From Sphagnum magellanicum (lineage: Eukaryota; Streptophyta; Sphagnopsida; Sphagnales; Sphagnaceae): 64,000 nucleotides of DNA. The notes beneath the pieces are model-generated. The model ran no database searches. It had not been told where the DNA came from and saw only the letters and a list, made by a program, of their open reading frames with translations. Every line of letters begins with the position of its first letter. Position 1 is the stretch's first letter. Positions 1 to 64,000 of the stretch are shown in pieces. A program made the translations under genes and the position numbers. The DNA lies in contig CM038917.1 in assembly GCA_021904315.1 (NCBI GenBank), forward strand, positions 13,314,041-13,378,040, given 5' to 3'.

Positions 1-1000
1 GTTTTTCTTCCTTGTCTTGTTTGGGTTTTTCTTTCTCTCTTTTGTTATTCCTCTTCCTTCTTGGTTCTGTTGGGGTTCTCTTTTAGGCAGCATCAATGCT
101 GAGTTTCCTGGTCATGGCCTCCCATGACAGAAACTTACATTGCATAATGTATGACAGTAACCTCCACCTACTGCTGGCAGGTGATGGAGTCAATAGTTAT
201 GTTACAGTAGCTGGTTGATACTATACACGCTGCTGATTAAAGTCTCTGAACATGAGTGTGACTCTTGTAGTTGTTGAAACTGCTCCTCAGTTTTGGTGTG
301 GTTTTTGTTTTCTTTGTTCATGAGGTTGGGGTTTCCATTTCATGTTCATTGTTTGCTGATATGTTTTCAGATCTGAAATGTCTATAGCATTTTTATAAGA
401 AATTTTCATTCTATTGGTTCTTAGTGCATGTTTTCTTCTTTGTTTTGTTTTCCCCTGTTGTGGGTTCCTAACTTCATGTTTGATCTTTATCCTGCTTTGG
501 CTTCATTTTTGGCCTCCTGCTGCCTGCTTGTTCTCTTCACTTCTTTTACCTATGTTGTTGGTCTCCTGTTTCTAAGTTTACTATGGTGTTGGCCTTTTGT
601 TTCCAGAGCATATGTACTGAACTATACAAGTGACACCTTATCTAATGATCCAAGAGCATAAAGTGAATGTGAGATCAGCAAAAGACTCAGCAAAAGCTTG
701 GGAGTTGTACACACAATCTGCTTGTTTGTCCTATCCTTTTACTGTTGAAACATCAAAGTTATGCTATTGGTGTTTCTCTTCTGCACTGCCTGTGTGTACA
801 TCCAAGCTGCTACTTGCTAGCTCCTGCAGACACCTGTCATCAAATTTCTGCTGTTTTGTGGTTGGGTGGGCATTGAATGATGGATAGCAAAGGCATTGCT
901 GAGAAGTGAAATTAGTGGTGCTGGAAACATAATTCAGAGGTCTAGTAATAGACCTGGAGACCAACTTGGACTATTTTAATGAAGGAAAATAAGGTGTGTA
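1..1000. other. Unassigned, less AT-rich flank
   Basis: This stretch is pyrimidine-rich at its left end and visibly less AT-rich than the DNA from 1 to 13 kb that follows. Its short open frames (for example 428-661 and 630-887) match no family I recognise and lack clear splice context. The base composition resembles that around the three recognised genes, so it could be the UTR or an intron of a gene lying to the left. That is inference only. Confidence 0.3.
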
Positions 1001-1600
1001 TCATGTAGGAGGAATTTAGGGCAAACATTATCTTAAGCCTAAACATTTGTAAATCACAAGGTGGTATACCTAGAAGAGGCATCTTATGCCTACTTTATAT
1101 GGGTAAGAATAATCACACATTGAACATTTTCATCAAAGGTAAGGTTAATGATCATGTATAAGCTTTTAGATCAAGTTTTAGCTTGGGACTCAAATGCCAA
1201 ATTGAGGAAGGAAATTGGAAGTATTTGGTGGTGTTCAACATCAGGTAGTAAGCTTAGGTATACCCATAATAAATCTCTACCTTGCCATCATGTTTGAGCT
1301 GAACATTGTACATCTTTGAGGAGATTATATCCTTGGTATTCACCAAAGGATAATGTTATTTAATGGTTGCTTTCCGTTCACTCCAACTTATTGAGAATAA
1401 GTTTGAACCTTAATATGTCAATTAAATGTGCATGTTCCATGTGGAGGGAAAACAAATGGCTTTGTGCTATTTTGCACTATTTTAATGATGATCAATCGAG
1501 ATAAGGTCAAAACAATAATAGACTTGAAATTCATTTAAGTAAATTTTTTTTAAAAAAAATAATCAGTTATCAAACATTGGTAATCCAATTATCATATAGA

Positions 1601-1735
1601 CTAGTGTGAACCTGGTGCATAATGCACCCGTCGAGTAATAACTGTCACAAAAAACAAAACCCATCAAAAAAAAAAAAAAAAAAGTTCGGGCAGTTTAACT
1701 GACACAGAAAACAAAACCCATTAAATTTTTATTTT

Positions 1736-1768
<33 letters not shown>

Positions 1769-1853
1769 GGTCCGTGCTGGCCCGAGCAGTGCCCAAAAAC
1801 TGCCCGGACAGACAGACAGATAGACAGACACTGTAACTTTAATATCATATAGA
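1601..1853 (-). mobile_element. Short non-autonomous Helitron (copy 1)
   Basis: Read on the minus strand, the element starts with TC (after A, at 1853-1852) in TCTATATGATATTAAAG. It ends with a short palindrome, GGTGCATTATGCACC, then 9 nt, then CTAG at 1604-1601, followed by T. A 5' TC, a 3' hairpin about 10 nt before CTRR, and insertion between A and T are the hallmarks of Helitrons. Near the 5' end is a GTCTGTCTGTC run and a GGGCAGT/ACTGCCC inverted repeat. Internally there are about two copies of a unit containing TGTCAGTTAAACTGCCCG joined to an oligo-T stretch. It has no coding capacity and must have been moved by proteins of another element. The same ends and internal units occur at 50644-51117. 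Confidence 0.85.
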
Positions 1854-4800
1854 TTGGTCAAAAATTATTGTCATTATTTTTAGAATATGAAGTATAATTT
1901 TCACTTATTGAAACATTAACATTTTTGGCACTCATAATGTCCTTTTTGACACCTTTCATTATGTCAAAAATAATTTTTTGGTCTTGTTAACATCCCCCAA
2001 TGTTTTTCTTACCATGTTGGCCAATGATCATTAGTTTAAAAACATATTAAATATAAAATGTGTTTACCTCTAATGTTTGTAACATCCACTAAGAATTTCT
2101 TAATGCCCTTGGTGTTTTCCAACATCATATCTAACATCTTCAACCCTCAATGTTTTGGTGCCACCTATTGCCCAAAAGAAAAAAATTCATGTATAACTTA
2201 TGCCCCAAGTGTTTTCAATGTGCTTTTTTAGCACCTTGTTATTGTTTGTTGACATTTTGTTGTTCCTTGATGACACTCTTGTCTCTTAGTTATTCCTCAT
2301 TTTGTGTCATCAATGACATTGGTTGAGTGTGTTATTGTTGCTGACCAAGCACAAATCATCCTCAAACCAAAACACCCCATCATTTGAGTCAAATGTATGT
2401 TGAATTGGGAAGCAAGATTTGTTTCATCTCATTTGTGTTCTTCTTAGGATTCAACATCTTCAATGCATGTTTTTGAGGGCATGAAATTAACTTCATTTTC
2501 ATCCATGACTTTTCACTAATAGTAAGCTCAAAAACATTATTAATACATTTTGCAACAACTACGACACAAGAAAGAACACATATTGACAAATGAATGAACA
2601 CCTTGTTGATAATTATGGCAAGGGATGAATTGGAAGAGTCAATTTGTGTTGCATTTGACAATGGACATTAAATTATTCCAATTTGAAATTGAAGCATTGC
2701 AAACCTTGAAATTTTCATGCATTTTTAGGTTTGTGAAGGAAATAAAAAGATTGACTTTTGTCATCATTTCCATTATATCATGAATTTGTTTTAATGAAAG
2801 ATAAAAAAAACATGAAAAATTGACTAAATTTTTTTAAAAATTATGTTACTATGTGAATGTGCAAATGAACCAATGTAAACCAATATGTTTGTTCAATGAC
2901 ATTGGACATTTCTATAGAGCAATGGATGTTTAGAAATTCATATCAAGATTTGCATTCTAAACATAGGTTAATTTTAGTTCATAGAAAATGAATGAAAATC
3001 ATGGTGGTTGAAGGTTGATTTCAATGGTTAAGGTGAATTCATCTTTGATGAATCCATTTATGAAACCAACATAATTAACTAGATGCAAATTGCTTCTTGT
3101 TTATTTTGAAAAATATTTTTTGATTATGTAGATGTTTTACATTATGATACTTGTGTATATCAAGTTCTCTAAGATATGTTATGATTTCATGATTCATGTC
3201 GTTCATGTTTGTGACTTCCATTTTTCTATGATTTCATTATCTTAGTAACAATTGAACATCTATTATATGGTGATTAAGAATAAGATACAACCTTTAAGTA
3301 TTTATTGACACCTATTTTTTAATAAAAAAATATGATTGATGGATGGTAAGATTAAGTTTCCAAAACTTTTTTTACCAATGAGGGTTTAAATTGGCACATT
3401 GGAGCTTGGAGGAACATATGTTACCCACTTGATGGCAAATTTTATATCATGGATATTGTGGAATATGGTTTTAATAACAATAAATTATAGTCAATTATTT
3501 CACTTGAGATTATAATTGAATTTCTAATTCACCCACCCCCAAACATGTTTAAAATCTTTTAACTAATTATAGATTTTCTTAGGATTGCTTGTTTGTGCAA
3601 CATTCTAATTAGCAAGAAATAATGACCTTCAAGATGAAGATCAATTGCCCATAATTCAATCCTTTGAAGTTTGCACATTGTTTTGGAACTAGCATTCAAA
3701 CATTTGATTTACACATTTTGCAATTTATTTGAAATATGCAAAGCCTAATTTTTTCATAAGTGTTTGGATGTTGCCAATGACATGTGCATTTACCTTCATG
3801 TTGTTTAATGTTCATTGTGCAATTCAACACCATTTCCAAAATGAAACTGTTATAAGTTTATAAGATAAAAAACTATTCAATTACACTAAAATGGGAAACT
3901 CGTCTCTTGTTTTTCTTTTTTGTATCTTTGCATTTGTCGTGTGACATTTGAACCATTTGATACAAGCATTCATAAACCTAGTATCTCATAGATGACAATT
4001 GATTTATTAGGATTGTATTTGTGGATAACCTATTGTAATAAACATGGGATACAAAATTAACATTTGTGTACATTAGTGTGGGTTATGCCATTGAGCAAAT
4101 ATTGTAACATGGTATATATGTTTTTAAACCATAAAATCCAAATTCCCCTATAAACTTTATTGTATTGTCAATCACAAAAATGATTCAAAATTCAATAGTT
4201 TTTGCATTGTTTAAACGTCACAAAATCACCTCAATGGACAAAGAACCCAATTTGGTGTTTAATTTGGGAGATTTTAATGGGACAAAATATAAAATTACCT
4301 TATTAATAGTAGGATGATCATATCTTGGAATTCAAAATTCAATGATATTTAAAACTTTTATGTTACAATCACACTTGGTGTTAAAGATCTTAGTGGTAAG
4401 TCTCCTAATACAAAGATAACATTTCGAATTTCACATGCCACACATTTAACCCTATCATTAACTATGATGGTAACTAGCTTTATAAATGACCATTCATACA
4501 TGTAATGCCAAGATACTATTAATGCCTACATCTAAAGTAGACTTTAAACATTTTTTTCATTATCATTCAAACTTTTTGGGGGTAGTTTTTGGTAGGTATC
4601 CATGTGAAAAGTTGTCAAATCCAAGAGACCTTAGGTAAATAGGTAGGTGAGTGGGTGAGTAGCAAGGAAGGTATATAGAATTTAATATTAAAGATAAAAT
4701 TTAAAGAACCTAAAGATAGAGGAGGGCTACTTAAACATGGACTTTAGGAGAACCAGGGAAAAAACATTTTGTTATCTTAACATTGATTGAAAACCCTTTT

Positions 4801-6600
4801 TTATGGGTTACCACCTAAGATTGTGTTTTGTTGTAAGGTCAATGGTTTTTGAAATTTTGATTTTAAATTAACACTCAATTAACATCAACTTAATATTGAC
4901 TTAACATTGTGTGCCACCCAAGATTCCATTGGGATTTTATATTAGTTAACATTCTTGATGTGAATGCAATAAAAAAAACTTGTCTTTTTTGACATCAACT
5001 TAACATTAATTATGATTGCAACATAAGAGGAAGGCTAAAAACAAGCATATCATGGGAATATATTTATACATTTATATACAATGGAACAACCTTCCATTAT
5101 GTTGCCTAAAATCAAAACATTAATTATAATAAACATATGGAACACATGATGAAAACTAACAACATAATTCAACTTATTATGCACAAACTAAGTTTCCATG
5201 CAACTTTTTTATATGGGCACGTTGGGTGGTGCACAATTTAACAATGTAACATGTGTTCATCATTTTTGTACAACACAAATATCTTAAGTTACATTTTGTG
5301 CATCTTATATCTTATAACATGGGTTTGGAAATGCATTAATATGAACAAGATTTACATTATTATGGGGCGATTATCAAAAACTACATCCTTATTGGATATT
5401 AAGGTGGTTATTAGGTTTGATAATTGTAATTTTCAAAAAATCAAAAACCAAATTATGATATATAGCCATGATTACCATTCTTTTTGAAAATGTCAAATAA
5501 TTGTTTAAATAATTGTTGATTTTTTCAAAAAACCTAAAGGTTTTCAAAGGTTTTGAAATAATAAGAACCAATGGTTTGTGGATTTTTATTTTCTTCAAAT
5601 ACCTTCATCACGATTTAGTAATGGAAATCATGCAAAAATCGTTCATTCATAATTCATACATTTTGTGCACTAATATCATGCATTGAAAACACATTTGATG
5701 CCTGGATTTATAGGAAGATGTGAAATTTGTGTGACATTCATTCATTCATAAGTTCGTATTTCATTTGTCAACACATTTATCTATGTGTTAAATGTGTTTT
5801 CAATGAATGATATTTGTGTGTGAAATGTATAAACCTATGAATAACTAAACTTCACACAATTTTCATTATTAATTCTTCACATGTTAAATTTTTGTGTTGA
5901 ATGAACAATTATTTTAAAAATTAAATAACCACCCCCACATTGGTTTACACGTGTTTTGGCTAATTAATTACCATTAGCCAATTTTAGGGTTCATTGTTGG
6001 TACTTTTAAAAATATGTTTTTAGTACATATTTGCATAAGTTGTTATTGCATTGGGAGGGTGAAAGAAACGGAGGAACTACAAAAAGTGGAGGGTGGAAAC
6101 ATTTTTTTCCTAATAACAACTTAATAAATATGAGGGAAAGGACATATTTCAACAAATAGATTTTTTTTTGAGATAAAAATATCTTGATGGTATTGTTCAA
6201 AGATAAAATCATTTTCAACTATTTCTTACAATAATGGTTTTTTCTTCTTTTGTTTATCCTTCTTAATGACATGCCAAATAAAAAGACCAACTTTAATAAT
6301 GGCTTTCCAAGCACTTTAAAATACCTTGGAACATGAATAAAAACTACCATGTCTACTAATACATCTTTTAAATCAAAAAAATAAAATGATGAAAATATGA
6401 AAGATATCCAAGGATTGTCTAAAATAGGTGAATATTGGGGCTCGAACTCTTGTTTTCCTTTCGTTTAACAAGGTTGAAAATTTCTCCATAAAATACTTGT
6501 TACCATGTGAACATAAAATAAAAGGGATCCCCCTTCCCCCGCCCCCCCCGCCCCAATGAGTTCAAAAATTTAAAAGGTTTCCTAAGAAAAACTTATGGCT
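1854..6600. other. AT-rich intergenic DNA, no gene seen
   Basis: This is very AT-rich sequence with scattered short repeats and no frame that I can tie to a protein family. The short open frames here (for example 2389-2661, 5251-5487, 6006-6218) are rich in Asn, Lys, Ile and Leu, as expected for chance translation of AT-rich DNA. A C-rich homopolymer stretch lies at 6530-6554. It is probably decayed transposon sequence. Confidence 0.5.
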
Positions 6601-6729
6601 TAATTGTCAAAAAAACAATGTTTTGGGTTGTTTCAACTTGCTCTTTGCAAAGCTCATAGTGTGGGTCTTCACCTAACTTTGATAATTGTGCTCCAATTGG
6701 CAAACCTTTGTTAAGTGCAAAACATTGTG

Positions 6730-7300
6730 TTAAATATGCCTTGTTAAAAGGCATTTAGTTAATTCATCGAATCTTTTTTGGATAAGAGATTTCATCAACT
6801 TAGAAGTACTAAGGTCCTTCTTATGAACACATAACTTATGACCTCTTTTCAAAGTGTATCCAAAAAAGGGCATGATGTTAAGACCACATGGCTCTTTTCC
6901 TATTCCCATTCTCCCATGTCCCATTGGAGGTGTTTGATGAAACCTTCACCATAGAACCACAATTGGTCATCCAACAAGGGTGGGAAATAAGGACTTGGAA
7001 AATCAAGGATCCTTTCATTTTTTGGCCTTGGAAAGAATATAAACATATTGAAGCTTCATTAGTGAAAGATGTATGTTTATGTGCCCTATAAGGAAAAGGC
7101 ACAAGATATAAAGTCACAACAAAATTCTTGAACATAAACTGAGACAATAAAAACCTTTGAAATGTGATAGATCCAATGAAGTGGCAAATCTCTTGGAGGT
7201 AGATTCATGCACACCCAACTTCCTTCCACACAATTGGAAATCAAGTTTTTTAAGTTCCATGGGATTGCATTAATAATGCATACCCAACCCACCATGGTGT
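6730..7300 (-). pseudogene. LINE ORF2 C-terminal tail relic
   Basis: Minus-strand fragments around 6880-7150 (for example GSLIFQVLISHP...GTWENGN) resemble the region after the RT in plant LINE ORF2, where a GSxIWKxL block is followed by a WxxGNG block. They lie in the right order and strand relative to the RT blocks at 8.5-9.8 kb. The intervening 7707-8452 is a later insertion. The similarity is weak and judged by eye. Confidence 0.5.
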
Positions 7301-7706
7301 CTTTTGTTCATTTGACATCCAAGTCTTTAAGGGGATGCCATTTGTTTGTTGTTCAATTTCATAGATAGCAAACCCTTGTGCATCTTGTCATCCTACCAAA
7401 TCCTACATATGATGTTTAATTAAGAAATGCCCCATTTGAAGCAAGTATGGATGGGTTTCCAAAAAAAAGTCGATGCATCAACTTATGTTTCCAAAGCTCC
7501 ATTCAAGAAAAACCTTATTTGATGCGAATCCAAGTTTCTAAAATGAAATTCCATAATGTGTAAGGATATTTTTTGAACTTACGAGTGAACATAAACCAAC
7601 TATCATTTGAAGGAAAAGTTTTTTGGGTTTTGTCAACTTTGTGAGATTGGATCACCTTTCATTAAATCAAAAACTTCGATCATTCAAAGCCAAGTGAAAA
7701 GCCTTT

Positions 7707-8452
7707 TGTCACAGATGCCATTGCCATGGAATTCATTCATTTGGATTCTCATCCATGAGTTATAATAAATTTGTATCTAACTTTTAATTTAGTTTTAGTT
7801 CACTTTTAATTAACTTATAGTTAAGTTTTAATTCACTTCCATTTAACTCATACTTCACTTTTAGTTGATTCTTAGTTCCCTCTTAGTTAAGTCTTAGTTC
7901 ACTTTAAGTTAACTTTTAATTAAGTTCTAGTTAAATTTGATTTAATTCCTAGTTAACTCTCAGTTAAGTTGTCGTTAATTCTTAGTTAAGTCTTAGTTAA
8001 CTGTAATCAACTCCTAGTCCATTTTTAATTAAGTCCCAGATAACTTTTAATAAAGTTTTAGTTAATCCATAGTTAATTTTTAGTTAAAAATGTTTTCAAA
8101 AAACTTCTTTACTCGATGCACACATAGAAACCTCCTTGGAAACTTCCTTGAACTAGGTCCCCAAAGGATTATATATAGAAATAAGACTTTTCATTTCCTT
8201 TAGTATGTTCAACATCAATTTTAAACATGATCTTACACCATAGCCTTGTCATATTCTTTTCATATTCATGTTTATATATGTTCACATAATAAATATCCAT
8301 TTTCATGTTGGTTTTGCACATTTTGTGTTTTTGTTATGTTTTCTTGTGTTTCTTATTTTTAAATCACATAATCTTGTCTTGTTCCTTGTTTGAAAATTAG
8401 ACTTAGACCTTTCCTTTAACCTTTGTTCTTGTGAATCTTCATGTCCTTGACA
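7707..8452 (+). mobile_element. Solo LTR (family 1) inserted in the LINE
   Basis: The 746-bp element begins TGTCA and ends TGACA, a perfect terminal inverted repeat of the TG...CA type. It is flanked by a perfect 5-bp target duplication, CCTTT at 7702-7706 and at 8453-8457. The first half is a degenerate run of TTAGTTAA/TTAATTAAGT-type repeats. A TATATATAG tract near 8168 followed by ACTTTTCATTTCC looks like the LTR promoter, giving plus orientation. There is no primer-binding site or internal region, so this is a solo LTR left by recombination. A second copy lies at 24922-25597. Confidence 0.88.
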
Positions 8453-8499
8453 CCTTTGATTAAGAGTTTGTCAAGCAAAACTTCAGTTTGTGCTTGAGG

Positions 8500-9760
8500 T
8501 TCTAGGATGTTGAAATTGTTTTACTTTAAAAGTAAAGTTAACGAATCCCACCTCATTTTGGCCATATTGCAAAAAAATTCCACTCCAAATATTATTTTTG
8601 ATCAAACCATTAATTTGGTTACACATTTGAAGGTTGAATTTCAAGATGCCATGATGTACCAAATTGAAATTGAAAAAACTTGGTTCGTTGTCAAGGCTTT
8701 GCCTACCTTAATGATCTTCATTTTAGTTCAAAAAACAAGTTTTTCCTTGAGGTTAAGGAGGAGCTTATCAAAGTTGACTTCCCTTGGGAATATAAAACCC
8801 ATTTGTAAATCCAAGTATTGCACACCTTTGCCTTTTACAACCCATACAAGGCATTTTTTTATCCCCAAATGTAATATGTGGGTTTAGAAGATGTTTATGT
8901 AGTTGTAGGTTTATTCCAATTATTTTGGCATTTGCACCTATGTAAAAGAGGGTAAGGCCCCCCTACCCCTCACCCCCCTTGCCTTTTGGAAATTAACAAT
9001 TGAGCCCACAAGATAGAACATTGTGTCTTTTGCAAAATATTGATCCTCCTAGGAGCCTCCTAGGAACTTTAATCCTTCAATTCCATAGATTGGGTTGTTT
9101 AAAGCATAAGCCAAAACATCTGTGGCTAAGAAAAATAAGTAGGGTGAATGGGGCACCTTTAGCAAATTGATTTGGAAAGTTTGAATGGGGATCCAATCAA
9201 CTCCATTGTAAAAAGAGGAAGTACTTTGGATCCATGTCTCACTAAAGTTTAATTTTTGTAATGCCTTAAATAAAATGATCCATTATATGTGATTAAAAAC
9301 TTTTTCAAAGTCAAGAAGAAAAATGACTTGGTATTGACCACTTTTAGTGGCCCAATCCATGGATTCTTTCACCAAATATATATTATCAATTATGTGCCTC
9401 CCCCAACAAAACCAATTTGCATGGGTCTTACGCTAGTCTCAAGGAAAGTTTGTTGCTCGATAGATAAGACCTTTGTGATGGGGCACCAATTACCTATTTT
9501 GGAATGGTTTCTAGATTTGAAAATGAGTATGATCATTGTTAGATATAATTCATTAGGCACATTTCCCATTTCTTTGATGGTTTATATACTTTTATTGACA
9601 TGTTCAAAAATGTTATTTTGAAAAACTCTATTGGAATGCCATCAAAGCTTAGTGCTTTACCCTTTGGGAGGGACTTGATCACTTTTTGAACTTCCTCCAA
9701 AAAAATGTCTTTGCATATGGACACATTCATATTTGATGTGATTTTGGTGGGCACACTAAT
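8500..9760 (-). pseudogene. LINE ORF2 reverse transcriptase, broken
   Basis: This is the reverse transcriptase part of LINE ORF2, which in active elements copies the RNA at the nicked target. The N-terminal fingers motif PKGKA..DGIPIEFF sits near 9640-9690. It is followed by a palm block resembling FLLDFEKVF near 9300-9350, then SPYLFFLATDVLAYAL near 9110-9160, then YFAKDTMF near 9020-9045. FAKD replaces the FADD catalytic motif, so one catalytic aspartate is lost. After that comes a region resembling the K-L-x-W, ALxxNQVxxSSIWY block (8560-8760). Several in-frame stops and frameshifts separate the blocks. The closest recognisable relatives are plant Cin4/L1-type LINEs. Confidence 0.82.
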
Positions 9761-12149
9761 CCAACATTTTACACATGCTTGTTGGATGAGTTGGTTGTGT
9801 TGACATGCTTTATAAAACTTAACATATAAATTATGAATGTATGAAGGTAAATCTTTTTTTAGGCAAGGACCTTGTCCTTGTCCATAATTCCTTAATTATT
9901 GATTTCTTATGTTCTTCTTTGTATTTGGTAATCAAAAAAGATCTTGGAGTAGGTGTCCCCATAGTGGTGGCATGTGAAGGTATAATTCATGGAATGGAAA
10001 GCTAAGCCTTTTTTTAAAAATTCAACAAGACGAGTTTGAGAATTAGAAAGGATTATTTTGACTCACTCATTTGTGGGATATTTTTGCAATTCTACTTTAG
10101 TGAGGAATTGTTTTTGGAGTGGAAATGCAACAAGGTCCCATATTTTTTTCTCTTGGTTTTGGATAGTGCAACATTCCATTCATGAACTTGTTTCAAGGCC
10201 ACACTAAGGTAGTACATTACAAACTCCCTAGGGAAAAATAATGGGAACTAATATATAATGTAGTTTGGATCAAATGTCATTTTTTAGTTATTTTAACCAA
10301 TGTTAAAATTATATTTTATTATCATAGTATCAACATAAACATAATTATTCTTTAAAATGATATAAATTCTAAGTTTCTTTGAATGATAAAATTTTACATT
10401 TGTGTCGTGAAAATTATGGTAAAATGAATAATCATTATTCATTATGTTCATATATTTTCAACAAAAATTTTATCAACAATAAAAAAATAAAGTGAAAAAC
10501 ACACAACGATGATGTGAATTTTTTTAAATAAATAACATAAATCTAATGATTCATTATAATCATATTGAAATTTTGCCTGAGGAAATTTGTGATGTATACC
10601 TAGTTAAATGTTGATTTTCAATGAAGGCTTGCTTCCACCTTTCATACTCATTTTTGTTTAGGTGAAGTTCTTGAAGGATGATAATTTACACGTTGGATCC
10701 AAAATATATATTCAAGCACACAACTTTTTTTATTTAGAATAATTTCATCTTGAGCCAAAGCCCTTCACACTAGGGGATGTTAATGTGATGGGTTTAAAGA
10801 TCATTCAGATTAGATTAAGGGGTAATGAGGTTGATCAATCCCTTTGTTGCATTTAAATCTAATGAATGAAATGGGGACATTGAACACATGCATTAGTTTT
10901 TTAAGATGGGATTGAAGGGATTGAGGTGAAAAACTCACATTGGATTTCCATTTTTGTATCTAGTTTTCTCCCACATTGAAACCTAATTACTTCATGAAAA
11001 GGTTCTAAGTTAGTGTGGCATGGAGGACTAAATTGTCAAAGTTGTTTAGTTCATTGGCATTGAACCATTTAAGTTTGGATCTTTTCAAATTTTCACCATT
11101 GAGCTTTGTGGTTGGAGTGAAAAACAAGATTGTGCACTCATGGCTTACCATGATTGCATATTCATTCCATTGTCAAGCCCATTTGAGGTCATCCCACTCA
11201 TTGAAGTTTGTGGGAGATTTTATGATACTTTCTCTGGAGCCATTACAGCCATTGGAACACATTGTAGCACCAGAGGTTGGGTAGAGAATTTAGTCCATTC
11301 CAAGTCTTGTTATTCTTCTAGTTTAACATCTAGAGGGAGGTTAAGGAGGTCATTATGCTTGAGACAAAACATGACAAGTTTTTTACCTTCATCTTTAGTC
11401 AAGACTAACCATATTCTAACTTGATGGTCACCATTAGGAATCGTGAAGAGGCCCAAATTTGAGAAGAATGAATGGACAAGTTTGGTGGAATTTGTTTATC
11501 TTTTGTTCCTTTTTACACATGAGATAGGTTTTTTCTTTTCTTTTCTAAAATGCACTTTCAATGAACAACACATGACTTGATGGTGAATTTGTAGTAGGTT
11601 GTGCCACAAGGACTAATAGATCCATTAGGAAAGAGAATTGTGAGATTTTGGTTTAGGACCGTGTGATTTTTACACACCTTGAGCACGTTTAAAAAACAAA
11701 GTTAGAAATTCTAGTTCTTTTTTTATGACCTTTTTGCTATTTGTGAATAGCCATTTTTCTTCATTTTTTGGTTGCTTGTTCACAAGGGGAAATGAAGTTT
11801 TATTTTGAACTAAAAACTTTTAGTTCCCATGTAATGCTTTTAGTTTCTTGAAGGGGTTCTCATTTGTCCAAGTTATGTTCTTCTTCTTTTTGGTCTATAT
11901 TAATTCCAAATTATACCTTGTGGCCTTCATTGTGTTTCCTAGTGTCCACCGTTGTCATGTCTTCTTTATTTGGCCTTATGGACTAGAATGTATTGCTTCC
12001 CATGGGAAAAAAACAATGAGGTTACAAGTTGGTAGCATGAGACTTTGCAAATGAAGCCTCATTTTTTATTTCTTTCCAAAGGAATTCAAATCAACTCCAT
12101 CTCAACTATTGTGAACCACTTCATTCTTTGTGTTCATCACTCTTTAACA

Positions 12150-12620
12150 CCAAGTTGTTGGGCAGGCAGTCTACATCACATTTTGGGACCAAAGAGAACC
12201 CTTGCTTCCAGGTTGGGTAGTATGATGCACATGCTTTGGCATAATGTCTAAATTTGTGACATTTTTGACATTGGGTTGGGAGACCTAAGTATAAAATCCT
12301 TTGTCACATAGTTTCATCCTAAGCTACATTTACATCAATAGATGAAATGAAATGCTCCTTGCCAACCTCTTAATGTTTGTCATTTCTATAGTTACCATGA
12401 GTCTTGAAAAATGCTTTAAAGAGCTTTGACCATTGTCACCATGGGTCTTGCAAAATGCTTTAAAGAGCTTCGACCATTGTTACCGTAGGTCTTGCAAAAT
12501 GCTTGCAAGAGCTTCAACTTCCAACCCTTCTCCAATCTTACTTGCCAAATGGGTGATGTTGGCAACATTACAAAAGACATTTGGCAACTCAAGAAATTGG
12601 ACTTCAATGGATTGAGTCAA
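12150..12620 (-). pseudogene. LINE ORF1 relic with CCHC zinc knuckle
   Basis: On the minus strand at about 12200-12265 the frame reads CQKCHKFRHYAKAC, an exact CX2CX4HX4C zinc knuckle. It is followed by a second Cys-bearing stretch (PKCDVDC). Upstream (about 12500-12610) is a block reading ELPNVFCNVANITHLASKIG, which resembles the IGxPLxxD region of plant LINE ORF1/DUF4283 proteins. ORF1 proteins bind the element's RNA. A 44-bp tandem triplication (12394-12525) falls between these two blocks and disrupts the frame. Confidence 0.65.
12394..12525. repeat. 44-bp tandem repeat, about three copies
   Basis: Three consecutive copies of a 44-bp unit carry the core TCTTGCAAAATGCTTTAAAG and CGACCATTGT. 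They start at 12394, 12438 and 12482, and the third diverges at its end. The unit lies within the LINE ORF1 relic. Confidence 0.8.
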
Positions 12621-12671
12621 GAGAAACTCAACACCAAAAGTTCCAGCATTGGAGATAGATTGTCATCCTGA

Positions 12672-12865
12672 GGGCAGGCTGCCCTGAAATTTCTGGGCAT
12701 TTCCAGAATTTTTTGGATGAGCGGGCTAGGCTGCCCTGAAGCTTATGGACATACCCAGAAGTTGTTTTTTTGGGGGTGAGGAGGCAGTCTGCCCTGAAAC
12801 TTCTGGGCATTCTCAGAAAGTTTTTGGTGAGGGGGCAGTCTGCCCTGAAACTTTGCAATGTTGGC
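12672..12865. repeat. Tandem repeat with GGGCAG/CTGCCC units
   Basis: Four copies of a 51-58-bp unit with the core CTGCCCTGAAACTTCTGGGC start near 12679, 12731, 12789 and 12840. Each core is preceded by GGGC, so each copy can form a short hairpin (GGGCAG...CTGCCC). It abuts the 5' side of the LINE relic and is markedly more GC-rich than its surroundings. It may be LINE 5' UTR or part of another element. Confidence 0.7.
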
Positions 12866-13810
12866 GGTATTTTTTCCCAACTTTTATCCAATGCCAACCC
12901 ATTTCCAACATTTCTGTGGATGTATTGTCTGGTTCATCCAAATTTGAAGGATTGCACAAAAAAATTGTATTTAGATGAAGTTTTTAAAGAATCCTCCCTA
13001 GTGGTTGGATGTTAAATGACAAAAATGTGGATGGGATGGACGTGGATGTTGGTTGGCTCGTTACATTATTGAGGAAAACAAAAATCCTATAAATAGAATT
13101 CTCATTAATGTGAATGGAGACATCGATTGATTATTGGCCCTGACACACCTTACCACTTTTCCAAGGTGGAACAGCTGCTCCTACTTGACCATTTCTGAGA
13201 CCAGAATTGGCATAGTTGCGTGCCCTAATATACTTGCCACATTCCAAGATTGGAACAGGTGGAACTGGGCTAGCTGATTCCAAGAGCAGAATTGGCTGAC
13301 ACGTACCTATGCTATGTAGTGCCGTGCCATGAAGAGGGTGAGCAGCCTACCCGTTTTTTTTTTTTCTCTCTCTGGCACCTCGTTCCATTCTGAAAGCTTG
13401 CCCGCTGCCCGTTTCTACGAGTACAGAAGAGGACGGGCAACTGTACAAATGGGGACCCCATCTGAACAACGAGAAAATTAAAAATCATTTGTTATCCATC
13501 CAGACCCACCTACCCACTAACCCACCCCACCCACCGACCCACTTACCACTCTCACCCCTGCTTTGCTTTAGTTCCAGGCACCCCGCCAGGCAGCCAGCCA
13601 GAAGTGAGCTGTTTCTGGCGTTTGACCCCACTTACTTATTACTACCAGTTTAGAATAAATAATGCACAACCGCTTAAATGGAATTGGGTAATTTTAGTGG
13701 GGTGGTGGGGTTGGCTATTCTGGGCTCGCCGCCAGGGCTACTCTTTGATTAGCGTAAATAGCGCTTGCGCGATTCGCTCCCTAAGTAGGTAGGTTCCTCT
13801 TTTTTTGTGG
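12866..13810. other. Intergenic region with CCCACC-rich tract
   Basis: No gene is recognised here. GC content rises from about 13.1 kb onward. At 13500-13560 there is a C-rich tract of CCACC/CCCA units. The region leads into the promoter-proximal repeats of gene 1. Confidence 0.4.
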
Positions 13811-13811
13811 G

Positions 13812-14250
13812 GATCAATTTTGTGACGTAGCCAAAATGGCGATGACCTACGGATATTTAAGCCAAATTTGGCTACTAGTTAAATAATATGAAAGCAAAAT
13901 TTGTTAAATATCCCCCTTTTTTTTGGGCTACCTACTTTGAAGAACCAATGTATGTGGTGCAGTGGCAACCTGGAAAAGTTTCTTAAATTTTTATCAAAAT
14001 ATGGCTATCGAGAATCTCCAAAAAACACTTCATTTAAGAACTTTTTTTTAAAAATTTTTTTAGCTTTCTGGCTATCTATAAGTTTGAGGCTGCCTACTTG
14101 AACCATGTATAGGAATCTGGCTGTTTTTCCTAAATTTTAGTCAAAATGTGGCTATTGAGATTTTATTTTTATAGATGCACTTGAATTAGCACTTTTAATT
14201 TTTAATATAGCTTCTGGCTATTGTATAGCCAGTCAAAAGAAAAGGCTGGT
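13812..14250 (+). repeat. Promoter-proximal CArG repeat, copy A1
   Basis: This copy starts with TCAATTTTGTGACGTAGCC, continues through AATGGCGATGACC and a TATTTAAGCCAAATTTGGCT block, and ends near TATAGCCAGTCAAAAGAAAAGGCTGG. CCAAATTTGG at 13862-13871 is a perfect CC(A/T)6GG (CArG) box inside a 14-bp palindrome. A shorter direct copy follows at 14278-14434, and related copies lie before the two other genes (42718-43490 and 59590-59852). No transposase or clear terminal inverted repeat was identified, so its class is unknown. Confidence 0.75.
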
Positions 14251-14277
14251 ACCTAGCTAATCATTTATTTTTTTCCT

Positions 14278-14434
14278 GTCAATTTTGTGATGTAGCCAGA
14301 ATGGCGATCATGTACAGGAATATTTAGCCAAATTTGGTTGCAATCTAAATATGGAAGTATTCTGGCAATTGAGAATTTCAAAAAAGCACTTGTCAAGATT
14401 ATATATATATATATATCCAGCGAAAAAAAGACTG
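14278..14434 (+). repeat. Promoter-proximal CArG repeat, copy A2
   Basis: This is a shorter direct copy of the 13812-14250 repeat. It begins AATTTTGTGATGTAGCCAGA and carries GGCGATCATG and CCAAATTTGG (14328-14337). It ends with a TATATA run and CCAGCGAAAAAAAGACTG, matching the end of the copy at 59590-59852 (TATATAGCCAGCAAAAAAAA). Its gene-proximal end is therefore also the best TATA-like tract before gene 1. Confidence 0.75.
14398..14416 (+). promoter_or_regulatory. Candidate TATA tract of gene 1
   Basis: An uninterrupted TATATA run lies 640 bp before the start codon at 15057 and marks the change from AT-rich repeat to GC-richer leader-like sequence. If it is used, the 5' UTR would be about 0.6 kb. 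The GGAGGAGGCGAG-rich stretch near 14750 would then lie in the leader. There is no direct evidence for a transcription start. Confidence 0.4.
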
Positions 14435-15056
14435 TAACCTAATCAGCGGATCAAACGAGGTCGTCGTCGTCTCCTGTCTCATCATGCTCTCCATTCCCTG
14501 CAAATTCGACACACGACACTGCTGCCTGTGCGTGCGTGTGTAAGGAAGAAAAGGAAATGCGAGTCCCAAGACGATGATGGTTAAGTTATAGCTTTGTAAC
14601 AACAAGGGAAGTTGTCGACCTTGCGTCCTTTGAAGCACTGAGCATTTGGCATTTTTTTGGGATTTAAAAATATTTTTTTGGGTTTGTTTGTTTGTTTGTT
14701 TGTTTGTCCGTTTTTTTTTTTTCCCGGACTCTTAAAGCCGCTCAGTCAGTGAGGAGGAGGCGAGAAAACACGAACATCGCGAATCATGACTGCACTGGAA
14801 TGAATGCAGTGGTCGTCTACATGCGGATGTTTGTCAGGTTTACAGATTGATTGAAGTCTTTCAGACGCGGAGGAAGCATTATTACTTATGTATTGCGAGT
14901 ACATAGTGGTGTTTATATCGTGGATGACTGGAAGCATTTTGCCTATTGCGACTGGTGAGGAGCACATGTTGTTGAATTCAGTGTTTTAGGGTATTGAGCA
15001 TCGGGTAGGAATTTGACGTGCAAGAACAAGAGGGCGGAGAAGAACCAAGCGGTTGA

Positions 15057-18000
15057 ATGTTTGGGGCAGTCAGTTCTCAGAGAATGAGGGGGCGGAATGC
15101 AGATGGAGTGGCCGCCGCGCAGAAGAGGCGAGTGCTGCTCATTGCGTGTAGCATGGTTCTAATGTTGTCGTTGTTGTCCATTTACCATGGTTCTTTCTTC
15201 AGATATCATCGGCTTCACAACAAGAATAAACTGATTAGGGAGGAGCGTTTCTCGGATGATAATAATGCCGCCGCCGGCCGCGGCTCTTCTTCTTCTTCTT
15301 CTGATTGGTCTGTTTCTTCTTCCAAAGCTTTGGAAGTCACGGCTGTGGAGGAGGAACAGGAGGAGGAGGAGAACGATCATCCTCTCACTGCAAAGCTCCG
15401 CGACAATACGGGGAAGCTCCTCGATGCTCGTGTCACAGCAGAGGAGGAGGAGGCGGCGGCTACAACCGGTAATAACGAGCAGACTGACGAGAAATACGAG
15501 CAGTCAGATGGCCAAGATGACTCAGAAGACAAGAATGACAGCAACGACAGTGACGAAAATGATAAAGAAATTGAAGATACAAGAGATGAGAGATCTTCTG
15601 TTGAGGAATCCGAATCATCAGCAGATGATAGCAGCAGCAGCGACGACGAGGGAACCGATGATCTTCCGCTCAAATCCATCCCAGTATGCTCAGATACAAT
15701 ACTTTCATTCTCAATAGAAATAAATAAATAATCTCAGACTTGTGATGATGATGATGATTGTGGTTTGTTGAAGGCAAATATTCATTGCTTGGTAAGAGCA
15801 GAATCAAAACAAGATATGAAATCTGAACAATGTTTATGCAGGGATAGTTAGTTGTTTTGAGAGTTTTAGGTTTGGGGGTTTTGCAGGTTTGTGATTCGCA
15901 GTATACAGATTTGATCCCCTGTCTGGACAGACGACTTCAAACGCAAATGAAGATCAAGCTCAATACATCTCTCATGGAACACTATGAGCGCCATTGCCCA
16001 CCTCCAGAGCGCCGTCTTAACTGCTTGATTCCTCCCCCTCCTAATTACAAGGTATAATATCACTCATCACCCACTGTCTCTTTCTTGCTTGTACACAGCA
16101 GTCACAATGCTTGCAGAGCATTCTAAGCCATCCTAAGCACTCTTTTGCTCTGGAATCATCATTCACACCAGTTAGTATAGAGTTGACCTGGAACTGGAGG
16201 CTTGTCGAGTCTCCACTGATTCTAGGAAGTTTTGATATCCCAGGTGGCTGGGTAATCACCACTGATAAACAAAATCATGTCCCGTCTTTTGCATAAATAT
16301 GGTCTCATGCTAGTTATTAGAGACAGGGAATATGGGTCTGTTGTTTGGTCTTTGCATGATAACGAGATAGCACAGTGGGAGCACCTGTGCACAGGTGCCA
16401 ATCAGGTGGCCAGCAAGCAGGGACGAAGTATGGCAAGCCAATGTTCCTCATACATTTCTTGCAACTGAGAAATCCGATCAACACTGGATGGTGGTGAACA
16501 ACCAGAAGGTCAACTTTCCAGGTGGTGGCACCCACTTTCCTGATGGTGCTGACAAGTACATTGTACATCTTGGGAAGGTAACTTGTGCACTCAAACTATT
16601 TGAAGCACCTGCACTTGCTGTTGAATTTCCATGTGTTTTTAAACTTGGAAGTTTCTGAGGCTTGACTGTGGGCTTTCTGTGAGGTATGTGCTCTTGCATA
16701 AGTTTGAGATTATGTTTGTGATATGGGGTCTTGTTACGTAAGTTGGACCTGTAGCTATGTGTGCTACCTAACCATAAGTGGTATAGGGTAAATCACCAAA
16801 GATTCAGTGGGAAAATCTGGAGTCCACTTCCTCATCTCCTTGGTAATCTAAAGAACAGTCTTCTGTTTTAATGAGAAATTTCCTTTTAAGAGAACAGTTG
16901 CACAACTCTTCTCTTCCCTGAGGAGGGGCTGGTTTATTGATCACTTCCATCACAGATGGTGGAGATGAAAAGGTCAATCAGAATTGTGCAGATGGAGTTT
17001 AGCAAGCAGTTAAAGCAGACTAATTTATTTTGAAGACATAAGTACTTGATGATCATATTCTGGTAAAAGCAGGTTTTGGATTGTTCCCTCTTTGCTTGGA
17101 ATTTGTCCAGGAAGTTCTGTGATAGAACTTGTAATGTTCCTGTCTAGAGTTCTTCAGATTCTAAATCTGGAGAAGATGATGAATGTTGTTTTGTTCATGA
17201 CAGTGAGAACGTTGCTTTGCCTACAGATGCTCAAGAACAAGGATGGGAATCTCAGCAGTGGAGGTAAAATAAGGACTGTCTTGGATGTGGGGTGTGGGGT
17301 GGCAAGCTTTGGTGCCTACTTACTTGACTTGGACATTTTAGCAATGTCTTTGGCCCCCAATGATGTACACCAGAACCAGATACAGTTCGCATTGGAGAGA
17401 GGGATTCCTGCAACCCTAGGTGTATTTGGCACAATGCGACTTCCTTATCCAAGCAAATCTTTTGATTTGGCCCACTGTTCTCGGTGTCGAATTGACTGGG
17501 CACAACGGGGTGGTATTCTGCTTCTGGAGGTTGATAGGCTTTTAAGGCCTGGTGGGTACTTTGCCTGGTCATCTCCTCCTGTGTATCGGGATGATCCAGA
17601 AGATGCAAACACATGGAAAGAAATGGTGGACCTGGTTGGCCGCATGTGCTGGACAATTGCTGCCAAAGATGGACAGACTGTGATTTGGGCCAAGCCACTA
17701 ACAAATGAGTGCTATGAAAAGCGAGAAGTAGGTACAGAGCCACTAGTGTGCAGTGACAGTGTAGATATTGATGCAGCCTGGCAAGAACCTATGAAGACTT
17801 GCATCACTCCACTCATTGGATGTGAGCCTCTACAACTCACACCAGTTAGCCCTGTGACTCTGCAGTTTTCTCTTTGCATGCCTTTCCAAGCCTTCTTTTG
17901 GACACATTTTCTGAAAAAAATTCACCTGAAGTTCTATTTGCTATTCATCATTCTAGCATTCAGATTATCCAACAGGTATTGTAATTTTGGTGGCTGTGTT

Positions 18001-19124
18001 GAAGCAGTTGGAAGGGGTTTGGAGCCATGGCCAAAGCGCATGTCTACCCCTCCTCCACGCCTGAAAGATCTTGGTCTCAATGAAAAAGCTTTTGCTGACA
18101 ACTCGGTAAGCTCTTTGCTTCAAATTTTCCTGAAAACTAGACCAGATCACTTAGTTACCATCACTAGTTGGTGGTAGATTTGTTCATGTAGTCACTTTTT
18201 GTATTTGCATCTTTGGAAATAGTTCCAGGTTGGCAGTCTGTTTGCCATGTATTTAGACTTTGGGGCAGTGTGAACTGAATTGCAAGCAAGCTGAGCATTC
18301 TGAGGGGTTTTGCACATCTATATGCAGAATGCATGGAAGAGAAGGGTGGAGTTTTACTGGAAGCAGCTGAAAACTGCAAAGCAGGTGGAGCAAAATAGTA
18401 TCCGCAACATAATGGACATGAATGCCAATTTGGGTGGTTTTGCTGCAGCATTGAGAGCAATGAACATGCCAGTGTGGGTGATGAATGTGGTTCCATACTC
18501 AAGCCCCAACAGTCTCAAAGTTGTCTACGATCGTGGGTTTATTGGTTCCTACCATAATTGGTAAATTCATCTGTCACTTCTTATACATCTGTCACTTGAT
18601 GCACAGTAAGTGGGGTGTTTGCTCTTGGATAAGTTATTCATTTGCAATTGAAATGCATAAAATTGGGGATTTGTTTTGGAACTAGCTAGAAATTGTTAAC
18701 TCAATGAATGCATCAAGAGATCCACCTGCTGATATTAGCTGTTAAACATTCTCTTGGAATATGCATCAATATTATTGTTATGGCGTTTCTTATCTGGATG
18801 GTCTTGTGCAGGTGTGAAGCATACTCCACATACCCACGGACATATGATCTGCTACATGCCTGGGGTGTACTCTCAGATATCTATGATCATGACTGCAGCG
18901 TGGAGGATCTTCTGCTAGAGATGGACCGCCTTCTGCGACCATATGGTCTTGTTATTATGCGTGACAGAGGTTATCTAATTGATCGAGTTAGCAAGCAGCT
19001 TGATGCGCTACACTGGAATGCTTGGTCTACAGTGTTGGATGCTCAAAAGGATGAGATTTCAGATGCAGATGAAAAGATTTTACTTGCTCGCAAGCAGCTG
19101 TGGCAACCTGAGGATATCTTGTGA
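15057..19124 (+). CDS. Golgi PMT-type (DUF248) methyltransferase
   Basis: This is a probable SAM-dependent methyltransferase of the plant PMT/QUA2-like family (DUF248), closest by eye to the Arabidopsis PMT1/PMT3/PMT8 group. These are type II Golgi membrane proteins thought to methylate cell-wall polysaccharides. Coding exons are 15057-15683, 15887-16051, 16395-16577, 17227-17821, 18008-18105, 18328-18560 and 18812-19124. They total 2214 nt in frame, or 737 aa. One membrane helix lies at about residues 26-44. Residues 70-208 are an acidic, Ser-rich stalk, so the protein is longer than the roughly 600 aa I know for these relatives. The lumenal part shows EHYERHCPPPERR, FPGGGTHF, the SAM motif LDVGCG (about 344), LAPNDVHQNQIQFALERG, LRPGGYF, and late NIMDMNA, WVMNVVP and TYPRTYDLLHAW. 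A second ATG at residue 10 (15084) starts MRGR, the start I recall for the relatives. The 18008 acceptor is the least certain junction; an acceptor three bases earlier, at 18005, also keeps frame. Confidence 0.93.
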
Positions 19125-22100
19125 TCCTGGGATGTGTTACATCAGAGCCTGTTTGATTAGTAGAAATAGGCCATTAGATGATATGATTGAGTTTGTGATT
19201 TTATTATTTTGCATTAATTGCAACCTGAGGTCAATATAGAGGACCACAAATATGGGAAAAGAGGGTAAGCACTAGATTTTTTGTAGGTAGGGAATACAAG
19301 TTGCTTCTTTCATGTGCAACATCAAAGTAAGGCTCATGATGCATTGAAAGGAAGGTTCTAACTCTGCTATGCTGAGGGAATGGCGTTGGAAGGACTGGAG
19401 GGTATTTGTTAGCTACTGGTCTGGTCAGTAAGGTAACTGGATATGAGACAAAATCACACATTACTCCTTCTCAGCTTATGTAGTCCCATAACTTCTATGT
19501 ACTTTGTGACCTGGTAGTTTGGCAGTCCAAGGAATAGCCACTAACTTCTGATTTGTTTGAAAGGCAGGACTTGTGAATGAAGGGGAAATCAAGCTGCTGG
19601 AAGTTGATTTGAGCCCCCTTCCAATTCACAAACCCACTGAATGGGGGAGTTCAAATGACAGTAGAAATTAGATGTGATGCAAGTCAACTCACACGGACTT
19701 GATTTCATTTCTTTGTAAGTTATCTGCCTTGTGAGCTCGTTTGAGTTGGTCTGTTATGCAGCAGCCACAATCTTTCTTGTCTTGCTTGAATTTGATGCTG
19801 CCTGCAGCAATAATGCTGCTCCTTTCATGAGACCTTTCATGTGGTGAAATGTCTGATGTTGAAACATTGCAAATTGTATGGCAAAACCGGTCTGGGCTGA
19901 TTTTGGGATTCAGGCCGTTTCTGAGTCCAATATTAACTATATGGTCAAATCCTGCATGGTCAGCATCTTGTTGAAACTGGAACTTGAACCATCTTGTTTC
20001 ATACTTTGCTGCAACCAGCTGTGTCACTAGACAATTTCCAAATCCTTAGGCATTACTGTAGTAGCTTTTCAGCTTTCAGCACTGGGGTGTTGAACCATTA
20101 TTTTATTTTTCAAAATCACTTTGGCAGTAAGAAATAGTTCATGGAACTTTGGCAGTAAATATAAGCAGTTTTTTTGGTAGGTTTTCCAGACTTTTGACCT
20201 CTTGAGAATGAGACCTTTTACAACTTTTTTTACTACTTTTTTCACAAAGATAAGAGGAGAGATAATGTTCCACCAAATTTTGTATAAATTGCCCTACCTT
20301 TATGTTCCTATGTGTGCATGGGCTTGTTGGTCTGTCATTCAATTCTTCTCTCAATCAATTCTGACTTAAGGTTACTGACTTTCTTCACATCTAGTTTAAC
20401 AATGGAATTAGTTGTTTTCACTTGACAAACCTACATTTTGAACTCTTGATTTTTTGCTTTCTTGATCAAAGCTTTCTTGTCAAGATCTGTCTCGAACTCT
20501 TCTTTTACTCCAATTTAAAGACCCTCATCTTCAACTCTACCCACATAACCCCATGCAAGACATCACATTAACAATCTTGAAACCTTAATCACTATGAAGA
20601 AGGAGAAAGCCCAATGTGATGCAATAGAGAATTTAGGTGCCATAGAAAATAAGTGCAATTCCAAAAAGATTGGGTTCCAGGCTAATAATTTCCTCAAATT
20701 TTGGCATTTAAAACAAGTAAATTCTAGAGGGTTTGACATTTTCAACAATAATTAATTCCCATCAAACCTACAATGAGGTTATGACATCAATTTTTTTGAA
20801 AACTATATAATAGGTACTATGTACATATTATGAATCGGTTGTACAAATCATATTGTCTTTGCAATAATCATCTCAGGTATCTAATCACTTCAACAGTGAA
20901 AAAATAATGTGACACCTTTAAGCTTGTCAAATGGTTAAATGGTATATGTGGTAAAGAATCTTGTCAATTTTTAAGAAAAGTCATCATTTTCCTACTAACT
21001 TTTCACAAATGTTACATCAAAATGTCACTTTTCCTTGTGATTCCCAAATGAAAGCTTCAAAATTGACAAGTTATAAGTCTAATCACTTTGGGGATTTATA
21101 ACTTTTTCAATTTGCATTTGATTCAAAATTACTAGGCCAAATTTGTAGCCTTTGAAAAAAGCTTTCCAACAATGTATATGCTTTTGAATGAAAGTCAATT
21201 TGAGCCATTTGTCGAGCAACTAAGTGATTGATATTCATATTCATTTTGGCAATTTGATTTTTGACCTTTCAAATGGCCATAATTTATGGTTATGGTTTTT
21301 GTTTTGTGAATGCAACCCCATTTAGTATTATGCTTTTCAAAGCCTTTCCAATATTGTAAAGAAAGCCCTAGGTTTGAAACCTTCATTCAAATATTTAAAA
21401 CATTTTTAAATTCCCAAAATGAAAATCCCCTTGGAATTGTTAAGACTTGTTTTCTTGCATTTTCCCACATTTATGGGAAAGTACTTGAATTAAAAAATGT
21501 TTAGGTTTTATTTTTAATTCATTTCCTTTATTATGCCTTAGCTTTGATCATGAGCATAAAGATAGGGTCAAAACCATTGTTGGAGTACACAAATCCAAAT
21601 GTTAGAACTAGATGTAAAATTTAACCTAATCGGATCCAAATATTGAAAATTCTTAATATTTCCCTTATTTCTGAACCACAATTAGGGTAGAACTAGGGTA
21701 AAACTTGGAACCTTTTACCCACCTATTTTTGGTGGAAAGAACTCTCAAAAACCTGCTGAGGTTTCAATGTTTTAAATAGGTTTAAGGTTTCTCCCATTGT
21801 TTTCTTCTTAAAATTTTCATGACAATTTTTTATTTTGTGATAGTGGGGTAACTTTTTGTTTGGTTTGCATTCCTATTTTCTTAGATTTTTTTGCAATTTC
21901 TAGTGGTGTACTGCAACTTTTTGCTTTGCATTTGTGGCTTTTGGTTGTTTACGGTAGTTCTTTCTTTTGCAAAGGTGTGACAACATTGTTTTTTGCTTAG
22001 TGTTTTTTATGACTCTGGTTTATTATAACTATTTCATTTGCAACAATGTGACAACTTTTTATTTTTCATTTGCAATTTCTAATAATTTGTAACAACTATT

Positions 22101-23730
22101 TGTTTGGTTTACATTTTTCTTGCGATTTTTAATGATTTGGTGCAATGATTTTGGTACAACATTTTTTCTTTTGGTGATTTGATGTGATAATGCATTATGC
22201 TTGTGGTATGTTTATAGTGGTCTAATGCAATGGTGTGTTTTTAGTGCATTTTGTTACAATGTTTCTTTTTGGGGTGATATGGTGCGATTGTGTATGTGTG
22301 TGTGTGTGTGGGTGCACGTGTGTGCATGCTAAGTCTAAAGTTTTAAGGCATTTGTGAAGGTCTAGTTATCCGCCCAAGTCATTCCAAAAAACCCCTACCA
22401 TTGAAAGGAAATCATAAGCCATGTTCTTATCCTTAGCCCACTATTTTTAATTATAGCTAAAGATAAAATTGTGGTTTTTCTTATCTCCTTGAATCCTTCC
22501 AATTTGCTTTCAATTTTGATCCTAATAGCTCAAACTATAATAATCAATTCCATTTTTCCAATTCCTTTTCAAATTCCTCCCCCTCAAAGAAAAAATGTTT
22601 TGGATGACCAAATTTATCCCTTTAAATTCCACACCCCATGAAACAACCACCTCCACAATCTTATAAAACCAAAATAATGCACAAAGTAGACTCCTTTAAG
22701 TTGTTTCCAAATTGTTGTTAAAAACCCCTAACTTTAGCACCTATAACACACTTGAAGAAGCTAATACCATAATAGATTGAAAACAAAAATTGTAACTAAA
22801 AAGAGGATGATCATAAGACCTAAATGGTGGTTTCTTTTGATCAAGACATGTCTTTTCATGTACTTTGTCTTATATACTCTATTGAAGTTGTGATTGTGTT
22901 GTGTTTGAGTAACAAATTGATGAATCAATTCACAAAGTCTATTGACCATCCTTTGTGGTGGTCTACTCTCCTCTAGGCAAAAGCTTTGATTCAACATTTT
23001 TGGTGGTTTGTTCTTGAATGTGTGTGTTTCATTTTTGGTGGCTTTAATGTGTGTGTGTGTGTCCAACTCCTTTTGTTTTAGATGGTCTAACAATTTCTTA
23101 TGAGCGTGTTTCATTTTTGGTGTAATTTCGTGGAACTTTAAAGCTATGAAATCCATGTGTATATCCAATTCTAAGGTGGTTCAAAAGCTTTTTTCTAATA
23201 AGTTTTTGGTGTCTCATTATATTTTATATAATTTTATTAAAGTTATTTGTAAATGTGAAATTCAATTCTATATGGTTCAATTCTAAGGTGGTTATTTTAT
23301 GGTGCAACTTCAGTCAATATGGTTTTGAACTATGAGATCAATTCTATATGATTTCAATTCTAAAATGGTTTTTTTTCAATGTGACTTTATTTTGATTGGT
23401 ACATGTGTTTCATTCTTGTATGGTCTAATTTTGTGGAACCTTAAAATTATGATATCCAATTTTGTATGTTTTTGTTCTATGTTTCATTCTTTTCTAATGT
23501 AATTATGTGGAACCCTAAAGTTATGAGATGCAATTATATATGGTTTTGTTACAACTATTTGCATGTTTGACATGGTTTTGGTAATTCACTATGTTTTGTA
23601 TTTTCATGTATTTTTTAGTGTTTTATACATGTAACTAAAAGGATGGCATCAAGAAATGAAACATTTGCTACACAAACATGATGAGTTTATGTCATCAACT
23701 AATGCCCCAATGGAATTACCCCCAATTGGA
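19125..23730. other. 3' flank of gene 1, then unassigned AT-rich DNA
   Basis: 19125 to about 20.1 kb has gene-like composition and probably includes the 3' UTR, but I could not fix a polyadenylation site. Beyond that the DNA is AT-rich with no recognisable coding relic. A TG/GT microsatellite lies near 22285-22325. A smaller TG run is at 23048-23062. Confidence 0.45.
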
Positions 23731-23744
23731 TCCCCGAGGGGAAT

Positions 23745-23905
23745 AACAATACAAAAAAAGAGTAAAAAATACATGAGTAAAAATATAAGGTGCAATATAT
23801 TGGTTGTTGGGTAAAAATTATAAGTTAATTAGTTAAAATAAGGTACATATCATTCAAATAGTTAATTTAATTATAATATAAGGTATGTAATAATATGAAA
23901 TAGTG
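23745..23905 (+). repeat. LTR-start fragment (family 2), plus orientation
   Basis: After a CCCCGAGGGG stretch the sequence carries a block with AAGGTGCAATATATTGG and TTATAAGTTAATTAG. The same block, at about three-quarters identity by eye, occurs inverted at 40195-40344 beside a poly-G tract and a copia RT relic. I read both as the 5' ends of LTRs of one retrotransposon family. No coding region of that element is recognisable beside this copy. Confidence 0.5.
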
Positions 23906-24599
23906 GTTTATAATTAATATAGAGTGGCTTTAATATGTATATATTAGAAAATTAGATAATAATAAGTGATAAAAAATAGGTTGGACAATTATCTAATACC
24001 CCCTTTAAAAATGGTCATTTGATGCATGTAAATCCCAAACTTTACATTAAGTGTCCCCCTTGGGATTGGATCATAAAAGGCATTTAATCTTGATACATGG
24101 AGATAGTTTAACAACTTTTTATTCCAAACTCTAAGCTAATTAAAAATTATGGTACCTTTTTATCGCATTTTCAATCATTGGGGCTTTCTATGGTTAATGG
24201 TGTTGTTACCATAAATTCTTACAATCCACAAATGTTATGATGTGTTGTATGCTACCCTTTTGTAGTGCAAGTTAATGTTAAGAATTTGTCCCAAAGGGGA
24301 AAAAATGGCTTTTAAGCTAAATGATCAACATGGCACAAGTTCATTAAAAAAATTAATTTTAATGTGCTATTAGCTGGTTTTATTGAAGTTTTTATAATTC
24401 AAACGACTAGTTAAAACTTTGATATGTGTTGGGTCACAGACTTATATTGGTTTATATGGTAATAAGTATTTTACATGTAGTAATGGGTATAAACCATAAA
24501 CCAACTACAAATGTGTATGACTAGTTTCAACTTTGAAATCAGTTCTATAGGAAAATGAGATTATGGACACATGTGCTCATCTTAGCCATTTATATTTTC

Positions 24600-26142
24600 A
24601 TTCACTAATTTTGTGAATAATGTCCCAAAAACTTTGTTAGTAGACTCAACTTATTTGTTTCCTTGAAGATAATAGACAATAAAATTAGTATGTCATAAGA
24701 TGAAATGATCGATCAAATAATAAATAACATCATTGATGAAATGGGTACCTTGATTAATCACTTGTGGTGAGTGGACAACCAAATTATGTGAAAATGTGTT
24801 CATACAAGAATTTCATAATAATAGTAGTTACGTTTGTATGTAAAACTTTCACCTCTACCCATTTAGTTGCATAATTAATAGCAACCAAAATATATCAATT
24901 TTCATAATATCGATTTGTTAGTGTGACGAATGCGAACATTAGACACCATCTTCCAATATATGGAATTCATCCATAATGTTCATCCATAACTCCTCACTAA
25001 ATCTTGGTTAAATGTTAATTAAGTTTTAATTAACTCTCAATTAAATCCCAATTAAGTTTTAGTTAAATCCTTATTAAACCTTTGTGAAATGATAGTTAAA
25101 TCCTAATTAAATCCCAATTAAATCCTAATTAAATCATAGTTAAATTTTAATTAAATTTTAATTAAGTCTTAGTCCAATTAAATCTTAGTTAACTTGTAAT
25201 TAAGTTTTAGTTAATTTATGAATAGTTGATTTCTAATTAAGAAGGTTCCCAAAAAACTTATTTACTTGATGCACACATAGAAGCCTCCCTGGAAGCTTCC
25301 TTGAGTTAAGTCCCCAAAGGGGTAAAATAGGAATAGGAACCTTCATTTCCTTTAATCTATTCAACATTAGGCACAATTTTGCACCATAGCCTTGTCAAGT
25401 TCTTTTCATGTTCATGTTTACATACAATAGTATAATAAAGATATATTTTCATGTTTACCATGCACATCTTATGTTCTTGCTTTTAGATCTTATGTTCTTG
25501 TTTTTTAATCACATTATTTTATTTTATTCTTTGTTTGAAAGTTAAAATTAAACCTTTTTTTTAGCCTTTGTTCTTGTGGTTCTTTGTGTCCTTGATAGTT
25601 GGTTTTGATAGGCCCAATAAAGTTTAATCCCCATTTTTGAAAAATTTCTTTGAGCAAAGTGTAATCAACTTAGCCAAATTTTGTGTCAATAGGTTACATG
25701 TTCTTTGACACTAATCATAGGCTTCACAAATATTCATGAACATCACAATTCATTGTTGGCCATTAGTATCCAACATCAAGAATTTTCATCACAGTAATAT
25801 CTAAAGAAAAATGTATTTTAACAACTCCAATATGTAGCTTTTGCAAAATAATTAGTACTTATTCTGGTTGTAAAACACAATAGAATTTATTATCTTGCCT
25901 GAATTGGTAGAATACTCCATCTTCAAATACAAATGGTTTAACTTTTTGAATTAGAGATTGTCTTTGGGAAGTACTATATCTCTCAAGCATCACTCCCTTA
26001 TATAGGTACTCAAAACCATTATGTAACCATTCAGGTTGTAATGTGAACAAGTGAGCATGAATGTTTTGATTAGGTACACTAACCAGTTCAAAATGGTTAA
26101 GTAGCCTATTCAATGCATCTACCATTAAATGGGATCTACTAG
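24600..26142 (-). pseudogene. Gypsy integrase, split by a solo LTR
   Basis: The minus strand carries SRSHLMVDALNRL (end of the RNase H linker), then an integrase zinc-binding region with HFSLDITVMKILDVGYWWPT near 25740-25830. The start of the catalytic core, WGLNFIGPI, follows near 25610-25640. The core breaks off at the solo LTR and resumes at 24916 with [29 protein letters not shown] and STNKVLG-like blocks down to about 24.6 kb. The first catalytic Asp (WGLD in relatives) is Asn here, and stops are frequent. Confidence 0.82.
24922..25597 (+). mobile_element. Solo LTR (family 1) inside gypsy integrase
   Basis: This element begins TGTGACGAATGCG and ends GTCCTTGATA. It shares with 7707-8452 the TTAATTAAGT-type repeats and the blocks GATGCACACATAGAA, TCCCCAAAGG, CACCATAGCCTTGTCA and CCTTTGTTCTTGTG, all in the same order. 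It is flanked by GTTAG (24917-24921) and GTTGG (25598-25602), a target duplication with one mismatch. Removing it reconnects the two parts of the integrase core, which confirms both edges. It has no internal retroelement sequence and is in plus orientation, opposite to its host element. It is more diverged at its ends than the copy at 7707-8452. Confidence 0.85.
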
Positions 26143-26296
26143 CATTACAACAAAATGTGTCCATGTATGCCAAGTGATTTCTTTTGATTTTGAATGAATT
26201 CACTGATTATAATGAATGGGACCTAGTGAGGAAGTAATGAATTCATTGGTTTAGTGAACAAAAACTAATGAATTGCACCCACATTTTGTTGTAGTG
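26143..26296 (-). mobile_element. CACTA-like MITE (copy 1) in gypsy element
   Basis: 154 bp bounded by CATTACAACAAAATGTG on the left and CATTTTGTTGTAGTG on the right, an inverted terminal repeat of about 13-15 bp of the CACTACAACAAAA type. It aligns along its whole length, inverted, with 38072-38226. Internally it has repeated GAATTCAC/CTAGTGA motifs. The flanking 3 bp (TAG and CAA) do not match, so the target duplication has decayed or the edge is shifted. It separates the RNase H and integrase parts of the gypsy Pol. It is non-autonomous. Confidence 0.8.
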
Positions 26297-26660
26297 CAAG
26301 TTTATATAATATCTTAAAGTCATATTCCAAAAATAATATAAACCATTTAATTAATATGCCAAAAACTTGAAGTTTATTTATAAGGTAAATTAAGGCTATA
26401 TGGTCTACATAAAACAGAAACCGGTTACCCAATAAGTAATGCCTGAATTTATGCAGAACATAAACCGTTGTTAAAGTTCCCCTCTTAATAATGGTATAGT
26501 TTCTTTCAGTTGAGTTTAGTAATCTAAAGGTGTACATAATTGGTTGAATTATGAGCAAGTATTACTCCTACTGCCAACTAAGATGCATCCATGTGCACAT
26601 GAAATTATAACTCCCAATTAGGAGTAATGATAATAGGTACTTATACATATCGATTCTTAA
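26265..26660 (-). pseudogene. Gypsy RNase H relic
   Basis: The minus-strand frame shows RLLNSTERNYTIIKRGTLT, HKFRHYLLGNRFLFYVDHIA and WILFLLEYDF-like blocks, matching the RNase H that follows RT in Ty3/gypsy Pol. The glutamate of the usual TERE/TEKE block is replaced in the KRG stretch. The last ten residues of the open frame (26265-26296) come from the inserted MITE and are not part of the enzyme. Confidence 0.78.
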
Positions 26661-26679
26661 TATCTTCCCAAGCATTTTG

Positions 26680-27230
26680 GCATTTTTTTTTCCACCCAAA
26701 AACTTCATTTTTACAAAATAATTTGGTTATAGATGACATGATTGAGGCAAAGTCCCTAATAAAACACCTATAGAATAGAGCCATCCCATTGAACACATGA
26801 ATTTCCTAAAGGACCTAGTAGTAGGTACTCGCATGTTCAGTAAGGCTTCAACTTTCTTAAAATCCACAACTTTACCTCTTGTAGACACTATGAAACCTAG
26901 GATAGTTCCTAAAAAGACTATAATGCACACCTATCTAGGTTTAGACTAATACCAAATTCCTTACACTTTAAAAAACGCTTTTTGAACTTCTCAAAGTGAA
27001 TAGACCAGTCATTGAAAACCGTAAAGGGTGAACCCATCCTTGGGTGGTACCATTAGGAACTTAACAATACAAGTAACTATATACAAAATGCCATGAACAA
27101 AGATCTTTAGACCCCTAATAAAACCAAGTGGTTTAGGTATGGTTTGATCCACCATTCGAAGGTTATAAGGTGTTGGGTTAAACTTTGATAGACTTAATTG
27201 CACTCTTAATTCCTTAGTGATAATGTTAAT
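26680..27230 (-). pseudogene. Gypsy protease joined to RT C-terminus
   Basis: Minus-strand 27009-27203 resembles a gypsy aspartic protease tail: LSLSKFNPTPYNLRMVDQTI, then PLGFIRGLKIFVHGI. Within about 40 bases the translation passes to the RT thumb/connection region. That reads as FTVFNDWSIHFEKFKKRF followed by the LGTILGFIVSTRGKVVDFKK block at 26727-26930. The fingers and palm, including the YxDD active site, are missing. This is an internal deletion of roughly the first two thirds of RT. Confidence 0.75.
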
Positions 27231-28932
27231 TCTAGAACCTGTAGGGTGTAGTCATGCCAATAGGGGCTGAAAACAATTGTAACCATTTTCAATTCTATGT
27301 TTTTTACACCAAATTTTTTTAAATAAAATTTTAACTTGAAAATAAGTTAAATGTTTTGCACATTATCAAATTTAATATCTTATTTTATAAATATCCAAAA
27401 TATGAAATTATTTCATTAACATTTGGACCTTCAAAAGTACTATTAAAAAACTTGTAACCACTATTTTTAAGCAATAAAAGGACTTGTAAATGGACTTTGA
27501 AAACTTTGAAAATGACAAATTTTTGCCAAATTTTTAACACAAACATTAACAAAATAGTACAAATTTTTAAAAAAATGTTTTAAGAGATTTTTTTGAAAAC
27601 TTTTTTTGAGAATATTTCAAGAATGTTCCCAAAAAAGTAATTAATTAAGGGGGCACTAGTGGCTCCTATTAGCCTAGTTGCAACCACCATGAAAAAGTAC
27701 ATCATTTATAAAAAAATTGCCCACTTGAACTTGGATTACTACCATGTGATGGTCAATGGTAGCTGCTACACACATTAGTTCAAACGGAATTGATTCAGAT
27801 CACACCCATTGAACAATCTTAACCAATTTAAAAATATATCGCTTGATGTTTGGTACAATCTTCAAAAGTTGTCCCAAGTTGAGAAGATATTTGGTTTCCA
27901 AAACTTGTGTACTGACGTTTATTTGTATCTCTTCGAAAGTTTTCTTTAGTCTTGTTTATTGTTCAAGCAAATTAACATGTTGTTTGCTTATAACTGATTG
28001 ATTTGTGGTTTTTAGCAATCTTGCCCAATTTGAATGAAGTGGTGCATTCAAATCAACATGATGCTTAAGACCTAAGATCACCATTTTACAATTCTTTGAT
28101 AATATGGGCAACGGAGTCATGTATTTGTTCTTCGATTTGTTAATCAACTATTACTTTTGCCTTCACTAATTTTCATTCTTTTAGTATTTATTGTTCTAAT
28201 ATTTGACTATGTGTTGTGACAACATCAACTACATTAACAAGTATTTATGAGGTTTAGAGGGTTAAAAAACTATTAAAGCAATAGGGTTTGTTTTAGTGTG
28301 AAACATTTTTTGAACCTCAATCTTTCTAAAATAATCTCCCAACCAATGTGTAACACTAGAACAAATAATGTAGGATATCGTAATGGTACTCTAGTTGGTT
28401 TATAGGTTGTGCAATAACTTCAACTACATGTTTAGTTATCTTGATTATTGTTTTTTCTATTATGACAGGTTTCCTTGGCATGACCTACTTTTTTGTAGTT
28501 TGAATAGGTTAGTTATTGTTTAACTATGGTATAGTTAATTATTAGTTACACAACTAGTTTAGTTTCTGGTTAGGCTAACAAAGCATTATAATTTGTTATA
28601 ACTAGTCCACTTTCTTCACAAATCATTACAATTTCCTTGTGTTTAATGAAGGAATCTCTTTCCATACTTGTAGTTACTAATATTAAGTATGGTTGCAAAC
28701 CCACCCTGAAAATAATAGTAAGAAAAACAATAGTGGTTTTGGCTTGCAAACGATTTGCAAGTTTCAACAAATGTTTATAATAGACCTATACTCATTCACC
28801 AACTTCTTGTTGTAGATTCCTCCATTGTACATAAACTTATTTGTCATTCTTCATAGTTTAAAAACACTTGCAAAACACTTGTTGCAACTCCTCAAATGTA
28901 TAATTATGATGGTCTTGTACAAAGTTCTCACC

Positions 28933-29890
28933 TCAATCTAAAATATTGTCTCTCAAAGTAAAATTGAATAGGTTCATGATGTTTGTTTGCATAGTCTCCC
29001 CATTTGCATTGATCATTTTTTTGAATATGTTTATATGAACATCAAGGTCAATATCCTTCACATATGTTGGATATTGAAGCTTTATGTATAACAATTTGCT
29101 AATTGATTCAGGTTGTACTATAATTGGTGGGTACCTAGGTGGTATGAACATTCTTGGGTTAGGGATTGGCCATCCATATGTACCAATAATTGGATTAGGT
29201 GGTGGTCCTCCAAATGGGTTTCCATCAAGTGAGTTTCTAGGCGATCCTTCACCCAATTATTGATGTGGAATTGTTGTTCTTGGTAGTTGAGGTGGCATAC
29301 TTCCACAATAAATTTATAGTCCAATAGTGATAGGGGAGTGTATAGGTAAGGATGTTACCATTGACTATTGAACAAGTATTCCTCTTGAATTCAAGATTGG
29401 TTGTCCTAGTCTAGAAATGTGAACTTGAGTAGGGTATTGTGTTTGCATTGGTTGCTTAGCAAGTGGCTTCGGTTTTGATTGATTAAGACCAGCTACATAT
29501 GTTGTTTTAATCTTCAGAATCAATGGATAAAATCCTTTGATCCCAAAGTAATATGTTGAATACATATTAAAATCCATAGGTACAAAAGGTGATAGATTAT
29601 GATAGCACATCGAGTATGGTGAATAAGGTACAATTCTAAGTTGTCATGCTATAAGAAGTCTAATAGGTTGTGGCTAGCCTAGTTGTTGATTAATTGGTAT
29701 TGTTCCATTGCCCAGACTTGATTGTGGTCAAGGTTGCTGCACATGTACACCAATGTGTGTTGTTGGTGTGCTTGGAACATTAGGTTGTAAATCTATCATG
29801 ATCGCTTTTCTCATCAATTATTTGAGTTTATCATTTGCAAAGGGACAATTTTTGAATTCATGACCAACTTGTTGACAATATGCACATGTT
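28933..29890 (-). pseudogene. Gypsy gag relic with CCHC knuckle
   Basis: On the minus strand, 29886-29845 reads CAYCQQVGHEFKNC, an intact CX2CX4HX4C zinc knuckle typical of retrotransposon gag nucleocapsid. Fragments at about 28940-29250, with YPTYVKDIDLDVHINIFKK and NLFNFTLRDNILD, resemble plant retrotransposon gag (the DVHxxxFK block and the F...L...DW block). However, the knuckle lies upstream of the capsid-like block on this strand, which is the reverse of the usual gag order. This suggests either a rearrangement or a lineage-specific arrangement. Stops separate the fragments. Confidence 0.6.
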
Positions 29891-30870
29891 ATAATGTCAA
29901 TAGTGGGATGGGCGCTTGCAATTAACACATACTTTGTTGAATTGGTGGTTGTTCAATTGTTCCCTGCATAACATGTATAGTTAGTCAAACATGATGGATT
30001 AATGGTGGTGTTTGTTGGACATCAATAGATAGTGTGACTACTTCCATTAATTCTACATGTGGTTGAGAACTAGATTAGTGTGAAGGTCATTGTTCCAAGC
30101 TACGTAATTGTTCCAACCAATTAAAAAGTTGGTTGTGCTCCAATTCCAAATCTGATGTGGTTGGATTCAAAGAGGGAACTGGTTTAAAGACGAAATATGC
30201 ATCAATAAGTGTTTCATGACAGTGTAATAACGTTGGGAATATAATATCCAAAAATTGTAAGTGCCCACCTCTGGCATGTAAAGGTTATTTCATTAGTTGC
30301 TAAAAAAAGTGCAGTTTGATTTCCACCCAGTTATGTGTTTGGCCTTGATTGTTAGGATGAATGTTAGGGTGTCAAAAAACAACTGACTAAAGGTACTTGT
30401 GGTTCCGTCCATTCTTCTCGCTTTACCAATATTTGTTGAAAAGGTGTATTTGTTGGGATTTGATGTTGAGAACATCAATAGGTTGTATCCCTTTGGCTTA
30501 TGGACATATATGGTTGTTCTTGTGGTAATATTTTGTTGGGCACATGTTATGATGTAACCATCTCCAATTGCCTTTTAAGTCCTATTGTAATTGTTCTTGA
30601 GATATTTAAGACATGTACAAATACTAATTCCTTAAATCCTTTTTATCAATATGATACTTAATATCTAAAACTAATATTTTTTAATAAAAATAACGTAGCA
30701 AAAAGTTATAAGAATACTAATATTTTATTGACTCACTATGTCAAAATCCTAAGAAAATTGCTTAAATGGTAAAACAAAAAATAAAAAATTGAAAAAATTT
30801 CTTTTATGACCAAAGATTGAAAATGCAAATGCTTACAATTTTAATGCACTATGTGGTCGCCAAATGTTGA

Positions 30871-32380
30871 TGGATTTTTCCATATGCCCCTCAAATAGGT
30901 TGTATCTTCCTCTTTTATCTCAATAATAGGTTTTTTAATTTATAAAAAAAACACGTGCATTGCACACAATTTATGCATGATTTTAACTAAACATACTCAA
31001 ATTGCAATAAAGAAAATATACCTTTCCATTACAAGTTTGTAAAAGATAACAAGAAAACAAAATTCTTTCCTCATGAAAGGGTATTATTTTATACAAAAAA
31101 ATCCTTTAACAATAACAAGTTAATATAAACAACTATGTATTCCAAACTCAAATTCGTGTTGAACTGTCCACTTGTTCTATAATCTACCAAACATTCAGTC
31201 AAGCACCAATTCTATTCACTATCAAATAAAACACTATGCCAATTTATCATATTACTAGGTCTACTCAGTATCAATTCATTACACCAGTTTGACAACAAAA
31301 TAGGTTATAATTAAAAATTTGGATAACGATTGGCATGATGACACTTTTGTTGGATGTAGTGCGGTCAAAAAACCTATGAATGTGACTAATTTTCTTACCT
31401 TGAAATCTACTATAATTGAAGAAAAAAATAAATTCATTGAGGAGCAAGGCCTTTTGAAAAGGACCTTGACTTAAACTTTTGATTATATATATATATATTC
31501 TTATTCAACCAATTTTTTTGTCTTGTTTATTTATTTCACATGCATTTTGTTTCTATAAAAATGTTTTGATGGTGGGTTTGTATTTGTAATTAGGGTAAAG
31601 GTGCATTGTTGGTGGTGTGGACTCAACATTCAACCCCAAGTAGTTGCATTGGAAATATATTTTTAAATTTTTACAATAACCCAATGATGAAATGGGCATG
31701 ATTATGAAGAACTTTGATGGTCTTTAAACACAATTGGGAAATGTGGGGTCAATTATATTGTGTGATTTTTTGCCATGTGATTTTTATTAAGGTCAATTAC
31801 AGTATGTTGTCCATGTGCAAGTCATTTAATGGTAGGTTTTGTTGCTTTTGATTTTGTCATGTGTAGTCCATTAGATGAGACTTATGTTATGTCCTTATGG
31901 CTTGTCATGTGCACATTTGTAGTAAGTGTGATTTTATTTATTTATTTTGCCAATGTTGCTAACTATTGTGTTTTTTGGGGTATAATTTTAGGTTCGGTGT
32001 TTCTTGGGTAGTTGGTTAATTTTACTCATTACACCAATATGTATCCCAATTCACTTGATATTTCATTAAGTTACGAGTAACTTGGATAAATTTACCATGA
32101 CAAAAATGGCCAACCCTTAGAGAACATGGACCAATTGTTGTGGACATGTTATTAATTCAATAATATTTAATCAAATTCATTAATAGTTTATTCACTAACT
32201 AACTTCCTAGTTCATAGTTAAATTAAACACCTAACCAATTAGGCTAGGTTGAGCGCATAAGATTCTAAGCTAAATTAGGTTAAACACCTAGCCACCTAGG
32301 CTAAACTAGACATCTAAAAACCTATGTTAACCTAGGTCACCTAACCCATCAACTTATAGTGCAAATGTGAAAATTTTAAC
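30871..32380. other. AT-rich region, possible 5' LTR of gypsy relic
   Basis: The part adjoining the primer-binding-site candidate (30865 upward) should be the 5' LTR of the minus-strand gypsy element, but I could not find its other end or a matching 3' LTR. The rest is AT-rich with no recognised gene. Confidence 0.3.
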
Positions 32381-32399
32381 CCTTCACCTCCCTTCACCT

Positions 32400-33970
32400 C
32401 TATGTTTAAAAATAATATCCGCCCTAGGTTATTTTAGGATATTTTAAACTAATCCACCTTATGTTATTCTATCGTAAACAATTTTAAAATATTCCGCCAT
32501 GGGCTATTTTAGGTTATTTTACCTTAATCTATTTTTAGTTATTTGAGGTTATTCCACCTTAAATATGTTTTTGGTTATTATAAGTTATTCCACCTTAACA
32601 TATTTTCATTATCCTAAGGTATTTTACCTTAACTTATTTAAATTTTTTTTTACTATTCCACTATATTTTATTTTAGTGTAAGTTATTTTTTATTATTCTA
32701 AGTTATTCCCAATTATTCCAAACTATTCCACCTTAGGTTATTCAAAGTTCTTTTAAATTATTGTGCCCTGTGTTATTTTAGGTTAGGTAACCTTAAGTTG
32801 GTTTAAATTATAACATTAGGTTATTCAAAAGTATAACCTATAATGGCCTAGGATATAATAACCTATAATAACCTAAGGTAGAATAATAGACGATAACGTA
32901 AATGGTCTAAGCATGGTAAATTAGATGAAAAAATATGTTCACCTAAAATCCCATTTGAAAATATGACAAATTTTTGCAAAAAACAAGAAAGTAGATTGGA
33001 AATTTTTTTATTTTTCATTTTGAAAACATTTATGCTTCCATTGGGTTTATAGGAAGTTGAATATACAATTTGAAGACTTTAGTATAATAAAAGTAGGTAA
33101 AAAATATGGTTGAAATTGAGTGGTAAATATATTTTTCAAACCTACTTTTACCCTACAAGCTAAATATATTTTGAATAGAATGTCAAAAAGATGAAAAACC
33201 ACAAGTACATTCTAAGACCCCATTAATTAAAAAAATTAGAAAAAAACATTTCATTTATTTACAACCTACTTGAACGTTATAAAATAGATTGTGAATTTTG
33301 CTTGAATTCCCCATGAATCTACTTAAACCTATTTTAAACATGTAGTTTTTATTTGAAATTTTAACGAATTTGAAAATATATATATTAATCTTTCAATTGA
33401 ATAATATTTTTAGGTTTAATATATCAAAGCCTACTTGATGGCTACTTTTCATCTATGTTGCAAAAGAAACATTTGTAATCTAATTTAACATGCTTGGACT
33501 TTAAAATAGCCTAAAATAACTTAAAATAGCCCAAATTGAAATAACCTATAATAGTAAAAAAATCTTAATGTATATTAATTTTATATACTTGAAGGTAAAA
33601 TTACTTAGAATAGTCAAGAATAACTTGGAATAACCTAAGGTTGAATAATTTAAAATAATTTAAAGTAGTTAAAAAAACCAGAAGGTAAATAGCTTAAAAT
33701 AACATAAGGCAAAATAAATTAAAATAATTTATAACGGCTTAGACTAAAATTATTGATAATTGCCTAAAATATCCTATGATGGAATTATATAAAATAACAT
33801 AAAATAACCTTTAGGTTTGAATAACTTAAAATAATTTAAGGTGGAATATTAAAAAAAACCTATAATACAATAACTTAGGGTAAATTACCAAGAATAGTTG
33901 AGAATAACATAAATTAAAAAACTTTAAAATAATCTAGGGTATGATACCTTAGGATATTTAAAACAACAGC
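32400..33970. repeat. Long imperfect inverted repeat (foldback-like)
   Basis: The left arm (about 32400-32880) is a degenerate array of short units such as TTATTCCACCTTAGGTTATT. The right arm (about 33500-33970) is an array of the reverse complement, AATAACCTAAGGTGGAATAA. The spacer (about 32.9-33.5 kb) has no coding sequence. Arms made of short tandem units around a spacer are the layout of Foldback-type elements. No sharp ends or target duplication were found, so this is a structural description more than a classification. Confidence 0.6.
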
Positions 33971-35099
33971 ATCAAAATAAACCTATTTCCTATATTGAAT
34001 TACTTTAATTAATATTAAATTATGTTGATTAGTAATGAAATATGATGATTACATGGTAAGCTTATAGTGACATAATTTTAAGCGAGGTGAAATGACTAGG
34101 GTGAGATGAACCTATTTTATTTTTAAGGCTAATGAATTGCAACCCACTTTTGGATTAATGTTTAATGTTGTTTATGTTTGGCATTTAAAGATTTTGAGTC
34201 TTGAATGAAGTTTGTTGTTTATAAGTATTTTTAAACATCTTATTTGTTTCAAATTTTTGTTTAAATATGCATGTTGGTTGTTGATTGATGTGGGAAAATG
34301 TGGTGAATACAAAGCAATGAAAAATAGTCAAACCACCTTTGGGTCATAAGTTATTGGTTAATTATGGTTGTTTCAACACTAGTACAAATTATGGGTCTAA
34401 TATCCTAAATCATTAGAACTAGCATTTTGTTAATTGGTTTCACTATACCCACAAATGTTTTCACTTGTTCTTTAAGCCCAATGATTTCATAGTTGTTCAA
34501 GTTTCCAACCATTTAAGCCCAGCTAAATTTAATTTTTTTCATGTTACTTCTAAATGAATCGTAATTTAGGTATAAAATTTACCAAGTCAAATGGTTCACT
34601 ATCCACTTAATCAAATAGTTAGTCATTTTGTTAGTCATTTTGCTAGTAAAAATGAGAAGGTGCAATTTGACTGCCCAGTTGCGTTAGACATGTACAAAAT
34701 GACTTGTCCAAATTGATAGGGTGGTTTTTTAACGCCCATCACTTTTGGGTATTTATTTATTAGAAAACCCAGTTGAAAAAACCATGAATTGTAATAGTAA
34801 ATGCCTCATCTAAAAATTTCAAAAAATGTATTTTTGGGACAAAAAAGAAACCAAAACAAAAATTACAATTCATATGGACTTATGAAAATATGGTCAAATT
34901 TTAACCATTTAGAAGTCCTTAATTATTAAATGGTTAATGTTTTGAAAAAAAGATGTTTCATATGAGTTTATCATCTTCTGTTACATTACATATTGAGTCC
35001 TCATAAGAAATTTGGAATGTGAATCAATATTTTATTTTTCATTTTGTGATGTTCAAGTTAAACAACCAGTCCATATTTTTCAATTTCAAAAGTCCATTA

Positions 35100-36250
35100 C
35101 TACTAACAAATGATTTTTTTAATAATAAATAACCACACAGTTCTCTTCATAATGAAATTATTAGTCTCGATCAAAGTCCCAATTAATAGATCTAAGGATA
35201 TATTAATCATCATACACATTTGAATAAAGGGTACCCAAGGAAAAAACATTGTTTCATTACGAAAGTGAGCCATCATAACTTGCATCTACCCACTATATAT
35301 TCTAAATCAACATGAAGACTTCATTCATTTTCTAAAACCCAATGTACAAAATTTTGTGAAAGCGAAGTTGTTAAAGCACCCATGTCTCCAATCTTTTCAC
35401 CTATTGTATCACACCAAGTATGGTTGCTCCCAAACAACCTTTAGAGTTATGTACATTGGAATTCCTGAGATGACAAATGACATGTTGTGCTACTAGGTTA
35501 GTTTCACAATTAGTAATAAGGAGACTTTTTTGCACTAGACCTAATGGTTAGAACATATATTCAAATTGCCATGGGAAAAACATAGATGCTCAAAGAAAAC
35601 CAAAGGTTCTTTTGTATTAACCACTTTCTAAATCCCATTTCCATTTAGCATTTCTACAAGTTCCTATTGAACAAAGCCCAAGAAATATTATATTAATTTA
35701 GGGTTAGCCCTAGCTTCTATGATAATTCAATTATGGAGTTCCCTAGGGTATTTTGGGATGAACAACTACAACTTCAATATCAATTTGTGCTAACTTCCTT
35801 TAATTGATAATTGCAAAAACTAAAAAAACTCTAGCAAAACAACAAATTGATATCCTTCAGTGGTTGTGATGGTGAAATTTTTTTATAAGGAAACTAGGTC
35901 CAACAAGCATAACAAAATTTGTTTTGTTTTAGCATCCATGCAACATACAACTCCAGATTGAAAATTAACTTGGGTATAGAGAAAAGGAACAAATTTTGAC
36001 CTAATTTCTTTAGTTCTTTAAGCCATTTTAAGCTAATATACCATTCACCACAATTTAATCTTGGTTTGTGTAAGGGACAAGAGTCCCTCTTGTACTTGTA
36101 CATAAAAATTCACGAACACAACCATGGATGGAAAAATAATTGAAAAGTGCATCATGAAAAGTTTTTTACTCTAACTTCCATAATAAAAGAAGCTACACTT
36201 TGCTACGATCAAGAAGACCAAAACCACCCACTTGAAAAACATCATCAAAA
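35100..36250 (-). pseudogene. Possible second LINE tail relic
   Basis: Minus-strand translation near 36170-36240 reads VGGFGLLDRSKV followed by a Leu/Trp-rich stretch. This resembles the GGLGLxDL..KQALLxKWxWR block after the RT in plant LINEs. The continuation to 35.9 kb and the frame at 35103-35285 are compatible but not diagnostic. No RT catalytic motifs were seen, so this may be a 5'-truncated LINE or chance. Confidence 0.3.
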
Positions 36251-38071
36251 TGCAAGTGTTATGCCACAAACTCAATAATAAAAATTGCACTTCATTTTCT
36301 TTCATCAACAATTTAGTGATATATAAAACCTTAAATTTCATACGACATCATTTACTGGTTTACACAAGTTGCCCAAGGTTTTTGGCATGTGGTTGTTTCC
36401 AAACACAATCAACATTTATTTTGGAAATAAATATAATCTTTTATTGGTTAGGGTTTAGGTTTAAAGTTTAGGGAACAACAATTTAGGCAAAATTGTTTAG
36501 GTGATTGAAGATTCACTCTGGCATGTATCTTGTTATAGTCAAGGAAATGTTGTCAAATAAATATGTTATATCTACTTGTTTTTGTATTTCAAAAATGTAA
36601 GATGGTTTTTGATTATGTTAACTACTTTATGCAAGAGTGCTTTAGAAATTATAAAAGGAGAGGTTAAAGAAGAGCTTGCAAATAAAAAAGATCCTAGATG
36701 TTTTGTAAAATAAGACAAGGCATTGAAGTCCTGCCAAAAAACATGTTCGACTCCACATTTTTATTTAATAAGGATTCTTATCATGAAAATCTTAATAGTG
36801 ATGCTAAATTTCAAATTTTTTCCTCTACCCAACTTGTTTTTTCAAAAGTCACCTAATCTCAAATGAATTCACTTAATTTGTATGTTTTTATTTCATGTGC
36901 AAATATATCACATGGCCAAAGTTTTGGTGTGCACATTTTGTTCTCTAATTGTGGAACCATTCAAGGTTTGCCCCAACACCACTAAGTGTTTTCTTATTAT
37001 TATTATAAATTTTTATTACAAATTTTTAACCATTCAATTTTGTTTATGACCATTATTTCTATTTGCTTCATTTTTGTGTTCTACTTTTCTTAGAATGTAC
37101 ATTGGTGTCCCAAACTTTAATCTTGTATGAGTCAATTCAAATTGATATGTTAGAGTCCAACAAGCTCATGGGTCATTTCATGTGACATGTTTGTGAATTG
37201 AGATTGTGTGTTATAAATAGTGTTGTGTTTAGTTATATTTCTTTTTTGTTGTGCTATGAAGGACGCAACCCTTGGTGAGGTCTTTTTTTATCACCTTATC
37301 TTATATTTGTGCATGTTTGATTTCCATCATGTTCATGTTGTTTGTTAGTATTGATTATTTGCTGCCAGTTAAGGGCATGTGTTTGATCATTTTGCCAAAT
37401 ATTCTTTGTTAATGTATTTTGGTCTTTAGGTCAACAAGGCATATTTGGCTGTGTGTAAATTGACCACAATGCATTCATTGACAACTACTAAGTTTTCAAC
37501 CATTTGTTATGTGCTAATTGATCAGGTGCACTTCCCAATCTTTGCTAATATCATGTAATTTGTTCTTTTTTATTAGTTTGCAACTTGAGGTTCTTTTCCA
37601 GTGTGGTGCAAAAGGTGTAGAAAATTTGTTTTTTTACAACAATTGTGGTAGGGGTCCATGTTCCAAATCCCATGCAAGATGCACGAAAAGATTAAATATT
37701 AATTGAACAACCAATTTTGGTGTTAGTGACTTCCACCTTCAACCCAAAATAAATTTGCCTTTTGCCTTTATTAGTGAAGACCCATTTCCAGACAATGATG
37801 TCTCTTCTATGTTATATTCCAAAATGTGGCCATGTTCAGAGAAGAGGCTTGAATAGGGCTAAGAATAGCAAGATGATTTTGGTTGTTGATGTGACTATGA
37901 AGCCTAATTTACACTGTTGTTTGTCTTGATGTTATGGTAGAACCTTTCATATATGTTGATGTTCTTCTATGGATGTTATGGTCTTGTTGTTGGATGCAAA
38001 TCATAGCTTTTTGGTTCTAAAGGATGCAACCATTCAATAATTATGAGGATTGAGACTTGAATCTGAAGTTG

Positions 38072-38226
38072 CATTACTAAAAAAATGTGGGTGCAGTTCA
38101 CTAGTCCCCATTCACTAGACCAGTGAATTCACTGCTTTTTCACTAGTCCCCATTCACTATAACTAGTGAATTCACTCAAAATCCAATGAAATCACTTGGC
38201 GTACAAGGACACCTTTTGTTGTAGTG
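38072..38226 (+). mobile_element. CACTA-like MITE (copy 2) with TTG duplication
   Basis: 155 bp from CATTACTAAAAAAATGTGG to CACCTTTTGTTGTAGTG, with imperfect terminal inverted repeats of about 13 bp. It is flanked by TTG at 38069-38071 and TTG at 38227-38229, the 3-bp duplication expected for CACTA superfamily insertions. Inside, CACTAGTCCCCATTCACTA occurs twice with GTGAATTCACT motifs between. It is the inverted counterpart of 26143-26296. Confidence 0.82.
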
Positions 38227-39405
38227 TTGTGTTATAGAAGACCATTTGACAATGAATGTAAAAGGATGCAAAGAAGTTTTTATAGATGCATTAACTTGTC
38301 ATGTAGACTATGCATTGGATGATCATCATGGCAAGTTATGATAAGGCCTCATGTGTGTGTGTAGATTAGAAAGGATACAAAGATATGCATTTATGTATAT
38401 GTGTTCAGGGTTTACGTTTAGGGTTTAGGTGTAGGATTTAGGTTTTGGATGTGGCATTGAACAACCTATGTAGAATGCACTTGAAATGCCCTATATGTAA
38501 TTTCATGACAACCCAATAAAAATTAGACATGTCATTGGAACAAGACTAATTTTGGCTTTGGTAAATTATGCATCAAAATAGAACAAGTGATAGTGCAAGG
38601 ATGTCACTTATAGTTAAACACAAAAAAACTAAATTCACTATCCTTGGTTTTATTTTATTCGCCTTTACTCCCTTATAAATATTTTATTTCACTAAGCCTA
38701 AAATGAGCAAATATTGAGCAAATTGACTTGTCCATAACAACTTGTTGTTGATCACTAAAAAATATAATGATTCCATTTTAACAAGATTTCACTTAATTCT
38801 CTAGACACCATAGTGAAATGTGTACTAAATTAGGCCTCTATGTGTATTAGTGCAAGTTCATGATTTTTTAGTTCATTAGAATCTTCAATTTTTAGTACCA
38901 TACAAATCCTAGCTTTACTTCATGTTTGTTTCTTGACCCTTTCATGTTATGTCTTTGAGAATTAAAGTTCATCATCACTTTAGTCTTCCTATTGCTTTTG
39001 AAGACAATATTGCAATTCAAGATATATATTTTGTTTTGTGGGTTTGCCATAAATTTTGAGTTAATTATTTTATATGGATGTGTACCCATTGTATCTTATG
39101 CCCCATTTAATGTTATTTTTGTGACCTATGTACATCAAACAATTGTTTTGGGGGAAGGGGGATATTAGGTTTTGGATTTATATTTTCCCCCACCCTATTA
39201 TTTATTTATTTATTTAATATGCACATATTTTAGCCACCTATATTTGTTTTTTTTTTTGTTTGTTTTTTTTTTTTGGCATCGAATTTCAAAACCAAAATAT
39301 GAGTTTACACTTTTCATAGTTCAAATGTTATCATTTTGCACAATGTACACCCCACAATCATTGCCCAAGCCTAACAAACGTGTATTACTTGATGGCGTAG
39401 CTATC

Positions 39406-39573
39406 AAATAAACATTTGAAATGAAAAAGTTGCAAATAAACATTTGAAATAAAAAAGTTGCAAATAAACATTTGAAATGAAAAAGATGCAAATAAACATT
39501 TGAAACAAAATAATTGCAAATAAACATCTAAAATGAAAATGCTACATATAAGCATTTGAAATGAAAAAGTTGT
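39406..39573. repeat. 28-bp minisatellite, six copies
   Basis: Six consecutive 28-bp units with the pattern AAATAAACATTTGAAATGAA then AAAGTTGC. The first three are nearly identical and the last three more diverged. The reverse-strand open frame across it (39321-39527) is only the translation of the repeat. Confidence 0.9.
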
Positions 39574-40194
39574 AAAAATTTACGAGCTTTTATTAGTCAT
39601 AAATTCATTTAAAGAAGATGCATCAACACAATTTAACCAATACATGTCTTTTTCTTTTTCATAGTTCATAGTGATAATATGTATAATAAAATCTGCGTCC
39701 ATTCAATTAGTATCAATTACATCATATTTAAATTAAAAATTACCATGTGATTTACTAAATTGGTTTAATAACACTATGATAACATGGCCTCAATTGTTTT
39801 TTAGTTATTGCATTAGGGTTGTTCATCAAATCAATGGGTTGTTTCGAAATGCCCCATCTATTTCCAACTCTTTTTCTAATTCTTTGCATTCTTTGTAATT
39901 ATAACCACCATGTTCCATTACTTATGGCATTAGATTATTGTTGTGGGAAGATTCTATCAACTCCTTATAACCCTAAAATCTAAAACATTAAATGTTAGAT
40001 TTAAATTTCTAAATATTATTCTCCATGCTCACTTAAATGTCCTAAACCCAAATTTAAACTAACTCATTGACCTATAATCACCCTATACAATTAATCAAAA
40101 CATTATTTCACAATAATTGAACCTACTAACAATTAATACTTTCAATTTTTAATGCACATGCTATTTTTTTAATAAATAAATAATAATATTAGAT

Positions 40195-40344
40195 ATTCAC
40201 ACATAAATTATATTAATTATAATTTTATTTTAAAAATATACATAACCTTATTTTTGAACTAATTAACATATAATTTTTACGTGACCACCAATGTATTGCA
40301 CCTTATGTTTTTACTCACATATTTTCTACTTTTCTGGCGTAACA
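40195..40344 (-). repeat. LTR start (family 2) with PPT, minus strand
   Basis: On the minus strand a G-rich tract (40361-40347, GGAG then poly-G) is followed by ATGTTACGCCAGAAAAG. Next come AAGGTGCAATACATTGG and TTATATGTTAATTAG blocks, the same as at 23745-23905. A polypurine tract next to TG is the signature of the start of a 3' LTR. It lies downstream, in minus-strand sense, of the copia RT relic at 41.4-42.0 kb. It is therefore probably that element's 3' LTR; its far end was not found. Confidence 0.55.
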
Positions 40345-41384
40345 TCCCCCCCCCCCCCAACTCCTAAAAATTAACAAGTAAACTATTGTTCAATAACTTT
40401 CATTCGTAAGCTTAATATCATGTGCACAAGATCTATGCTTATGATCCATAACATTCATATTTTAATTGTTTCAAAAAGGTGGGATTTATGATTTCTTTAC
40501 AATGTTTCTATTTTGTGAAATCACAACTTAGTTTGCAACTAATGAAATGTTTTACATTGAACTTTGACCAAACTATCCTTACACCCTAAAATTTGGAATT
40601 AGATGAAAACTTGAATCAACAAGTCTTATCAATATAAAAACCATTAAAACCATAAACTAATGATAAATTTTTTTGACCTAGACCTAGGATTGACAAGTTT
40701 ATATATATTTTAAAATTAATACAATTGCAATTGCTTTTTTTCATTTTAATTGCAAATTTTAGGAACTAGAACCAACAATTTTTTAAAAACCCAAGAACTA
40801 GGCAACATTGGTCATGATCAATGTTGTGAATGTATTTAGTTTGTTTAAAATTGGGGTTTAGGTTTAGGGTCTTGTGACTTGGACCCAAGTTAACATCCTT
40901 TTATTTGAACCAACACACAAATTGGATTGTGGAACTAGTCTTTTACTAGACTTGGAAACCTTAAAATCATTGGGTCAAGATCTTTATGTAGAAAACTTGA
41001 TTTTTTAAAAACATTGCTAAGTAGGGTGAACTTTATAGTTAAGTATTGATTTTCATGCCTATATAAACCCATGTTTTAATTTTGTATAAAAATTTGTACC
41101 CATACAATCTCTAGTGTTGGGGGGTGTAATGTGTACATGAAACCAAATTCAATTTAAAAACTAGGCCTAAAGGTTTTGGAACTTGAAAAAATGTGCTATA
41201 TAATTGGAACCAAAGGGTTTTAAGTTTTCAAGAACTAAACTTAAACCTCATCTAAAGAACTTTTTAAAAAATGTCAATTAAAACCAAAGTTTTTCTCAAA
41301 AAGGAAGAATTGCACAACATCGGTCATGACATAATGCAAATTTCCCAAATTTATTCTCAATTTTTTTTTCAAATTTTTAATAAT

Positions 41385-41985
41385 AAACAATATCTAAATT
41401 ACTATCTTTTGTAAGAATCAAATTATCAACATAAATGACCACAATTATAAGTTCCCATTGGTTTTATAAAATAAAATGAAAAAATTACTATGTATACTTG
41501 TAAATTAAATAACAAAAAAATATTAACCTATATTATTTGACCATGCTTTCTAGGTGCTTGCTCAAATCCATTGAAGTGTAAACAAATTGATAATGTGTTT
41601 AATCAATATAACATAATGGTTGTTCCACATCCACTTCTTGCAAATCATTGCATAGAAATACATTATTTACATCCATCTAATGTAAAGGTCATCCTTTTGT
41701 TATATCTATGACAATAATTGCTTTCATTATTGTGATTTTAACAATTAGGTTATACGTTTCTTCATAGTCTATGATATAAGTTTGAGCATATATTCTCATA
41801 ACAACCAATCATGGTTATATTTGTTCAAATATTCATCTATATCATGCTTGGACTTTTACACCCAATTTGCCTTTTGTCTTTAAGCAAATGATATAATGTA
41901 ATTGGGTGAGGAGATTCGTGAATGAAAGCCTTGCCAAGGTAGAATCAAAGGTAAACTCACATTTAATGAATGCTTTCACTCATGG
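41385..41985 (-). pseudogene. Ty1/copia reverse transcriptase relic
   Basis: The minus-strand translation, with frameshifts, follows the copia RT. It shows a WDLVPLP/GCKWVFK-like block near 41860-41900, then YxxDYEETYNLIVKI near 41740, then LHQMDVNNVFLxxDLQE near 41650. A LILTKD block preceded by VVIYVDN follows near 41415-41445. YVDN at 41433-41422 replaces the YVDD active site. No integrase or gag was recognised upstream. A candidate 3' LTR lies at about 40.34 kb and below. Confidence 0.78.
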
Positions 41986-42717
41986 GCCTCATCTAACATA
42001 AAACCATGACTTAAATTTAAATCATGAAATAAATTATGTTGTAATGACAATATAAAATGAAATGTATTTTTCAAAATATGAAATGTGAAAAAATATGCTT
42101 CAAGGAACAAGGGTTTTTTTTTTCAATTTTTTTGAGGTAGGTGGGTGGGCTAGTAATCATCCACAAGAGGACTTAAACTAACTATAGGTTAAAGAAAACA
42201 TTAAAAAATCATGTTTTAAATTTGAATAATGAAGTAGATTATGTTGTAACGAACAATATAAAATGAAGAAATGTGCCTCCACATTTCAAAGATGAAGGAA
42301 TTATTTCCACCCAATTTTCTAAGGTAGGTGGCTTAGCAATCATCAACAAGAGGACTTAACCAAATGTGGTTAAAGGTGAGAAAGGATGTTAAGAAAAATT
42401 AGGGTTCTTACTATGTATTAATGACATGTTGGAATTTGTTGTTTAAATATGGCAATTTCATATTTTTCCTGTCAAAATATGGTGACTTTGTGCCATTATT
42501 TCCAAAATAATCCTTTGTGGGATTCACAATTATTATTTTGTGGGGACTCCAAGTGGTGAAATGTTGTGAAGAAAACATTATCATCAAAGATAATATATTT
42601 GATAACTAAAAAAATTAAGCAAAAAATTTACTAGAGTATGTTGGTGTGTGATTATGTTGGTTTTACATTCATAGGTCGAATGAAAAAATGATTCTTAATG
42701 TTTTTGAATTTTCATAT

Positions 42718-43490
42718 GTGGTGTATAGCCAAAATTGGGTAAATATTTTTATGAATGATCACCAATTTGGATACAATACAATTTTCTAAAAACAAAAACC
42801 GCTAGCTCTAATCAATGTTTTTTTTGGGGTTGTGAAGTTTTGATTTTTTTGGTAACCTGAGAAATATGAGTTCAACACAGTCAAAGAATTTTTGTGAAAA
42901 AAATGGCCCTAATGCACCCTATGAAACAAAATTGGAAAAAAAAAAACACTGCAGGCCAATTAAATATTTTTTTGGGGGATGAATTTTCGACCTGAAAAAT
43001 ATGGTTTCAACACGTATAAAGGATATTTGTGAGAAGGGTCATAATTTGCCAGATTTCGAGAATTTTTTTTGCCATAATTATAGTCTAAATATATAAAATG
43101 ATGCTTAAAATGTTTTACTTCCATATTTGGTATACAGCCAAATTTGGTTAAATTTTCTTGGTTATGATCGATAGCCAAAAAGAAAATTAAAGCAATTGGC
43201 GGAAAAAAAACACTGCTACCAAGAAACGAAATCGAAACAACAGCGCTTTTTTTTAAGGGCGAAACTTTTTTAAGAAAATGATTTTGGAGGTTTTCAGTCG
43301 CCAAAAGTGGGAAAAAAATAAAAATAAAATTAGCCAGATTCATATGCTTGGTTTTCATTGTGTAGCCAAATTTTTTTATTGAAAGGTTATTAAAAGAGTT
43401 TTTTTTTTTTTTGTTTTCCTGGTTAATAGCCAGATTTGGCTAAATCTTCCTATGGATGATCACCACTTTGGCTACAAATTAAAATTCCTA
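42718..43490 (-). repeat. Promoter-proximal CArG repeat, copies B1-B3
   Basis: Three copies of the CArG repeat core, inverted relative to the copies at 13812-14434, lie near 42723-42800, 43128-43200 and 43420-43490. Each reads AGCCAAATTTGGTTAAAT-like, then TATGGATGATCACC, then TTTGGCTAC. CC(A/T)6GG boxes are CCAAAATTGG (42729-42738) and CCAAATTTGG (43138-43147). The third copy has CCAGATTTGG (43430-43439), which breaks the consensus. The stretches between copies also share AAAACACTGC and CCGC motifs. The array ends 20 bp before the TA run of gene 2. Confidence 0.72.
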
Positions 43491-43510
43491 AAAATACCGC
43501 CGATGCGAGG

Positions 43511-43527
43511 TATATATATATATATAT
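43511..43527 (+). promoter_or_regulatory. Candidate TATA tract of gene 2
   Basis: A TATATA run lies 204 bp before the start codon at 43731, right after the last copy of the CArG repeat. Sequence after it becomes GC-richer, and a GAGAGAGAGA stretch (43663-43690) precedes the start codon, typical of a plant 5' UTR. Confidence 0.5.
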
Positions 43528-43730
43528 TTGATTTTTTTCACTGTATTTTTGGCGACTGAGCTGTCGCAGTTTCTTCTTCGCCTCCTTCCCGTTCCAAGCT
43601 TTGCTTTGGAACGTTTGCGCCGAGGCTCGCCCACTTCATCACACTAGAACACACTCGGCAGACAGAGAGAGAGAGAGATCGAGAGCAGAAGAGATTGCTA
43701 AAGAGTTTGAAAGGGGGTTTGATTGACGGA

Positions 43731-46711
43731 ATGGATGAAGGAGATGGCGGCTGGGAAGAACTCCGGAAGGAGGCACGCAAGGTCGAAGGAGATCTGGATG
43801 TCAAGCTGTCGTCTTACAACAAGCTTGGAGGCATGCTTGCCCATGGAGGTGCAAACCCTAATCGCATTTTTTGTTTCTTTTTTTGGCCCCCTTCTGTTGC
43901 TCCCCGTTTTCTCACCACTTCATGCATTTGCCTGCATATCTAGGCGATCTTTTTGGGCTCCTGAATCAGGGCTACCGCCCATTGGGGTTGCATGCGAGAT
44001 TGTTAGTCGTGACGAGAGAGGGCCAGTAGACAAACCAGTCATCTGTAGCAAGGGACTTCCTTTTATTCTTGGAAGAAGATTGTTCAACCTGTAGATAAGT
44101 AGTAAATGAACTGATTTGCTTCTAACGGGTGAAAAATGCCACATCCTATTGTCTGGGTTAATAGCATTTGGAATCTTTTCTGCATGGTTTACCATCCTGA
44201 AATCAATCAGAGTTTTGGGGTTGCATCATTTGCACGATATCTCTTGCTTGTTGCAGTCTTAGAACAATGCAAATCTGAGTATGTGGGAGGGCTTTCTGCT
44301 TTGATGCTGATAATATTGGAGGGGTTTGCTGTCATGGTGATTTTAGGGTTTGTGGATGTGGGATCAGGAGCAGAAGGGGTGGGAGGGGATGGGTCATGGA
44401 AATCGATGGAGATGGAGATTGAGTCCTTGCTGGAGAAGCTATTGGACATCAATGATGCAATGAGCCGGTGTGTGGCAGCTGCCATTTCAACTACCTCTGT
44501 CACTCAGAAACTGGCTCGCCATCGAGACATTCTTCATGAATTCACCCAGGTCTTTTGTCCCAGCTTTTTTCTTGCCAGACCTCTTGACTGTTTTACTCAA
44601 TATGGATGGATGGATGGATGGATTGAGGAAGCACCTGCATTGCTCTGTTGCTTGTTTCCACAATACCTTCGACCCGATTGTATTTTGGCAGTTGTAGCTT
44701 TTCCATTCTTATGAGCTTGAAATTCTGACACTTGTTTTGGATTTGGCACTCTTATCCAGCATCCTGAGTTTACCACTTGGGGGTTTGAAGAAGGGGTTGA
44801 TAGAATTAAGAAAAATTTCTTACTTGTGATGGATTTTGAGTCATGAATACAGGAGTTCCGACGTACAAAGAACAACATCAGCTTGATGCGTGAGCATGCA
44901 GAGCTTTTGACTTCTGTTCGCAATGATATTAGTGAGTATAAGGTATGTTTTTCTTTCCTTGTTGTTTGTAGCTAGCATAATCACACTTAAAAACCAGGTT
45001 TCCTGCAATCCTGAATGATGTTTTCCTTTATATTCCCCTGATTCATTGAGCTATCCAGTATTAGGCCTAAGGCTTTCATGACTAAGAATAGAGACTCAGT
45101 ATGTCGGTTAATGTCTGAGATTGACATATGATCACTGCTTGGACCTGAAATGGGAACGTTCCAGTACCTAGTCACTACCACACATGTTGCTGTTGCTGGT
45201 CAGTGAACCTGCAAGAGACTTTTGCTATGGTTCATACTGCTCTTTTCTAATTCTGTTTTCTATTTGTGCTATTTTTGTATGGGTTTTCCTTTTTCACTCC
45301 TATGGCTTGCTGTGATGAGTGTGTTAGACTAGAGATTTTCCAAACCTTATTATCAGGTCATTTCATGATTTCTGTTAAGTGGGACTTCACTTCTGATTAT
45401 TGAGGAGTTCTCAAATGTCATGACAATATTCCTGTGATCCAAATTGCTGGAGGGGGTTGAAGTGAAAAAGGATATCCCAGCATTAAGTTTCAAATTCCCA
45501 GATATTGAAACTGCACAGGCTGACAAGCTCTGCATCTCAGTCTTGATAGTGTATGTACCTGCATGCAAGTTTGGTACAGAAGTTTCTTGCATTGAGACTT
45601 TCCACTGTTCTCTCCAATCACCCACCTCACAATTATTGCACATTTTAATTAGGTTAAGATCCATGGAAACCTTCCTGCTAGCAACAAATCTTCTGGGCCC
45701 ATTTCTATCTTCTTTGCTATTGCTCAATTGGTTGACCTGGTGTCATTGATTTAATGGTTTTCCTGGGTGCAATTTGCTTGAATGAATATAGTTTATTTAT
45801 GCATTAGACATGCGGATTGTGCCAAATCAAGTTAAGATTACAATTTCATTTTGATCCTTGGATCCTTGCATTGAAGGAACAGTCAGTTAAGTGTTGTGCA
45901 ATTGGATTTCTTTCTGTTTTGTGCTACAAAGCAGGCTGTTTTCTCCTTTTGCCTCCCATACATGTCCTATGCCCAAGACTGTTCTAGATGACTAGCTGGT
46001 ATACTAGTTTGAGACTTTGAGCATTTGATGAAGTTTACTTCAAGGGCCTCACTGTACTTGATGTGTGGTGGAAGCAGGCATCTGGAAGTTTGTCCCCTGG
46101 TCCTAGCCTGCTGAGGGAGCGGGGTGCAATTCATGGTAATATTTTGCAGGTAAGTCTCACCTCAGTATGCCAAGGTCTTCATGGTAGCTTTTTGTAGCCC
46201 CTGAGTGCATGAGGTGTTTTTTGTTATATGTAAATTACCTAATGAATTATGCATACAGCATGTAAGGTTTTGTGATTTCTTCATGCATTGTAGGCTTCTG
46301 GAAGTAATTTTTCAAGTGTGGGGGAAGGCAGGTGGATGAGGTCATAAATCAAGCCCAGGCTACGAAAGGGGCACTTGCAGCCCAGCGCTCAGCTTTCATG
46401 GAAATTCAGGGCAAGCTAAAGCAACTAGCCGATCGGTTTCCTGTTGTTCGTGGTTTGCTAGGTAAGCTTTTTGGAAAAAAATTGGCACATGCTCTTTCTC
46501 TGTTGCAACCCTACAAAAATCTGGTTCATGGGAAGTTGATCTACATCAGTAAGCAATTTTGCTAATGGGACAATCTAAAGCTCTTGGTGTGAGTTCTGCT
46601 GGGGTATTTGCAGGGGCGATCAAGCGGAAAAGATCAAAGGACACATTGATTCTAGCAGGGGTGATTACAGCCTGCTCTCTTTTCCTCATCATTTACTGGA
46701 TTTCAAAATAA
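43731..46711 (+). CDS. GOS12: Golgi Qb-SNARE, GOS12 type
   Basis: Golgi SNARE of the GOS1/GOS28 family, which mediates vesicle fusion within the Golgi and between ER and Golgi. Coding exons are 43731-43848, 44347-44549, 44853-44942, 46078-46149, 46332-46461 and 46614-46711. All have GT-AG junctions, total 711 nt and give 236 aa, against about 238 for Arabidopsis GOS12. The N-terminal block is WEELRKEARKVEGDLDVKLS. It is followed by SWKSMEMEIESLLEKLLDIN, TTSVTQKLARHRDILHEFTQ, the SNARE helix with DEVINQAQATKGALAAQRSA (layer glutamine about residue 179), RFPVVRGLLG, and a C-terminal anchor helix ending FLIIYWISK. There is no signal peptide, as expected for a tail-anchored SNARE. The start was chosen at the first ATG in frame, which gives the family-length N-terminus. 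A TTG at 43695 opens the frame further but has no support. Conservation is high throughout, so the gene looks functional. Confidence 0.94.
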
Positions 46712-49700
46712 CTGCTTTCTGGCAGTACATCCTAGGTTAGGTAAAGTTGGCACCTTAATTGAATGCTCAGGGGCAATCCAGTTTGCATATAAATTGATCC
46801 CTAAACCTCAAACCTTTTTGTAGGATCTGACAGGTAACAGAGATTGGCCTCTCAAAACATTGTGTAATATACTGGGATCCCACCCCTCCAATGCGGTTGC
46901 ATCGGTGGAAGCAGTGTTCTGGTCTAGTGAGTTTTGTGACCTGTGTAGTTTGACCTAAATAAGTAATCAAAATAGTGAAGAGTGCTGTTTCTTAGGGCCA
47001 TTGACATACCTCGTTAAAATTAATTTGGTTGACATGATGAAAGCTCGTGCACAAATCTTTTGCCAACTACTGGGTTGATGTTGTGAGTAACTTGCTGAAG
47101 CTTACTCCAAGGTCATGTGCAGGCAAGACTTGACTTGCTGGGTGGTCGAGGTCATTTTTTGGGAACTTTATGGAACTCTTCTTATTTTTAACTGTCATTG
47201 GTTTGAACTTGCCATAAGGGGCAGAGTCATTATGTGATGAGCTGCTTGTCTGAACCTTTCAGTCTCTTGAGGCCTATGAAACTGGCATACTCTGGTTGAG
47301 GAATGATTAGTACAATCTGTATTACGTTTCTACTCCTTGGATATAAAGAAGGCAGATGTTACCTTACTTCTAAGGCACTTAGGTTCAAATTTGGTTCTTA
47401 CTTATTGGGACTAGAATTGGTGGTGAACTATTGCTTAATCACTGTTTAATTGTTAATTCTAGTCCCTTTTATACTTCTGAAACTATATCTTGGTTCTAGT
47501 TCCAAATATAGATGGAACAAGGAATATGGTTTTGGGTCTGGGTCTTAAAATACATTTACCCATTTTGATTCCAATTTTGAAAATTGGTCCCATTTGGATC
47601 TGTTTCTTTTTGATTGGAACCAGAACTGGTGGTTTTTTACTCTCTTAAACTAGCTTCACACCTAGAGGTAGCCTTTTCTTTGTACTTAGGCCAACTAAGT
47701 CGCTATCCCAGAATGATTGAGAAAAAGTAATCAAGTGTAGCATCTTTAGAAGCTTTTTGAAGCGTCTATGCATTGACACTGGTGCACTTCTCTACATAAC
47801 ATTGCCTATCAACAATCATATACCATCACTTGTAATCAAACCTAATTTTTGAGCTAGTTTACAGAATTTTTTTTTTGAGTACAAGGCCTTCCAGATATAT
47901 TGGATGCTTGTGAGGCCATGTCACCCCATCCTCATTTGGGACTTCAAATGAGATTTGTTGTGTTTTCATTCTTACAGACATCTTAATTGTTTTTACACCT
48001 CCTCGATGCTAAAACTTTCAAACGAAAATCAATTTAGGTTGCAGATCATACAAAATCGATGTCATAATTTAATGCAATTGTGTGTGTTGGAAACCAAAAC
48101 AAACAAGGTAAATGTCAAGATTCAATCTTTTTATGAGTTTTTTAACTTTCTTGATGGATGAAACTTTGCAAATGGAATACTTGTGGGGTTTGTTAATAGC
48201 AAGGTGGAACAAGATGAAAATCTAAAGGTTTTACATTCCATTCCTGATTTTATGCGTTTCAGTCCTTAAGTTCCAAGAATTATTCTTATGAATTCCAAAG
48301 ATGTATATTACATTGTTTAGCAGTTCATTTTAGGCAAATACAACACTCAAATAATCACAAACAAATTTTTATAAATGATCGATACGGATATGGTTCTAAA
48401 TTCTAAGATTTCATTAATTTAATCTTTGACTATTAAAGTTTCAATTCCTAATGAAACCTCTTAAAGTCAACCCATATTGAAAAATGTTAATGTTAGTTAG
48501 TATGGTGAAATCACTTTGAAAATCCTAAAAGAAAAACCTATAAAGTCCATAAGAATAAAAGCCCAATTACATATTTCAATTATGTACTCATGGGGCACAA
48601 AAAATTTGACAAACGAAAAAAAATTCATTTGAAAAGGACTTTGGAAAACAAGGTCCAATTTTAATCTTTCAAAAGTTCATAACTACCATTTGGTTAAGAT
48701 TTCACAAGAAAAATTTCATAGTTAACTTTATGATTTTATTTTTCAACCCATGTTTAATCACTATAAACAATTTAGAGTGGAATCAATATGAATTCTTGAA
48801 TTCCTTAATAATCTAATCAATTGAATAATCCATATATTTGATTTCAAAAGTTCATTTACTTGATGATTGTTGTGTAGATCAATAATCACAATTTGGAACA
48901 TCCACAACAATTAAGGATATTCTTATAGATTAGTTGATTGAACCTATTGGTCTTGGTTTATACTTCAAAACTTGCACCATAAATGCTAATCAGATTTCAT
49001 GGTTTGTTGGGATTGGTGGAGTAATGAAAACATTCTTTTTGCTTTGAAGAATCTAACTACTTATGATATCTTTGAACAATTACTTAATATTGCTCATGGG
49101 TGAACACTAAGTTTTTGACTTTGTTGTTGTGGTGTTTCATGGGTTTGTCTTCATCTATTATGGCAACTTATTCTAAAGTTATTATGGCCAGTTTCAATTT
49201 TCAAATAACATTATGCAAAATATAAGCACAAAGTATGTAAAAATTCAATCCAACTTGGTGCCTTTGCATATGATGAAAACTTATGTGTGCTATGTTGACT
49301 CTTTGATTTCAAGTATCCATTTTCCTATTTGAGTTGAGAGGGAAATTATAGCTAATCTAATATAGGAATGTGCATAACAATTGGGGACATCAAATTTACA
49401 ATATTCCTTCATTTGTTGAATAAAATATGTAACATGAAATAGTGACATCACCAAAAAAAAATCATCTTTTTACTTCCTTTCTCTAGTCCAATGGATTATA
49501 AGAAAAACGCCTTTGAAAAAAATTATATTCGGTTTTTGTATTAGACTTCAAAACATGTATTAATTCCTTTTCTTTTCTATCAACTAAATACCTTTGTGAA
49601 GTAATGTACTTCATTTCTAGGTGAAAATGCATATTAAACCATTGATATTTGATGGCATCATTTCTCATTTTATATAGAGGCATATGTTCATGTTGTTTAT

Positions 49701-50643
49701 ATATTCTATAAAGGTTTGAAGATTGTCCTATGTCTCTGCATTAACACCACAATAATGTTAGTATCTTTGACATCTTCTAAACTTCAAATTTATTGTTTAA
49801 AAAAAATTTATACTTACATGCAGGTGATGGCATAGACACTAATGTGTCTATACACATGGTTTGTTGTTTTTTCCACATCCAATGGATGTTGAAATTGTCA
49901 CTATAAAATAAGTCATTGGCGTCCCAACTTTTTCTTTCTTTGTATTTTTCTTGTTCATGTATTCTATCAAATTAGTTGCCTAGTCAAATGAAATATTTCA
50001 AGACCACATATTGATATTAGAAATACCAAAATCTTGATGGATCTCAAAAGACATATGTTGAAAAAAATTTATAGTATGGAAATAATAATAGGACTATTGA
50101 ACTATACATAAAACATTTCTTGCCAATTCATTGTCATAGCTTGTAAGTACCTTAGAACACTACCATTAATGAGTCCTCTAAGCATGCCATTGATCCAATC
50201 ATTAGAATCTATAGTTCACAATTCTCTAACAAGCTCATAAGTCCCAAAACACATTTAAGGCAGAAAACATATATGAATGTAATTACACACAAAAGGTTGA
50301 TATCATATTTACATTACTAATGAACTTTTGGAAACTAAATGCCAAGTGTGGAAATTACAAGAAAGTTACACATCTAAGTTGTTACATAACCTTGGGGAGC
50401 ATTATTGCTGAATTTTCAAAGAACCATTCAATTTTAGTCTTAAATTTTTTTCAAAATCAAAGAACTATTTGGTCTAGTTCTTTGAAGTAAAATGAGAATA
50501 AAAAAACCATTGGTTCTAGTTATGTTAAAACCATTAAAGACCTAACCATTGTCTATTTTATTCATTATTTTTTATATACATGCATGTTTCAAAAAAGGAG
50601 AAATATAAACAACTATTTGGACTTACATTTGTTTCTTTCACAA
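46712..50643. other. 3' flank of gene 2, then AT-rich DNA
   Basis: 46712 to about 47.4 kb keeps gene-like composition and likely holds the 3' UTR. At 47400-47640 there is a low-complexity stretch rich in GGTTCTAGTTCC/GGAACCAGAACTGG-type words. A loosely similar run occurs at about 40760-41310. The rest is AT-rich with no recognised gene; the minus frame at 49483-49683 could be a copia relic but is too short to assign. Confidence 0.4.
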
Positions 50644-50724
50644 TCTTATATATTAAAGTTACATGTCTGTCTGTCAGTCTGTCCGGGCAGTTTCCGGGCA
50701 CTGCCCGAACCTTTGTTTTTTGTT

Positions 50725-50758
<34 letters not shown>

Positions 50759-51117
50759 TGTTTTCTGTGTCAGTTAAACTGCCCGGACCTCTTTTTTTTT
50801 TTTTTTTTGGGTTTTGTTTTCTGTGTCAGTTAAAATGCCCAGACCTTTGTTTTTTTTTTTTTTTTGGGTTTTGTTTTATGTGTCAGTTAAACTGCCCGGA
50901 CCTTTTTTTTTTTTTTTTTGGGTTTTGTTTTCTGTGTCAGTTAAATTGCCCGGACCTTTTTTTTTTTTGGGGGGGGTTTTGTTTTCTGTGTCAGTTAAAC
51001 TGCCCGGACCTTTTTTTTTTTTTTTTTTTTGATGAATTTTGTTTTCTGTGTCAGTTAAACTGCCCGGACCTTTTTTTTTTTGCTCGACGGGTGCATTATG
51101 CACCGGGTTCACACTAG
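50644..51117 (+). mobile_element. Non-autonomous Helitron with expanded array (copy 2)
   Basis: 474 bp starting TCTTATATATTAAAGTTAC (after A) and ending GGTGCATTATGCACC, 9 nt, CTAG (before T). These are the same ends as the minus-strand copy at 1601-1853. A GTCTGTCTGTC run and CGGGCAGT...ACTGCCCG inverted repeat follow the 5' end. The interior is six copies of a 53-60-bp unit: GTTTTCTGTGTCAGTTAAAC, TGCCCGGACC and an oligo-T run. Copies differ mainly in T-run length and single bases. A poly-G run of about 38 bases sits at 50717-50756. The long plus-strand frame across it (50584-51117) is the translation of this array and not a gene. Confidence 0.88.
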
Positions 51118-52420
51118 TAAATATAAAAACATCATGTCCAATATAAAAATTGAATTTAAAAAAAAAAAGGGTTCAAACAAAATATTTATGACAAAGTGAA
51201 AAAACGATGACAAAAATATTCCAACCTTGTGGTCAAACTTGGAACTCAAGATATGAATTACATGAAAAATGGACAATATAAGTCTATTCCCTTTTTCAAA
51301 AAATGCAATTTTGTGCAATTTGTGGAATTGTGAAACTCAATAATAAAAAAAATTACAAAAAAAGATATAACAAATACAATAACACATCAAACAAACAAAA
51401 TGGTTGCACACCATAAACAATGGCAAATGTCATGATAGCACACAAGTTGCAATAATGGAGATTTCATGTACCTTTGTAACAAGTGCCGTTCAAACAAAAA
51501 AAAACCTTGGAATGCAACTTATGTAGTGTATCAAGCACCACCATACATGGCCACATTGCTCTTTACACACCCACTCCATGTGCAATTATTATCTTTCTTT
51601 GAGATTGGATTACATATGCAATCACAAAATTGGGGCTTTGCCACAAGTCAAATAATAGAAACTTATTGAATAGTTGTTTATTAAGTTAGGATGGCATCTT
51701 GGATCACAATTTTAATGCAGAAGAAACCTACTTTACTAGCACCACTACTATCACAAAATATGAAATTAAATCTTTGGTTTCAAACATACAAAACCATTTT
51801 TGAACAATCACATTAAAAAAGTAGCACGTGCATTCTCACACTAGATGCAATACAGCATATAATTGAAGAACAACCCACACAAAACATAGGGTTCCCAAAC
51901 ATGGACATTCCAATTAATATACAACCTAACCTTTTTATTTGACATGTGAGTTGATACTACATCTAATTTTAGAAAGAAAGCTTATTACATAATTGGACAT
52001 GTAGAATAACATGAAACAAATAAGGAAAAACAACAATATGGAACAATATTTGTAAAAGAAACCACATTAAATATTTAAATACAAGCCCTTTCACTTGAAA
52101 TGACATTATTTCCTTTTTTATTCCCATGCACAAACATGGAGCTCATGATGTTATTATATCTTTCAATGAATACTTAAAATACAAGATGATTACATTATTT
52201 TCACCTTTTACATTATACAAACCATACCTATTTTTCATGTATGATCTATGTCAAACATTATAATTCATTAAAGAAACCTCAAAAACATGTTTTGAAAAAG
52301 ACATGAAAACATGTAAAATACAAAACCCAAAAGTGATTGAACAAGATATCATTAAACATGTTATTAAATATAATCTTCTTGCAAACATAGAAGGCATTCT
52401 TCAATGGCACAAAACATAAC
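51118..52420. other. AT-rich DNA, no gene seen
   Basis: This stretch is AT-rich with short chance frames (for example 51466-51669) and no family resemblance found. Confidence 0.4.
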
Positions 52421-52429
52421 TACAAGACC

Positions 52430-53150
52430 TTTTATGCATGGTCAAACAATTTGGCATGTCACATTATTTTGTAATATCGATAATTGACAAAATGAGTTCA
52501 TTATGTTGGGAACAAATTATTGATATTGAAAAAATTGTAAAATATTATGTAAAATATTTACATGCATCATTAAATTGGAAAGATTGCCTAATAAAATGTG
52601 TCATACAATTTCATGAGTCGACAAATTCATGCAACAACTTTTATTATCAGCACACCTGCATTTACTTGGCATTATAAAGGCATATGTAATATGTTATGAA
52701 ATTCAACAACATGGTTTACTTCATGCACACATCATTCTTTGGGTTGTAGAAATGACATTGAAAATATCACAAATAAAATTGTTGCATTTATTCTTACAAC
52801 ATTTGATGAAAAAAAAGATTTATACAACACATATAAAATACAAACACACTTTACAAAATTGCAATGAAAAAAATTTCATACATGTGGAAATAAATGTAAT
52901 TTAAATAAATTTAAAAAATCAATGCAAATATGGGTTCCCACTCAATGTGCAATTGAATCAATAATCTAAATATAACAATTACACCAATTGTTGGGAATAT
53001 TATCGCTTGAGATATGAAAATGACAATGTTGTGCCATACCATGCATCATTGTTTTTTTATGGAGTTCCCATCTCAACATTCAACGCACTACTTCTTCATA
53101 TTGGTCTTATTATTTCTTTAAATATACCATGAAATGTGAACCATATGGAC
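52430..53150 (+). pseudogene. Helitron Rep (HUH) domain relic
   Basis: The frame at 52629-52904 reads IIKAYVICYEIQQHGLLHAHIILWV. It matches the Rep replication-initiator motif of Helitron transposases (GKVxAYxYxxEFQKRGLPHAHIL), including the two histidines of the HUH metal site in LHAHI. The frame just before (52438-52677) fits the preceding conserved region in length. A block near 53015-53075 reads NDNVVPYHASLFF, resembling the NxWVVPYNPxLL motif that follows in the same domain. Stops and frameshifts interrupt it, and no helicase domain was recognised. It is not part of the short Helitron that ends at 51117. Confidence 0.7.
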
Positions 53151-56030
53151 CATTAAATTTAAACCAAAAGATTGTAAAATGTTTAGGCCTACAAAATGTT
53201 TCACAAGTGTAACTTCAATTCATACCCTCCCTTATAATCAACAAACATGATTCTTGTAGAAGTCGTACTCACATGTTTACAAATACCATTGGTTCAAAAA
53301 AATACAATGATAGAATACATTGATTCAAAACTTCCTCACATGCGTACAAAAATCATCACAAAATCAAGAGTTTTAGGGTTCCATCCCTTAGATGTCTACA
53401 ATAATTGACTTACTTATTTTGACAACATGAATTTTATTCAATATTTAACAAAACTTGAATATGAGAAATCATAACATCCCACTTTAAAATGTCATGGTCA
53501 AGATGACCTAGGAAACTTTATTTGCAAGAGTAACAAACTAACAAGATTTACAAATTTCCATCCCATACACAACATAGAAGGATTTTATTATAACATATTA
53601 TTACAAAATGTGTTTTTCAAAATGAAAATGAATTGTTGTCCACAACAAAATTTGAAAAAAATTATGTATGTGAACTTGTTACTATCACATCTATCATTAA
53701 TGATTTAAAACATTGTTATAGCTATAGAAGTTCAACTAATCAATAACACATTACAATTTCCATTGCTACACATTACAATTCACTTCCTACCACAATTCCC
53801 ATGAGTTTTAAATTCCAAACATTCCATCTTCCATTTTTATAAACTTATTCAATTTTATGACATTAACATTGAGTTTTTGGGTTGTAGGTACTACAAAACA
53901 CTTCTATGATAATTACACATTGAAACAAAAATAATCGATCTTAGATAGTTTCAGTTTTGTTAATGTCATGTTATAAACAAATATATTAAGCAAGTGGCAC
54001 ATTTCTTATATGTGATGCCCATTTTTTACTTTTCTTAAAATTTTGTTTAGGTCTTTTGCAACCTTCAAATTAATGAAAGGTTAATTTCAACCCATATCAC
54101 ATTTTCACTAACACATTTTTAAAACGTTTTTCAAAAGAAAGAAAGTCTCCTATTTATTTGATTTACAAACCTAAAGGCTCAAAAATGAAATTTATTATTT
54201 GCTCTTTTTTCCAATTTGGAGATAATTGTTCCTCATGCCAAACAACAAAATTAATAATATGGATTTTTGATTTCAAATAAACTTTACTTGTTTTTACTTT
54301 CCATCAAAATTAATGTTTTAATTAGATCTTCACATAGAATAAAAAATTACATTGTATTTTAGCAACATGTTGCAACATGTTGTTTTAAGCTATTATCTAA
54401 ATTTGGCCAAATTTCAAAAAAAAATTCCTCAAAATTAAGTGTTTTTTTGACCTTTTTTTCAAAAAGAACCTTTGTATGAATCACATTAGTTTTTTTTTTG
54501 TCACAGTGATGTAAAATTTCACCAAAAGAGAAAACGCATTGCTTTGGTTGTAGCACATTTTGATATTAAAGTCCCTTTGTAACAAAAAAAGGAACTAATG
54601 AAAACTTCCTTATAAATATGATCACAACATTGTAGTCCAACAATTGAATTCAAATGACTTGATTAGCACAATGATGTGCATCAAAATAATCTCTAGATCC
54701 TAATAAGAAAACCTAATCCTTCATCTTAGTGCATGTTCATGACTAGCTAGACTTGAATTTCATGATTTTTTTGCAAATGAATTAAGCTTTTCTAAGCATC
54801 ATTACACCCTTTTTTATCAACCATGACTACTTGCCACATACTTCTTACAAGGATAAACCCAACAATATTGTTTTCTAAAGGTATGGCCAAATATCAGTTC
54901 TTTCAATGTGCACTTAGTCTCTAGAGCTATGTATATCATCTCCTAACATGTAATGTTTTTATTTGAACTCATGCTTTGATGCATTCTAAAGCATAATTTT
55001 CTACAACCCACCATTCAACTATTTCCCAATTTCTTGTGCAGGAGGTAACCACCAGGTTCATGTATGAACCACTACAAGCAATGCAAACACTCTCATGTAG
55101 ACTTAAGGTTGAGATTCAACGTTTTGCAAAACTAGCTCAAGGATACCCCAATGAGTTTCTAGTTGCTTCCTCACTACATAGAATCTAACACACAAATTAG
55201 GTTTTGGACCCTAGGTTCTTTCCTTCACCAATGCATGGTTATTACATTGTTGTACATGCCTATCTGTCTACAATTAAAATCACTTTGAATTGTCATCACA
55301 CTTCAACATCAACCCTTCATAGAAAACTTGTTAAGTACATATATTGCACATTTGTCTCAAAAGTAGGTGGGCACAATGGAAAAGAAATCAACAACTATTC
55401 AAACAAAAAAAAAACATTTCTACTAATATTTCACGTTATCACTTAGCTCTATTGTTTATCGAAAGCCTTCCTTCCTCCTCCTTTTATCTTCCATTGCCAC
55501 CATCAACCTTCAAAGTTTCATCAATGTTCGCTTTCATCTCCACCACACAACAATTTTGTTGAAATAAATCTTGCATAATTACTTACAAACAACAAACCTT
55601 CCTACCTCATTTAACAAGCTCTCATGAATTTGTTACAATAATGGCCAATTTGGGGAAATAGACAATGATGGAAAACCTTTCCACTGTTGATGTGCAGAAA
55701 GTTGACAAAAACAACAAAAACTTTAAAAACTCCTAGTGTTCACATTGAAAGTATATATGTCTCCTAACAACACCTCATCTTAGTTCACACCTTTTCTAAT
55801 GAAATCAATACAAATTACAATCAATATCACTTAATAATGTTTGACTGCAAATTAATATGGAAAAACAAATTGCAAATATGATTTTACAAATTCAACTAAA
55901 ACTAAATTATTTCCTTAAATGTTATCCCTTTAGCAAAAAATAGCCATTTTCAAATAGGCCTTCTCCTCCACCAATAGATGGTCCCTAGACCCTTTATGTT
56001 CGGTTTTAAAATCTCAAGTTCACTCCCCTT
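53151..56030. other. AT-rich DNA between two transposase relics
   Basis: No gene is recognised. The left part could hold further decayed Helitron sequence and the right part the N-terminal half of the PIF/Harbinger transposase, but I could not identify motifs in either. Confidence 0.35.
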
Positions 56031-56039
56031 CATTGTTGG

Positions 56040-56300
56040 TCTTTCAAGTTTCAAGGTGATGAGGGTATTCATTGATATCATGGATAATGACCTTATACAA
56101 AAAAAGGGGAACATTTTATCTTAAAATTATTATACAACATGAAACATAAGAAGGGTCACCTAGTTATGGAGAATGCCTTTGGCATACTTAAAAAAACTTT
56201 CGAGAATTGTTAACAAAGTTAGACTTGAATGTATCCTTCATATTAAATGTGATCATTTGCTATTGTCTTTACATAACATGCTTTGGTTTCAAACAAAATC
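56040..56300 (+). pseudogene. PIF/Harbinger transposase (DDE_Tnp_4) relic
   Basis: Around 56056-56105 one frame reads GYSLISWIMTLYKK preceded by GD. It matches the GDxGYPLxxWLMTPY block that carries the second catalytic Asp of PIF/Harbinger transposases. At 56165-56290 the sequence reads MENAFGILKKTFRELLTKL followed by ILNVIICYCL. It matches the VENAFGxLKxRWR block with the catalytic Glu and the CxxLHN end. One frameshift separates the GD and GYSL parts. The spacing between blocks is normal. Terminal repeats were not found. Confidence 0.75.
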
Positions 56301-58530
56301 TTGTATTCAACAATTGAAGATAATTATTGAAAACTATATAATATGCATGTCCATTTGGAAGTGAACATTGATAACAAGTTCAATGTAGATCTTTAAATAA
56401 AAATAGTTCATACATTTTACAACCATGAAAAATCTAGAGCTCCCACATTACAGAATTATGTGTTAATTTGGATGACAAAGAAATGTTATATGATTAGCAA
56501 ATATAATTCAATTTTAACCTTATCTTGCATCAAAATTTTGATTGTCAAAGTCCATTCAACTTTGTTTTTTCGTTTTGTCATGTGTTCCCTTTAGTTGTTG
56601 ACATTTTTAGAATCCCCAAATTGGCAATTCATGAACATTTAGTTATTAGATTCAAATTCATTAAGGTTTCATTTTCTTGGTAGAATTCCCTTTATTAGTT
56701 GTTAGATTCCCCAAGTTGTCAATTGAAACTTTAATTGTTAAATTCAATTCATTTAGAACCTTTTATGCAAACAAGTTAACATTACTCACACTTCCACTGA
56801 TGTTGTCTTTCATAGATACCGTGCACATGATTTTCATTGAACCTAGGATTGTTTTGATCATATTCATGGCCTTGTATTGTAACTTTTTTTCAAAGATGGT
56901 CTTTTGGATTTGACATAACTATTCTTCCATAAGCATGTTTGAGTCACATATCTTGTCAATTGAATCAACAAATATGTAATTCCTTTTTATGTTTTGTCTA
57001 TTGGATGTTTTTATGTGCAAAACAATAGTTACAATTAACACTTATATTATCCAAATTCCAAGATCCACTGTTTGTATTATGAACATAATTTGTTTTTAGT
57101 AAGGTTGGTGTTTGAAGCTTTGACACATGAATGTTGATTGGAATGTTGGTTTGAATGTGCATTTGGTTGTCATTCAAAGGTTCAATTAAAGGTTTAATCA
57201 TAGCCTTGGTGAACAACCTTGGATGAACAAGAGATGGTATTTGAGGTGTTTGACCACATGATTAATTCCTAGAGGACATACAAAAGCATAAAGGTTAATG
57301 TTTTCTTTATTGAACTCAATTACACCAATGGGTTCTTTTATTTTTAACTCACATTTTGTTCGAAATTTCATGAATGTTGTAAACACTTATATTCAATCCC
57401 AATGGCTTATTTCTTGTGAAGTCTAGTAACATGTCATGGATGTTCCTATGAAAAAAATGCACCAAATGGAATGCATCAAACTTGTTTCATGGCCTCAATA
57501 TTGAGTATTCTTTGTTGTGGTTAGTTTTGGACATATAATAATTTTGTTCTTGAAATCTCTTTAGATTGACCCTTATTTGTTTTTGTGTGTAAGGCCATTT
57601 CCAATGTGTTGAGAGAATCTTGCAACCATGTGACAATCATGGAAATCTTTTCCATTTTGTTCTAGAATAGTCTCAAACATGTTTCACATGTCAATTTATC
57701 CAATGCTATTACGTGTTCATCTTGTTTTGCTTCTATGAATGCAAGAATTTTCTTGTGCTTCTAATTTAACTATCTTGATTTTCTTGTTTGAACTTCAATT
57801 GACACATTTGAATTGATGGTGGTAACTTTGTTTTTTCCTTTGTTTTTTTTCTTTGATGGGCTAATTATACCCCTAATTATAAACTAGTGGTATTTAGTGG
57901 ATATGGGACATAATGTGATTCATATTAATTAGTTCATGGGCACATGTTCACAACTTTGTTTTTTGGAAGGGGCCACATCAATTGACCCATCATTAGTTGT
58001 TTTTGGAACATTGGGCATCTCAATAAAAATACTTCTTTGAACAAATTGCAAAATAGAAACAAATGTGTCCCTCATTAATTTACCTTTTTAGTTTATATAC
58101 ATGAAAATTGAACTTTGGGCACACCATATGGGATAAAATTGAAATGCTATTGGGAACATCTTGGGGAAAAACTTGACAACTTAGGGAACTCCATGGGATC
58201 ATGATGAAAAAATGTTGGGAACACATGGGAACAAGGAAAAAAACAAAAAAAAACCTCCCATCACCCCACCCCCAAAACAAAAAAAATTGGGCCCATCATG
58301 AATGCATGTTAAACCTTTTCATTAGTTGCATGAAATTTTTATATCCAAAACTATTGGTCACCATTTTCGGCTTGGGCTAATGGTAGGTGCAGAATTTTGG
58401 GGACATAGTGTTGCATGTTTTTACATTCTTTTGTAAACATGTTGTAACAAAAAAAAATGACAAATGATTTGATGATTTATTTGTAGATTAAAGAAATACG
58501 ATATAATTTAAGAAATGTAATATGATCAAT
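56301..58530. other. AT-rich DNA, no gene seen
   Basis: No recognised coding sequence, although remains of the Harbinger element may extend into the left part. Confidence 0.35.
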
Positions 58531-58536
58531 GTTGGA

Positions 58537-59040
58537 TGGTTACAATATGAACAATTTGATATAATCTAGGAACAAAATGCAAGATGGTTACAATTTGAGA
58601 AATGCAAACTAATTTTTGACAATTCTCAATTTCATTATTTATGTTATAATTGTAAAAAAAATGGAGATTGTGGTTTGAAATGTGAAAAAGTTAGTGTTAA
58701 TAGGAAATTGAAAAGGATTTGGTGCTCTATTTTTTTTTTTTTAGATGGTAGATGGTTATAATTTGAATAAGGTAAGTTGGTTTTTGGGAGTTTGAATTTT
58801 AATCATTTGTGTTATTACAATTGTCAAAACTTTGAAAATGTTAATTTCAATTGCAAACAAGTTAGTGTTAACAAGAATTTGAAACATGACTTGATGTTGT
58901 GTTTTGTCTATTAGATGGAAAATGGTTGTCATTTGAGCAATGCAAACTAGTTTTTGAGAATGAAAGTGTGTGATTACAATTGTTAAAGTTGAAGATGGTG
59001 TTTTCAAACATTTGTGTAGAACTACATCCATTTGCCTAGA
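58537..59040. repeat. Tandem repeat, period about 169 bp, three copies
   Basis: The phrase GATGGTTACAATTTGA-GCAA recurs at 58583, 58751 and about 58921. It is followed each time by GTTTTTGAG, then ATTACAATTGT, then a GTTAGTGTTAA and TTGATGTTGTGTTTT-like stretch. Spacing is 168-170 bp, and a partial copy precedes at 58537. Copies are diverged. The length is in the range of satellite monomers, but three copies are not evidence of a satellite array. Confidence 0.65.
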
Positions 59041-59589
59041 GCTTTGAAGGTTTTCTTGTTTTTCAATTTGCTACTTCTGTGATTTATTTCGATAGTTGGT
59101 TTACTTTTGATTTTGTTCAATTGTTGATGTTGTAGCATGACAAATGGAAAGTACTATGCTTGTTTCTTTTGATGTTCCTCTAATACTAATGGTAGGAACA
59201 ATATGGGTGTAGTTGAACATTTTGTGTAGTGATGATGAGGAAGAATGATTTCAAGCTTTCTTTTTACAATAGTGAAGAGGAACTTGTGCAAGCTTCCCAT
59301 GCTTTTTGTGGTGATGATGGGGAGGTGATTAGGAGAAAGTTGTTTTAAGATTTTGTTAACAATGAATTACAAGCTTAACTTTATCCTCATACAAAATATT
59401 GTATTTTAGATTCCAAATCTTCATTTTATGAAGATTCAATTTTAATAAACATTGGGCTTAACATTATTGTCCTATGTGCACACGATAGCAAGGACACCAT
59501 GTTATTACTTTTGTTACATAACATTGGATATGTGAATGGGCTTCTTGTTTTTTTGATCCTTAACATTGAACAAATATCAATGTTTTTGG

Positions 59590-59852
59590 GTCAATTTTGT
59601 GATGTAGCCAAAATTCCAATCATCCATTGGAACATTTAAACAAAATTTGGTTAAAAGCTAAACATGAAAATAAAATTTCAAATACATCTTTCTATACTTT
59701 TGGCTACTTACTTGAAGCCTATATAGATAAATATTTGGAAATATTAAAAAAAATTCAAATTATTGGCTATTGAAATGTAAAAAAAATCATTTCAGCACTT
59801 GTAATTTTTTGTTTCGCTTTTGGCTATATATAGCCAGCAAAAAAAAAGCTGC
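59590..59852 (+). repeat. Promoter-proximal CArG repeat, copy C
   Basis: This copy begins GTCAATTTTGTGATGTAGCC, continues AATTCCAATCATCCATTGGA, and includes ACAAAATTTGGTT, GGCTACTTACTTGAAGCC and ATTGGCTATTGA. It ends GGCTATATATAGCCAGC followed by an A run and GCTG. Order and orientation are those of 13812-14250. Its CArG position reads ACAAAATTTGG, so the consensus is broken here. Confidence 0.75.
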
Positions 59853-59920
59853 TTAATTTGCACTTAAAAAAAAACTCCAGGTGTGAAGCTAGCTCTAGTT
59901 TAGCTAAACCCTAAACCCTA
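59824..59920 (+). promoter_or_regulatory. Candidate TATA box and telo-box for gene 3
   Basis: CTATATATAG at 59824-59833, the end of the CArG repeat, is followed at 59906-59920 by AAACCCTAAACCCTA. The latter is two overlapping telo-boxes (AAACCCTA), elements known in promoters of plant housekeeping genes. GC-richer, leader-like sequence follows. The gene 3 start codon is 1.5 kb away, so a long leader, possibly with an intron, would be needed. Alternatively this promoter serves a separate short transcript. Confidence 0.4.
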
Positions 59921-60464
59921 TCCACTGGAGAACTGCTGCTCCTGCACACAAAAGTCCATTTGAGGAGGTGACCTTAAGAAAAGGAAAGAAGCTACACGGC
60001 TATGGCGTGCAGTGCGCAAACAAATTGCATAAATCTCACTAGTCTTGAACAGATGTGCTTCTAGGAGAGCGCGGATCTGGTTGAAGACTAGGGGCGGATT
60101 ACCTATCATTGAAGAAAGGTGCGTAATTGTTTTTCATCTCAGATTTGGTCAAGGTTTTGAATAAATTTTGGTGATAAGAATGTGTGGAGGAAGTGAACAA
60201 ACTGCTGCAAAGAAAGTATGTCGGAGTCACGGAAGATATGAACGCGTTCTTTGGTACCTAGTGGCGAGAGCATAACCGGAAGGAAAAATAAAAATAAAAA
60301 TATATGTAGGGACGATTCAACGCAAAGCGTTTGGTATTGTCAAGAGCTCTGCGGTTTTATGATTATGCGGTAACCATAATTTTTCTCAGTTTTGGAAGAA
60401 GGGAAGTGCTGAGCTTCCTGAAAGAAAAGAAAAATAGAAACTGATAGAGTTCTTTTGTTGCAAA

Positions 60465-60680
60465 ATGATAAGAAATAACGGCGGCCATTCCTTGTATGTT
60501 GTTAAAGAATCGCCGTATGATCATGTTGCGGGCAGAATTGTGGAGGAAAAAAGTCACTTAGAAATTCCAATTCCAATCATTGTGGTGTACAATAATATTG
60601 AGGACGCAGAAGAGGTGAAGAAGATGTGGAATGTCGAATCTGGATTGTGTCAAGAGAAAGACTGGCAAATTCTGTTGTAG
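60465..60680 (+). CDS. 71-aa ORF upstream of gene 3, unknown
   Basis: The open frame encodes 71 aa starting MIRNNGG. It has ordinary, non-repetitive composition (VVKESPYDHVAGRIVEE near the middle and EEVKKMW, CQEKDWQILL near the end), unlike the low-complexity chance frames elsewhere in the window. I do not recognise a family. It lies in the presumed leader of gene 3, so it could be an upstream ORF, an exon of a separate gene, or a gene fragment. Confidence 0.3.
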   Translation: MIRNNGGHSLYVVKESPYDHVAGRIVEEKSHLEIPIPIIVVYNNIEDAEEVKKMWNVESGLCQEKDWQILL

Positions 60681-60685
60681 AACTG

Positions 60686-61095
60686 CAAGGGATCAGAGAA
60701 ATGGAAGCAAATTGTGGTAAATTCTGAAGGAAATTAACCATAATTTGAATGCTTTGTTAATATCTTTTGACAGGATTGAAGCATTGTGTTGGTTTGGGGA
60801 GTGGTGGAGAAGTCAAGAACCTGAAAGGAGTTTTGCAGTAAGCTTTTTTAGACACTTAGTAAAGGATCAGAGAAATGGAAGCAAAATGCGGTAAATTCTG
60901 AAGGACATTCTGTTGTACATGTGTACTGAATCAGAGAAATGGAAGCCAAAATGTGGTAAACTGAAGGAAAGTAACCATATCTTGAAGTATTTTGTTATAT
61001 AACTTTTGAGAGGAATGGAGCATTGTGATGATGTTTTAGAGAGGTGTGGAGAAGTCAAGAACTGGAAGGAGTTTTGCAGTAAAGCTTTAGACATA
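60686..61095. repeat. Partial tandem duplication before gene 3
   Basis: ATCAGAGAAATGGAAGC occurs three times (near 60692, 60867 and 60931), each followed by GTGGTAAA/GCGGTAAA and CTGAAGGA. GGAGAAGTCAAGAAC plus AGGAGTTTTGCAGTAA occur twice (near 60809 and 61049). The segment looks like a direct duplication of roughly 240 bp with a further partial copy. Confidence 0.75.
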
Positions 61096-61377
61096 AGAGA
61101 ATTGGTTCCACAGAGTGGAGAGACAAAATCAATTCCTTGTAGAAGGCAAGTTTCTCAAGGAGACTTGCAGAGGTTCAGAGATAACTGAAAACCTTTTTGT
61201 GCATTACAGAGTTGTGGGACAGACTAAAGGACTTTTAGTGTACTTTTTTCTGAGCAGGTAGGTACTGGATGAGTGTGATACCATTTGTTTAGTTGCCATG
61301 ATTGCTGTTGAGGATTTGCAATAAGGGTTTAAGGTTCAAGATAATTCTAAAGGGAAAAAGGGATAACAGGAGCTGCA

Positions 61378-64000
61378 ATGTGGATGCAGATGGCGGCAGC
61401 CTTGCAACCATCAATTCTATCAGGCATTCCATCTAAGACAGGTGAAAGGTACAAATCAATGAACACAATTGGAAGCAGTGAACGGTCGACAAGTATAGTG
61501 AGGGCTGATCTGAAAGATTCCTCATCTTCCACAGAGGTTCAGGAGCCTCCTTCTCCTCCTAGCATCAGCAGTGAAGGCTCCTCCTCCTCCTCTGGGTTCA
61601 AGGGAAGTCGCTTTTCAGTTCGGCCTGATCAGATTGGTGCTATTCTTGGCAGCTCTTTAAGTGTGCCTTTCAGATTTGGCTCAGGTGCACTTGTCAAAGG
61701 GTATGTATGTGCAACAACTCCTCATGCTTCCTGAATCTGATGATGTATTTGGTTGAATACATTGTTGCATCTATGTGTACCATCCCCTCTAGTTGTGTTC
61801 AATGCCTGTGCTTCAAATCCCTAACTAAAAGACACAACTAAGATCTGCTGCTCACAAGTTAAAGGCATGATGGCATTTTATCAGTTGCAAATCTGTTCTC
61901 ACAAACAGTGTTAATAAGTGTGTTTACTGTAACACCATTGTCTGCTTTTATAGGCTGTCTGTCAGCTGATTTTTTGAGTGGTTTGGAATTGAAGCTCTTG
62001 ATAGGCTGTCTCTCAGCTGATTCTTTGAGTGGTTCATTATCTGTGTGAAATTTTCTCCCTGTGGTATTTCTAATACCAGCTTGTAAATGCAAACCTTGAA
62101 TCTGTAGAATTACCTCTTTTCTCAGATACTCTGTGCTGTTTCCAATCTGGGATGCACCAGTAAGGAGTTTTATTATCTTCTCTTTTGTTTTCTCAATGGT
62201 CTCTGCCATTTGAAGAGGTGGGGAGAGTAGTTGGTAAGGGATGGACTTTCTTCCTGCAAATGGTACTTTTTTTTGTAGGTACTGGTCCTCATCTGTTTGA
62301 GTTCTATTCACTCTACTATTTCTATGAGCTAAAATACAGCAGCCCTTTCTATTCAAGTCTCCCAATAGTTGATACTGGTGCAGTTTATTCAGAGCATTTT
62401 GTTGTACTGGATCTTATCTTTGCAGATATAAAATAGACGTGTACCCAGCTGCAGAAATTTCTGATGACACCTATGCCATCCCATTTGCTGGTAAAACTCT
62501 CTTTCACATCTCAAATTGTTCCGTGCACTGTCTTTTGTTGATCTTACCCCTTTGAAATAGTAATAGTGCATGGGTGGAGAGCCTCTATCTGTGTTTTATT
62601 AGCTGTAGTCTGTTTGCAAGAGTCACATACAGATACCAGGTTTGTATCTGGATTCTTACCTGTTCATTCCATTTGCAGCACTGTGTGGATTCTTCTGTTA
62701 AATGCTGGTTTCAACTGTTCAGGTTAAACTTACAGAAGAGCCATATACTCTCTCACTAAGAATTGACTATTCTATTGTCTGCATGTCATATAACACAAGG
62801 TCCTATTTACTTTAACAGGGCCAACTGTTATTTCCTGTGGAGGATTTACACTCAGTTGTTTACCAATACAATCCTCCTCTAGACTCAACATGTGAATACT
62901 TTGTGTTGTGACAGGCTGGAAGTTTGTGGAGAAAGGAAATCCAGGGCCCCGACCAGAGCAACCCATTGAGATTTATGAGTTTGAAGGGTTTGAACTCAAA
63001 ACTTTATTGGTTCTTATGCTTTTTTGGTGGCAGATTACTGTTTTCAAGTAACTTTTTGCATGTTGGCACATAGTTTCCTATGTAGCTTGTGCTAGGGAAG
63101 CTTTTCAATTCAACAAGTGTGCAGGACAGATTATATGTTTGAATTATTCAGAATGAGCATGAGGAATGGTCATGTGTGTATGTTTGGGGAGGGTCATGTT
63201 CACATGGATACTGGATGCTGATGTGCATGTTTCAGCTGCCCCTTTTGCCGCAAGGTCAGTAATTGTCTTTTTTCGTTTGCTTGCAGATTTTTAAATTTTA
63301 GCATTTCTGCAATCTTTGGTTTTGTTTACTTTCTTTTGGCCTCCATTGTTTCTTACCTCATAGGCAGTGCCAGAGGTTGTTTGTTCATATGAAATTCTAA
63401 TCTGTGAGTCCTGTGACTGTCTCCAATTAAGCTGTTTACTCTTCTGTTGTCACTTGATATGTCTCTTCTTTCCAGTGTTGGAGTTCCTAATCTTGTTGTG
63501 TGAAAACTATGCACTTTACCTCAAAGATTTTGGGGTGTCACAGGTGCGAGAGATAGTGTCCATTTTGGACATTGATGCACTCTTTTATCCATGCCCAAAG
63601 AATGGTCCAACCTTCCGGCCAAAAGCTATAGAGATGGGTGGGAAAAAACAGTTCCCTTACATGGTATGTGCCTTATCTCCTGTCTGCTTGCACTTAACGA
63701 TGAATCTCAGAAATTTGCAACTGGGTTGTTATGGTCATTGGTAGATAGACCATAATGACTTGAAGAGTGCCACAGGCGGTCTGTCTGGTGGTCAATGGTT
63801 TGAGTCCAATAGCAGGAGTCAACTGGCATTTCTCATCATAAAATGTGATAATATTCACACAGAGCACTCTCTTTAGGACGTTATTCAATGAGTGACGTAG
63901 GTGACAGAAGTATTTGTACTTAGGGTTTTGCACGTAGGAGGGAACTTAGGGTGGTTAAAAAGTTAAAACTTGATGTGTGCTCTTCAACCTAGTGGTGATT
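61378..64000 (+). CDS. Plastid thioredoxin-fold/GST-N protein, 5' part
   Basis: This is the first 200 aa of a protein resembling Arabidopsis At5g03880 (thioredoxin family, GST N-terminal domains, about 340 aa), presumed to be a plastid redox protein. Coding exons are 61378-61700, 62426-62490, 62915-62987, 63236-63254 and 63544-63663. The next exon lies beyond the window, and 63664-64000 is intron. Residues 1-75 are Ser/Thr-rich with few acids at the start, consistent with a transit peptide. They are followed by VRPDQIGAILGSSLSVPFRF, then GNPGPRPEQPIEIYEFEGCP. The redox motif CPFC is at 155-158, with VREIVSILDIDALFYPCP and MGGKKQFPYM after it. All junctions are GT-AG and keep frame. The 63236-63254 microexon (19 nt) encodes the CPFCRK core. 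The substrate is unknown. The start is the first of three close ATGs; M4 (61387) is an alternative. Confidence 0.9.

Follow-up and report, generated by a model that had tools for sequence, protein, structure and literature searches.

A gene-side repeat in Sphagnum magellanicum is very probably a high-copy hAT-type MITE

In the window analysed here (64 kb of the peat moss Sphagnum magellanicum, C11:13314041-13378040), copies of one short repeat lie upstream of each of two genes and a presumed third. Is this repeat a promoter module kept by the host, or is it a mobile element found beside genes for other reasons? The original prediction raised both readings and considered the repeat unlike any class that could be named. 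A class can now be given. From its target duplication, an empty site and its CAG ends, the family is very probably a non-autonomous hAT-type MITE of about 280 bases.

Repeat clusters and genes in the window

Two short patterns taken from the repeat occur in the window well above expectation. The pattern TAGCCAAAATGGCGAT, with up to three mismatches, was found five times against 0.56 expected, and 0 of 100 shuffles reached five. The pattern TTTAGCCAAATTTGGCTA was found 13 times against 0.28 expected and no shuffle reached 13, although several places are counted twice among the 13 because the pattern is near-palindromic. Two of these matches, at 42357 and 54394, fall outside the ranges first reported for the repeat. 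A profile of 279 positions built from 24 genome copies (nhmmer) marked three clusters, at 13803-14432, 42.1-43.5 kb and 59581-59850 (Table 1). When the clusters were masked, the remaining 61,679 bases of the window gave no profile match at E<1 (best E 1.4). Both searches agree with the claim that the repeat adjoins all three genes and is absent elsewhere in the window. Equal numbers of copies in the intergenic DNA, which would have told against that claim, were not found in the masked search.

The cores originally noted are real and far above chance, with two corrections: the stretch 13803-14242 forms a single copy whose internal segment is tandemly duplicated (76% and 78% to the consensus), and 14269-14432 is an internally deleted copy (70%). 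The three inverted copies described at 42718-43490 were recovered as three old minus-strand pieces, the one at 43199..43496 being 65% to the consensus, and are joined by one probable and one doubtful plus-strand piece. The copy in the third cluster starts with CAATGTTTT and ends with AAAAGCTG. Tandem repetition of much the same internal segment (profile about 121-260) was observed in several copies, namely window 13803-14242, L006, L022 and L024, the last with five repetitions.

Table 1. Copies of the putative MITE and neighbouring genes in the 64-kb window (profile matches and E values from nhmmer)
Feature	Position	Strand	Profile positions	Profile match	Other evidence
MITE copy 1, internal segment tandemly duplicated	13797..14248	+	5-260, then 121-275	13803-14080, E 2.5e-46; 14083-14242, E 2.3e-26	
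Internally deleted MITE copy	14264..14434	+	6-96 joined to 183-277	14269-14359, E 3.6e-26; 14359-14432, E 0.0068	
Methyltransferase gene, downstream of cluster 1	15057..19124	+			PF03141 in ORFs 17053-18177, 18708-19124
Doubtful MITE piece	42112-42176	+		E 0.19	
Probable MITE fragment	42309..42372	+	14-77	E 6e-4	
MITE fragment	42704..42781	-	22-99	E 3e-11	
MITE fragment	43085..43169	-	43-127	E 2.1e-8	
Old MITE copy	43199..43496	-	28-251	43476-43219, E 5.2e-29	
SNARE gene, downstream of cluster 2	43731..46711	+			PF12352 (V-SNARE_C) in 46308-46562
Near-full-length MITE copy	59576..59852	+		59581-59850, E 5.3e-50	
Presumed third gene, downstream of cluster 3	60000..63744	+			Open frames and CpG peak near 60 kb

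For the SNARE gene, both its first exon and a GOS1-like identity are presumed from resemblance. Pfam and PDB sequence searches named no family or product for the presumed third gene. In 1-kb steps, the CpG observed/expected ratio (o/e) is 0.54-0.86 at 13-16, 43-44 and 60-61 kb (0.78 at 60-61 kb, beside the presumed third gene) and no higher than 0.36 in the rest of the window. This contrast suggests that CpG may offer a simple if imperfect way of locating gene starts.

Ends, target duplication and class of the element

The element is about 280 bases long and non-coding. Most genome copies start close to CAGTGTTTT, after which comes GTCAATTTTGTGATGTAGCC, and finish close to AAAGGCTG; CAGTG(T)n and (A)nGGCTG are the borders seen most often. 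The exact 3' end pattern matched at only two places in the genome, probably owing to variation in the A run. The ends CAGTGTTTTTTT and CAGCCTTTTTTT have CAG on both sides and the remainder is mostly a T run, which makes a poor terminal inverted repeat; the earlier observation that terminal inverted repeats are not clear was correct. The terminal repeats of hAT elements usually start with CAGNG, unlike the 3' end of the moss element, which reads CAGCC inward. The palindrome GGCTATATATAGCC stands immediately before the 3' end. Folded as RNA, the consensus is predicted to be more stable than its shuffles (z -3.1), as internal palindromes would make it; this is not taken to indicate a function.

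Target duplication was tested on 26 near-full copies, with L001, L009, L010 and L017 dropped beforehand. Both borders were recognised in 20 of the 26, and the other six were not used. Among these 20 copies, the 8-base flanks were identical at a fraction of 0.450, compared with 0.282 when the pairs were swapped, a level of identity reached in 0 of 5000 permutations. Flanks of 2-7, 9 and 10 bases were at chance in the same copies, and a lesser signal at 11 bases (7 of 5000 permutations) is unexplained. Perfect 8-base duplications flank three of the 20 copies, with 273, 311 and 265 bases between them. Identity at six or more of the eight positions was seen in 5/20 copies and in 7/380 swapped pairs; the remaining 15 copies, including the one at 59.6 kb in the window (4/8), fall below six.

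One copy, L005, has an empty counterpart. When its flanks are joined, they align with two nearby C14 paralogs that have no interruption (84% and 83%) and with another paralog that is interrupted by 281 bases. One of the uninterrupted paralogs (L103) carries ATATGGAC once, and L005 carries it on either side of the element. For a second copy, L025, a genome search with the joined flanks matched only its own place and no second site. L005 thus demonstrates insertion with an 8-base duplication, and for the family as a whole such insertion is supported.

The 8-base duplication together with the CAG ends points to hAT, and the short, non-coding sequence present in thousands of copies fits a MITE of this type. 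Could the element belong to another class? CACTA elements make target duplications of 2-3 bases, lengths that were at chance here while the main signal stood at 8. A CACTA-type MITE is therefore very unlikely, even though CAGTG is the reverse complement of CACTG and CACTA is among the two most abundant repeat types of Sphagnum, at 6.8%, in the part of the genome study available (PMC9946827). The palindrome just before the 3' end and the weak terminal repeats would also suit a Helitron or a SINE. Helitrons leave no target duplication, in contrast to the 8-base duplication observed, and tRNA and Rfam searches of the 64-kb window found nothing; a Helitron or SINE origin is scarcely credible.

For the hAT-type MITE, a transposase encoded elsewhere would recognise the element ends and move the element by cut and paste. 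A search of the genome for the hAT domain PF05699 gave 146 places, 30 of which were read with 1.5 kb on either side. No autonomous partner sharing the ends of the element was recognised among these 30. One of them holds an internal fragment of the element, and only stretches of 11-16 bases, mostly one-base runs, resemble the element ends.

Copy number and position relative to genes

How common is the element, and does it favour genes? The genome searched comprises 438,994,042 bases. With the 14264..14434 copy as query, at least 41 matches were obtained among the best 40 of 644 first-look candidates. The 25-base 5' core has 135 exact matches and 3371 at up to three mismatches (1677 and 1694 on the two strands), and the reversed core has none in either search. 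Copies were listed on each of the contigs C1-C19. The reversed sequences of the 363 kb then analysed gave no profile match at E<=0.1. Fetched copies longer than 220 bases are 65-91% to the consensus (median 85%, n=37). At 63-78%, against that median, the window pieces look older than the best-scoring fetched sample, as judged from sequence.

Copies are often clustered, with more than one profile match in 14 of 30 loci. L028 has neighbouring copies in opposite orientation, and the perfect duplication flanking one of them overlaps with the terminal CAG of the other; this suggests self-insertion at a terminus, with the relative age of the two copies inferred. Empty sites and stacked copies may serve as a marker of insertion history. 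Four very similar copies with partly common flanks (L002, L009, L010 and L017, at C7:19.49-19.66 Mb) are probably part of a larger duplicated segment.

A preference for CpG-rich DNA was examined with islands defined as 400 bases with o/e of at least 0.8, and L009, L010 and L017 were dropped before the test. Islands were found at 15 of 27 element loci and at 3 of 20 random stretches (Fisher P 0.006), a result that may be biased since the element loci are the best-scoring, well-preserved copies. Counts at other thresholds, for element loci and random stretches, were 18 and 8 (0.6), 15 and 4 (0.7), 12 and 2 (0.9), and 10 and 1 (1.0). Such islands are not specific to genes, as CpG o/e is close to 1 at hAT coding loci too. 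Among 16 open frames tested beside copies, four had cellular-gene domains (zf-LSD1, ankyrin, Mon2_C and LRRNT_2); four open frames from random stretches included one PPR and one RVT_1.

A gene-anchored count was made in the LHC family, located by PF00504. It covered 10 loci, each spanning about 3.5 kb, together with 12 additional upstream stretches of 1.2 kb, taken from the 13 next-listed matches with one left out for an internal stop. The 10 loci hold three profile matches, one upstream and two downstream, and the further stretches hold two, one of them weak. Upstream, matches thus occur in 3 of 22 stretches, as pieces of 58-115 bases (including L096, E 0.0019); downstream, they occur in 2 of 10, as longer pieces of about 185-223 bases. 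The density around LHC genes, 5 matches in 49.4 kb, is close to that of random DNA, with 5 in 60 kb (all in 2 of the 20 stretches), and in this one family it is not above random. The arrangement in the window, with a cluster beside three of three genes, is thus not general. A preference for CpG islands or gene sides is possible. Of the proposal of a short element with a strong promoter preference, the mobile element is upheld by the 8-base duplication and the empty site; the strong preference is not, as the LHC density is near random and matches lie on both sides of genes.

What of a promoter module, a shared regulatory element kept by the host upstream of genes? All three window clusters lie upstream of genes with none elsewhere in the window, and CpG islands are commoner at element loci than in random DNA. 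However, cluster 2 is mainly opposite in orientation to clusters 1 and 3, the core is dispersed in 3371 copies, and the copies in the window are old, with most of them broken. The duplications and the empty site show insertion. In the one gene family surveyed, most genes had no copy upstream, and the few upstream pieces were shorter than those downstream. The promoter-module proposal is accordingly not supported and quite improbable. With thousands of copies, proximity to genes is ordinary and gives no evidence of a shared promoter switch. Judged from sequence, nothing here shows that the window copies drive the adjacent genes.

For the hAT-type MITE, open, CpG-rich DNA, gene starts included, may favour insertion or survival, as may the termini of the element's own copies. 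A fuller version is quite unlikely: the element would prefer unmethylated, CpG-rich promoter DNA and its own termini as insertion sites, and copies stacked in this way at some moss gene starts would alter expression through palindromic binding sites or hairpin RNA.

Known elements and other repeats

The moss family is in line with the portions available of reports on grass and Drosophila elements (PMC3579700; PMC3517528). Mar, a hAT-superfamily MITE of Drosophila, is 610 bases long and has the target consensus nnnTAnnn (PMC3517528). As described there, Mar resembles the moss element in being short, AT-rich and non-coding, in what appear to be imperfect short terminal repeats starting with CAG, in its 8-base target duplications and in having some copies in or near genes. 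The moss element differs in its plant host, its length of about 280 bases, its thousands of copies and its weaker terminal repeats, and its three perfect duplications do not fit nnnTAnnn. In grasses, the accessible text reports non-coding class 2 elements enriched in or beside genes, most highly in the promoter region, for all studied superfamilies except CACTA (PMC3579700). That result is genome-wide and set against annotation, whereas the moss data consist of a CpG proxy and 22 LHC matches with mixed results. In the literature searched, no paper title on a Sphagnum MITE was found, nor was this hAT-type MITE family found described; the word "mite" has no occurrence in the portion available of a Sphagnum study (PMC9946827). 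A high-copy repeat of peat moss now has a probable name, and its striking gene-side pattern can be explained as ordinary MITE behaviour.

Other repeats were also observed. Near-identical copia (RVT_2) copies, among the best 150 of 2392 candidates, are mostly concentrated on about fifteen contigs, each with a single tight cluster; some copies lie elsewhere. The clusters are probably the RLC5 clusters which, in the portion available of the Sphagnum study, are proposed as centromeres (PMC9946827). In the window, a repeat pair at 7748-8450 and 24979-25595 is spaced by about 17.15 kb, and each member opens with an array of 11-base units. A further array, at 50735-51091, is built of units some 54-60 bases long that contain long T runs; related copies lie inverted near the start of the window, at 1576-1826.
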